This document shows positions 1-44,997 of a stretch of 44,997 bases of DNA, piece by piece. The first letter of the stretch is position 1. Each line of letters opens with the position of its first letter. Position numbers and translations under genes: made by a program. Source of the stretch: Clostridia bacterium (GTDB taxonomy: Bacteria > Bacillota > Clostridia > Christensenellales > Borkfalkiaceae); contig JAFTTJ010000002.1 in NCBI GenBank assembly GCA_017466825.1, positions 1 through 44,997 on the forward strand. The letters are read 5' to 3'. The notes beneath the pieces were generated by a model. That model searched no databases. It was not told where the DNA came from and saw only the letters and a program-made list of their open reading frames with translations.

Positions 1-104
1 GCGTCGTTTACTGCAAGTGCTTGCCGACTGGGATGACCAACAAGGTCTATCCCATCCGTCAACCCCTTGCGAGCCTAGCGGTGCTCGTATCTAAGCCTTT
101 AAAA
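1..104 (+). repeat. Hairpin element copy A (left end cut by window)
   Basis: This is the right-hand part of a dispersed inverted-repeat element. It shows the GCGTTTACTG-like block, the tip GACC-AACAA-GGTC at 35-47, the block CGAGCCTAG near 70 and the right outer arm TCTAAGCCTTTAAAA ending at 104. The inner arms 21-34 and 48-61 are imperfectly complementary. The left outer arm lies off the window. A solo fragment of the left block (GTGCGTTACTG) follows at about 106-116. Confidence 0.8.
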
Positions 105-542
105 CACTTGAAAAGTGCGTTACTGCATTAAAGTCTAAACCGCGTCGCAAATCGGCTTTTTGTTAGCCAACCGCAAAATGCGGTCAGCAAGACTTTATAG
201 CCGTTTGCTCCTTTTCCCAAAAATTCTTTTGCAGAGCAAAATTATTTTCGGGATAGATAGTAAAGTACGCCGTAGGGGAGGGGCTTGCTCCTCCCGTCAA
301 ACGAAAACCTTATTGGGCGGAGTTTAGCCTCGCCCCTACGAAAACTTATTGAATAAGATTTTCAAAAAATATCGTCACGTTGCCCCCGTTAAACGAAACC
401 TTAACGAGCGAAGTAAAACGACGCTCATGCGAAACATTTTTGTAAAGTAACCCCACTACGTAAAACAGTTTTAAAGCAGTACATCGAGCGTTGTCGCGCT
501 CAAAAAATAAAAAACGCTTCGAACGCGTTCAAAGGAGATAAT
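105..542. other. Non-coding region upstream of glyA
   Basis: No credible gene. It holds a hairpin fragment with outer arms AAAGTCT/AGACTTT (about 131-196) and inner CCGC/GCGG, a repeat bounded by CGTAGGGG/CCCCTACG (271-340), and short hairpins built on GAGCG/CGCTC near 411-434 and 486-501. I see no convincing promoter with both hexamers for glyA, so glyA may be read from a gene outside the window or from a weak promoter. Confidence 0.6.
271..340. repeat. Short repeat with CGTAGGGG/CCCCTACG ends
   Basis: A 70-bp stretch begins CGTAGGGG and ends CCCCTACG, giving 8-bp terminal inverted repeats. Inside is a GGAGGGGCTTGCTCCTCCC-like hairpin followed by a GGGCGGAG/CTCGCCC segment. GC-rich segments like this are common as dispersed intergenic repeats in gut Clostridia; that is recalled, not tested here. 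Confidence 0.55.
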
Positions 543-1781
543 ATGAACTTTTTTGAAGAACTCGAAGGCTTTGATAAAGAAGTCCACGACGCCTGCATGG
601 CGGAACTTAAAAGACAAAGAAATAATATAGAACTTATCGCTTCTGAAAATATCGTTTCAAAAGGCGTACTTTTGGCTGCGGGAACGGTGCTTACCAACAA
701 GTATGCCGAAGGTTTTCCTGCGCACAGATATTACGGCGGATGTCAATGCGTTGACGTAGTTGAAAATATCGCAAGGGATAGAGCAAAACTTTTATTCGGA
801 GCAGAGCATGCAAACGTTCAACCCCACTCGGGCGCAAGCGCAAACCTTGCCGTTTGCTTTGCCCTTTTAAACCCCGGCGACACCATTATGGGTTTAAGTC
901 TTGCCCACGGCGGACACTTAACTCACGGCTCGCCCGTAAATATTTCGGGTAAATATTTCAATATCGTTCCTTACGAAGTAAACCCCGACAGCGAAGTGTT
1001 AGATTACGAAGAGATGAGAAGGGTTGCAATTGAAAGTAAGCCCAAACTCATCATTGCGGGCGCAAGCGCTTATTCAAGGGTAATCGACTTTGCTAAGATT
1101 AAAGAAATTGCCGACGAAGTTGGCGCTTACTACATGGTGGACATGGCGCATATTGCTGGTTTAGTTGCCGCAGGGCTTCATCCAAGCCCCGTGCCTTACG
1201 CCGACGTTGTAACTACTACCACGCATAAGACCTTGCGTGGACCAAGGGGTGGACTTATCCTTTGCAAGGAAAAATTTGCAAAGCAAATTGACAAGGCGGT
1301 ATTCCCCGGTACTCAAGGTGGACCGCTCATGCATATAATCGCCGCAAAAGCGGTTGCTTTCGGCGAAGCGCTCACCCCCGAATTTAAAGAATATCAAAGA
1401 CAAATCATAGCAAATTCTCAAGCCCTTTGCACGGCGCTTAAAGAAGAAGGTTTTAGAATAGTTTCAGACGGTACTGACAATCACCTTATTTTAGTAGACC
1501 TTCGCAACTTTGGCGTAACGGGTAAAGATTTTGAAAAACGGCTTGACGAAGTGCATATCACCGCAAATAAAAACACTATTCCCAACGATCCCCAATCGCC
1601 TTTCGTTACGAGCGGTATAAGGGTAGGCACGCCTGCAATCACTTCAAGGGGCTTTAAAGAACCCGAAATGAAATTAATTGCGCATTGGCTTAAACTCGTT
1701 GCGACCGATTTTGAAAATAGCAAGGATTTAGTTGCTAGTCAAGTAGCCGATCTTTGCGCTAAATTCCCCATTTACGAATAA
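543..1781 (+). CDS. glyA: Serine hydroxymethyltransferase
   Basis: PLP enzyme that converts serine and tetrahydrofolate to glycine and 5,10-methylene-THF in the cytosol, the main source of one-carbon units. The 412-residue length is normal for the family. The PLP-binding lysine is K229 in the motif [14 protein letters not shown], and the N-terminal segment [11 protein letters not shown] is the usual SHMT start region. The ATG is preceded by AAAGGAGATAAT. It is followed after 13 nt by purD with its own strong RBS, so glyA-purD-purL look like one transcript. Glycine made here is the substrate of PurD, and the one-carbon unit supplies the formyl groups of purines. Identification is secure. Confidence 0.97.
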
Positions 1782-1794
1782 AAGGAGAAGAGTT

Positions 1795-3069
1795 TTGAAG
1801 ATACTCGTTGTAGGCGGTGGCGGTAGAGAACACGCCGTAATCAAAGCCTTAAAAAAGAATAAAAACGTTGAAAAGATTTACGCAACCCCCGGCAACGGCG
1901 GTATTTCCGCAGACGCAGAGTGCGTTGCCATCGGCGCTAAGGATATTCCCCAAATCGTAGAATTTGCCCTTCAAAATAAAATAGATTACGCCGTAGTAAC
2001 GCCCGACGATCCGTTAGTACTCGGCGCAGTTGACGCTTTGACAGAAAAGGGAATACCCTGTTTCGGCCCAAGCAAGGCGGCGGCTATAATCGAAGGTAGC
2101 AAGGCTTTTTCAAAACAACTTATGAAAAAGTACGGCATACCCACCGCAACTTACGAAATATTCGACAGTCAGCAAAAGGCTATTGAATATTTAAAAACAC
2201 AAAACTTCCCCATAGTAATCAAAGCCGACGGCTTAGCGCTCGGCAAAGGGGTAATAATTGCCACTACTTACGACGAAGCCGTTGAAGCGGTCAAGTCAAT
2301 GATGAGCGATAAGGTTTTCGGCGCAAGTGGCGATAGCGTCGTTATCGAAGAATTTTTAACCGGCCCCGAAGTTTCCGTATTAGCCTTTACCGACGGAAAG
2401 ACCGTCGTTCCCATGGTTTCTTCAATGGACCACAAAAGGGCAAAGGACGGCGACCAAGGTTTAAACACGGGCGGTATGGGCACGGTTGCCCCCAACCCCT
2501 ACTATACCGAGTCGGTTGCGAGCGTGTGTATGGAAAAGATTTTCCTTCCTACCGTAAACGCTATGAAAGCCGAAGGCAGGACTTTCAAAGGCTGTCTTTA
2601 CTTCGGGCTTATGATAACCCCTAACGGACCTAAGGTCATAGAGTATAACTGTCGTTTCGGCGATCCCGAAACCCAAGTCGTACTTCCCCTTCTTGAAAGC
2701 GATTTGCTCACCGTTATGCAAGCGGTAACAAACGAAAAACTCGCTGAAGTAGAAGTTAAATTTAGTAAAAAGAGCGCTTGTTGCGTAATAATGGCGTCGG
2801 ACGGCTATCCGTCGGCTTACGGCAAGGGCTATGAAATAGATATTCCAAGCGGTATTTTACCGTCCGTCTTTATTGCGGGCGCAACCAAAAAGGACGGCAA
2901 ACTCGTAACTAGCGGTGGTAGAGTACTCGGCGTTACGGCTATTGAAGACGATTTATCTTCGGCAATAGCAAGCGCGTACGAAAAGGTTGAAAAGATATCT
3001 TTCGCCAACGCCTTTTATCGTAAGGACATAGGAAAACGAGCGCTTGACGCTTTAAAGGAGAGTAAATAA
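1795..3069 (+). CDS. purD: Phosphoribosylamine-glycine ligase (GAR synthetase)
   Basis: ATP-grasp ligase that joins glycine to phosphoribosylamine in purine synthesis. At 424 residues it is full length. The N-terminus MKILVVGGGGREHA is the family signature of the N-domain, KADGLALGKGV marks the ATP-grasp core, and NCRFGDPETQ is the C-terminal family motif. The start is a TTG; it is preferred because AAAGGAGAAG sits 5 nt upstream and the conserved VVGGGGREHA follows at once. The TAA stop shares one base with the purL ATG (TAATG), which implies translational coupling. Confidence 0.97.
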   Translation: MKILVVGGGGREHAVIKALKKNKNVEKIYATPGNGGISADAECVAIGAKDIPQIVEFALQNKIDYAVVTPDDPLVLGAVDALTEKGIPCFGPSKAAAIIEGSKAFSKQLMKKYGIPTATYEIFDSQQKAIEYLKTQNFPIVIKADGLALGKGVIIATTYDEAVEAVKSMMSDKVFGASGDSVVIEEFLTGPEVSVLAFTDGKTVVPMVSSMDHKRAKDGDQGLNTGGMGTVAPNPYYTESVASVCMEKIFLPTVNAMKAEGRTFKGCLYFGLMITPNGPKVIEYNCRFGDPETQVVLPLLESDLLTVMQAVTNEKLAEVEVKFSKKSACCVIMASDGYPSAYGKGYEIDIPSGILPSVFIAGATKKDGKLVTSGGRVLGVTAIEDDLSSAIASAYEKVEKISFANAFYRKDIGKRALDALKESK

Positions 3070-6000
3070 TGGTATATAGAATATACGTTGAAAAAAAGAG
3101 CGGTCTTGCGCACGAAGCCGATTCGCTTTTAAACGAACTAACTAATCTCGTCGGTATAAAAAATCTTAAAAGCGTACGAATTTTAAACCGTTACGACGCG
3201 GAAAATATAACGGAAGAACTTTTTAACGAGTCTATAAGCACGGTTTTTTCCGAACCGCAATTAGACGTGGCTACCGCCACCCCCGAATATAACGGTGATT
3301 TCGTCTTTGCGGTCGAGTATCTTCCCGGTCAATTCGACCAAAGGGCGGATAGCGCCGCTCAATGTATTCAAATCGCATCCTGCGGTGAAAGACCTATTAT
3401 TCGCTCGGCAAAGGTTTACGTTTTAGGCGGAGATCTTACAAATCAAGATATCGAGCAGATTAAAAAATACGTTATAAACCCCGTTGAAGCGAGAGAAGCG
3501 TCCCTTGAAAAACCCCAAACTTTGGTTGCCGTTTACGATATTCCCGAAAGCGTTGCAACCTTAGACGGATTTATTCATTTAGACGAAACGGGACTTACAG
3601 ATTTTATTAAGTCAAACGGTTTGGCAATGGATTTAGACGATATTAAATTTTGCCAAAAATATTTTATTTCGGAAAATAGAAATCCGACCATAACCGAAAT
3701 AAAAATGATAGATACCTACTGGTCGGACCATTGCCGTCACACCACTTTCTTAACGACTATCGACAGCGTTAAGTTTGAAGACGAATTGTTGCAAAAAACT
3801 TATGGCGAATACGTAAAGGCGAGAGAAGAACTCGGCAGAACTAAACCCGTCAACCTTATGGACGTGGCAACCTTAGCCGTAAGATATTTAAAAAAGCACG
3901 GCAAACTCGATAAACTCGACGAGTCTGAAGAAATCAACGCTTGTACGGTTAAAATCGAAGTTGAAGCCGACGGCAAAAAAGAGCCTTGGCTCTTACTTTT
4001 CAAAAACGAAACCCACAATCACCCCACCGAAATCGAGCCTTTCGGCGGAGCGGCAACTTGTATTGGCGGAGCAATTCGCGATCCCCTTTCGGGTAGGTCT
4101 TACGTTTACGCCGCAATGCGCGTGACGGGCGCAGCCAACCCCTTAAAGCCTATCGACCAAACGATTAAAGGTAAACTTCCACAGAGAAAAATCGTTCAAA
4201 CGGCAGCCGCAGGCTATTCTTCCTACGGTAACCAAATCGGTCTTGCAACGGGCATGGTAAACGAAGTTTATCACGACGGCTACGCCGCAAAGCGTATGGA
4301 AATAGGCGCGGTAATAGCCGCCGCCCCCCAAGCAAACGTCAGAAGAGAACGCCCCGAAGGCGGCGATATAGTTATTCTTCTCGGTGGTAGAACGGGTAGA
4401 GACGGTTGCGGTGGCGCAACGGGCTCGTCCAAAAAACACACGGTAGCGTCGCTTGAAACTTGTGGCGCGGAAGTCCAAAAGGGCAACGCCCCCGAAGAGA
4501 GAAAACTGCAAAGGCTTTTCAGAAACGAAGAAGCGAGCAGACTCATCAAGCGCTGTAACGACTTCGGCGCGGGCGGTGTTTCCGTAGCCGTTGGCGAACT
4601 TGCCGACGGGCTTGATATCAACCTTAACGCAGTTCCTAAAAAGTACGACGGTCTCGACGGCACCGAACTTGCAATAAGCGAATCGCAAGAGCGTATGGCG
4701 GTCGTCGTTGAAGCAAAGGACGTAGAAAGATTTATGGAACTTGCTTTAACCGAAAACTTAGAAGCGACCGTAGTTGCAACCGTTACCGAAGAACCCAGAC
4801 TTAAAATGCGTTGGAACGGAAAGACTATCGTAGATATTTCGAGAGAGTTTTTAAATTCTAACGGCGCAGAAAAACATATAGACGTAGAAGTTGCAAAAAC
4901 AAGACCTTACGGCAAAGAATTGCCCGAAGATTTCGCAAACGGCTATAAGGCGCTCGCTAGCGATCTTAACGTTTGTTCAACCCGTGGTCTTTCCGAAAGA
5001 TTCGATTCTACGATAGGCGCAGGCACGGTGCTTATGCCTTTCGGCGGTAAAAACCAACTCACCCCAATACAGGCAATGGTACATAAAATCTCTATGGAGA
5101 AAAAGCATACCGACGACTGTTCGTATATGTCTTGGGGTTACAATCCGTTCATTTCTGAAAAGAGCCCCTATCACGGCGCTTATCTTGCGGTAGTTGAAAG
5201 CGTTTCTAAACTCGTTGCAACGGGCGCGGAATTTAAAGACGTTTATCTTACTTTCCAAGAATATTTTGAAAAACTCGGCAAGGACAGTAGAAGATGGGGT
5301 AAGCCGTTATCCGCCTTACTCGGCGCGTTTAAAGCCCAGATGGATTATGGTATCGGCTCGATCGGCGGAAAGGACTCAATGAGCGGTTCTTTTGAAGATT
5401 TAGACGTACCGCCCACTCTCGTTTCTTTTGCCGTTACTACGGGTAAGACTGACGACGTTATTTCAAACGACTTTAAAAAGGCGGGTAGCAAGGTTTATTT
5501 GCTTAAACCCGATTACGACCAAAACGCCCTTCCCGTACCGGCTAGCGTAATTTCTAACTACACCGCTCTTACCAAATTGATGCGTCAAGGCAAAGTCCTT
5601 TCTTGTTGGACACCCACTTACGGTGGCGTTGCCGAAGGCGTACTTAAAATGTGTATGGGTAACGGACTTGGTTTTGAGTACGAATCAAACCTTTCAAACG
5701 AAAACGTATTCGGCTATGCGTACGGCTCGTTTATTATCGAGTCTAACGAAGAACTCGATCTTCCCGTTATAGGTAGAGTAGTCCCAAGTCCGTATATAAC
5801 CAAGGCAAACCAAAGCCTTGCCCTTGCAGACCTTTGCAAGGCTTACGAAGGCAAACTTGAAAGCGTTTTCCCCGTAAAGGAAAACGGCGGTAAAAAACTT
5901 GAAAATTTCTCGTTTACGGCAAAGGAAAGGGTTGCTCCTGCAATTAGCGTGGCAAAACCCAAGGTTATAATTCCCGTATTCCCGGGCACTAACTGCGAAT

Positions 6001-6761
6001 TCGACACCGCAAAGGTAATGGAAGACGCAGGCGCTCAAGCCGAAATTTTTGTTGTAAACAACTTGACTCAAGACGGCATAAAGCGTAGCGTTGAAGAGTT
6101 TTCTAAAAAACTTGCTTCTTCACAAATGGTGTTCGTTCCCGGCGGTTTTTCAGGCGGTGACGAGCCCGACGGTTCGGGTAAGTTTATAATGGCGTTTTTC
6201 AGAAACGCGCAGGTAAAGGAAGAAGTTGAAAAACTCTTAGGTCAAAGAGACGGTCTTATGGCGGGTATTTGTAACGGTTTCCAAGCCCTTGTTAAACTCG
6301 GCTTAGTGCCTTTTGGCAAAATCGTCGATGCCGACGAAAACAACCCAACCTTAACTTACAATACTATCGCGCGCCACCAATCTAAACTCGTTAGGGTAAG
6401 GGTTGCTTCAAATAAGTCCCCGTGGCTTTCGGCAACTAACGTAGGCGATGTGTTCACCGTTCCCATTTCTCACGGCGAAGGAAGATTTTTAGCCGACGAA
6501 AAAACTGTAAGGCTTCTCGCTGCAAACGGTCAAATTGCAACTCAATACGTCGATTTTGACGGCGACGCAACTTCGGACGTTCGCTTTAACCCCAACGATT
6601 CAGTTTACGCAATCGAAGGTATAACTTCACCCGACGGAAGAGTTTTCGGTAAAATGGGACATAGCGAAAGAATAGGCAGAAACCTTTATAAAAACGTAAT
6701 TGGCGAGTATGATATGAAGATGTTTGAGAGTGCCGTCAACTACTTCAAAAAAGGTTTATAA
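3069..6761 (+). CDS. purL: FGAM synthase, large single-chain PurL
   Basis: Converts FGAR plus glutamine and ATP to FGAM in purine synthesis. The 1230-residue chain fuses the synthetase (two AIRS-type halves) to a C-terminal glutaminase, unlike the split PurSQL of Bacillus. Visible motifs are THNHPTEIEPFGGAATCIGG in the first half, GGKDSMSG in the second, the nucleophile loop GICNGFQAL and the catalytic SHGEGRF near the C-terminus. Length suits the shorter large-PurL clade found in Clostridia. The start overlaps the purD stop by one base. The last codons (FKKGL-stop) lie inside the left outer arm of a hairpin element at 6747, so the repeat abuts or overlaps the gene end. Confidence 0.96.
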   Translation: MVYRIYVEKKSGLAHEADSLLNELTNLVGIKNLKSVRILNRYDAENITEELFNESISTVFSEPQLDVATATPEYNGDFVFAVEYLPGQFDQRADSAAQCIQIASCGERPIIRSAKVYVLGGDLTNQDIEQIKKYVINPVEAREASLEKPQTLVAVYDIPESVATLDGFIHLDETGLTDFIKSNGLAMDLDDIKFCQKYFISENRNPTITEIKMIDTYWSDHCRHTTFLTTIDSVKFEDELLQKTYGEYVKAREELGRTKPVNLMDVATLAVRYLKKHGKLDKLDESEEINACTVKIEVEADGKKEPWLLLFKNETHNHPTEIEPFGGAATCIGGAIRDPLSGRSYVYAAMRVTGAANPLKPIDQTIKGKLPQRKIVQTAAAGYSSYGNQIGLATGMVNEVYHDGYAAKRMEIGAVIAAAPQANVRRERPEGGDIVILLGGRTGRDGCGGATGSSKKHTVASLETCGAEVQKGNAPEERKLQRLFRNEEASRLIKRCNDFGAGGVSVAVGELADGLDINLNAVPKKYDGLDGTELAISESQERMAVVVEAKDVERFMELALTENLEATVVATVTEEPRLKMRWNGKTIVDISREFLNSNGAEKHIDVEVAKTRPYGKELPEDFANGYKALASDLNVCSTRGLSERFDSTIGAGTVLMPFGGKNQLTPIQAMVHKISMEKKHTDDCSYMSWGYNPFISEKSPYHGAYLAVVESVSKLVATGAEFKDVYLTFQEYFEKLGKDSRRWGKPLSALLGAFKAQMDYGIGSIGGKDSMSGSFEDLDVPPTLVSFAVTTGKTDDVISNDFKKAGSKVYLLKPDYDQNALPVPASVISNYTALTKLMRQGKVLSCWTPTYGGVAEGVLKMCMGNGLGFEYESNLSNENVFGYAYGSFIIESNEELDLPVIGRVVPSPYITKANQSLALADLCKAYEGKLESVFPVKENGGKKLENFSFTAKERVAPAISVAKPKVIIPVFPGTNCEFDTAKVMEDAGAQAEIFVVNNLTQDGIKRSVEEFSKKLASSQMVFVPGGFSGGDEPDGSGKFIMAFFRNAQVKEEVEKLLGQRDGLMAGICNGFQALVKLGLVPFGKIVDADENNPTLTYNTIARHQSKLVRVRVASNKSPWLSATNVGDVFTVPISHGEGRFLADEKTVRLLAANGQIATQYVDFDGDATSDVRFNPNDSVYAIEGITSPDGRVFGKMGHSERIGRNLYKNVIGEYDMKMFESAVNYFKKGL

Positions 6762-7124
6762 ACGGCGGTATGCGTCGTTACTGTAAGTGTTTGCCGACTG
6801 GGATGACCAAAAAGGTCTATCCCATCCGTCAACCCCTTACGAGCCTAGCCTACCTTGTTTCTAAACCTTTTTACAAGAGACTTATAAATGGCGGTATGCG
6901 TCGTTACTGTAAGTGTTTGCCGACTGGGATGACCAAAAAGGTCTATCCCATCCGTCAACCCCTTACGAGCCTAGCCTACCTTGTTTCTAAACCTTTTTAC
7001 AAAAGACTAATAAACGGCGGTATGCGTCGTTACTGTAAGTGTTTGCCGACTGGGATGACCAAAAAGGTCTATCCCATCCGTCAACCCCTTACGAGCCTAG
7101 CCTACCTTGTTTCTAAACCTTTTT
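6747..7124 (+). repeat. Three tandem copies of the hairpin element (126-bp period)
   Basis: Three nearly identical 126-bp units run 6747-6872, 6873-6998 and 6999-7124 (equivalent ATG triplets at 6770, 6896 and 7022). In the first unit AAAAAAGGTTTATAAAC (6747-6763, including the purL stop) pairs with GTTTCTAAACCTTTTT (6857-6872). The core is GGGAT-GACC-AAAAA-GGTC-tATCCC. Because 126 is a multiple of three, a 134-codon reading frame stays open across the array; it has no RBS and repeats a 42-residue unit, so I do not call it a gene. A solo left-end fragment follows to about 7165. Confidence 0.9.
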
Positions 7125-7179
7125 ACAAAAGACTTATAAACGGCGCAATACTGCGTTTCTGCTTTAAAGGCTAAAAATC

Positions 7180-7207
7180 TTGACAAATTAAAAAATCACA
7201 ATATAAT
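7180..7207 (+). promoter_or_regulatory. fhs promoter
   Basis: Consensus -35 TTGACA (7180-7185), 16-nt spacer, -10 TATAAT (7202-7207). The predicted 5' leader is only about 20 nt, so there is no room for a riboswitch. The promoter separates fhs from the purL transcript and lies just after the tandem hairpin array. Confidence 0.85.
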
Positions 7208-7234
7208 ATATATAACTATTTAGGAGAAAATAAA

Positions 7235-8908
7235 ATGGCATATTTAAGCGATATTGAAATTGCTCAGGCAACCCCCATGAAACCTATTACCGAAATTGCA
7301 AAAGTAGTAGGTATTCACGACGATTACCTTGAACCGTACGGTAAATATAAAGCTAAAATCGACTACAACGTACTCGGTACTACTGGTAGAAAAAACGGTA
7401 AACTCGTACTCGTAACCGCAATCACCCCCACCCCTGCGGGTGAAGGTAAAACCACTACTACCATAGGTCTTGCCGACGGTCTTCGCAAAATTGGCAAAAA
7501 CTCGGTTGTAGCCCTTCGCGAGCCTTCGCTTGGTCCTGTTTTCGGCGTCAAAGGTGGCGCTGCGGGCGGGGGTTACGCTCAAGTCGTTCCTATGGAAGAC
7601 ATTAACCTTCATTTCACGGGCGACTTCCACGCAATCGGCGCGGCAAACAATCTTTTGGCTGCAATGCTCGACAACCATATTTACCAAGGTAACAAATTAA
7701 ATATCGACCCCAGAAGAATCACTTGGAGAAGATGCGTTGATATGAACGACAGACAACTTCGTTTCGTAACCGACGGTCTTGGCGGTAGAGTAAACGGCGT
7801 ACCCAGAGAAGACGGTTACGACATTACCGTTGCTTCTGAAATTATGGCTGTTTTCTGTCTTGCAAGCGACATAAACGACTTAAAGGCAAGACTTTCAAGA
7901 ATAGTAGTTGGTTACACTTACGACGAAAAGCCCGTTACCGCAGGCGAACTCAACGCTGTCGGTGCAATGGCGGCTCTTTTAAAGGACGCTTTAAAGCCCA
8001 ATCTTGTACAGACTTTAGAAGGCACGCCCGCTTTCGTACACGGCGGACCGTTCGCAAATATCGCTCACGGATGTAACTCCGTTATCGCAACCAAAATGGC
8101 AATGGAATTCGGCGACTATGCTATAACCGAAGCAGGCTTCGGCGCAGACCTTGGCGCGGAAAAATTCCTTGATATCAAGTGCAGATACGCAGGTCTTACC
8201 CCCGACGCGGTAGTTATGGTAGCAACCGTAAGGGCGCTTAAAATGCACGGCGGTATGCTTAAAACCGAACTTGGCAATGAAAATTTAGAAGCCCTTGAAA
8301 AGGGTATTCCCAACCTTCTTCGCCACGTTTCCAACATTAAAAACGTATATAAACTTCCTTGCGTAGTTGCAGTAAACAGATTCCCCACCGATACGGATGC
8401 GGAAATTAATCTCGTTATTGAAAAATGTAAAACTCTCGGCGTAAACGTAGTGCTTTCTACTGTTTGGGCTGACGGTGGCGAAGGCGGTAAGGCAATGGCT
8501 GAAGCCGTAGTTAAACTTTGCGAAGAAAAAGGCGACTTTACTTTCAGTTACGAACTTGACGAAACTATCGAAAAGAAGATTGAAAACGTCGTTACCAAAG
8601 TATACGGCGGAGCAGGCGTAAACTTTACGCCCGTTGCAAAAAAGCAAATCGCAACCTTAAAAGAACTCGGTTACGATAAAATCCCCGTATGTATGGCAAA
8701 AACTCAATACAGTTTTTCAGATGATCCTACTAAAGTAGGCGCGCCCAAAGATTTCGTCGTTACCGTAAGAAACGTAAAAGTATCTGCAGGCGCAGGCTTT
8801 ATAGTCGTACTCACGGGCGACATTATGACAATGCCCGGTCTTCCCAAAGTTCCCGCCGCTGAAAAAATCGACGTCGACGCTAGCGGAAAGATTTCAGGAT
8901 TATTCTAA
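7235..8908 (+). CDS. fhs: Formate-tetrahydrofolate ligase
   Basis: ATP-dependent ligase that makes 10-formyl-THF from formate and THF. It is cytosolic, typical of anaerobes and acetogen-related clostridia, and supplies formyl groups for two purine steps. At 557 residues it is full length. The P-loop region [14 protein letters not shown] is at about residues 65-78, and [20 protein letters not shown] follows as the family signature. The ATG follows TAGGAGA at good spacing and a consensus promoter. Its position between purL and guaB fits purine supply. No disruption seen. Confidence 0.97.
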
Positions 8909-8917
8909 AATAAATCG

Positions 8918-8955
8918 GACAAGCACCTTATTTCAAGGCGCTTGTCTGTTTGCAT
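8918..8955 (+). terminator. Hairpin between fhs and guaB
   Basis: GACAAGCACCTT (8918-8929) pairs with AAGGCGCTTGTC (8935-8946) with one A/C mismatch, followed by a moderately T-rich stretch. It is probably a weak terminator or attenuator. No separate guaB promoter is obvious in the 77-nt gap, so partial readthrough is likely. Confidence 0.55.
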
Positions 8956-8985
8956 ATTTTTGATTATTATAAAGGAGAAAGAAAA

Positions 8986-10491
8986 ATGGCAAAATTCATT
9001 AACGAACCTTCTCATACTTTTAACGAATACTTACTCATCCCCGGCTATTCTTCAGCGGAATGTATTCCTGCAAACGTAAGCTTAAAAACTCCGCTCGTAA
9101 AGTTTAAAAAGGGCGAAAAATCTGCGATTGAAATGAATATTCCTATGATTTCGGCTATAATGCAGTCCGTTTCGGGCGAAAGGCTTGCGGTTGCGCTTGC
9201 TACTGAAGGCGGTGTTTCGTTTATCTACGGTTCGCAGTCTATTGAAGACCAAGCGGCTATGGTTAAAAGAGCAAAGAGCCACAAAGCGGGCTTTGTAAGG
9301 AGCGATTCTAACGTTCGCCCCGACACCACTTTAGCCGAAGTCATTGCTTTAAAGGAAAAAACCGGTCACTCTACTATCGCCGTAACCGAAGACGGTACTG
9401 CCGACGGTAAACTCGTAGGCGTTGTAACTAGCCGTGATTATAGGGTTAGCCGTATGGCTCTCGATACCCCGGTAAAGGAATTTATGACGCCCTATAATAA
9501 ACTCGTTACCGCCCCCGAAGGCACGACCTTAAAGGAAGCAAACGATATCATTTGGGATCATAAATTAAACTCTCTTCCCATCGTTACCGCAGACCAAAAA
9601 CTTTGCTATTTTGTATTTAGAAAAGACTACGATTCGCACAAGCAAAACCCCAACGAACTTTTGGACTCGTCTAAGCGTTACGTCGTCGGCGCAGGTATCA
9701 ATACTAGAGATTACGCAGAGAGAGTTCCCGCTTTGATTGAAGCGGGCGTAGACGTAGTTTGTATCGACTCGTCCGAAGGTTTTTCGGAATGGCAAAAGCG
9801 CACTATCGAATGGATAAGACAAAATTACGGCGACACCGTAAAAGTCGGCGCAGGTAACGTCGTTGACGCCGCAGGCTTTAGATTTTTAGCCGACTGCGGA
9901 GCAGACTTTATCAAAGTTGGTATCGGTGGCGGTTCGATTTGTATCACTCGTGAAACGAAGGGTATAGGTCGTGGTCAAGCAACCGCGCTTATCGAAGTTT
10001 GCGCAGAGCGTGATAGATATTTTGAAGAAACGGGCGTGTATATTCCCGTCGGCTCGGACGGCGGTATCGTTCACGATCACCACATAACCCTTGCGCTTGC
10101 AATGGGCGCGGATTTCGTTATGCTCGGCAGATATTTCGCAAGATTTGACGAAAGCCCGACCAACAAGGTTTCTATCGGCGGAACTTATTATAAAGAATAT
10201 TGGGGCGAAGGCTCGGCAAGGGCAAGAAACTGGCAAAGATACGACCTTGGCGGAGATAAGAAATTGTCTTTTGAAGAAGGCGTTGATTCCTACGTTCCTT
10301 ACGCAGGCTCGCTTAAAGATAACGTTGCAATGACGCTTGCAAAAGTTCGTTCAACCATGTGCAACTGCGGAGCGCTCTCTATTCCCGAGCTTCAAGAAAA
10401 AGCCGTTCTCACTCTCGTTTCGGCAACTAGCATTGTTGAAGGCGGAGCGCACGACGTAATTCAAAAAGACAAAACGAATACTATAAAGTAA
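8986..10491 (+). CDS. guaB: IMP dehydrogenase (Tritrichomonas-like type)
   Basis: Oxidises IMP to XMP with NAD, the committed step to GMP. I place the start at 8986 (MAKFINEP), which has AAAGGAGAAAG just upstream; an in-frame ATG at 8950 lacks an RBS. The 501-residue chain has a TIM barrel split by a CBS pair (about 95-215). The catalytic cysteine is C319 in [10 protein letters not shown], and the flap carries NWQRYDLGG with R418-Y419. These positions coincide with the Cys319 and Arg418-Tyr419 reported for the T. foetus enzyme, and the flap reads [16 protein letters not shown] rather than the commoner bacterial YRGMGSLGAM. Function is secure; the subtype is an inference from motifs. Confidence 0.96.
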
Positions 10492-10540
10492 GGCTATAAG
10501 TCGATTATTTAGATATTTTTTAATTCGGAGGACAATATAT

Positions 10541-11542
10541 ATGCAAACTAACAAACGTCCTGACGATATGCAAAGGATTACGAGCAAAGCGCTCGCCGAC
10601 GCATTTATCGCTGAACAAGTAGAAGAAATTAGAAAACAAGTAGGGGACAAAAAAGTCCTTCTTGCGCTCTCGGGCGGGGTAGACTCTTCCGTCGTTGCGG
10701 CGCTACTTATCAAAGCCATTGGCAAACAACTCATAAGCGTACACGTAAACCACGGACTTATGCGTAAGGGCGAATCGGAAAACGTTATTGAAGTTTTCCG
10801 CAATCAACTCGACGCAAATCTCGTTTACGTAGACGCAACCGATAGGTTTTTAAATCTTTTGGCAGGCGTTTCCGATCCGGAAAGCAAGCGTAAAATTATC
10901 GGTAAAGAATTTATCGAAGTTTTTGCTGACGAAGCCCGCAAACTCGAAGGTGTACAATTCCTTGCGCAAGGCACGATTTATCCTGATATTTTAGAAAGTA
11001 TTAAGCAAGCCGAAGGCAAAAAGGCGGTTAAGTCCCACCACAACGTTGGCGGTCTTCCTGAAGACCTTCAATTTGAACTCGTAGAGCCTTTAAAACTTCT
11101 TTTTAAAGACGAAGTAAGAGTAGTTGGCGAAGCGCTCGGTCTTCCCCACGCTATGGTTTACCGTCAACCCTTCCCAGGCCCCGGTCTTGGCGTAAGATGT
11201 TTAGGCGCTATCACTCGTGATAGACTTCACGCTTTAAGAGAAGCCGACGCAATACTTCGCGACGAATTCGACAAATGCGGTCTTGCCCAAAAAGTATGGC
11301 AATATTTCGTCGTTATTCCCGATATAAAGAGCGTTGGCGTAAAGGACGACAGCCGTTATGAAGGTTGGCCTGCAATTCTTCGCGCCGTAAACACTAAAGA
11401 CGCTATGAGCGCTACTATTGAAGAAATTCCTTACGCAGTTCTTCACAAAATCACAAGCCGTATCGTTACCGAAGTCGAAGGCATAAACAGAGTTCTCTAT
11501 GATATAACGCCAAAGCCTACGGGGACTATTGAATGGGAATAA
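10541..11542 (+). CDS. guaA: GMP synthase ATP-pyrophosphatase subunit (stand-alone)
   Basis: Amidates XMP to GMP. The 333-residue protein has only the PP-loop ATPase (SGGVDSS at 44-50) and the C-terminal dimerisation domain (RQPFPGPGLGVRCLGAITRDRL, closing with KPTGTIEWE). The N-terminal class I glutaminase domain of ordinary bacterial GuaA (about 510 residues) is absent, and the gene upstream is guaB, so it was not split by a frameshift here. The start has a strong RBS (CGGAGGAC). This resembles the two-subunit arrangement best known in archaea (GuaAb). The partner glutaminase must be encoded elsewhere, or free ammonia is used. A hairpin element begins 3 nt after the stop. Confidence 0.93.
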   Translation: MQTNKRPDDMQRITSKALADAFIAEQVEEIRKQVGDKKVLLALSGGVDSSVVAALLIKAIGKQLISVHVNHGLMRKGESENVIEVFRNQLDANLVYVDATDRFLNLLAGVSDPESKRKIIGKEFIEVFADEARKLEGVQFLAQGTIYPDILESIKQAEGKKAVKSHHNVGGLPEDLQFELVEPLKLLFKDEVRVVGEALGLPHAMVYRQPFPGPGLGVRCLGAITRDRLHALREADAILRDEFDKCGLAQKVWQYFVVIPDIKSVGVKDDSRYEGWPAILRAVNTKDAMSATIEEIPYAVLHKITSRIVTEVEGINRVLYDITPKPTGTIEWE

Positions 11543-11544
11543 TT

Positions 11545-11671
11545 TTTAAAGGAGTATAAACTGCGCAATACTGCGTTACTGTTTTATAGCCAAGACTTCG
11601 GTGACCACAAAGGTCTACCAAACCCTTGTCAATAAAACGAGCCTTGTCTTGCTTGTTTCTACTCCTTTAAA
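11545..11671 (+). repeat. Hairpin element copy C
   Basis: The left outer arm TTTAAAGGAGTATAAAC (11545-11561) pairs with GTTTCTACTCCTTTAAA (11655-11671) except for one mismatch that other copies also show. Next come the conserved block ACTGCGTTACTG, an inner arm TTTTAT...AAG...GGTGACC (tip at 11600-11619), and the right block CGAGCCTTG. It begins three bases after the guaA stop. The outer stem sequence differs from other copies but stays complementary. Confidence 0.85.
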
Positions 11672-11847
11672 TACTTTAAAGTTGTACAAACTACGCAATA
11701 CTGCGTTTCTACCACTTTAAAACAAATTTTAAAAGCCCCTTTGTGTAAAAGGGGGGCACTTTTAAGTGGCTATGGAGATTGCAAATTCTTGCCGTGCCTT
11801 ATATGCTTCGTAAAAGAGCGTTATTGCAACGACTTAATAAAAAATTT
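11672..11847. repeat. Repeat fragments between guaA and membrane-protein cluster
   Basis: No gene. Two solo left-end fragments of the hairpin family are visible (ACGCAATACTGCGTTTCTA at about 11694-11712, and TTATATGCTTCG...GCGTTATTG at about 11801-11828). Between them is a hairpin GCCCCTTT-gtgt-AAAAGGGGGGC (11735-11757) enclosed by CCACTTTAAAA/TTTTAAGTGG. The CCCCTTTGTGTAAA motif recurs at 36920. Confidence 0.6.
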
Positions 11848-11892
11848 AGGGCGACGAAAAGTGGGTTTACTTGGCGTTGCCCTTATTTTTTA
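11848..11892 (+). terminator. Terminator after guaA region
   Basis: AGGGCGACG pairs with CGTTGCCCT (one G-T wobble) and is followed by TATTTTTT. It sits just upstream of a new promoter, so it probably ends the guaB-guaA transcript. Confidence 0.6.
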
Positions 11893-11899
11893 AAATCTA

Positions 11900-11928
11900 T
11901 TGCAAAGCATAAGTATAAATGATATAAT
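11900..11928 (+). promoter_or_regulatory. Promoter of the 11994-13567 cluster
   Basis: TTGCAA (11900-11905), 17-nt spacer, TATAAT (11923-11928), about 65 nt upstream of the first ATG. Confidence 0.75.
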
Positions 11929-11993
11929 AGCGTTATCTAATAAGCGGTAAAGATTAGAGTTGCGCTTATTAAATAAAATAGGGGGGATATATT

Positions 11994-12431
11994 ATGGGAT
12001 TATATATAATTTCACTTGTTTTTTTAATCGGGCTAATTATTTTATTGATAAATTATTTTCACGCTAAAAACAAAAATAAAAAAGAACCGGGCTCTTATTC
12101 TGAAAAAGGTATGAGAGCAAGGTTTATCGGTATAATAGTGCTTGCGGTTTTGACCGTTCTTCCGTTAACACCTATTTTTGGGGCGCTATTCCTTTTTTCA
12201 GGCGTTTTGATGTATATAATACCTTTCGTTTGCTTTATCGGTCTAATTATTATGCTGATAAGTTATTTTCACGCAAAAAAGAAAAACAAGGAAGAACCCG
12301 ACACTTATTCAAAAGAAAGTATGAGAATAAGGTTAATTATCATAATAATTCTTGCAATATTTATTGTGCTTCCTATAATAGGTCTTTTCGGATTTATACT
12401 ACTTATGAATTTAGGTATTTTTGGGATGTAA
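11994..12431 (+). CDS. Four-helix membrane protein with internal duplication
   Basis: Unrecognised 145-residue integral membrane protein. Two halves repeat the same plan: a helix ending LIILLINYFHAK or LIIMLISYFHAK, a basic/acidic loop KNKKEP.SYSEKGMRAR or KNKEEPDTYSKESMRIR, and a second helix IIVLAVLTVLPL or IIILAIFIVLPI. This gives four predicted membrane segments and implies an in-gene duplication. The RBS is GGGGGGAT. It is followed after 5 nt by a 47-residue membrane ORF and then a PstS-like protein, so the three may form one membrane-associated unit. No function can be assigned. Confidence 0.75.
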   Translation: MGLYIISLVFLIGLIILLINYFHAKNKNKKEPGSYSEKGMRARFIGIIVLAVLTVLPLTPIFGALFLFSGVLMYIIPFVCFIGLIIMLISYFHAKKKNKEEPDTYSKESMRIRLIIIIILAIFIVLPIIGLFGFILLMNLGIFGM

Positions 12432-12436
12432 AATAT

Positions 12437-12580
12437 ATGAAAAATCGTACTTTTGAAATTATACTTTTTACTATCGTAGGTATTTGCGTTGCTCTGACTA
12501 TTGCGCACTTTATCTATGCAATTTACGCGTATAACCATTGCTCGATTATTTATTTTATAGCAAAGGAATGGTGGTCGTAA
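12437..12580 (+). CDS. Small single-pass membrane protein (47 aa)
   Basis: Starts at ATG 12437 (MKNRTFEIIL) and ends in TAA immediately before the ATG of the next gene. Residues 7-32 form one hydrophobic helix, and the C-terminus ends EWWS. There is no strong RBS; it may be translated by coupling to the gene 5 nt upstream. Its tight packing between two genes of the same strand argues that it is real. Function unknown; it could anchor or regulate the downstream binding protein. Confidence 0.55.
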   Translation: MKNRTFEIILFTIVGICVALTIAHFIYAIYAYNHCSIIYFIAKEWWS

Positions 12581-13567
12581 ATGAAACTCACAAAGCAAAT
12601 TATTACGATTTTGATAGTCGTAGCAGTATTTGCATTGATAAATTTAGGAATGTATTTTTTGCTCACGCATAGGCTAGCGAATAACTTTAGCGGAGCAACG
12701 CAAGCGCAGATGATAGACGTAAAAAGTTATCTTCCGCACGAAGAAGACTCTGACTTGCCTAAGATAGAAACGTCTTTTAAATTAACGGAAAACCTTCCCG
12801 TACTAGACGGTGCTGCTGCCTTAGTTCCCGTATACGCCGCAGTTATCGACAACGTTTATCCTAAAGGTTGCGTAAAATACGACGGCGGAACTTTTTCCGA
12901 CGACAACTATTACGGCGAAAATTTTGCCGAAGATAGCGTTATGCAATATAAAAATACCGTGCGTGGATATAAAGCGATAGTTGACGGTGTTACGGATATT
13001 TTGTTTTGCGCAGGCCCGTCGCAAGAGCAAAAGCAATACGCTATTGACAAAGGCGTTGAACTTATTTACGTACCTATAGGTTTAGAAGCTTTCGTGTTTT
13101 TTGTAAACGAGAAAAACCCCGTCGACGATTTAACGGTAGAGCAAGTAAAAAAAATATACGCTTGCGAGTATACTAATTGGGCGGAAGTAGGCGGTAGTAA
13201 TCGCGTTATAAACCCGATAACGAGATTAAAAGGTAGTGGAAGTCAAACTATGTTTGAAGCCTTTATGGGCGACAATAAAATCGGAGTAAAGCATCCGTTA
13301 GCAATAATTGGCGGTTCAATCGGGTTTTCATTTAGGTTTTATATGGATGGAATCGTTGAAAACGACGCCGTAAAAACCCTAGCTTTAAACGGCGTTTATC
13401 CAAGCGCGGAAAATATCCGAAATCGTTCTTATCCAATAGTTACACAATTTTACGCTATATATCGCGCGGATAATGATAACAGTAATATTCCCGTTCTTAT
13501 CGACTGGCTTTTGTCTACAGAAGGACAAAATTTAATTGAGTCTACGGGATACGTCAAAATCAATTAA
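12581..13567 (+). CDS. PstS-like substrate-binding protein, membrane-anchored
   Basis: 328 residues with an N-terminal hydrophobic segment (about 6-29) lacking a lipobox cysteine, so probably anchored or secreted. The body matches the phosphate-type periplasmic binding fold: DGAAALVPVYAA near residue 68 resembles the DGSTAL.P loop of PstS, followed by ILFCAGPS, PIGLEAFVFFVN, and KKIYACEYTNWAEVGG with RLKGSGSQTMFEAFMG. These are typical of the PBP-like family that includes PstS. No ABC transporter permease or ATPase lies nearby. The partners are small membrane proteins, so it may be a sensor or a protein that works with a distant transporter. The ligand is not certain. Confidence 0.8.
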   Translation: MKLTKQIITILIVVAVFALINLGMYFLLTHRLANNFSGATQAQMIDVKSYLPHEEDSDLPKIETSFKLTENLPVLDGAAALVPVYAAVIDNVYPKGCVKYDGGTFSDDNYYGENFAEDSVMQYKNTVRGYKAIVDGVTDILFCAGPSQEQKQYAIDKGVELIYVPIGLEAFVFFVNEKNPVDDLTVEQVKKIYACEYTNWAEVGGSNRVINPITRLKGSGSQTMFEAFMGDNKIGVKHPLAIIGGSIGFSFRFYMDGIVENDAVKTLALNGVYPSAENIRNRSYPIVTQFYAIYRADNDNSNIPVLIDWLLSTEGQNLIESTGYVKIN

Positions 13568-13690
13568 AAGATTATATACTTCGCAGTACTGGTCTTTTTA
13601 CGGTTTTTTGCAATTCCGATTACCAGCAAGGTAATTCCCTTGCTAAAATCTCGTGAAAATTCCGTCTTGCTTGCATCTAATCCGTTTAAA
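13565..13690 (+). repeat. Hairpin element copy D (diverged)
   Basis: The left outer arm AAAAGATTATATAC pairs with GCATCTAATCCGTTT on the right. The left block CTTCGCAGTACTG, the tip ATTACC-agcaa-GGTAAT and the right block TCTTGCTTGCATCTAA are recognisable. This copy has drifted most from the family consensus, notably replacing GACC/GGTC by TACC/GGTA, yet keeps pairing. It overlaps the stop codon of the PstS-like gene. Confidence 0.75.
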
Positions 13691-13734
13691 TTTAATCAGT
13701 CATACGCTGTGACAGAGCCATAAAAATTAAAATT

Positions 13735-13778
13735 AGGGCGGAGCGAATAATAAAAAATTCGCGTCGCCCTAAAAGTTT
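13735..13778 (+). terminator. Terminator after PstS-like gene
   Basis: AGGGCG-ga-GCGAAT (from 13735) pairs with ATTCGC-gt-CGCCCT (to 13770), followed by AAAAGTTTT. It is downstream of hairpin element D. Confidence 0.7.
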
Positions 13779-13786
13779 TAAAGTGG

Positions 13787-13815
13787 TTGAAAAGAATAGA
13801 AAATAGTGGTATAAT
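13787..13815 (+). promoter_or_regulatory. Promoter of glycosidase gene
   Basis: TTGAAA (13787-13792), 17-nt spacer, TATAAT (13810-13815), 42 nt before the ATG. Confidence 0.75.
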
Positions 13816-13857
13816 AACATATTATACGTAAAAAGGTCGAATTTAGGGAAAGATAAG

Positions 13858-15111
13858 ATGCAAGACGTTTTAAAATATGCCAAAATTATTAAAAATTATT
13901 CAAAAAACTCCTATTTGAAACTGATGCGCCAACCTTTAGGTGAGTTAAAGCATCCGTACATAGTGCCGGGAATAGGGTACGGTGATCAACTTTGGGACTG
14001 GGATTCTTGGCTTACGAGCGTTGCTATTAGCCAAATAATTTTAGATAACGATGGCGTAGGTAATGAAAAATTTCTGGAGTGTGAAAAAGGGTGCGTTTTA
14101 AATTTTTTAGATAGCATTGATGAAAATGGTAAAATGCCCATTGTAATCGACGGTATGGGTGAGCCGTTTTACGTTGCGGGCACGAAAAATGCGCACAAGC
14201 CCTGTATTGCTCAACATATTGCCTTTATCGCAAAAAAATCTAACGCAGACCTTACTTGGGTTAAGGATAAAATTGATAAACTTGAAAGTTATATAGGATG
14301 GTACGAAAAAACTAGTAAGCATACGCCAACGGGACTTTACTATTTTCTTGACGATTTTGCAATTGGCGTAGATAACGATCCGTCTATCTTTTATCGGCCA
14401 AACGGCACAACCGCATCAATTTATTTAAATGCGTTAATGTATAAAGAGTTGCTTGCAATGGCGCGCGTAATGGAACTTTTGAACGATAGAGAAAAGGTTG
14501 CGTATTATTCGGGCTTGGCAAGCGACTTAAAAACCGCCGTAAATACCCATCTTTATGATGAAAAATGCGGTAATTATTTTAGCGCGGATTTAAACTTAGT
14601 TCCCGTAGACGAAAATAGAGTTTTGCATAGTGGAAAACCTAGGCATTGGGATTGCCTTATTATGAGAATTGATAGTTGGGCAGGATTTACCGCTCTTTGG
14701 GCAGGTATTGCACCGACGGACAGGGCAAAGCGAGTAATACGAGAAAATATGCTCGACGCAAACACGTTTTTAAGCGATTACGGTGTTCGCTCTTTATCCC
14801 GACTTGAAAAAACTTATGCAAATTGGAAATCTGCAAATCCATCGTGTTGGCTTGGTCCTATTTGGGGAATTGTCAACTATATGTGCTTTAAGGGCATGCT
14901 CAATTACGGATATATTGCCGAGGCAAAAGCCCTGGCTACAACCATAATAAAACTCTTTGGCGAAGATATTTTAAATTGTGGTGAAATGCACGAGTATTAT
15001 CACGGCGACACGGGCGAAGGGATTAGTGGAAAGGGGTTTCAGTCTTGGAATTTGCTTGTAAACAATATGATTGCGTGGGTTGAAGGAAACTGCGCCATAG
15101 AAGAGTTTTAA
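13858..15111 (+). CDS. GH63/trehalase-like glycoside hydrolase
   Basis: A 417-residue (alpha/alpha)6-barrel glycosidase of the clan that includes GH63 and GH37. The signature GDQLWDWDSWLTS (42-54) matches the trehalase/GH63 W-D-W-D motif. Other barrel motifs are PSIFYRPNGTTASIYLNAL, CLIMRIDSWAGFTALWAG, NPSCWLGPIWGIVNYM and the C-terminal GEMHEYYHGDTGEG. No signal peptide is visible, so it is probably intracellular, acting on imported oligosaccharide. It has its own promoter and ends 61 nt before a toxin-antitoxin pair. The exact substrate (trehalose, glucosylglycerate, kojibiose-type) cannot be set from sequence alone. Confidence 0.85.
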   Translation: MQDVLKYAKIIKNYSKNSYLKLMRQPLGELKHPYIVPGIGYGDQLWDWDSWLTSVAISQIILDNDGVGNEKFLECEKGCVLNFLDSIDENGKMPIVIDGMGEPFYVAGTKNAHKPCIAQHIAFIAKKSNADLTWVKDKIDKLESYIGWYEKTSKHTPTGLYYFLDDFAIGVDNDPSIFYRPNGTTASIYLNALMYKELLAMARVMELLNDREKVAYYSGLASDLKTAVNTHLYDEKCGNYFSADLNLVPVDENRVLHSGKPRHWDCLIMRIDSWAGFTALWAGIAPTDRAKRVIRENMLDANTFLSDYGVRSLSRLEKTYANWKSANPSCWLGPIWGIVNYMCFKGMLNYGYIAEAKALATTIIKLFGEDILNCGEMHEYYHGDTGEGISGKGFQSWNLLVNNMIAWVEGNCAIEEF

Positions 15112-15172
15112 AGACTAATTTTTGGGCTTAAAGTTAGCCTATAAGTCGATTAATGCTTAAAAGGAGTAAAGT

Positions 15173-15301
15173 ATGGATAATAAAATTGAAAAATCTAACG
15201 AGCAAAAAGAAATCGATAAAGTTAAAGATTGCAAAATTGACGAAGTTGCAAAGTCTATTTTAAAAAAGTATAAAAAGGCATTTTTGGAGTTGGCAAAATG
15301 A
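15173..15301 (+). CDS. Short Doc antitoxin, no DNA-binding domain
   Basis: A 42-residue ORF with a good RBS (AAAGGAG) and a stop overlapping the doc start (ATGA). It is highly charged. Its C-terminal segment ILKKYKKAFLELAK (29-42) resembles the C-terminal toxin-neutralising helix of Phd-type antitoxins, which fills the Doc active-site groove. The N-terminal YefM/Phd DNA-binding fold (about 50 residues) is missing, so it probably cannot repress its own promoter alone. Position and overlap with doc are the best support; the homology claim is from motif recall. Confidence 0.72.
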   Translation: MDNKIEKSNEQKEIDKVKDCKIDEVAKSILKKYKKAFLELAK

Positions 15302-15672
15302 TAAAACTCGATAAAGAAAAAACCCTTTACCTACACGAACTTATGGCGACGGAAACGGGCGGCGATGTAGGCGTTAGAGATTACGCTTTGCTAGATAGCG
15401 CGCTTAATTCCGCCTTTCAAACTTTTGGCGGACAGGAACTTTATCCTACTTTACAGGAAAAAGGCGCGAGAATAGGTTTTTCATTGATTGCAAACCACGC
15501 TTTTGTTGACGGAAATAAAAGAATAGGTTTATTTGTGATGCTTGTTTTTCTAGAAATAAACGGTTTAAAAATCACCGCGACCGACGAAGATATAATAGAC
15601 GTAGGTCTATCGGTTGCCGACGGAAAAACCGATTACGAAACCCTTGTAAAATGGGTTTACAAGCATACTTAA
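15298..15672 (+). CDS. doc: Doc-family toxin (Fic fold)
   Basis: A 124-residue Fic/Doc protein with the active-site motif HAFVDGNKRIG (H67, D71, N73, R75) and the Doc-type N-terminus LYLHELMATETGG...RDYALLDSAL. In phage P1, Doc phosphorylates and inactivates EF-Tu; a similar role here is inferred. The residue after the D is G (DGNKR), as in AMPylating Fic proteins, whereas P1 Doc has DANKR, so the activity is not certain. It overlaps the antitoxin by four bases, and a bidirectional terminator follows at 15691. Confidence 0.9.
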   Translation: MIKLDKEKTLYLHELMATETGGDVGVRDYALLDSALNSAFQTFGGQELYPTLQEKGARIGFSLIANHAFVDGNKRIGLFVMLVFLEINGLKITATDEDIIDVGLSVADGKTDYETLVKWVYKHT

Positions 15673-15690
15673 AACTAATTATTTTTAAAT

Positions 15691-15726
15691 AAAATGCCTT
15701 GATAATCGACTTATCAAGGCATTTTT
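15691..15726. terminator. Bidirectional terminator, doc / ferritin-like gene
   Basis: A perfect 15-bp stem runs from 15691 to 15705 and 15711 to 15725 around the loop TCGAC, with A- and T-runs at both ends. It serves convergent genes. The inner stem and loop contain the reverse complement of ATAAGTCGATTAT, a motif that recurs in this window. Confidence 0.85.
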
Positions 15727-15729
15727 GCG

Positions 15730-17004
15730 TTAATTTTGTTTAAATTTGGTTGACTTGGCAACGCTTGGGTTAAAGCCAACTTCGGTATTGTCTTTAATGC
15801 GGCATCTTAAAACTTCAATTGGGTTTTCGCCCGTTTCAAAGCGGTAGTCGTTGCCGTTTTTCTTTATATATTCCTTAATTACTTTATGCGACGCCATTTG
15901 TTCAAGCGGGCAGTTTACCTTGGGGTTATACTCAAAAAATCTATGGTTTTCGGGTAGGGTGGAAATGTCTTTATAATCTTCTAAATCGCCCGTATATTGC
16001 ACCGTGTTTGCAATAATATCCTTGACGTAATCGACGTTGGAGTGAAGGGAAAGGGGGTCGGGAAATTCGGGGTCTAAAATTACTTCCGTGTAGTCCTTTT
16101 TAGAGTATTTTTTCAAAAGGTCTACTGCGGCGTGCAAGTGTGAAACTTCCATTTGGAAGAAGTATTCCCAAAGTTTTTTGACGTTTTTATCCGTTTCGGT
16201 CATATAGTTAGACCAGTACACGAAACACTCGGTATACTCGTGCCAAAGATTGCATTCAAGCCAATCGGGCGAAGTATCTATTAGCGCGCCGTATTGCGTA
16301 ACGTGTTCTTCTTCAACAAGGCAAATTTCTTCAAAGAGTTTGCGCCCTAAATCGTTAATATAAAACGCCGATTGATTCATATAATAGTTCATAGTCTGCT
16401 GTTCGGCGGCAGTTATTATCATGGTGTTTAAAATCGTTTGCGTGCAAGCCTTTTTGCCGTTTATACATCTTTTTACGTTGTCAACGGGGTGGCGGTGGTG
16501 GGAAACGGTAGGTCTTGCCGGGGTTATTTCGGTGTAACCGCCAACTAGTCTTTCGGCGTGCACGCCGTAGTCCATATCGAGTAGGTTAGAGTAGCGGTAA
16601 AGGTGATCAAAGTCTTCAAGTAGGGCAAAGTCAAGGGCTTTTTTAACGTAAAAGTCCTTTTCTTTTTGAGCCATTTCGGCTGTTAAATCTACGGCTAGTT
16701 GCTCGTAGGAAATAGTCGTTTCAAGTACCGTTTCGTCAACGGGTTTTAAGTTGACTATTTTTTGTTGTTGCTGTTTTTCCAAAAACCTAGTAAGCGAAAT
16801 GTCACGGCGCAGATCGGTGTTTGAAATATTGCGGTGCATTTGGTGTGAAAACCAGTTGGCTTCCCATTCCGCGCCCGCGGCGAGAATAATTCGCGTTTTG
16901 GTGTAGGGGTCTACTTCGTTTTTGTCGTAAGCCTTTGGGTAAAGGTCTTTAAAGGTTGAAATAAAACTTTCAGGTGCTAAAACTTTTTCTTTAAACGGAT
17001 TCAT
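15730..17004 (-). CDS. Large ferritin-like diiron-fold protein, function unknown
   Basis: 424 residues, mostly helical, soluble, no signal peptide. Candidate metal ligands in ferritin-like spacing are E130 with H134 (LLEDFDHLYR), E201 (TAAEQQT), E231-E233 with H234 (VEEEHVTQYG), E256 (HEYTE) and E286xxH289 (FQMEVSHLHA). These suggest one or two four-helix diiron modules. It is much longer than rubrerythrin or ferritin and has no rubredoxin-type cysteine pairs. The start is supported by AAAAAGGAGAAG upstream. It forms a - strand pair with the CNNM gene but with a terminator between. I do not know a named function; an oxygen or peroxide defence role is only a guess. Confidence 0.75.
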   Translation of the reverse strand: MNPFKEKVLAPESFISTFKDLYPKAYDKNEVDPYTKTRIILAAGAEWEANWFSHQMHRNISNTDLRRDISLTRFLEKQQQQKIVNLKPVDETVLETTISYEQLAVDLTAEMAQKEKDFYVKKALDFALLEDFDHLYRYSNLLDMDYGVHAERLVGGYTEITPARPTVSHHRHPVDNVKRCINGKKACTQTILNTMIITAAEQQTMNYYMNQSAFYINDLGRKLFEEICLVEEEHVTQYGALIDTSPDWLECNLWHEYTECFVYWSNYMTETDKNVKKLWEYFFQMEVSHLHAAVDLLKKYSKKDYTEVILDPEFPDPLSLHSNVDYVKDIIANTVQYTGDLEDYKDISTLPENHRFFEYNPKVNCPLEQMASHKVIKEYIKKNGNDYRFETGENPIEVLRCRIKDNTEVGFNPSVAKSTKFKQN

Positions 17005-17090
17005 ATTCTTCTCCTTTTTTGCCCGAAATGGGCTTTTGAAGAAGATTATTGCCTTAAAAAAAGTTTTTATACTTTAAAGTCAAAAATATC

Positions 17091-17126
17091 AAAAACCCCT
17101 TGATAAGTCGATTATCAAGGGGTTTT
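17091..17126. terminator. Terminator between CNNM and ferritin-like genes
   Basis: AAAACCCCTTGATAA (17092-17106) pairs with TTATCAAGGGGTTTT (17112-17126) around GTCGA. It ends the CNNM gene on the - strand. The core CCTTGATAA-loop-TTATCAAGG is the same as the 15691 terminator in opposite orientation. Confidence 0.85.
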
Positions 17127-17145
17127 AAGGTTGATTTAATAAAAA

Positions 17146-18447
17146 TTATTCGTCTTTTTCGCCCGATTCGTCCTCGGGTTTAATTATGACTTTAATTTCA
17201 AGCACTTTTCTTAAATTGCGCTTTACGACTGTAATTTCAAGGTTGTTAAAGTCGAAAGTTGTGCCGATTGCGGGTATGTCGCCTATCCTTTCAATAACCC
17301 AACCCGAAACGGTATTCGAGTCGCTTTCTTCGTCTTCGTCTTGGTCGAAAAGTTCGTAAAAATCGGTGAGTTCGGCGTTGCCGTCAACGAGATAAGTTTG
17401 GTCGTCAACTTTGGTAAAGTAATCGACTACTTCGTCGTGTTCGTCCCAAATTTCACCTACTAATTCTTCCAAAATATCTTCAAGCGTTACTATGCCGAGC
17501 GTACCGCCGTACTCGTCCAAAACGGTTGCCATATGCACCTTTTGTTTTTGAAGGGTACGGAGTAGTACGGAAATCTTCATGTGTTCGGTGGCGATAGCCA
17601 TTGAAGTTATAAGACCTTTTATATTTTTCGTACCGCCAAGGTATGCGTTGAAAAAGTCCTTTTCGTGTATCATACCTATTATGGTGTCAATCGAATTTTT
17701 ATAAACGGGCACGCGTGAAAAGCCGTTTTTCAAAAATACGTCTTTAATCTCGTCCATAGGCGTATCCATTTCGATCGCTATAACGTTTACCCTAGGCACT
17801 AAAATATCGCCTACTTCAACGTCGTTAAATTCAATTGCACCCGAAATGAGTTCGGTTTCGCTTTCGTCTAAAGTGCCGTCTTCGCTGGCTTCTTCAACGT
17901 AAGTTAAAAGTTCTTCTTCAGTAATTACGTCTTCATTGTTAAACTTAAATACTTTGGTTAATAAAAGTTTCCAGCCCGAAAAAATAATGTTTAAGGGGTA
18001 GAGAATTACGATAAAGAAGGAAATGGGATAACTCAAAATACTCGCTAATTTTTCAGGTGATTCTTTTGCGAGAGTTTTGGGGGTTATTTCCCCGAAAATA
18101 AGTACGATTACGGTCGTTACCGCCGTTGAAACGATTTCGGCAATTCCTGCGTTGCTGACGATTAACATGCCGAACATTACGCCTGCAATCGTCGTCAAGA
18201 TAATGTTGACTAAGTTGTTTCCTATTAAAATAGTGAACAATAATCTGTCGTAATTTTCGGTTAAGGCAAGGGCTTTTTTAGCCCCGTTGCTTCCGTCTTC
18301 GGAAATCATTTTAAGCCTTGCTTTGTTGACTGAAGTAAAGGCGGTTTCGGTTGCCGAAAAGAACGCCGAGAGTAAGACGAGCAAAATAAGTGATACGATA
18401 TAGATAGTCAATAAATTGCCGTCTAAAGGGGGTTGGTCTGATTCCAT
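17146..18447 (-). CDS. CNNM/CorC (HlyC) family membrane protein
   Basis: A 433-residue DUF21-CBS-CorC_HlyC protein, known in other bacteria as a Mg2+/cation efflux or homeostasis factor (for example CorB, YhdP, YtfL relatives). The start is set at 18447 (MESDQPPL) because AAGGAG lies 10 nt upstream; the longer reading frame has no RBS. Residues 10-190 hold the DUF21 membrane domain with SAFFSATETAFTSVNKARL and FGEITPKTLAKE. Two CBS repeats follow (LVPRVNVIAIEMDTP, FSRVPVYKNSIDTIIGMIHEKDF) with DEYGGTLGIVTLEDILEELVGEI, and the C-terminal acidic domain ends near DESGEKDE. It has its own promoter at 18499-18527. Confidence 0.92.
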   Translation of the reverse strand: MESDQPPLDGNLLTIYIVSLILLVLLSAFFSATETAFTSVNKARLKMISEDGSNGAKKALALTENYDRLLFTILIGNNLVNIILTTIAGVMFGMLIVSNAGIAEIVSTAVTTVIVLIFGEITPKTLAKESPEKLASILSYPISFFIVILYPLNIIFSGWKLLLTKVFKFNNEDVITEEELLTYVEEASEDGTLDESETELISGAIEFNDVEVGDILVPRVNVIAIEMDTPMDEIKDVFLKNGFSRVPVYKNSIDTIIGMIHEKDFFNAYLGGTKNIKGLITSMAIATEHMKISVLLRTLQKQKVHMATVLDEYGGTLGIVTLEDILEELVGEIWDEHDEVVDYFTKVDDQTYLVDGNAELTDFYELFDQDEDEESDSNTVSGWVIERIGDIPAIGTTFDFNNLEITVVKRNLRKVLEIKVIIKPEDESGEKDE

Positions 18448-18498
18448 GATGTACTCCTTGTATGATTTTATTCGCCACTTGGCAAATAATTGAGTAGT

Positions 18499-18527
18499 AT
18501 TATAACATATAAAACGCAAAAAGTAAA
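18499..18527 (-). promoter_or_regulatory. Promoter of CNNM gene
   Basis: On the - strand, TTTACT (18522-18527), 17-nt spacer and TATAAT (18499-18504), about 50 nt from the ATG. Confidence 0.65.
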
Positions 18528-18616
18528 CCATTTTAGTATATATTTAGCCTTTTAGCGATAAATATCCTTAAAAAACTGATAAAAACGTCTTTAAATTTAA
18601 CCTTTGCGTCAAAGCG

Positions 18617-18646
18617 TTGACAAAATAGTGCAATATATTGTATAAT
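18617..18646 (+). promoter_or_regulatory. Promoter of glycine-rich lipoprotein gene
   Basis: TTGACA (18617-18622), 18-nt spacer, TATAAT (18641-18646). Divergent from the CNNM promoter with about 90 bp between -35 boxes. Confidence 0.8.
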
Positions 18647-18688
18647 AATAAATGTATAATAAAGCGAACCTTATTTATTGGGGGCAAC

Positions 18689-20611
18689 ATGAAAAATTTG
18701 AAAAGACTACTTATAATTTGTTTTATAATTGCCGTTTCGGCGTTTGCCGTTTCGTGCGCGCCGAGAGAGATTTTTAAGGGCAACGACGGCATGGGTAATT
18801 TTGGTCAAGTAGACAAATACGAAACGGGCGAGCCCGTCGTAATTTACTTAAACGACCAAACGGAAACGACGATTTCGTCCGTCGCTTCAATAAAGCCTAT
18901 GTTAGGTTATTTTGACGAAAAGGTTGAAATAGTTTCGCCCGCTATCGAAGATTCTTCGGTTGCCGTTATCGACGGCGAAGTTATTCGCCCCGTCGGCGTT
19001 GGTAAAACCAATTTTACTTGGCAGTTTCAAGACGTTTTAATCACTCAGGAAATAACCGTGCATAGCGGTGCGAAAAACGTTACCGACCTTTCGCTTTTAG
19101 GCTCGGAAGACGGTAACTTTTACGTCGGCAAAACCTATTCGTTAAGTTCGATAAATTCGTCTAACTGTCCCGTTTCGGAACTTGAAATCGAAGTTGCTAC
19201 CCCCTATGAAAGTGTGGATAGCGACAGTTTGGTGAGCGTGGACGAAAACGGGAATATCACCATCGTCGGTTTGGGTGAGTTTGACGTTTGGGTACACTCT
19301 AAAACGAATAAAGACGACGTTGGCGCAAAGGTTAGAGTGTCGCCTGCTTTTGCAACCCTTGAAATAGATTCTGCAGTAGAAAGTTATTTTAGTAGCGCAA
19401 TCGAAAACGACGGCGTGCTTACCGCCGAAGAATTGGCAACCGTTGAAAAACTTTCCTTTGACGGTTTCGTCAATTTACAAACGGCAAGCGTAGATAGCGT
19501 TTTCCCCGCTTTAAAAACGATAGAAGTAAGGCTTGGTTCAATCATTTACAATGATCGATTCGAAATTCTCGACGGAAAATACGATTGGAAGATTATCGGA
19601 ACGGAAAATACGGATTATTCGCTTTATTTTTCGACTAACGACTGTCAAGATATTAAGGTTGAGTTTGAAAACGTAATCGCTCGAAGCGTAGATCTTTCAG
19701 CGGCGCAAAGCGCAGTCGTAACCCTTGCGGGAACGAACTCGTTTACAGGAAATTCTTCAATTGACGGAGTAGGTTCGTTTGCGATTAAAGCAAACGCTTT
19801 AAATTTAAAATTAAAAGGCCATTCTAATTCTACCTTTACGGGTGGAAACAGCGGTGGTGGAGCAGTTGGCGGAATAGGCGTTTACGTGCTAGACGAGTTG
19901 TCGGTGCAAGGTGAAACCCAAAGCGCTAATTTCAACGTTTACGGCGGTAAAGGCGGCGACGCTTTAGATGGCGGTTATACGGGCGGTAAAGGCGGTACTG
20001 CAATTTATTGTTCTAATAAGTTTAGCGTTTCGGGTAGCGTAAACGCTAATATAGTCGGCGGTAAAGGCGGAAAAGGCGGTCTTGGCGTAACGGGGGACAC
20101 AGGTCCTTCGGGCGCGAAAGGCAACAATGAAAGCCAGGGCAAAGATCCGACTTACGGATATGACGGTCGCCCCGGCGGTAAAGGATATCAAGGCGGGAAA
20201 GGCGGTACTGGCGGTACTGGTGGAGATTGTATCGTTTCCGTATTTTACGAAGTTCCCTTCGGCGACGTAACTTTAAACTTAATCACGGGTGACGGCGGCG
20301 ACGGTGGAAAAGGCGGTCGCGGTGGAAAAGGCGGTCGCGGTGGTAACGGTGGCGACGACGATAATTGGAGTTTCGTAGGCATAGGCGATATGGCCGGCGG
20401 TTCGGGCGGATCGGGCGGTCCCGGTGGGGACGGCGGTTATGGCGGAGACGGCGGCGCTGCAGGTACTCCCTTTAATTATACCGACGTAGGCGACGCTTTT
20501 GACTATATTACCTGTGTAATTCAAAGTGGTTCGAGCGGATTAAGCGGAGCGACGGGCGACGTAGGCTATCAAGGCGACAACGGTAGCCACGGCGACGGCG
20601 GTAAAATGTAA
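18689..20611 (+). CDS. Glycine-rich surface lipoprotein with Big-like domains
   Basis: 640 residues from ATG 18689, which follows GGGGG; an upstream in-frame ATG at 18638 overlaps the -10 box. The signal peptide ends in the lipobox AVSC with C23, so it is a secreted lipoprotein. Residues about 70-250 contain two Big_2-like segments (VIDGEVIRPVGVGKTNFTW; VSVDENGNITIVGLGEFDV). From about 415 to the end it is dominated by GGxGGx repeats (GGKGGKGG, GGRGGKGGRGGNGG, GGSGGSGGPGGDGG), interrupted by a few non-repetitive stretches. Such GGx repeats resemble polyglycine-II helix bundles of phage tip adhesins and snow-flea antifreeze protein. It may be an adhesin or surface-coat protein; the function is not known. 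Confidence 0.8.
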   Translation: MKNLKRLLIICFIIAVSAFAVSCAPREIFKGNDGMGNFGQVDKYETGEPVVIYLNDQTETTISSVASIKPMLGYFDEKVEIVSPAIEDSSVAVIDGEVIRPVGVGKTNFTWQFQDVLITQEITVHSGAKNVTDLSLLGSEDGNFYVGKTYSLSSINSSNCPVSELEIEVATPYESVDSDSLVSVDENGNITIVGLGEFDVWVHSKTNKDDVGAKVRVSPAFATLEIDSAVESYFSSAIENDGVLTAEELATVEKLSFDGFVNLQTASVDSVFPALKTIEVRLGSIIYNDRFEILDGKYDWKIIGTENTDYSLYFSTNDCQDIKVEFENVIARSVDLSAAQSAVVTLAGTNSFTGNSSIDGVGSFAIKANALNLKLKGHSNSTFTGGNSGGGAVGGIGVYVLDELSVQGETQSANFNVYGGKGGDALDGGYTGGKGGTAIYCSNKFSVSGSVNANIVGGKGGKGGLGVTGDTGPSGAKGNNESQGKDPTYGYDGRPGGKGYQGGKGGTGGTGGDCIVSVFYEVPFGDVTLNLITGDGGDGGKGGRGGKGGRGGNGGDDDNWSFVGIGDMAGGSGGSGGPGGDGGYGGDGGAAGTPFNYTDVGDAFDYITCVIQSGSSGLSGATGDVGYQGDNGSHGDGGKM

Positions 20612-20623
20612 AATGATTAATTT

Positions 20624-20653
20624 AGGCTTTACCTTTCGGTAGAGCCTTTTTTT
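20624..20653 (+). terminator. Terminator after glycine-rich lipoprotein
   Basis: AGGCTTTACC (20624-20633), loop TTTC, GGTAGAGCCT (20638-20647), then TTTTTT. One G-T wobble. Confidence 0.88.
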
Positions 20654-20757
20654 ACGCAATAAGGGGTGAAAGGGCTTGAAAAAAGAGATAAAACGGCTAG
20701 TTTTGAGAAAAAACGGTGAAATAAAAGTGAACGATTTAGATAAATTTTTACTCACGC

Positions 20758-20786
20758 TTGACAAACGATTATATTGAGTTTATAAT
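20758..20786 (+). promoter_or_regulatory. tldD promoter
   Basis: TTGACA (20758-20763), 17-nt spacer, TATAAT (20781-20786), 32 nt before the ATG. Confidence 0.85.
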
Positions 20787-20818
20787 TTATTCTACTTTAA
20801 TAATATAAGGGGGATAAT

Positions 20819-22210
20819 ATGCCTTTTTCAAGATATTTAGACTCAAAGAGAGAGTGCCTTCGTTCTCTCGTAAAAGAACTCGGTCAAAAGTTTGAATTCG
20901 TCAGCGTTTTAGGTACTGACTGTCAAGCGACCGTATATATGGCAAACAAAAACGTTTCGTCGGTTAGAGACGGCTCGGGTGAGTGCGGTTTCGTAGTAAA
21001 AATGCACGACGGTAAGACCTTTTACGAATATTCTTTAAGCGAAATTTCGGGGGATATGAAAATTCTTGCCGACAAAATTTCGTCGAGCGCAAAATTCGTC
21101 GGCGACATAGATACCGTTCAAGGCGCAAGCGTAAAGGACGAACCGCTCGTAAAATCTTTCGTTAGAGAGTCGGATTTTAGCAAGTTTACCGACGGGGAAC
21201 TCCTCGCTTTTTGCGAAAGGTTAAAAGACGAGATAATCGCAAAGGATGAAAAGGCTGTAAACGCAGCGGTAATGCTTCAACCTTACACCGTTTCAAAAAT
21301 TTATATTTCAAAAAATAGAGAACTTGACCAACATTACGGTTGGGCAAACGGCATTTGCACGGTGACCTATTTTGACGGCAAAATCGTTCAGCCGAGAGAA
21401 GGGCATCACTATTACCTTATTTCCGAAGTTTTAGAAAATCTTCCTAAAAAGGTTGATAAACTCTTGGACAAGGCTCGCCATTTAGCAAAAGCAACCCCCA
21501 TAACTCCCGGCGTTTACGACGTTATTACCGACAGTTCTATAACGGGGCTTATCGCTCACGAAGCCTTTGGACATGGGGTTGAAATGGATCAGTTCGTAAA
21601 GGATAGAGCGCTTGCAAAAGAGTACGTTGGCAAATACGTCGCTTCGCCTATCGCAAACATGCGTGACGGCGCAGGCGCAACCCTTTCAGCCGCTTCTTAC
21701 TTTTTTGACGACGACGGCGTTTTAGCGCACGACACCCAAATTATAAAAGACGGAATTTTAGTAACGGGCATATCCGACGTCGTTTCGGCGTCCGTTTTAG
21801 GTACAGAACCCACGGGCAACGGCAGAAGAGAGTCCTACAAGCGCAAGGCTTATTCAAGGATGACCAACACCTTTTTTGAAAAGGGCAACGACAAACTTGA
21901 AGATATGATAAAGTCCATAAAGCACGGCTATATGCTCTTTGAAACCAACAACGGCATGGAAGATCCCAAAAACTGGCAAATTCAATGCACGGCGGAATAC
22001 GGCATAGAGATTATAGACGGCCGTCTTACCGAAAATTACGTTTCCCCCGTCGTTATGAGCGGTAGCGTACCCGAACTTTTAAAGTCTATCAGTATGATTT
22101 CGGACGACTTTGAAGTTATAGGCTCGGGCAGTTGCGGTAAGGGATATAAAGAATGGGTTAAGGTCTCGGACGGCGGACCTTGCTTAAAGGTTAAGGTGAA
22201 ACTCGCATGA
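20819..22210 (+). CDS. tldD: TldD metalloprotease subunit
   Basis: The catalytic subunit of the TldD/TldE protease, a cytosolic zinc enzyme that trims unfolded peptides and matures some ribosomal peptides (microcin B17 leader, CcdA antitoxin) in E. coli. The 463-residue length is normal. The zinc motif is HEAFGH (H247, E248, H252) in GLIAHEAFGHGVEMDQF. The start has GGGGGAT upstream. The stop overlaps the ATG of the next gene by four bases (ATGA), so the two subunits are coupled. No RiPP precursor or antitoxin substrate is seen beside it. Confidence 0.95.
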   Translation: MPFSRYLDSKRECLRSLVKELGQKFEFVSVLGTDCQATVYMANKNVSSVRDGSGECGFVVKMHDGKTFYEYSLSEISGDMKILADKISSSAKFVGDIDTVQGASVKDEPLVKSFVRESDFSKFTDGELLAFCERLKDEIIAKDEKAVNAAVMLQPYTVSKIYISKNRELDQHYGWANGICTVTYFDGKIVQPREGHHYYLISEVLENLPKKVDKLLDKARHLAKATPITPGVYDVITDSSITGLIAHEAFGHGVEMDQFVKDRALAKEYVGKYVASPIANMRDGAGATLSAASYFFDDDGVLAHDTQIIKDGILVTGISDVVSASVLGTEPTGNGRRESYKRKAYSRMTNTFFEKGNDKLEDMIKSIKHGYMLFETNNGMEDPKNWQIQCTAEYGIEIIDGRLTENYVSPVVMSGSVPELLKSISMISDDFEVIGSGSCGKGYKEWVKVSDGGPCLKVKVKLA

Positions 22211-23478
22211 TTGACGTTATTAAATTATTAAAGGAAAATAAAGAAATTACCGACTACAAAGTAAACGGTTTTAAGGCGGCTTCTTACGAACATTTTTACG
22301 TAAAGGGCAAACTTGAAACGGTTAGGGTAACCGACACCGAAGACGCTACCGTAACCGTCTACGTCGACGGCGACGGCGTCAAGGGCGATTCGTCTTTTTC
22401 GGTATACTCGTCAATGACTGAAGAACAGGTTAAAGATAAAATTTCGGCGGCGGCTCAAAGGGCTAAACTCGTTAAAAATAAGCCCTACGATTTACCCGTT
22501 GGCGACAAACTCGACGTAAGCATTAAATCTAATATAGAAGAGCACGATCCTGCGGACTTGGCGCATAAAATAGCAAAGGCGGTGGAAAAGGCGGACTGTT
22601 ATAAAAACGGCTCTATCAACGCCTTAGAAATCTTTATTTATAAGGAAACTTCTACCGTTATAAACAGTAGGGGGATAGAAAATAGCCAAGTAGGCTACCG
22701 CGCAATGATCGAAGCGATACCCACTTGGACGGAAAAGGGCGAATCGGTAGAACTTTACGAAGCCTACCACTTTACCGACTTTAACGCAGACGAAATCACC
22801 GCCGAAATCGACGAGAGAATGAGAGAAGTTAGAGATAGGCGAGTTGCGGTAAAGCCACAGCCTTGCACGGCTAACGTCGTTTTACCCGCAAAGGAATTTT
22901 CAAGCGTTATTAGAGAGATAACGGACAGTTTAAACTTCGTTTCGGTATACTCTCACGCCAACGTCTTTTCAAAGGGAGATAAAATTCAAAAAGCGCCCGT
23001 CGGCGACCTTTTGACGGTAACCATGCGCCACGAAGTAAAAGGCAGTAGATTTTCGGCTGTGTTCGACGGCGACGGCGTTACTTTAAAGGATAAAGTAGTA
23101 ATAGACGGGGGCGTTGCTTCGGCTTACTACGGCTCGCATAGATTCGGCTCGTATTTAGGTGAAGAAATAACGGGTAATCTCGGTTGCGTTGGCGTTGAAA
23201 AGGGTACTTTAACTCAAGAAGAAATCGAATTAGAGCCCTATTTCGAGTGCGTTTCGCTCTCGGGTATTCAACTCGATTTATACAACGACTATATCGGTGG
23301 CGAAATCCGCCTTGCCTACTACTTTGACGGCAAGACGAAAACCCCCGTTACGGGCATTTCAATGAGCGCAAAACTATCCGACGTTTTAAACGATATCCGT
23401 CTTTCTCAGAAGACGGTGGTAAAAGGCGCTTACGAAGGACCTGAAAAAGTTCTTGTTAAAAATATGACCATAGTTTAA
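22207..23478 (+). CDS. pmbA: TldE/PmbA protease subunit
   Basis: The non-catalytic partner of TldD, 423 residues, lacking HExxxH as expected for TldE. The family core is visible in AVFDGDGVTLKDKVVIDGGVASAYYGSHRFGSYLGEEITGN-like residues 280-322 and the C-terminal GISMSAKLSDVLNDIRLS. It overlaps tldD by four bases. A weak AACGTA/TACGTT hairpin follows, and then a new promoter. Confidence 0.93.
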   Translation: MIDVIKLLKENKEITDYKVNGFKAASYEHFYVKGKLETVRVTDTEDATVTVYVDGDGVKGDSSFSVYSSMTEEQVKDKISAAAQRAKLVKNKPYDLPVGDKLDVSIKSNIEEHDPADLAHKIAKAVEKADCYKNGSINALEIFIYKETSTVINSRGIENSQVGYRAMIEAIPTWTEKGESVELYEAYHFTDFNADEITAEIDERMREVRDRRVAVKPQPCTANVVLPAKEFSSVIREITDSLNFVSVYSHANVFSKGDKIQKAPVGDLLTVTMRHEVKGSRFSAVFDGDGVTLKDKVVIDGGVASAYYGSHRFGSYLGEEITGNLGCVGVEKGTLTQEEIELEPYFECVSLSGIQLDLYNDYIGGEIRLAYYFDGKTKTPVTGISMSAKLSDVLNDIRLSQKTVVKGAYEGPEKVLVKNMTIV

Positions 23479-23539
23479 AAACGTACGCGGTTTTTCGGCT
23501 TACGTTAAACGCCTAAAAGCCAAGTTTATAAATTCACTA

Positions 23540-23567
23540 TTGACAACCGTTAATTTTATGTTATAAT
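23540..23567 (+). promoter_or_regulatory. Promoter of paired lipoprotein genes
   Basis: TTGACA (23540-23545), 16-nt spacer, TATAAT (23562-23567), 32 nt upstream of the first lipoprotein ATG. Confidence 0.85.
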
Positions 23568-23598
23568 AAAATTATAAAAGACGGTTAAAGGAGTTGAA

Positions 23599-25029
23599 AT
23601 GAAAAAGATATTAGTAGTTTTGCTCAGTTTAATATTTACATTTTCGCTATTTGGTTGCGAAAAAATCCCAAGGCCGTCTAGCGAGCCTGAAAAAGAATCG
23701 GTTTCCGAATCCGTTTATGAAGAGCCTACCGACCCGATTATTGCTTGCGGAACGGTAAATCTTGCCGACGAAATAGCCGTATTTTCGCAAATTTTCGATA
23801 ACGATTTCGTAAATATCACGGCTAATCTTCAATCGCCGATAGGCGGTGAGTATCACGACTTAGTCGTTACTTTAAACGCAAGGCGCACTTATAGTGGCTA
23901 TGACGTTATTATCGTCGGCGATTTGGCAGGTTGGCGCGATACGGAAGTCGTCGTCCCCTATTTTAGGGTATGGTACGTTGGCGGTTACTACGCTTATGAA
24001 ATTGCCGAAGGTCCGTCGGTTGGCGATATGGCTTTTGAGAGTGGCAAAGGTCTTACCTTTAATCAATTCGTAAGCTTATTAAACGAAAAAATTTATCAAG
24101 ACGACGCTTTAAGACTTACTTACCAAGCCCTGAAGCCCGAACTCGCAAACAATTTTAAAGGCTTTAAGTATAGTCAAGGCGAGCAGAGTTTTTCAAATCT
24201 TTACGCCGAGTTGCTCGATAAAGTCGAAGAGTATCAAAACCGCCCCGTTTACGAGTTTATCGTAGAAGGGCTTATGGGTATAGGGCTTACCGACGGCGAA
24301 AAATTGCAAACTCTTGAAAATCAAATTATAGAAATATGCTCGGGCAATCCGTCCCTTGCGGTGTTTGTAGATAGGGCAATCGCCCTTATCAACGGCTATT
24401 TGCCCGTTTACGCTCAAATCGACTTAAAGGGTATGGTAGATAGTCTTCAAACGGCGCTCGGGCTTACAACCGCTGAAATAATCGCTAATCTCAAGGCTCA
24501 AAACCCCGACCTTGAAAGTCTTTTGCGCAGTCCTAAAGACGGCGAAACGCTATACGATTATACAAGAAGTTTTTTAAGGCTTATTTCAATGGATATGTTA
24601 GCCCAACAGTTTGGCGGCGGTCAAGACGCTACTTTCGACCTTGTTGCAAAAGGTCTTATTGAAAAGAGCAAGCAAGTAACCCTTGCGGATTTTATTGCAA
24701 CCCTTCCTACGGATATCGACGCTTGGGTAGAAACTGTCGACGAAAAATACCGTCAAACGGTTAAGGATATCGTAGCGCAAATCAAAAATTATATCGACGG
24801 AAAAGAGTCTGTTATTCCCCGTGGGGACGCTGTCGCTCAGTATTCTCTTTTAGTTGACGAAAGCGGAAGACCTGTTGCTTTTGGATGCAGGGTAGACGCT
24901 CAACTTTACCCCAACGAGAGCCTTGAAGGGCTTGAAAACGGCTTGACTTATTACGCTGGTTTAACCGTCGAATTAAATTACGAAGACCAAGGCGCGAAAT
25001 TTGAAATTCCGTCGTTGGGCGTGGCGTAA
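23599..25029 (+). CDS. Secreted lipoprotein with Ser-Glu-Val linker (paralogue 1)
   Basis: 476 residues. The signal peptide has lipobox LFGC (C20). A low-complexity linker (residues about 26-45, EPEKESVSESVYEEP) follows. The rest is a helical/beta body with no motif I recognise. Shared features with the next gene are the segment GxVNLADEIAVFSQIFDNDFVNITA near 50 and the TYQALKPEL and YDYTRSFLRLISMDMLAQQ stretches, so the two are tandem paralogues. The RBS is AAAGGAG. Likely exported and membrane-tethered; role unknown. Confidence 0.78.
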   Translation: MKKILVVLLSLIFTFSLFGCEKIPRPSSEPEKESVSESVYEEPTDPIIACGTVNLADEIAVFSQIFDNDFVNITANLQSPIGGEYHDLVVTLNARRTYSGYDVIIVGDLAGWRDTEVVVPYFRVWYVGGYYAYEIAEGPSVGDMAFESGKGLTFNQFVSLLNEKIYQDDALRLTYQALKPELANNFKGFKYSQGEQSFSNLYAELLDKVEEYQNRPVYEFIVEGLMGIGLTDGEKLQTLENQIIEICSGNPSLAVFVDRAIALINGYLPVYAQIDLKGMVDSLQTALGLTTAEIIANLKAQNPDLESLLRSPKDGETLYDYTRSFLRLISMDMLAQQFGGGQDATFDLVAKGLIEKSKQVTLADFIATLPTDIDAWVETVDEKYRQTVKDIVAQIKNYIDGKESVIPRGDAVAQYSLLVDESGRPVAFGCRVDAQLYPNESLEGLENGLTYYAGLTVELNYEDQGAKFEIPSLGVA

Positions 25030-25078
25030 AACTACATTTAAAACCAATCGAACTTAAACAGTTCAAAAGGAGAGATAT

Positions 25079-26668
25079 ATGAAAAAAATATTGTCAATTT
25101 TAATGGCGCTTGCGCTTACCTTATCGCTTGCGTTCACGGCGTTTGCGTGTACCCCGAATAATCCCACTAGCGATGCTGAGTCGGAAAGCGTTAGCGAAAG
25201 TGTTTCCGAGTCCGAAAGCGTGTACGAACCCGAACCCATCGTAGGCGCGGGTGAAAACGGCGAAATAAACCTTGCCGACGCTCTTGAAATTTTAGATCCC
25301 GTTTTAGACAACGACTACGTTACGGCGAATATTACGGGAACGGTTAAAGTCCTTGAAAATAAACAAAACGTATATTTTGAAGCCGACGTAACCGCCAACG
25401 CTTATTTAAAGAGAACGGTAAAAGGCTACGACGTCATTGCAAAAATTCAAGTTACTATCGACAAAACCCCCGCTGAAATTCGCCTTTATTTCGTAGACGG
25501 ACTCGGCGTAATCGGTCAGGGTTACGGTACGGAATTTACATATCAAGCAGAAGAATTGGGCTCTTTCAATGGACTTATCAATATGCTCAACCAAGAGATT
25601 GCAAGCGATCCCCAAGCGACTGAAATCTATATGGCGGCAATGCCCGTTTTAGAAGAAATTCAAGGCATGCTCGGCGGTGAAGACGCTATCGGCGACGTGC
25701 AATTTTCTATGGACTTTACCCAAATGGTAAACGACGTAATCGATTTCGTAGTTGAAAATCAAGACGAATCTATTCACGATTTACTTCTCACCCTTTTTGG
25801 CGTAGATCCCACCGACGAAGAAGCGGTAGCCGAATTTAAAGGCGTTATCGCAGAGTTTTACGACGATAACCCGTCCGTTACCGTATTTATTGAAAGGATC
25901 GTAAGCAAAATCAATTCTTACATTATGGACGAAGCGAGAAAACAAGCCGAAGCAGACGGAACTGAATTCGTTGAAGGCGACGTTTTCCAAATCGACCTTA
26001 AAGAAATAGTCGACGCAATTCAAGTAGAAAGCGGTATGACTACCGCCGAAATCGTAAAAATGCTCAACGACGAACTTCAAGGCTCGGGATTCGTTCTTCC
26101 CGCTCCCGAATATGGCGAAACCATTTACGACTGCTTGATCGTTTATTTAGAAGCGGTAACTTTAGACGCGGTAGTTCAAGCGGCTACGCAAGATAAAACC
26201 GCAACCTTTACGGGTATAGTAGACGGACTTATCGAAGCGACCAAAAATATAACCCTTAAAGACGCTATCAACTTCGTTGGTAACTTGCTTATAGACCTTG
26301 TGGAGAGTGGCGCAACGGCGCCTGCCGACGAGTCGGTTGAAGAATCCGTAGTCGAAACGCCTGAAAACTCTGCAATCGATTTCGTAGGAATTTTGACCGA
26401 AAAAAATATTAAAGCCGACGCAATCAGCGTGTTCTTTGCGTACGCTTCCGACGATTTAGAAAGACCTACTGCGCTCAACCTTGCATTGACCTTAGGCGTA
26501 AGTTTTGACGCTATTGTATATGGCGAAGACGGTCAGACCGAGCCTAGCACACAAACTCATACGCTCACCGCAAACGTCGGTCTTAACGCAACGTTTGATT
26601 ACGCAAAACCCGTAATCGAGTTTAAAATTCCCACAAGCGTATTAGAAGATCTCATAGCTACCGAGTAA
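25079..26668 (+). CDS. Secreted lipoprotein with Ser-Glu-Val linker (paralogue 2)
   Basis: 529 residues, signal peptide with lipobox AFAC (C24), linker of SES/SEV repeats (about 32-52) and then a body parallel to the preceding protein (GEINLADALEILDPVLDNDYVTA; YDCLIVYLEAVTLDAVVQA). A second Ser/Glu/Val insertion occurs near residue 418 (ADESVEESVVETPE). It lies 49 nt after paralogue 1 with RBS AAAGGAGAG, in the same transcript. Proteins of this look are common in some uncultured Clostridia (recall only); no function is assigned. Confidence 0.78.
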   Translation: MKKILSILMALALTLSLAFTAFACTPNNPTSDAESESVSESVSESESVYEPEPIVGAGENGEINLADALEILDPVLDNDYVTANITGTVKVLENKQNVYFEADVTANAYLKRTVKGYDVIAKIQVTIDKTPAEIRLYFVDGLGVIGQGYGTEFTYQAEELGSFNGLINMLNQEIASDPQATEIYMAAMPVLEEIQGMLGGEDAIGDVQFSMDFTQMVNDVIDFVVENQDESIHDLLLTLFGVDPTDEEAVAEFKGVIAEFYDDNPSVTVFIERIVSKINSYIMDEARKQAEADGTEFVEGDVFQIDLKEIVDAIQVESGMTTAEIVKMLNDELQGSGFVLPAPEYGETIYDCLIVYLEAVTLDAVVQAATQDKTATFTGIVDGLIEATKNITLKDAINFVGNLLIDLVESGATAPADESVEESVVETPENSAIDFVGILTEKNIKADAISVFFAYASDDLERPTALNLALTLGVSFDAIVYGEDGQTEPSTQTHTLTANVGLNATFDYAKPVIEFKIPTSVLEDLIATE

Positions 26669-26700
26669 GGCTATAAATGGATAAAATCGAATAACTTACA

Positions 26701-26730
26701 GGGCAACCGCAAAAGGCGGTTGCCCTAATT
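26701..26730 (+). terminator. Terminator after lipoprotein pair
   Basis: GGGCAACCGC (26701-26710), loop AAAAG, GCGGTTGCCC (26716-26725), then TAATTTTAT. Confidence 0.8.
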
Positions 26731-26839
26731 TTATGCTAAAAACTCGGCTAAAAATCTTATTATATAATGTTTTAGATTGCAAAAGGTATAAAAATAAATA
26801 AAAAATGTAAAAAATATTGATTGAACGAGTAAAAAACGG

Positions 26840-26868
26840 TTGACGAAGGCTTTTAAAAATGTTAGAAT
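26840..26868 (+). promoter_or_regulatory. str operon promoter (rpsL)
   Basis: TTGACG (26840-26845), 17-nt spacer, TAGAAT (26863-26868), giving a leader of about 125 nt before rpsL. Confidence 0.75.
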
Positions 26869-26881
26869 AAGACGAGAAAAT

Positions 26882-26966
26882 GGTCTTACTATGCAAGGGG
26901 GTATTACGCCCTGACGGAAAAAGACCTTTTAAATTTTGCTTTCTTTAAACGGGTTAGGGTCCGTTT
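26882..26966 (+). promoter_or_regulatory. Structured rpsL leader
   Basis: Two stem-loops fit the leader. GGTCTT (26882-26887) pairs with AAGACC (26921-26926) around an inner GGG/CCC hairpin and is followed by TTTT, so it could act as an attenuator. AAACGG (26947-26952) pairs with CCGTTT (26961-26966). Ribosomal-protein feedback or antitermination is plausible, but I recognise no named leader. Confidence 0.5.
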
Positions 26967-27000
26967 TCAGAATATTCCATTACTATAAGGAGGTAGAAAA

Positions 27001-27372
27001 ATGCCAACCATTAACCAGCTCATTAAGCAGGGAAGAGTAACGGCAACGGAAAAGAGTAAAGCTCCGATTATGAACAGCTGTCCGCAAAAGCGTGGCGTAT
27101 GTCTTTCGGTTACTACTACTTCTCCCAAAAAGCCTAACTCAGCTTTACGTAAGATTGCGAGAGTACGTCTTACCAACAAGCAAGAAGGTACTGTGTATAT
27201 TCCCGGTGAAGGTCACAACCTTCAAGAACACAGTTCAGTTCTTATCCGCGGCGGCAGGGTTAGAGATTTGCCCGGTGTTAGATATCACATCATCCGTGGC
27301 GCGCTCGATACCGCAGGCGTAGCGAAGAGAAGACAAGCAAGAAGCAAATACGGCGCTAAGCGTCCTAAATAA
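27001..27372 (+). CDS. rpsL: 30S ribosomal protein S12
   Basis: Decoding-site protein of the 30S subunit, 123 residues, complete. The diagnostic blocks [11 protein letters not shown] (with the lysine that gives streptomycin sensitivity unmutated) and [13 protein letters not shown] are present. The RBS is AAGGAGG with ideal spacing. First gene of the str cluster rpsL-rpsG-fusA-tuf. Confidence 0.99.
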
Positions 27373-27423
27373 TTCTCGATTTATTTAAGAACAAACTTTT
27401 TGCAAACCACTATTCACACAATT

Positions 27424-27547
27424 CCTACTTATGGCGGAAATTCTGAAACGCCCGAAAAAGTAGGCAGTACGGCGATTTGATTCGTCGGAAGGTTCGCTCC
27501 CGTGGAGACGGTTTAAGAGCGATAGCTGTACACGGGTTTATAAACCC
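27424..27547 (+). promoter_or_regulatory. Structured rpsL-rpsG spacer (possible S7 site)
   Basis: The 204-nt spacer can fold. CCTACTT (27424-27430) pairs with AAGTAGG (27458-27464) with GGCG/CGCC nested inside; CCCGTG (27499-27504) pairs with CACGGG (27531-27536); GGGTTTATAAACCC (27534-27547) forms a competing small hairpin. In E. coli, S7 represses from this same interval, so feedback control is an inference by position. Confidence 0.5.
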
Positions 27548-27576
27548 TATCAAAAATTTAAAGGAGGACATTTAAA

Positions 27577-28047
27577 ATGCCAAGAAGAGGTAACGTTCCT
27601 AAAAGAGACGTTTTGCCCGATCCTATTTACGGCAGTAAAGTACTTACCAAACTCATCAATCAGGTAATGCTTGACGGTAAAAAAGGTACGGCGCAAACCA
27701 TCGTTTACGACGCTTTAGCAAAATCTGCTGAAAAACTCGGCGTAGACGCTATGGATATATTCAATCAAGCTATGAACAACGTAATGCCCCTTCTCGAAGT
27801 TAAAGCGAGAAGAGTAGGCGGTTCGAACTATCAAGTTCCCATCGAAATCAGACCCGAGAGAAGACAAACTCTCGCAATCCGTTGGATCGTAGCAAGCGCA
27901 AGAAAGAGAAGCGACAGAGAAATGAGCGGTAAACTCGCTAGCGAACTCATGGACGCTTACAACAATACCGGCGGTGCTGTTAAGAAAAAGGAAGACACGC
28001 ACAGAATGGCAGAAGCAAACAAAGCGTTTGCTCACTATCGTTGGTAA
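27577..28047 (+). CDS. rpsG: 30S ribosomal protein S7
   Basis: A 156-residue 16S rRNA-binding primary assembly protein of the 30S head. It has the typical N-terminus [16 protein letters not shown], the [12 protein letters not shown] motif and the C-terminal [31 protein letters not shown]. It is followed 12 nt later by fusA. Confidence 0.99.
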
Positions 28048-28059
28048 TAGGAGAAAGTT

Positions 28060-30147
28060 ATGCCTAGACAATATGACTTACAACACACCAGAAATATCGG
28101 AATCATGGCGCACATCGACGCTGGTAAGACGACCACTACCGAAAGAATTTTATTCTACACCGGTAAGACGCACAAACTCGGTGAAACCCACGAAGGTTCC
28201 GCTACTATGGACTGGATGGAACAAGAAAAGGAAAGGGGTATTACCATTTGTTCTGCTGCTACCACCTGTATTTGGAAAGGTAACAGAATCAATATAATCG
28301 ACACCCCCGGACACGTAGACTTCACCGTAGAAGTTGAACGTTCACTCAGAGTTCTTGACGGCGCAGTAGCAACGTTCTGCGCAAAGGGCGGTGTTGAACC
28401 TCAGTCTGAAACCGTTTGGAGACAAGCTGACAAATACCGCGTTCCCCGTATCGCATACGTAAATAAGATGGATATCAACGGCGCAAACTTCGACAACGCC
28501 ATCAACATGATGAAGGAAAGACTTAAGACTAATGCAATGCCTATCTGTCTTCCCATCGGTAAGGAAGATTCTTTCTGTGGAATTATCGACCTTGTTGAAA
28601 ACAACGCCATCATTTATCACGACGATTTAGGTAAAGACTTTACCGTTGGTCCTATCCCTGCTGAATACGCTGAAAAGGCTGAAATGGCAAGAATGGAACT
28701 TATGGAAAAGTGCGCTGAACAAGACGACGAATTAACTATGAAATTCTTGGAAGGCGAAGAACTTACCATCGAAGAATTAAAATACGCAATCAGAAAGGCA
28801 ACTATTGCTATGGCTGTAACCCCCGTACTTTGCGGTTCAAGTTACAAAAACAGAGGTGTTCAACACCTTCTCGACGCAATCGTTGAATATCTTCCCAGCC
28901 CCATTGACGTAGACCACGTTAGAGGCGTAAACCCCGATACCGACGTTGAAGAAGAAAGAAAGACTTCTGACGACGAACCCTTCGCAGGTCTTGCATTTAA
29001 GATGGTTGCAGACCCGTTCGTAGGTAAACTTGCTTATTTTAGAGCATACTCGGGTACTTTGGAATCAGGCTCTTACGTATACAACTCTACCAAGGGTAAA
29101 AAGGAAAGAGTCGGCCGTATTTTGATGATGCACGCAAACCACAGAGAAGAAATTGATCAAATTTATTCTGGTGATATTTGCGCAATGGTAGGTCTTAAAG
29201 ATACCACCACGGGTGATACTCTTTGCGATCAAGCGCACCCCATCATCTTAGAAAAGATGGAATTCCCCGATCCCGTTATTCAAGTAGCAATCGAGCCCAA
29301 GACCAAAGCAGGTCAAGAAAAGATGACTCTTGCTCTTTTAAAACTCGCTGAAGAAGACCCCACCTTCAAATTCTATACCGATAAAGAAACCGGACAAACC
29401 ATTATCGCAGGTATGGGTGAACTTCACCTTGAAATTATCGTTGACAGATTACTTCGTGAATTCAAGGTAGAAGCAACCGTAGGTCGTCCTCAAGTTTCTT
29501 ACAAAGAAACGTTTAGAAAGACGGTTGAAGCCGAAGGTATGTATAAGCGTCAATCAGGCGGTAAAGGTCAATACGGACATTGTAAAGTTACGTTTGAGCC
29601 TTTAGAGCCCGGTTCAGGTTTCGTATTTGAAGACGTTACCGTTGGCGGTTCTATTCCTAAGGAATATATCGAACCTATCAGAAAGGGTATTGAAGAAGCG
29701 TCTAAAAACGGTTTCCTTGCAGGATATGAAATGGTTGACTTCAAAGCAATCGTAAGAGACGGTTCTTACCACGAAGTCGACTCTTCGGAAATGGCGTTCA
29801 AGATTGCAGGTTCGCTTGCATTTAAAGACGGTATGAAGAAGGCAAATCCCGTTCTTTTAGAGCCTATCATGAAGGTTGAAATCGTAACTCCTGAAGATTA
29901 CTTTGGCGACCTTATGGGTAACGTATCTTCTCGTCGTGGTACTATTCTTGGTACTGAAGACAGAAACGGCTCAAAGGTTATCGACTCGTACATTCCGCTT
30001 TCTGAAATGTTCGGTTACGCAACTGAACTTCGTTCAAGAACGCAAGGTCGTGGTCAATTCACTATGCAGTTCGACCACTTCGACGAATGTCCCAAGTCTA
30101 TTGCTGAAAAGATTATCGGACAACGTTCGGTTAAAAACGACGACTAA
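28060..30147 (+). CDS. fusA: Elongation factor G
   Basis: The GTPase that drives ribosome translocation, 695 residues. G motifs: [13 protein letters not shown] (G1), [10 protein letters not shown] (G2), DTPGHVDF (G3) and NKMD (G4). Domain IV shows the [11 protein letters not shown] motif. It is the canonical str-cluster EF-G, not a tetracycline-resistance or EF-G2 paralogue, judged by gene order and length. RBS AGGAGA. Confidence 0.99.
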
Positions 30148-30224
30148 TTAGTTTTGGTCGAAAAACGGCAAAGATAACTAAATCTAAGCCAAAAGTAAGG
30201 CTATAAGCCGATTATCGATTATTT

Positions 30225-30260
30225 TACTGCCGTTTCCTAAACGGCAAACGGCAGTATTTT
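30225..30260 (+). terminator. fusA-tuf hairpin with alternative fold
   Basis: TACTGCCGTTT (30225-30235) pairs with AAACGGCAGTA (30246-30256) and is followed by TTTT, a terminator-like structure. The same 5' arm can instead form the small GCCGTTT-cct-AAACGGC hairpin (30229-30245). The two folds are mutually exclusive, which would suit partial readthrough into tuf; no good tuf promoter is visible after it. Confidence 0.6.
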
Positions 30261-30319
30261 AATACAAAACAAAATAAAAAATAAAACAAAAACAAAAATT
30301 TATCTGGAGGAAAACTACA

Positions 30320-31525
30320 ATGGCAAAATCCAAATTCGAGAGAAGTAAGCCACACGTAAACATTGGTACCATTGGTCACGTTGACCATGGTAAGACTACC
30401 TTAACTGCTGCAATCACTATGGTTATGGCTGCTAAGGGTGGTGCTGAAGCTATGAGATACGATCAAATCGACAAAGCACCCGAAGAAAAAGCAAGAGGTA
30501 TTACGATTAATACCGCTCACGTTGAGTATCAAACCGAAACTAGACACTACGCACACGTTGACTGCCCCGGACACGCTGACTACGTTAAGAACATGATTAC
30601 CGGTGCTGCTCAAATGGACGGCGCAATCTTAGTTGTTGCTGCTACCGACGGTCCCATGCCGCAAACCAGAGAACACATCCTTCTTGCTCGTCAAGTAGGC
30701 GTTCCTTATATCGTTGTATTCCTTAACAAGACTGACCTTGTTGACGACGAAGAACTCCTTGAACTCGTTGAAATGGAAGTTCGTGGTCTTTTGGACGAAT
30801 ACGGATTCCCCGGCGACGATACTCCTATCATCAAAGGTTCTGCATTCAAGGCATTAGAAGCTGCTGCTTCTGGTAACGCTGACGACCCCGCTTGCCAACC
30901 CATTCTCGACCTTATGGCAGCAGTTGACTCTTACATCCCCACTCCTGAAAGAGACGACGCTAAGCCCTTCCTTCTTCCTGTAGAAGACGTATTCACCATT
31001 TCTGGTCGTGGTACCGTTGCTACTGGTAGAGTAGAAAGAGGTGTTGGTCACGTTGGTGATCCCGTTGAAATCGTTGGTCTTCAAGACAAGCCCACCACTT
31101 CAGTTATTACCGGTCTTGAAATGTTCCGTAAACTTCTTGACGAAGCACAAGCTGGTGACAACGTAGGTGCTCTTCTTCGTGGTATCGACAGAAACAGCAT
31201 TAAGCGTGGTCAAGTTATCACCAAGCCTGGTAGCGTAAAAGCTCACACCGAATTCAGCGGTCAAGTTTACGTTCTTACCAAGGAAGAAGGTGGACGTCAC
31301 ACTCCTTTCTTCAACAACTATCGTCCTCAATTCTATTTCAGAACTACCGACGTTACCGGAACCATCAAACTTCCTGAAGGCGTAGAAATGGTTATGCCTG
31401 GTGACCACATCACCATCGACGTAACTCTTATCACTCCTATCGCTTGTGAAGAAGGTCTTCGTTTCGCTATCCGTGAAGGTGGCAGAACCGTAGGTTCAGG
31501 CGTTGTTGCTTCTATTAAGGCTTAA
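30320..31525 (+). CDS. tuf: Elongation factor Tu
   Basis: The GTPase that delivers aminoacyl-tRNA to the ribosome, 401 residues. G motifs are [23 protein letters not shown] and NKTD, with the C-terminal domain ending [25 protein letters not shown]. It ends in a strong terminator. EF-Tu is the target of P1 Doc, so it is the predicted target of the Doc toxin encoded at 15298 in the same window (inference). Confidence 0.99.
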
Positions 31526-31542
31526 TCTTAAATTTAAAAAAC

Positions 31543-31576
31543 AAAAATGCTAAGGCAAAAAGCCTTAGCATTTTTT
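31543..31576 (+). terminator. tuf terminator
   Basis: AAAATGCTAAGGC, loop AAAAA, GCCTTAGCATTTTTT. A perfect 10-bp stem followed by a T-run. Confidence 0.95.
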
Positions 31577-31692
31577 ACTTTATACACTGCGTTATGCTTC
31601 GTTTACTGCCAACATTTTAAGATTAGTATGACCAAAGAGGTCTATCCTATCCTTAAAATGTTGTCGAGCCTTGCCTAACTTGTGTCTAAAGT
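31577..31692 (+). repeat. Hairpin element copy E
   Basis: ACTTTATACAC (31577-31587) pairs with GTGTCTAAAGT (31682-31692) with the family mismatch. The left block is GCTTCGTTTACTG. The inner arm CAACATTTTAAG pairs with CTTAAAATGTTG, and the tip is ATGACC-AAAGA-GGTCTAT. The right block is CGAGCCTTG. The inner-stem sequence differs entirely from other copies yet pairs over 12 bp, the clearest covariation in the set. It sits between two terminators. Confidence 0.88.
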
Positions 31693-31711
31693 TTTTTAAA
31701 AACAAAAAATG

Positions 31712-31741
31712 CTCAAAGGCGTGCCTTTGGGTCTTTTTTTA
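31712..31741 (+). terminator. Second terminator downstream of tuf
   Basis: CTCAAAGGC (31712-31720), loop GT, GCCTTTGGG (31723-31731), then TCTTTTTTT. Together with 31543 it brackets hairpin element E. Confidence 0.75.
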
Positions 31742-31749
31742 TTTGTCTT

Positions 31750-31827
31750 GTCATTGCGAGCCTACTTTAGTAGGCGTGGTAATCTAAATAGCGTTTATGA
31801 GATTCCTTCGCTTACGCTCGGAATGAC
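31750..31827. repeat. MITE-like repeat with GTCATTnCGAGC ends
   Basis: A 78-bp segment bounded by GTCATTGCGAGC and the inverted GCTCGGAATGAC, with internal CCTACTTTAGTAGG and AGATT parts. Its ends match a repeat type frequently seen in bacterial intergenic regions (recall). No transposase is present in the window. Confidence 0.65.
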
Positions 31828-31989
31828 AGTTAAAAAGGCGAGATTTTATCCTTTCTTTGTGTGACCGCCCAAGTACCTAAAAAACAAAAAAGCAACGTCA
31901 CGTTGATTGAAGTCAAGACGGAAGGGTTGTAAAGAATAGGTGGCAGTAAAATAAAAAAGCGGTTGCGTTTATTTTCGCAACCGTTTTCT
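31828..31989. other. Non-coding remainder, tuf to XRE gene
   Basis: No gene. It holds the - strand terminator for the XRE gene at 31953-31984: CGGTTGCG and CGCAACCGC around AAAATAAA, followed on that strand by TTTTTTATTTT. Confidence 0.65.
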
Positions 31990-32199
31990 TTATTCGTCTA
32001 AACCTAAAATATAATTTGCGTCTAAATCAAGTTCCTTGCAAAGTTTAGCAAAGGTATCGAGTTTAGGCAGTTTCTTAGTGGTACAATATTGAGTTATCAT
32101 TTCGGGTGAAACGCCTATTTTCTGCGCGATTTGTATGGTGGTAAGACCACAAGTCTTAATTTCTTCGCTTAATCTTTCTTTAATAATTTCGTTTTTCAT
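31990..32199 (-). CDS. XRE-family transcriptional regulator (69 aa)
   Basis: A small Cro/CI-type helix-turn-helix protein starting at MKNEIIKERL. TTIQIAQKIGVSPEMITQYCTTKKLPKLDTFAKLCKELD is the helix-turn-helix region (residues about 18-52). It is little more than the DNA-binding domain and ends YILGLDE. The start is chosen because the upstream extension overlaps the divergent promoter. TATAAT lies only about 7 nt before the ATG and no RBS is visible, so its mRNA may be leaderless. It faces the SHOCT-domain gene and probably regulates it and itself via the inverted repeat at 32239-32255. Confidence 0.82.
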   Translation of the reverse strand: MKNEIIKERLSEEIKTCGLTTIQIAQKIGVSPEMITQYCTTKKLPKLDTFAKLCKELDLDANYILGLDE

Positions 32200-32232
32200 A
32201 TAAACATTATATAACCGACAGTTAGAAAATGC

Positions 32233-32262
32233 TTGACAACTAACCAATAGTTAGTGTAAACT
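32233..32262 (+). promoter_or_regulatory. Promoter of SHOCT gene with operator in spacer
   Basis: TTGACA (32233-32238), 18-nt spacer, TAAACT (32257-32262). The spacer carries ACTAAC-caata-GTTAGT (32239-32255), a perfect 6-bp inverted repeat, and a further half-site CAGTTAG lies at about 32218-32224. This is placed ideally for repression by the adjacent XRE protein. Confidence 0.7.
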
Positions 32263-32285
32263 AAAAATAAAAAAAGGTAAATATT

Positions 32286-32747
32286 ATGAAGGAAGTGCGT
32301 TTCCTTTTACAAGGAAAGAAGTCGGCATTATTTGTGTATGATGATAGGGTGCTAATAATAAGAAAAAGTAGCGAGCCCAAAAGCGCGAGTATTTATAAAA
32401 ATATTTTATTTTGCGATATAGAAAGTGTTTTAGTAGTGCCATCAGGGCAAGATATTGGACGTATTGAATTTTGTATTAGTGCATACTCTAGATTGGAAAA
32501 AGCGAAAGATACGGTTAAAAATGGCAATGTTTTTCAATTTAAAAATACTAAGAGTAAGCAAGAAAATTTAACTGCGTATGCAATAAAATCGTATATTGAA
32601 GAAGAAATTAGAAAAAATATTATAAAAAGAAAAGTCGTAACAAAATTTATTGCGGAGGGGATATTGGCTTTTAAACAACTTTTAGATTGCGGAGCAATAT
32701 CGAAAGAAGAATTTGAAAGGAAGAAGAAAGAAATTTTAGAAACTTAG
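32286..32747 (+). CDS. SHOCT-domain protein, unknown function
   Basis: 153 residues. The C-terminal 32 residues (FKQLLDCGAISKEEFERKKKEIL) are a SHOCT motif, a short oligomerisation domain often found in phage-derived and envelope proteins. The N-terminal part is beta-rich (VRFLLQGKKSALFVYDDRVLIIRK) and resembles the PH-like modules that often precede SHOCT. The composition is more AT-rich than the neighbours, which with the XRE partner suggests an acquired accessory pair. It ends in the terminator at 32751. Confidence 0.7.
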   Translation: MKEVRFLLQGKKSALFVYDDRVLIIRKSSEPKSASIYKNILFCDIESVLVVPSGQDIGRIEFCISAYSRLEKAKDTVKNGNVFQFKNTKSKQENLTAYAIKSYIEEEIRKNIIKRKVVTKFIAEGILAFKQLLDCGAISKEEFERKKKEILET

Positions 32748-32750
32748 ACA

Positions 32751-32777
32751 AAAAGGCGAGCGGATGCTCGCCTTTTT
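32751..32777 (+). terminator. Terminator after SHOCT gene
   Basis: GGCGAGC (32755-32761), loop GGAT, GCTCGCC (32766-32772), flanked by an A-run and TTTTT. It could work in both directions. Confidence 0.9.
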
Positions 32778-32834
32778 ATTTTAGAAAACAGTATTTTTAT
32801 TTGGATTGGTTACGTCACAACTCGTGACTGTGCC

Positions 32835-33716
32835 TTAAGTATTAGGTGGGGTAGGGTTTTGCTCGTAAAACTCAACTAAACTTTTAAATTCGTCAAAGTA
32901 TTTATCTATATCGTTTTCGGGTTTTTCCTGTATCCAGTCGGGCTTGTCGTAGCCGTAAATTGCATACCAAAAAGTATCGTCCCAGCGCTGATGTAAAAAG
33001 TAAAAGTCCGCGTTTAAATTTTCAACTACGGGCAATCTAGATTTAAGCCAAGCAATTTGCTTAAAGGAAAAATAGTTTCTTGCAAGGCGTAAAAACTTAA
33101 GGTTTACTAGGCTTGCAAAAACTTGTAAATCCGTCGTTTTAGCCCCGTTATACGCCGTAAAAAACTCTAAATGGGTTAAATTTACAAGACTTTCAAGTGC
33201 GGAAATATCGTCGATTATAGGAGCGTCGGTCTTGTCTTCGTAAGCAAGGTGTTCGCCCGAAATAATCAATTTTTGAATATCCGAGCCGAAAAGCCCGTCA
33301 ATATTTTTCAAACTCTTTGCGTAGTAAAGGGTAATTTCTTTTAGCAAGGGGTTTTTGCTTACGTCCCAAATTTTTTCCGTCTTTTCAGAGTGATGTAAGC
33401 TCACTTCAAGCAAATTGGGGAAGTTTTCTAAAAAAGTTAGGTCGCCCGTCGCCGAAAAACTTTCAATTCCAATAAGTTTTTCCTTTACGCCGAGCGCAAT
33501 TTTTTTAAGGTCGTCTTCTTCAATCTTTATAAAAGAAAGGTCTACTACTTGTTCGGTTTGCAAAACTGCAATCAAATCCTCAATCGTTTCGGCTTCGCCC
33601 TTTTTTTTGCCAAAGGCGAGCATACTTATTCCGTCGTTAGCGGTTGAAATATTGTAAACGAACTGCCCCTTATATTGGCGCAAGGGGGTTTTTACGCTTT
33701 TATTATAATAAAACAT
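32835..33716 (-). CDS. Leucine-rich-repeat-like protein
   Basis: 293 residues, soluble, no signal peptide. Several 20-25-residue repeats of LRR character run from about 85 to 225 (LTFLENFPNLLEVSLHHS, LLKEITLYYAKSLKNIDGL, LESLVNLTHLEFFTAYN, FASLVNLKFLRLARNYF). The C-terminus is aromatic and acidic (WDDTFWYAIYGYDKPDW). Its RBS AAGGAG overlaps the stop of the upstream GNAT gene (5 nt apart), so they form an operon. Probably a protein-interaction scaffold; partner unknown. Confidence 0.72.
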   Translation of the reverse strand: MFYYNKSVKTPLRQYKGQFVYNISTANDGISMLAFGKKKGEAETIEDLIAVLQTEQVVDLSFIKIEEDDLKKIALGVKEKLIGIESFSATGDLTFLENFPNLLEVSLHHSEKTEKIWDVSKNPLLKEITLYYAKSLKNIDGLFGSDIQKLIISGEHLAYEDKTDAPIIDDISALESLVNLTHLEFFTAYNGAKTTDLQVFASLVNLKFLRLARNYFSFKQIAWLKSRLPVVENLNADFYFLHQRWDDTFWYAIYGYDKPDWIQEKPENDIDKYFDEFKSLVEFYEQNPTPPNT

Positions 33717-33721
33717 ACTAT

Positions 33722-34207
33722 TTACTCCTTAATTTTTTGAAAAGCAAGCCTTTCTTCGCCGTTTTCAAGATAGATTATTCCGCAATAGTAAAATCCGTTT
33801 CTTTTTAACAGTTTTTGCATAGGGATATTATCCCTGTGGGTGTCAATCCTTAAATTGGGGTAGAGTTTAAAGCACTCGTTTAAGCAAAAATCTGCAATAC
33901 CCTTGCCGTGATATTTTACTGCGATTCGGTGTATAAAAGCGTAGGGCTCGTCGCTAAGCCACGCCCCGTCGATATAGTTATATGTAGGCTCGACTTGGTT
34001 TGCAAACGCAAAAACGGCTACTATTTCGCCGTCGTCTTCGCAAACGTAACCAATACCGCTATCAACGTCGATTTTAGCGTCGACTTGGTTTGGGTAGTTG
34101 CCCGCCCATTGGTTAGGGTTGCCGTTTTTTATCATAAAAACTTTTGCTTGCGCGTAAATATTCTCAATTTCGGGCAAGTCTAAAAGGGTAGTTTTTCTTA
34201 TTATCAT
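33722..34207 (-). CDS. GNAT-family N-acetyltransferase
   Basis: 161 residues with the GNAT fold: N-terminal MIIRKTTLLDLPEI, IGYVCEDDGEIVAVFAFAN (beta strands 2-4), AFIHRIAVKYHGKGIADFCLNEC (motif A, acetyl-CoA pyrophosphate loop with the Q/RxxGxG/A pattern relaxed to KYHGKG), and RIDTHRDNIPMQKLLKRNGFYYCG (motif B). Substrate unknown. First gene of an operon with the LRR protein. Confidence 0.88.
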   Translation of the reverse strand: MIIRKTTLLDLPEIENIYAQAKVFMIKNGNPNQWAGNYPNQVDAKIDVDSGIGYVCEDDGEIVAVFAFANQVEPTYNYIDGAWLSDEPYAFIHRIAVKYHGKGIADFCLNECFKLYPNLRIDTHRDNIPMQKLLKRNGFYYCGIIYLENGEERLAFQKIKE

Positions 34208-34254
34208 AATATAATAGGTTGGTTTTTACAACTTAAAACCCAAAAAGGTAACGA

Positions 34255-34284
34255 CAAAAAGGCGGAACAACAGTTCCGCCTTCT
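34255..34284 (-). terminator. rpmB terminator
   Basis: On the - strand, GGCGGAAC-tgtt-GTTCCGCC followed by TTTTTGTCG. A perfect 8-bp stem. Confidence 0.85.
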
Positions 34285-34316
34285 TAAATGCTAATTGTTT
34301 GTGTCAAACTGAAGAC

Positions 34317-34505
34317 TTACGCTCTTTCAACTTTATTGCTCTTAAGGCAACGAGCGCAAACATATTCAGAAGAAACTACGCCATCGTTTACAACTCTGAC
34401 TTTCTGAACGTTCGCACTGTACAAACGGGGGGTCTTACGGTTACTGTGGCTAACTTTATTGCCGGATAACTTTCCTTTTCCGCAAACGCTGCAAACTCTC
34501 GACAT
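34317..34505 (-). CDS. rpmB: 50S ribosomal protein L28, zinc-binding form
   Basis: 62 residues from ATG 34505, which has GGAGGTGC upstream; the longer reading frame lacks an RBS. C5 and C8 (CSVC) plus C50 and C53 (CARC) make the four-cysteine zinc ribbon of the C+ paralogue type. SHSNRKTPRLY is the family core. It is monocistronic, with its own promoter and terminator, opposite to the asp23-fakA pair. Confidence 0.97.
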   Translation of the reverse strand: MSRVCSVCGKGKLSGNKVSHSNRKTPRLYSANVQKVRVVNDGVVSSEYVCARCLKSNKVERA

Positions 34506-34545
34506 AATGCACCTCCAAAGAAAATAGTAAAATTTAAGCATAGAT

Positions 34546-34574
34546 AATATACCACAATTTTAATTTAATTGCAA
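34546..34574 (-). promoter_or_regulatory. rpmB promoter
   Basis: - strand TTGCAA (34569-34574), 17-nt spacer, TATATT (34546-34551). Confidence 0.7.
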
Positions 34575-34643
34575 CAAAATTAAGCCTGTTTATAAAAAAA
34601 ACACACAAAAAATAAGTTATCGGCAAAAAATAATAAAAAACCC

Positions 34644-34672
34644 TTGTAAAAGTTTACAAAATATAGTATAAT
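34644..34672 (+). promoter_or_regulatory. asp23-fakA promoter
   Basis: TTGTAA (34644-34649), 17-nt spacer, TATAAT (34667-34672), 20 nt before the ATG. Confidence 0.75.
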
Positions 34673-34692
34673 AGTTAAGAAAGGAGAACACT

Positions 34693-35043
34693 ATGCCAGT
34701 AACGACTTCTAATATTTACGGTAAAATTTCAATATCTGACGAAGCTATCGCAAAGGTTGCAGCGCACGCAGCCTTGGAGTGTTATGGCGTTGTTGAGATG
34801 GTACCTAGGAAACTTTCCGACAGTATTTCGCAACTTTTCAAGCGCGATACGGGCGGTAAAGGCGTAAACGTAGTTACCACCGGCGATAGAATTTTTATCG
34901 ACGTTTTCGTAATCATTAAATTCGGCGTTTCAATTGCCGCGGTTGCCGAATCTTTAAAGAGCGCGGTCAAATACAAAGTCGAGCAGTTTACGGGTATGAT
35001 AGTTAGCGAAGTAAACGTAAACATTATCGGCGTAAAACTTTAA
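34693..35043 (+). CDS. Asp23/Gls24 family envelope stress protein
   Basis: 116 residues of the Asp23 (YloU/Gls24) family. The pattern NIYGKISISDEAIAKVAAHAALECYGVVEM followed by DRIFIDVFVIIKFGVSIAAVAESLKSAVKYKVEQFTG is the whole-family signature. Members associate with the membrane through AmaP in staphylococci and are linked to cell-envelope stress. The yloU-yloV order with fakA is conserved in Firmicutes and seen here (63-nt gap). Confidence 0.93.
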   Translation: MPVTTSNIYGKISISDEAIAKVAAHAALECYGVVEMVPRKLSDSISQLFKRDTGGKGVNVVTTGDRIFIDVFVIIKFGVSIAAVAESLKSAVKYKVEQFTGMIVSEVNVNIIGVKL

Positions 35044-35106
35044 TTATTCAAGGGACTATCGGGGGATAAGTCCCTATTTCCACATATAATTCGGAGGAAT
35101 GTTTTA

Positions 35107-36738
35107 ATGCAGAAAAATATAAATGGCGCAACTTTTGCGAAAATGGTAAAAGGAGCGGCTAAACTGCTTGAAGTAAACAGAGAACTGATAGATAGTTTAA
35201 ACGTTTTCCCCGTTCCCGACGGTGACACGGGTACTAATATGAGTCTTACGATGCAATCTGCCATTAAAGAACTCAACGCTTGCAAGTCAAATAATTTACA
35301 CGACTTGGCTGATTCCGTTTCAAAGGGCGCTCTTCGTGGCGCGCGCGGTAACTCAGGCGTTATCACTTCACAAATTTTTAGGGGTTTATGCTCCATCTTA
35401 AAAGATAAAAACGATTTTGACACTAAGACCTTTGCTAAGGCGTTAAAAAATGCTACCGACGTTGCTTACAGCGCCGTTTCAAAGCCTAAGGAAGGTACTA
35501 TTTTAACCGTTTGCCGTATGATTTCCGAGCACGCGGTTGCCGTTTGCGGTAAAGTAAAGGATATGGAATCCTTTATGCAAGAAATTATTAAAAAAGGTAA
35601 AGAAGCCGTTGACCTTACTCCCACTTTATTGCCCGTTTTAAAGAAAGCAGGCGTTGTTGACTCGGGCGGTATGGGACTTTTGACTATCTATGAAGGTATG
35701 TATAAAGGTCTTATCGGCGAAGAAATCGAAGGCGCTACCATCGATCAACCCGAAGTAAAGGTTGATTCTAGCATGGAACACGCCGACATTATGAATCTCG
35801 GCACGATAGAATTCGGCTACTGTACCGAATTTTTCATCATAAATCTCAAAAAAAGGACGACTCTTGCGGATATCGACAGACTTAGAGAATACCTTATGGG
35901 TATTGGCGATAGTGTTATCTGTATTGGCGACCTTGAATTCGTTAAAGTTCACGTTCATACCAACAACCCCGGTCAAGCAATAACCAAAGCGCTTCAACTT
36001 GGCGAAGTTGACAAGGTTAAAATTGAAAACATGCTTGAACAAAACCGTGAACTCATTAAAAAGTACGAAGCCGAAAAGAAAGAACTCGGTATGCTTTCTA
36101 TTTGTTCGGGTAGCGGTATTGCCGCAATATTTAAAGATATCGGCGTAGATAGAGTTATTGAAGGCGGTCAAACTATGAACCCATCCGCTCAAGACATTGC
36201 AGACGCCGTTGCGAGAATAAACGCAGATAATATCTTCATTTTCCCCAACAATAAAAACATTATTCTTGCGGCAGAGCAGTCTAAATCGCTTATTGAAAAC
36301 AAGCGCATTCACGTAGTGCCTACCAAAAATATTCCCCAAGGTATTTCGGCGGCAATAGCATTTAACCCCGACGATTCTGCGGAAGAAAATTTGAGCAACA
36401 TGATTCACGCAATAGATAACGTTGCCGCAGGTCAAGTTACTTACGCCGTAAGAACTACTAAAGTAGACGGATTTAGTTTAACCCAAGGCGATATTATCGC
36501 TCTTGATAACAAAAAAATACTTGCAAAGGGTAAGGATATTGCAAAAGTTACTGCTGACTTGATTGCAAAACTTCATCACCCCGTTCATAGCCTTATCAAT
36601 ATTTATTACGGCGCTGACGTTTCCGAAGAAGAAGCTCTCAACCTTCAAGAAACCTTGCAGGAAAAATATCCTGACCTTGACGTAGAAGTATTCCAAGGCG
36701 GACAGCCGATATATTATTATATTGTTTCTCTTGAATAA
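35107..36738 (+). CDS. fakA: Fatty acid kinase subunit FakA (YloV, DhaL domain)
   Basis: 543 residues. The N-terminal DhaL/DAK2 ATP-binding domain has FPVPDGDTGTNM at 34-45 (the acidic Mg-ATP cluster) and LRGARGNSGVITSQIFRG. The centre and C-terminal domain correspond to the FakA scaffold that binds FakB. FakA phosphorylates FakB-bound fatty acids for incorporation into membrane lipids. No fakB (DegV family) is in the window. RBS CGGAGG. A hairpin element begins right at its stop. Confidence 0.94.
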   Translation: MQKNINGATFAKMVKGAAKLLEVNRELIDSLNVFPVPDGDTGTNMSLTMQSAIKELNACKSNNLHDLADSVSKGALRGARGNSGVITSQIFRGLCSILKDKNDFDTKTFAKALKNATDVAYSAVSKPKEGTILTVCRMISEHAVAVCGKVKDMESFMQEIIKKGKEAVDLTPTLLPVLKKAGVVDSGGMGLLTIYEGMYKGLIGEEIEGATIDQPEVKVDSSMEHADIMNLGTIEFGYCTEFFIINLKKRTTLADIDRLREYLMGIGDSVICIGDLEFVKVHVHTNNPGQAITKALQLGEVDKVKIENMLEQNRELIKKYEAEKKELGMLSICSGSGIAAIFKDIGVDRVIEGGQTMNPSAQDIADAVARINADNIFIFPNNKNIILAAEQSKSLIENKRIHVVPTKNIPQGISAAIAFNPDDSAEENLSNMIHAIDNVAAGQVTYAVRTTKVDGFSLTQGDIIALDNKKILAKGKDIAKVTADLIAKLHHPVHSLINIYYGADVSEEEALNLQETLQEKYPDLDVEVFQGGQPIYYYIVSLE

Positions 36739-36866
36739 TTTTAAAGGCTTATATACTTCGTTAGCCTGCGTTACTGTATCGCCTTCAAAACCTTGGTGAC
36801 CAACAAGGTCAACCAAGTCTTTTCAGGCTCACGAGCCTTGGCTAACTCGCATCTAAGCCTTTAAAA
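36739..36866 (+). repeat. Hairpin element copy F (best preserved)
   Basis: TTTTAAAGGCTTATATAC (36739-36756) pairs with GCATCTAAGCCTTTAAAA (36849-36866). The second stem segment GTTAGCC pairs with GGCTAAC, and the third CCTTGG-TGACC pairs with GGTCAACCAAG across tip AACAA. Unpaired conserved blocks are TGCGTTACTG on the left and ACGAGCC on the right. It starts one base after the fakA stop. A tip-only fragment (GGGTGACC-AACAA-GGTCTATC) lies at 36878-36898. Confidence 0.9.
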
Positions 36867-37070
36867 CAACTCGTAAAGGGTGACCAACAAGGTCTATCAA
36901 GTTTTAAACTCTCAAAAGGCCCCTTTGTGTAAAGGGGGCTGTCACCAAAGGTGATTGGGGGATTGATTTATCAAACTGTAAAAGCAAAAAATCAAAAGCG
37001 GAAAATCGTTAGGTTTTCCGCTTTTTACAAAATAATTTAACTAAAAAATACTAAAAAGGGGGTATTTATC
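36867..37070. repeat. Repeat fragments upstream of recG
   Basis: No gene. Contents: a tip fragment of the hairpin family (36878-36898); a GC-rich repeat GGCCCCTTTGTGTAAAGGGGGC with GTCACC...GGTGAT and GGGGGATT (about 36919-36966), a type recalled as dispersed in gut Firmicutes and partly repeated at 11735; and a terminator at 36994-37026. No clear recG promoter is visible. Confidence 0.6.
36994..37026 (+). terminator. Terminator between fakA and recG
   Basis: AAAAGCGGAAAA (36994-37005) pairs with TTTTCCGCTTTT (from 37013), followed by further T. It closes the fakA transcript. Confidence 0.82.
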
Positions 37071-39083
37071 GTGAAAATAACCGAAGTTAAAGGCGTAAGC
37101 GACAAGCGCGCGAGTGATTTTTTAAAACTCGGCATTGACACGGCTGAAAAGTTAATAAAGCATTTTCCGAGAAATTATCTCGATTTGCGAAACGTAGTCC
37201 CCCTTGAAAAATGCTACAATAACGAAATGGTGCTTACCTGTGGTAAGGTCGTTACCATGCCAAGGGTTTTCGACTCGAAGCGTAGGGTGAAATTTATAAA
37301 AGTTGCGGTAGAACAAGGCATGCTCGGGTTTACCGCTATTTGGTTTAACGCTCAATACGTTTTGAGTAAGTTGAAACCCAACGTAGACTACCTTTTTTAC
37401 GGTCGAGTAAGGGGCGATTACGGCGGTATTACCATTACCAACCCTACTTTTGAAGAAGTCGACAACAACGTTAGGTTAAAAGGCATAGTCCCCGTGTACA
37501 CGGTTAGGGGTAATCTTACCCAACGCGCGGTGAGAGATTGCGTTTTAAACGCTCTTGCAAAATTGCAAGTAGAAAGCGTTATTCCTCCGTCAATTAGTAA
37601 AAAATATAACTTGATGCCTTTAAAAAAGGCTTATTTTGACGTTCACGCTCCTAAAGATATGGTCGAGCAAAAGAAAGCGGCGGAGCGTATCGCCATTGAA
37701 GAATACTTCGTTTTAATATCGGCGTTTAAACTTATAAAAGGCGATCGCCAGCAGGTGAGAATAAACAATTACGCTTGCAAAGGGGCTGATATGCGTGAGT
37801 TTATTTCACGCTTTGGCTTTGAGTTTACCGACGGTCAAAAGAAGGCTGTCAACGAAATTTTTGCCGATTTGACTAGCGCAAGGTCTATGAATAGGCTTTT
37901 GCAGGGCGACGTTGGTAGCGGTAAAACGGCGGTAGCGCTTTGCGCTATTTACGCGTCTGTAAAAAGTGGTTATCAAGCGGCAATGCTTGCTCCAACCGAG
38001 ATTTTAGCCGAGCAAAATTACAATATTATAAAACGACTTTTCCCCGATTACGAGTGCGTATTTTTAAGTGGCTCGACCAAGGCTAAGGAAAAAAGAGAGA
38101 TAAAAAGCGCTATAAAGAGCGGAAAAGCAAGGATAGTCGTCGGTACTCACGCCGTTATTCAGGAAGACGTTGAGTTTTACAACCTTTCAATGTGTGTTTG
38201 CGACGAACAGCACCGCTTTGGCGTTCAGCAAAGGAGCGCCCTACTTGCAAAGGGCATAATTCCCGACGTGCTAGTAATGAGCGCAACGCCAATTCCAAGG
38301 ACTTTATCGCTAATTTTCTACGGCGATTTAGACGTTACCGAAATAACGGATAAACCCAAGCACCGTCAAGCCGTGTCGACTTTCGTCGTGCCCGAGCGCA
38401 AGTACGAAGGCATGCTCGGTTTTATCAAGGATACCGTAAAGAGCGGTAGGCAGGTATTTTGCGTTTGCCCCAAGATTGACGAAGACGACGAAGGTACTAT
38501 TATGAGCGTAACCGAACTCTACCAAAACCTTTCAAGCGTGTTGGGCGGTGTGAGAGTCAGCCTTTTGCACGGCAAGATGAAAGACGCCGAAAAGACTGCT
38601 ATAATGCAGGATTTTAAGGATAAAAAGAGCGATTTGCTCGTGTCTACGACCGTAGTTGAAGTAGGTATCGACGTACCTAACGCAACCGTTATGGTAATTT
38701 ATAACGCCGAGCGATTCGGGCTTTCGCAGTTGCACCAGTTAAGGGGCAGAGTAGGCAGAGGCTCGGATAAGAGTTATTGTTTTTTATACTCGTCATCCGA
38801 CGATGCAAAAGCGGTTGAAAGATTAAACGTTCTTTGCGAAAATACCGACGGTTTTAAGATTGCCGAAAAAGACTTTGATATGCGCGGTAGCGGTGACTTT
38901 TTAGGCACTCGTCAAAGCGGAAAATTCTTTAACGAACTAGGCAATTTGGTTTACTCGTCTTCGGTAATATTCTTTGCAAAAAGAATTTGCGACGAAACGT
39001 TCACTTCGCCCGAATTTATCTCGGGGATTCGAGATATTGCGCTTGAAAAATACGAGCGTTTAAAAGACGTAACGCTAAACTAA
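37071..39083 (+). CDS. recG: ATP-dependent DNA helicase RecG
   Basis: 670 residues. RecG remodels stalled replication forks and Holliday junctions. The N-terminal wedge/OB domain is about 1-230. The helicase core has Walker A GDVGSGKTAVA, the DEQH box CVCDEQHRFGVQQR, SATPIPRTLSL (motif III) and LHQLRGRVGRGSDKSYC (motif VI). The C-terminal TRG region is present (DFDMRGSGDFLGTRQSG). The start is GTG with AAGGGGG upstream. A hairpin TTTTTCTTGCGGG/CCCGTAAGAAAAA follows at 39103-39142. Confidence 0.97.
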   Translation: MKITEVKGVSDKRASDFLKLGIDTAEKLIKHFPRNYLDLRNVVPLEKCYNNEMVLTCGKVVTMPRVFDSKRRVKFIKVAVEQGMLGFTAIWFNAQYVLSKLKPNVDYLFYGRVRGDYGGITITNPTFEEVDNNVRLKGIVPVYTVRGNLTQRAVRDCVLNALAKLQVESVIPPSISKKYNLMPLKKAYFDVHAPKDMVEQKKAAERIAIEEYFVLISAFKLIKGDRQQVRINNYACKGADMREFISRFGFEFTDGQKKAVNEIFADLTSARSMNRLLQGDVGSGKTAVALCAIYASVKSGYQAAMLAPTEILAEQNYNIIKRLFPDYECVFLSGSTKAKEKREIKSAIKSGKARIVVGTHAVIQEDVEFYNLSMCVCDEQHRFGVQQRSALLAKGIIPDVLVMSATPIPRTLSLIFYGDLDVTEITDKPKHRQAVSTFVVPERKYEGMLGFIKDTVKSGRQVFCVCPKIDEDDEGTIMSVTELYQNLSSVLGGVRVSLLHGKMKDAEKTAIMQDFKDKKSDLLVSTTVVEVGIDVPNATVMVIYNAERFGLSQLHQLRGRVGRGSDKSYCFLYSSSDDAKAVERLNVLCENTDGFKIAEKDFDMRGSGDFLGTRQSGKFFNELGNLVYSSSVIFFAKRICDETFTSPEFISGIRDIALEKYERLKDVTLN

Positions 39084-39102
39084 GGGCAATAAAAAGGGAT
39101 AA

Positions 39103-39142
39103 TTTTTCTTGCGGGATAACGGCGGTTACCCCGTAAGAAAAA
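39103..39142 (+). terminator. Possible recG terminator
   Basis: TTTTTCTTGCGGG (39103-39115) and CCCGTAAGAAAAA (near 39130-39142) pair over about 12 bp. There is no clear T-run after it, so termination strength is doubtful. Confidence 0.45.
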
Positions 39143-39182
39143 GTCGAATAAAAAAATTTTTACAAAAACAGTAGCAAAACAC

Positions 39183-39211
39183 TTGCAAATTTTCATAATA
39201 TTTGGTATAGT
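39183..39211 (+). promoter_or_regulatory. tRNA cluster promoter
   Basis: TTGCAA (39183-39188), 17-nt spacer, TATAGT (39206-39211), then a short leader hairpin AGCGCTT-AAGCGCT before tRNA-Val. Confidence 0.75.
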
Positions 39212-39239
39212 GTATAAGCGCTTTTAAGTAAGCGCTCGT

Positions 39240-39315
39240 GGGAGCATAGCTCAGTTGGGAGAGCATCTGCCTTACAAGCAGGGGGTCACAGGTTCGAGCC
39301 CTGTTGTTCCCACCA
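39240..39315 (+). tRNA. tRNA-Val (anticodon TAC)
   Basis: 76 nt with encoded CCA. Acceptor GGGAGCA pairs with TGTTCCC (one G-T). The anticodon arm CTGCC-TTACAAG-GGCAG-like region carries TAC, and the T-arm has GGTTCGAGCC. First of three tRNAs in one transcript. Confidence 0.97.
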
Positions 39316-39321
39316 CAATCT

Positions 39322-39396
39322 GCGGGAATGGCTCAGTGGTAGAGCGTCACCTTGCCAAGGTGAACGTCGCGAGTTCGAATCTCGTTTCCCGCTCCA
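39322..39396 (+). tRNA. tRNA-Gly (anticodon GCC)
   Basis: 75 nt with encoded CCA. Acceptor GCGGGAA pairs with TTCCCGC. The anticodon arm CACCTT-GCC-AAGGTG gives GCC; the T-arm is GAGTTCGAATCTC. Confidence 0.97.
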
Positions 39397-39401
39397 TTTT
39401 C

Positions 39402-39476
39402 GGCGCTATAGCCAAGCGGTAAGGCCAAGGTCTGCAAAACCTTCATGCCCCGGTTCAAATCCGGGTGGCGCCTCCA
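39402..39476 (+). tRNA. tRNA-Cys (anticodon GCA)
   Basis: 75 nt with encoded CCA. Acceptor GGCGCTA pairs with TGGCGCC (one T-G). The anticodon arm AAGGTCT-GCA-AAACCTT gives GCA; the T-arm is CCGGTTCAAATCCGG. Confidence 0.97.
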
Positions 39477-39477
39477 A

Positions 39478-39517
39478 AAAAACGGACTTTTGTCGAAAGG
39501 CAAAAGTCCGTTTTTAT
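39478..39517 (+). terminator. tRNA cluster terminator
   Basis: AAAACGGACTTTTG (39479-39492) pairs with CAAAAGTCCGTTTT, followed by T. Perfect 14-bp stem. Confidence 0.92.
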
Positions 39518-39566
39518 AATATTTAGGATAGCGAAGTGATTTTTAAAGGCAAAAAAAGCGTTAGCA

Positions 39567-39595
39567 TTGACAAAAGCGCTTAATCGTGCTATTAT
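39567..39595 (+). promoter_or_regulatory. Promoter of YwaF-like gene
   Basis: TTGACA (39567-39572), 17-nt spacer, TATTAT (39590-39595). Confidence 0.7.
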
Positions 39596-39661
39596 TGTTG
39601 CAAAGAGTAATCTTTTAAACGTGATTGCTTATAAAAACGTTAAATATTAGTGGAGAGAAGT

Positions 39662-40435
39662 ATGTATTCGTTTTTACACGACCTATTAGCGGATAAAAAA
39701 GGTGGAGAAATTTTTACTTGTTTAGGAGTTTGGCATATAGGGTATATTTTGTTTTTTATAGCCCTTGCAACGGTTTTGTTTTTCATACTTAAAGAAAAAT
39801 CGGCTGATGTAAAACGAAGAGTGAGTAAAATTTTTATTTGTATAGCCTTTGGAATTTACGTTGCCGATTATTTTTTAATGCCTATTGCTTACGGTGAAAT
39901 TGATATTGAAACTTTGCCTTTTCATATTTGCACGGCGACTTGTATTCTTTGTTTTTTAAGTGGAGGACTGGGTTTTTTCAAAAGTTTTAAATGGCATTTT
40001 GCTTTGTTAGGATTTATTTCAAATCTCGTCTATTTGCTTTACCCCGCAGGGGTTATGTGGCATCAGGTGCATCCTACTTCGTATAGAGTAATTGAAACTT
40101 TGTGTTTCCACGGCGTAATGGCTGTTTACGGCTTTTTAACGCTTGCTTTCGACGGGCAAAAAGTTGAATTTAAAAACTGTTATCGCGATCTTATCGTTAT
40201 AGTTTGTATAACTTTATGGGCAATGCTAGGGAACTTTGTTTACAACGGGGAAGTTGGCGAGTATTCGCACTTTTTCAACTGGTTTTTCGTAGTTAGAGAT
40301 CCGTTTTATATTTTGCCCCAAAATATTGCGCCCTTTATTATGCCGTTTTTTAACGTTGCGTTGTTTTTCGGCGTTGAAATGCTCGTATACGTTATTATTA
40401 AATGGATTTGTAAAAGCCGTGACTTAAAAACCTAA
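39662..40435 (+). CDS. YwaF/TMEM164-like integral membrane protein
   Basis: 257 residues from ATG 39662 (MYSFLHDLL), preceded by GGAGAGAAG; a GTG four codons upstream is unlikely as it lies inside the RBS. About seven hydrophobic segments. The ETLPFHICTATCILCFLSG segment with its conserved PxH, the LYPAGVMWHQVHPTS loop and the later GNFVYNGEVGEY region match the YwaF family (TIGR02206 type), of unknown biochemical function. Monocistronic, with its own promoter. Confidence 0.75.
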   Translation: MYSFLHDLLADKKGGEIFTCLGVWHIGYILFFIALATVLFFILKEKSADVKRRVSKIFICIAFGIYVADYFLMPIAYGEIDIETLPFHICTATCILCFLSGGLGFFKSFKWHFALLGFISNLVYLLYPAGVMWHQVHPTSYRVIETLCFHGVMAVYGFLTLAFDGQKVEFKNCYRDLIVIVCITLWAMLGNFVYNGEVGEYSHFFNWFFVVRDPFYILPQNIAPFIMPFFNVALFFGVEMLVYVIIKWICKSRDLKT

Positions 40436-40475
40436 ATATCGTGTATATTAAAAGATACGGTTTATTTATTTTTGC

Positions 40476-40504
40476 TTGAAAATAAGCGGAGATAGTGATA
40501 TAAT
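40476..40504 (+). promoter_or_regulatory. Promoter of DUF1292 gene
   Basis: TTGAAA (40476-40481), 17-nt spacer, TATAAT (40499-40504), 29 nt before the ATG. Confidence 0.75.
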
Positions 40505-40533
40505 ATATTTATTAAAAAAGGAGATGAAAATTT

Positions 40534-40839
40534 ATGCCTTACGATAACGAACTTGATAAAATTTTTGATGAAGAAAACGACGAGCCCGTCTACCTTTACG
40601 ACGAAAACGACAACAAAGTTGCCTTTGACCAAGTTGCCGTAATCCCTTTAAACGACGACGTTTTCGTTATTTTAAAACCGATTGAACCTATGGACGACGT
40701 AGGCGAAGACGAAGCGCTCGTATTTGAAATTTGCGAAGACGAAGAAGGCGAAGAGTTTATTCAACTCGTCGTAGACGAAGACGTAGTTGACGAAGTTTTT
40801 GCTGAGTATTATAAACTGCTTGAAGAAGACGAAGACTAG
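40534..40839 (+). CDS. DUF1292 acidic protein
   Basis: 101 residues, extremely acidic. Typical DUF1292 pattern: PVYLYDENDNKVAFDQVAVIPLNDDVFVILKPI, then ALVFEICEDEEGEEFIQLVVDEDVVDEVFAEYYKLLEED. In Firmicutes such genes often lie next to the Holliday-junction resolvase or yrzL; here it stands alone. RBS AAAGGAG. Function unknown. Confidence 0.9.
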   Translation: MPYDNELDKIFDEENDEPVYLYDENDNKVAFDQVAVIPLNDDVFVILKPIEPMDDVGEDEALVFEICEDEEGEEFIQLVVDEDVVDEVFAEYYKLLEEDED

Positions 40840-40852
40840 TTGAAAGGTTATT

Positions 40853-40885
40853 TTAAGGGCGAACCGAAATTTTCGGTTCGCCCTA
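40853..40885. terminator. Bidirectional terminator, DUF1292 / FAD dehydrogenase
   Basis: AGGGCGAACCGAAA (40855-40868) pairs with TTTCGGTTCGCCCT over 14 bp between convergent genes. Confidence 0.85.
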
Positions 40886-40899
40886 TTTCTACGTCGTAT

Positions 40900-42267
40900 T
40901 TACTTTTGAGCGATATTTCTCGCTACGTGAACACCGCTTGCCGACGCGTGCGAGAGAGAGTGGGTTATACCGCTACCGTCGCCGATAACGTAAAGCCCTT
41001 TGTGGCAACACTCAAGGTTTTGGTCGACTTCAACTTCCATATTGTAAAACTTAACTTCAACGCCGTATAAAAGGGTATCGTCGTTAGCCATGCCGGGCGC
41101 GATTTTATCAAGGGCGTAAATCATTTCGATAATGCCGTCTAAAAGTCGCTTAGGAAGAACCAAACTCAAATCGCCCGGGGTTGCGGACATCGTCGGGGTG
41201 GTGAAGCCTTCTTCAATACGCTTTTCGGTACTTCTTTGTCCTCTTATAAGGTCGCCGAATCTCTGTACCATAACCCCACCGCCGAGCATGTTTGAAAGCC
41301 TTGCAATCGATTCCGCGTAGCCCGTCGAATCTTTAAACGGCTCTGAAAAATGCTTTGAAACGAGAAGAGCAAAGTTGGTGTTGCCCGTTTGTTTTTTGGG
41401 GTCTTCGTAACTGTGTCCGTTTACGGTAACTATACCGTTGGTATTTTCGCTAACCACTTCACCTTTGGGATTCATACAAAAAGTACGTACTTTATCGCCG
41501 TATTTCGGGGTGCGGTAAACGATTTTACTCTCGTAGAGTTCGTCGGTCAAGTGCGAAAAGATTTCCGCAGGAATTTCAACTCTCACGCCGATATCAACCC
41601 TATTTGACTGGGTGGGGATATTCATTTCGTGGCAAACTTGTTCCATCCACTTGCTACCGCTTCTTCCTACCGAAATAACGCAATATTTACAAGTGTAGGT
41701 TTTGTCCTTGCAAACAAGCGTATAGCCGTCGTTTTCCGCTTTAACGTGTTCTACTGCCGAATCAAAGAAAAAATCGGCTTTGTCCTTTAAGTGGTTGAAC
41801 AAATTTTCCAAAACGACGTAATTTACGTCCGTACCGAGATGGCGAACCGACGCGTCCAAAAGGTGCAAGTCGTTTTGCATGCAAATCTTTTTGAATTTAG
41901 AGCCTGCGGTAGAATAAAGGCGAGTGCCTTCGCCACCGAATTGCATATTGATATCGTCGACGTAGTACATTAAGTCCATAGCCGTCTTTTTGCCGATATA
42001 TTCATAAAGCGTACCGCCAAAGTCGTTGGTTATGTTGTATTTTCCGTCTGAAAATGCGCCTGCGCCACCAAAACCGCTCATAATTGAACAATGTTTACAG
42101 TTGATGCAAGATTTAATTTTATCCCCGTCAATGGGGCATTTGCGCTTGTGTAAAGGGTTGCCCGCTTCAAAAACGGCAATCTTTAAATCGGGGCGTAGTT
42201 TAGTAAGTTCGTAAGCGGAAAAAATTCCGCCGGGGCCCGCGCCTATAATAATAACGTCGTAATTCAT
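40900..42267 (-). CDS. FAD-dependent dehydrogenase (COG2509 type)
   Basis: 455 residues with an N-terminal Rossmann FAD motif IIGAGPGGIFSAYEL (G9-x-G11-x-x-G14). Cysteines C48, C54, C57 and C60 in the HKRCPIDGDKIKSCINCKHC-type segment, near residues 42-61, could bind a metal or iron-sulfur centre. The C-terminal motif GLYVIGDGSGITHSLSHASASG closes the FAD site. It matches the large group of uncharacterised FAD-dependent dehydrogenases in Clostridia. The natural substrate is unknown. RBS CGGAGAA; convergent with the DUF1292 gene. Confidence 0.87.
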   Translation of the reverse strand: MNYDVIIIGAGPGGIFSAYELTKLRPDLKIAVFEAGNPLHKRKCPIDGDKIKSCINCKHCSIMSGFGGAGAFSDGKYNITNDFGGTLYEYIGKKTAMDLMYYVDDINMQFGGEGTRLYSTAGSKFKKICMQNDLHLLDASVRHLGTDVNYVVLENLFNHLKDKADFFFDSAVEHVKAENDGYTLVCKDKTYTCKYCVISVGRSGSKWMEQVCHEMNIPTQSNRVDIGVRVEIPAEIFSHLTDELYESKIVYRTPKYGDKVRTFCMNPKGEVVSENTNGIVTVNGHSYEDPKKQTGNTNFALLVSKHFSEPFKDSTGYAESIARLSNMLGGGVMVQRFGDLIRGQRSTEKRIEEGFTTPTMSATPGDLSLVLPKRLLDGIIEMIYALDKIAPGMANDDTLLYGVEVKFYNMEVEVDQNLECCHKGLYVIGDGSGITHSLSHASASGVHVARNIAQK

Positions 42268-42396
42268 AGTTTTCTCCGTACAAGCCTTTTATAGACATAT
42301 TTTTAATCATAGTTTATTATACCACTTTATATAATAAATTTCAACTAGTTTCAAAATATATTTTTCCTACATAGTATATTTTACGGAGATTTTATC

Positions 42397-43458
42397 GTGA
42401 AAGGTAGGTGTTGGAAGGAAATCGACTTAAACGTAATTAAAAATAATTATTTATATTGCCAAAAACTACTCAAAAAAGAGCAAAAAATAATGGCAGTGGT
42501 AAAGGCCAACGCGTACGGGCACGGCGGGGCAAAAGTTGCAAAGGCGCTTCAGGGGTTAGGGTGTGAAAAATTTGCCGTCGCAACCGTAAAAGAAGGGGTT
42601 GTATTGCGCAAAAAGGGCGTTTTAGGCGAAATTTTAATTCTCGGTTATACCCCTAAAAAAGACTTAAAAACGGTCGTTGAGTACGGCTTGTGCCAAGCCC
42701 TATATTCTGATGATTACGCGCGAATTTTACAAAGTAGCCGACTGCCTATAAAGGTTCATATCGCGGTTGATACGGGTATGAATAGGCTTGGGTTTAGCGC
42801 GGACGAAAAGGGGCTTAAGAGCATTGAAAAACTAGCCGAAAAGTTTAAAATCGAAGGCGTTTACACCCATTTATCGTCGGCGGACGAAAATGATGGCGAC
42901 GAGTTTACCGCTTGCCAAATAGAAAGGTTTAAAAAGGTTGTAAAAGGGCTTAGTTTTGCGCCGAAAAGCGTGCATTATGCTAATTCTAAGGGTTTTTTGC
43001 GGTTTAACGAGTCCTTTGCGGATACCGTAAGGCTTGGAATTTGCCTATACGGTTTAGGCGATTGTAACGGTGTTAGCCCCGCCCTTGAGTGGAAGAGCGC
43101 GGTCACTTCGGTTAAGTTTATAAAAAATGGTGAATCGGTAGGCTACGGCAGGAGTTTTATTGCAGATAAAAATATGAAAATTATAACCGTAGGTTGCGGT
43201 TATGCCGACGGCTATTTTAGGGGGCTTTCAAACTGTGGAAAGGTCGTTATCGGTGGACAAATAGCCCCCGTGGTGGGTAAAATTTGCATGGATTCTTTTA
43301 TGGTTGACGCCACCGCCGTCAGTAGAGTAAAAATCGGTGATGAAGTCGTTTTGTTGGGTAAAAATTTTTCTGCAAAGGATATGGCTTTTGCAGTCGGCAC
43401 TATCGATTATGAAATAGTAACGGCTATTTCGCAACGAGTTGGCGCGGTTTATAAGTAA
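42397..43458 (+). CDS. alr: Alanine racemase
   Basis: 353 residues. PLP enzyme that makes D-alanine for peptidoglycan. The PLP lysine is K36 in MAVVKANAYGHG, and the second catalytic region GYGRSF with VGCGYADGYFRGL is present, along with PVVGKICMDSFMVDAT. The start is GTG with TACGGAG upstream, and the first residues (CWKEIDLNVIKNN) match the family N-terminus. It runs opposite to the FAD gene from a divergent intergenic region. A tRNA-Leu follows. Confidence 0.96.
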   Translation: MKGRCWKEIDLNVIKNNYLYCQKLLKKEQKIMAVVKANAYGHGGAKVAKALQGLGCEKFAVATVKEGVVLRKKGVLGEILILGYTPKKDLKTVVEYGLCQALYSDDYARILQSSRLPIKVHIAVDTGMNRLGFSADEKGLKSIEKLAEKFKIEGVYTHLSSADENDGDEFTACQIERFKKVVKGLSFAPKSVHYANSKGFLRFNESFADTVRLGICLYGLGDCNGVSPALEWKSAVTSVKFIKNGESVGYGRSFIADKNMKIITVGCGYADGYFRGLSNCGKVVIGGQIAPVVGKICMDSFMVDATAVSRVKIGDEVVLLGKNFSAKDMAFAVGTIDYEIVTAISQRVGAVYK

Positions 43459-43505
43459 CTGCTTTTAAAAACTTGTAAATATAAAACTTTTTTAGATAAA
43501 AATGC

Positions 43506-43534
43506 TTGACAACAAAAAGCCGTAATGCTATAAT
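43506..43534 (+). promoter_or_regulatory. tRNA-Leu promoter
   Basis: TTGACA (43506-43511), 17-nt spacer, TATAAT (43529-43534), about 20 nt before the tRNA. Confidence 0.88.
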
Positions 43535-43553
43535 GATTAAGCATTTTAGCAAT

Positions 43554-43640
43554 GCTGAAGTGGCGGAACAGGCAGACGCAAGGGACTTAAAATCCCTCGG
43601 TAGCGATACCGTACCGGTTCGATTCCGGTCTCCAGCACCA
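43554..43640 (+). tRNA. tRNA-Leu (anticodon TAA)
   Basis: 87 nt, class II, with long variable arm and encoded CCA. The anticodon arm AGGGACT-TAA-AATCCCT gives TAA. The T-arm is ACCGG-TTCGATT-CCGGT. Acceptor GCTGAAG against CTCCAGC leaves an A5-C68 mismatch; the other six pairs are good. Confidence 0.95.
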
Positions 43641-43676
43641 AAAAGCCCCAAACCCTATTTAGGGTTTGGGGCTTTT
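43641..43676 (+). terminator. tRNA-Leu terminator
   Basis: AAAAAGCCCCAAACCCT, loop ATTT, AGGGTTTGGGGCTTTTT. Perfect 17-bp stem ending in a T-run. Confidence 0.95.
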
Positions 43677-43937
43677 TGATTTTGAGAAAAGTAAAGCGAA
43701 CCGCAGGTTCGCTTCGTTTGCGCCACAAGTATAAATATAGTAAAAGCAATTCGCAAACGCACGAGCAATAATTAAATCAAGAGTGAAAGAAGAGTTAAGC
43801 GGACGAGTAGCATAATAAAAACGAGAGTAAATTTTGCGAGTATTCCGGTCTTGGTTGAAAAGAAAGTATTATTCAATAGGGTTTGGGGCTTTTTGATTTT
43901 GAGAAAAGTAAAGCGAACCGCAGGTTCGCTTCGTTTG
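43661..43937 (+). repeat. 60-bp exact duplication after tRNA-Leu
   Basis: The 60 nt at 43661-43720 (the 3' arm of the tRNA-Leu terminator onward) are repeated without a mismatch at 43878-43937, with weaker similarity for about 13 nt beyond. Each copy ends with the hairpin AAGCGAACC-GCA-GGTTCGCTT. The 157 nt between copies (43721-43877) have no gene or recognisable structure. Confidence 0.88.
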
Positions 43938-44166
43938 AGCCACGAGTATTACGGTCTTGTAAAACGGAGAGTTGATAATGGGGTTTGAAACTTGTTCGCT
44001 TCGTTTATAACTCGTCAAAAACCGCCGTTATTTTCCAAAAGTCGCAAGCGCAAAAGTGAAAGAATTGTAAAAATTTTTTCAAGTTAAAAATTTTTTTAAA
44101 AGTCGCTTGAAAGTTGTTTTTTGAGTGTGTTAAAATTAGAGTACCAAGCAAAGGAGAGTAGCGTTT
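43938..44166 (+). promoter_or_regulatory. Leader of flavoprotein gene
   Basis: No gene before 44167. The likely promoter is TTGAAA (44107-44112), 18-nt spacer, TAAAAT (44131-44136). The preceding 44050-44105 is very AT-rich with A and T tracts. Confidence 0.6.
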
Positions 44167-44703
44167 ATGAAGAAAGTAATCGTTATATCGTCAACACCGC
44201 GCAGGGGTGGCAATTCTGAAGTTTTAGCAGAAGAATTCGCTCGTGGCGCAGGCGACGCAGGGCATCTTGTTGAAGTTATTGACCTTAGAGACTATCATTT
44301 GAATTATTGCGTGGCGTGCTATTCGTGTACGGAAAGCGGTAAATGCGTTATCGGCGACGGTATGAACGAAATTGCCGAAAAACTTTTAGAAGCCGACGTT
44401 ATCGTCTTTGCTACCCCCGTTTATTTTTACTCAATGAGCGGGCAACTCAAAGTGTTTATCGATAGGCTCGTGCCCGTCTACACCAAAATTAAGTCGGATA
44501 TTTATATCATTGCAACTCAATGGGACGAGAGTACCGATATGATGGAAAAGGTTATCGACTCAATTCGCGGTTGCACGGTCGATTGCTTTGAAAATTGTGA
44601 AGAGAAGGGTGTTTTGTACGGCGTTGGATTGACCGATATCGGCGACGCGGAGAAAAAACCCGAGTTTTTAGCAACCGCTTACGAAATGGGTAAAAATTGC
44701 TAA
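44167..44703 (+). CDS. Iron-sulfur flavoprotein-like NAD(P)H/FMN reductase
   Basis: 178 residues, flavodoxin fold. SSTPRRGGNSE (8-18) is the FMN phosphate loop and ATPVYFYSMSGQLKVFIDR the family core. C48, C51, C54 and C60 form a CX2CX2CX5C cluster, the compact spacing known for the [4Fe-4S] site of iron-sulfur flavoproteins (Isf), so an electron-transfer role is likely. Alternative: a plain NADPH-dependent FMN reductase with structural cysteines. RBS AAAGGAG. Monocistronic, with a terminator after it. Confidence 0.88.
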   Translation: MKKVIVISSTPRRGGNSEVLAEEFARGAGDAGHLVEVIDLRDYHLNYCVACYSCTESGKCVIGDGMNEIAEKLLEADVIVFATPVYFYSMSGQLKVFIDRLVPVYTKIKSDIYIIATQWDESTDMMEKVIDSIRGCTVDCFENCEEKGVLYGVGLTDIGDAEKKPEFLATAYEMGKNC

Positions 44704-44723
44704 TCATTATATAATATATATAT

Positions 44724-44753
44724 AGCCAACGGTTTATCGCCGTTGGCTTTTTT
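44724..44753 (+). terminator. Terminator after flavoprotein gene
   Basis: AGCCAACGG (44724-44732), loop TTTATCG, CCGTTGGCT (44740-44748), then TTTTT. Confidence 0.92.
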
Positions 44754-44997
44754 ATACTCAAAAATCCTTATTTTAAGCCGAAAAAACGCAATTTATCCAC
44801 AAAAATATTGATAAATAAAAAATTTTTTAAAAATATTGAAAAATTTGGTGAAAAATGTTTGACAATCTGAAATTAAAATGTTAAGATAAGCAAGCACTCT
44901 TGGGGAGCGACCTAGAGAAAGCGCATAAAAAAGCGAAGAGAGAAGGCATATAAAAAACTTTTAAAAAAGTAATAAAAAATGCTTGACAGTCGCAAAA
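44754..44997 (+). promoter_or_regulatory. Promoter region of a gene beyond the window
   Basis: No reading frame. TTGACA (44859-44864), 17-nt spacer, TAAGAT (44882-44887) make one promoter, and a second consensus TTGACA lies at 44983-44988 with its -10 cut off. Tandem strong promoters with a long non-coding leader between (44888-44980) would fit an rRNA or tRNA operon, but the downstream gene is not visible. A perfect DnaA-box match TTATCCACA lies at 44793-44801. Confidence 0.55.

Follow-up and report, generated by a model that had tools for sequence, protein, structure and literature searches.

The window, i.e., the whole stretch of DNA that was analyzed (44,997 nt), contained eight copies of an imperfect hairpin of approximately 127–130 nt (six of full length, a partial one, and a diverged one), and they were accompanied by several shorter pieces:

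Copy A, 1..107, plus strand: 5′ part lost at the contig start (R1 model match 1-79; R2 model match 1-105)
Partial unit after copy A, reaching ~141, plus strand
Copy B1, 6746..6875, plus strand: at the end of a purL-like ORF (3069-6761; Pfam domains GATase_5/AIRS_C), the TAA stop codon of which lies in the left arm of the copy
Copy B2, 6872..7001, plus strand: tandem unit
Copy B3, 6998..7127, plus strand: tandem unit, the last of three units of 126 nt (B1–B3, 6746-7127)
Remnant after B3, 7125..7165, plus strand: left-arm part alone, recognized by eye (repeat family D7)
Copy C, 11544..11673, plus strand: starts 2 nt past the stop of ORF 10541-11542 (GMP synthase C-terminal domain)
Shortened copy behind C, 11674..11723, plus strand: R2 model match
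Copy D, 13562..13692, plus strand: diverged, at the stop of a PBP-like ORF (12581-13567)
Copy E, 31570..31700, plus strand: immediately behind an intrinsic-terminator-like hairpin (~31541-31576), which lies downstream of an EF-Tu-domain ORF (30320-31525)
Copy F, 36739..36867, plus strand: 1 nt past the stop of a FakA-like ORF (35107-36738), with a recG-like ORF downstream
Remnant after F, 36870..36905, plus strand: carries the tip motif GACCAACAAGGTCTATC

The first-pass annotation had described eight units of one hairpin architecture at six or more loci; this architecture was recovered at all six named, and the family proved larger than claimed. The shared left and right blocks and the GACC-N5-GGTC tip held in general, except that copy D had lost the conserved right block and carried the tip ATTACC-N5-GGTAAT, and that many units were truncated or chimeric (left arm of one type plus right arm of another). 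A search of the genome and its relatives, which the annotation had proposed, was productive: a model built from 38 own-genome copies gave 72 matches in the home genome, where the tip pattern GACCN5GGTCTAYC occurred 58 times and its reversed control 0 times, and relatives of the element were present in 73 of 396 genomes of the order and 56 of 391 genomes at class level. One model search took 67 of the 80 listed loci; the other 13 were short pieces or came from other phyla. Copies were dispersed, tandem, truncated, or chimeric, and their number within one genus ranged from 0 to >50; G036, for instance, had 49 matches and G019, of the same genus, had none. They lay at the ends of core genes (e.g., queA, rpsG, and fakA) and formed no cassette array; orthologous gene ends of related species were filled in some and empty in others, and the types differed between species. 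Several contigs ended near hairpin copies, and the repeat may break assemblies.

Five representative copies folded on the plus strand at 3.3 to 6.6 s.d. below dinucleotide shuffles, and four of these five did so on the minus strand at 5.0 to 7.2 s.d. below. In the alignment of 38 home-genome copies (47 stem pairs), 86.7% of cells were paired versus 68.8% in shuffles, and pairing was 40–44% when the partners were slid by one column. Two-sided changes were found in 34 of the 47 pairs at home, in 45 of 47 across genera (with the bulges and mismatches among them conserved), and in 19 of 22 order-wide; at home they occupied 339 cells, versus 6 cells with one-sided wobbles. None of 500 shuffles matched the observed paired fraction, two-sided counts, or covariation score, while the number of further pair types was matched by 56 of 500. 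In the long imperfect palindrome, the positions of bulges, mismatches, and internal loops were fixed and conserved: the outer-stem mismatch reported by the annotation (T14.C118) recurred in 35 of 38 rows, together with two further fixed mismatches, A53.C82 (38/38) and C54.T81 (30/38). The base of the hairpin was conserved, its apex was variable and in places nearly missing, and the outer arms differed among copies and still paired. Since the stems varied freely but remained complementary, there must be something that relies on the folded shape, and selection acting on a fold, as the annotation had argued from covariation, is strongly supported.

Three regularities had been missed by the annotation: anchoring at stop codons, a strand rule, and an arm matching the host gene. 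The left end was anchored at a same-strand stop codon in 110 of 144 first copies, versus 12 of 144 in the mirror arrangement; the stop codon often lay within the outer stem, with position peaks at -16 and -6. Terminator-like hairpins preceded copy E and roughly twelve others. At the fakA end, a native terminator-like hairpin persisted downstream of the element, so that this copy is probably transcribed. The 72 home-genome matches were distributed on 19 contigs with one strand per contig and none mixed, 4 of these contigs holding a single match. A strict leading-strand rule held in the home genome and was fitted by all 13 copies in 280 kb of genome G021 and by the skew switch in contig G036:C4; as a general law it was rejected, both strands being used on one contig at locus L307 of G065 and in G259:C1.

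The outer arm complemented the sequence of the site that carried it. In nine queA loci, pairing of the right arm with the coding end of its own locus amounted to 10.1 of 12 pairs, versus 6.5 with arms swapped; this test omitted one of the ten rows (L278), the stop codon of which lay 7 nt upstream. The closing stem would have to pair, and hence its outer right arm would come to fit the end of the host gene. A flanking palindrome as the target was discarded, because pairing ended at model position 1. The arm might even be inverted and target-derived, the outermost ~12 nt being written anew wherever the element arrives, so as to complement the last codons of the host gene, while the element is moved or copied as folded DNA by a putative enzyme; this bolder version we consider improbable. 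To our knowledge, a fold combined with a self-written complement at gene ends is a targeting principle known for neither attC, REP, nor ERIC.

The annotation had left the choice between a folded RNA and single-stranded DNA; the fold was borne out, and the evidence leans toward DNA. In the well-paired positions of alignment A4, G.T and A.C occurred at 41:41, and in alignment A3 at 21:24, as against 14:3 in a control of 14 tRNAs from the same loci; the test is an indirect gauge of DNA versus RNA, and the control is small. The plus strand was transcribed at mRNA 3′ ends, and in three genomes (G553, G615, and G771) the element lay directly 5′ of 23S or 5S with its minus strand transcribed. These genomes were set aside as carriers of an autonomous multicopy element, since the identical copies sat in their rRNA operons. 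G.T being no commoner than A.C, and the opposite strand being transcribed beside rRNA genes, folded DNA is favored over RNA, without being proven. A cis-acting RNA at mRNA 3′ ends, possible but rather unlikely in our estimate, would fold from the plus-strand transcript around or just after the stop, block 3′-5′ decay or be excised as a small RNA, and be kept or amplified for helping expression. The same-strand anchoring with stops inside the outer stem, the probably transcribed fakA-end copy upstream of its terminator-like hairpin, the pairing kept by queA coding ends, and the extreme covariation all speak for it; the plus-strand wobble ratio differing from that of tRNA stems, the transcription of the other strand beside rRNA genes, the range of copy numbers within one genus, and the position of copy E behind a terminator-like hairpin speak against it. 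A small RNA transcribed from the minus strand would agree with mismatches that are of G/A type on that strand, with its transcription immediately 5′ of 23S and 5S, and with order-wide stems holding 13 G.T versus 27 A.C (p = 0.04), i.e., 27 wobbles on the minus strand versus 13 on the plus strand, which hints slightly at a minus-strand fold; the right flanks, however, were not conserved in sequence and both wobbles were equal in A4, and this RNA is very unlikely.

Membership of a known class was sought among RNA and DNA elements. A known RNA family was dismissed, the Rfam search giving no element copy at gathering score and, at a lax threshold, only matches far below gathering scores. According to PMC5371416, integron attC sites are imperfect hairpins of 57–141 bp that are recognized through their fold and not their sequence; they have unpaired features and a terminal structure that varies, and their recombining strand is mostly on the leading-strand template in the chromosomal integrons studied. 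The element resembled them in conserving the fold of the hairpin over its sequence, in its fixed unpaired bases, a variable apex, a similar size, a position behind ORFs, and one strand per contig at home; unlike them, it lay at core gene ends rather than in a cassette array, and the R-box pair RYYYAAC/GTTRRRY was found on either strand in 0 of 38 (A2) and 0 of 110 (A4) copies, a single box being seen in no copy of A2 and one of A4. VCRs are 120-odd bp. No integron integrase (TIGR02249) exceeded the cut-off in 61 genomes, weak matches being present in 54 of the 61 and in 14 of 14 controls. Because CALINs may be without an integrase, its absence is not decisive by itself; membership of attC or CALIN was ruled out by the R-box and integrase results together, and attC was kept as an analogy. 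BOX elements of pneumococcus are modular stem-loop repeats with recombined modules, as is the present element, but BOX modules are sequence-conserved and are not known to follow a gene-end rule. Group IIC introns insert behind terminators in the direction of transcription, which recalls copy E and its dozen or so counterparts; unlike these introns, the element gave no ribozyme match in Rfam, and reverse transcriptase did not track it or its copy number (none in G001, G002, G006, G008, G021, G031, and G036), thereby discarding a group II intron or retron partner. REP/REPIN sequences likewise are extragenic palindromes in high copy number, and their mobility is probably conferred in trans (PMC3733652, PMC2817692), but REPs are given as 20–40 bp (PMC3733652), versus ~127–130 nt here; the RAYT/Y1 transposase (PF01797) exceeded the cut-off in 19 of 61 genomes and was found in none of five heavy carriers (G000, G002, G010, G021, and G031, some of these genomes being incomplete), and REP/RAYT was ruled out. 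ERIC is described as a multicopy imperfect palindrome of 127 bp that can fuse to a gene 3′ end, with terminal TA and TA target duplications (PMC2759123). The element shared with ERIC, IRU, and RU-1 the ~127-bp imperfect palindrome and the multicopy state; unlike ERIC, it had no detected duplication, no conserved stem sequence, and a one-strand anchoring at stop codons, and the conserved terminal inverted repeat sequence of ERIC/MITE type was not present, the outer arms varying while pairing. The features tested as defining attC, REP, and ERIC were thus lacking, apart from the fold conservation of attC; the annotation had likewise recognized no known class.

A passive MITE- or ERIC-like repeat, a relic of ancient movement by a transposase that persists where it does no harm and stays complementary because replication corrects palindromes and copies recombine with one another, would account for the dispersed, tandem, truncated, and chimeric copies, for the ERIC-like length and extension of gene 3′ ends (as in PMC2759123), and for the great excess of two-sided changes over one-sided wobbles. 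Correction should, however, have erased the fixed mismatches and bulges; the end sequences were not conserved; and the strictness of side and strand at the ends of genes, together with the queA coding-end pairing, needs more than passive survival, which makes such a repeat unlikely. Across the ends of 67 isolated copies, no direct repeat indicative of target-site duplication was enriched, TA flanks not being scored separately (best 4-nt diagonal, mean z 1.5; single cells up to z 4.4 among 784, forming no diagonal). For an autonomous relative sharing the ends of the element, three stretches had right halves apart from full copies, all ≤164 nt from another copy; the left-half pattern used for separated halves matched nothing, even at known copies. 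For phage carriage, the blastn queries gave no match and two core patterns were absent from viral contigs; the tip pattern occurred there in two records, one fitting the model at the 18-nt tip alone and the other not at all. The plasmid matches listed covered query bases 2-67, i.e., the rRNA side of the query.

The explanation preferred, as a tentative choice, is a family of ~127-bp DNA hairpin repeats that would work like an integron attC site or ERIC and be spread by a putative enzyme. The DNA would extrude, or one strand would fold when single-stranded; the enzyme would read the folded shape and cut, copy, or join the hairpin at gene ends, on the working principle of the attC site, the enzyme being another one. 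Survivors would be those copies that lie immediately outside coding sequences, the outer right arm would come to match the host gene end through selection or a target-templated step, and stem modules would be shuffled through recombination between copies. Against this reading stand the lack of an enzyme (no integrase above the cut-off in 61 genomes, and no Y1 transposase or reverse transcriptase in the genomes named above for each), the lack of a target duplication, and the order-wide A.C excess. The element also recurs at one and the same queA end in several species, which resembles the long retention that a useful sequence would show.

The element is a structural element widespread in Clostridia that matches nothing in Rfam. 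Its covariation signal is very clean, yet it looks more like DNA than RNA, which serves as a warning that covariation by itself does not prove an RNA. Its filled and empty orthologous sites, together with the coding-constrained arms, provide a natural experiment on the selection and spread of a folded DNA shape.

The first-pass annotation had claimed a dispersed family of hairpin elements, and the copies that it listed in the window, of an imperfect hairpin ~127-130 nt long, were present as described. Searched with the tip pattern, the home genome (1.65 Mb in 39 contigs, completeness 83.6%) gave 58 matches, against none for the reversed control; 41 units were cut from fetched loci, three of them (94 nt each) were excluded, and the remaining 38 were aligned. 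The model built from these own-genome copies, R1, returned 72 matches in the home genome. Copies were located no more than a few hundred bases from the ends of home contigs C2, C5, C8, C9, C17, C21, C27, C32, and C38, and arrays thus probably break this assembly, leaving the copy number underestimated.

Stem covariation, as proposed from the sequence alone, was found at home, across genera, and order-wide: (i) in the 38 home copies, 86.7% of cells were paired across the 47 pairs of a hand-written structure and 34 pairs showed two-sided change, with paired fraction and covariation score reached by 0 of 500 shuffles and the number of further pair types by 56 of 500; (ii) across genera, two-sided change was found in 45 of 47 pairs (43 distinct rows, including one reverse-strand reading and one truncated row), and the number of further pair types was reached by 4 of 500 shuffles; and (iii) order-wide, 22 stem pairs in 49 distinct rows had 93.1% paired cells, 19 of them with two-sided change. 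The conserved core was the hairpin base. Conserved unpaired features (columns of alignment A2) were T14.C118, the loop beyond C18-G114, a GTT..CTG/CGAG loop with one G bulged, A53.C82 together with C54.T81, and a single T bulge close to the tip. The tip varied by lineage (GACC-N5-GGTC, CACGTAC..GTACGC, or CACTTAG..CTAAGC) and was almost missing in two copies (L299 and L317).

In the closest sample, 61 genomes were searched and R1 matched 26, all but one from the home family; the search of related genomes across the order gave 73 of 396 genomes in 12 families, many carrying one match each; this order-wide search used stricter filters with at most eight candidates scored per genome, so per-genome copy numbers are minima. 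R2, a broader model from 50 copies of many families, matched 56 of 391 genomes class-wide under the same filters and candidate limit, 48 of which lay outside the home order. Among the matches listed, named carriers were mostly Clostridia assemblies from ruminant guts, one was labelled Christensenella sp. UBA3770, and a few belonged to other phyla.

The stop codon of a same-strand ORF (at least 100 codons, called mechanically) lay -30 to +60 nt from the element left end in 110 of 144 first copies (those with enough flank, leaving out tandem followers, repeated contexts, and copies close to a locus start), while the mirror arrangement was found in 12. Stop positions peaked at -16 (19 copies), -6 (26), and -1 to +2 (23), and a minor class, including copy E (31570-31700), was placed after terminator-like hairpins. 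All 72 home copies kept a single strand per contig (19 contigs, four holding one match), and on contig C4 of genome G036 the element strand switched at the GC skew sign change near 140 kb; since both strands occurred on one contig in other families, the gene end was the firmer rule.

Further repeats were observed in the window, some recurring at other loci:
31748-31829, just 3' of copy E: separate palindromic repeat TGTCATTGCGAG...GGAATGACAG, of a kind with similar sequences in many bacteria
36920-36966, directly after an element remnant: second repeat CCCCTTTGTGTAAAGGGGGCTGTCACCAAAGGTGATTGGGGG
~11735-11758, after copy C and directly behind an element remnant: shorter relative of CCCCTTTGTGTAAAGGGGGCTGTCACCAAAGGTGATTGGGGG
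142-180: GCGTCGCAAATCGGCT..., with its own hairpin, also 3' of truncated copies in L005, L007, L028, L033, and L043
12003-12391: 179-nt sequence in two direct copies (73% alike, 210 nt between them) that overlap ORF 11994-12431
18638-20611: ORF with numerous short glycine-type repeats (CGGCGGTAAAGGCGG...)
43639-43949, after a tRNA-Leu gene: direct repeat of 73 nt, its copies 97% alike and separated by 217 nt, whose edge carries a perfect 21-nt inverted repeat

In many truncated copies GCGTCGCAAATCGGCT... replaced the right part or came directly afterwards, which would fit a favoured partner in recombination or the end of an array. Complete copies were often followed by a mini unit, GGATGCAACGTCACGTTGCTGACC... 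(many loci, e.g., L005, L117, L126, L166, L175, and L184), which looks like a fixed deletion form.

The purL-like end carried differing element types in the home genome and G002 (the latter judged by eye), and no element was found within 300 nt of it in six other species, one further locus being cut off; among the closer homologues, matches were found in 3 of 12 examined loci at the fakA-like end (one cut by a contig end) and in 2 of 10 at the GMP-synthase-like end. Recurrent sites in other families (names read from translations) were queA, the rpsG/fusA, fusA/tuf, and rpsM/rpsK intervals, and the positions after lysS, trxB, and mnmE. NCBIfam assigned QueA to all nine upstream proteins tested, which covered eight of the nine paired queA loci; the ninth, L275, had only 48 codons in the locus. 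In these nine loci (stop at -16), the left arm was the conserved coding end itself (..RFFSFGDA....) and was paired by the right arm, with 10.1 of 12 pairs formed at the own site versus 6.5 with arms swapped; 0 of 20000 permutations paired equally well in a test that ignores kinship between species. Over 85 copies, own-site pairing of outer positions 1-12 beat all 300 shuffles, and pairing from position 0 outwards equalled chance.

The fold had been ascribed to selection on either a folded RNA or single-stranded DNA; selection on the fold is borne out by the covariation, and the RNA side is disfavoured, without proof, by mismatch counts and transcribed strand. G.U should be tolerated in an RNA helix. 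Well-paired positions held 41 G.T and 41 A.C in alignment A4 (119 rows prior to merging of identical ones, two being reverse-strand readings), and 21 and 24 in alignment A3; order-wide stems gave 13 versus 27 (p = 0.04), and A.C also exceeded G.T in the home copies, which are closely related; the control, 14 tRNAs from the same loci, gave G.T 14 versus A.C 3 (Fisher p = 0.017 against 41:41; small sample). The transcribed strand was + for copies at gene ends, while in six cases in G553, G615, and G771 the element lay opposite-strand to rRNA, its left end 0-4 nt from a 23S or 5S 5' end; the gaps in G539 were 6 and 74 nt. The counter-case, L317, lay 44 nt downstream of a 5S gene on the rRNA's own strand. 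Since the transcribed strand can thus be + or -, a DNA-level role or process is favoured, although not proven. In the rRNA operons of G553, G615, G771, G539, and G726 (L350, L354, L357, L360, L366, and L369), elements adjoined or lay near 23S and 5S 5' ends on the opposite strand, and in L366 one abutted or lay near the 16S 5' end, likewise opposite; elements beside rRNA genes might have a role in pre-rRNA processing.

No paper in the literature searched, which included few subscription papers, was recognised as describing the element. ERIC (RU-1), as described in PMC2759123, is 127 bp long, can extend gene 3' ends, and has TA ends and TA duplications; the element resembled ERIC in length and in its place at gene 3' ends but differed in that target duplication was not found. 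The presence of integron integrase, Y1 transposase, or reverse transcriptase did not track the element. The reading with the best support is that of a hairpin repeat in DNA whose folded form is what is recognised: an enzyme may read this fold, as suggested by the conservation of unpaired bases and by the parallel with attC sites (PMC5371416), and the arm match to the host gene would arise either via selection or via a target-templated step.
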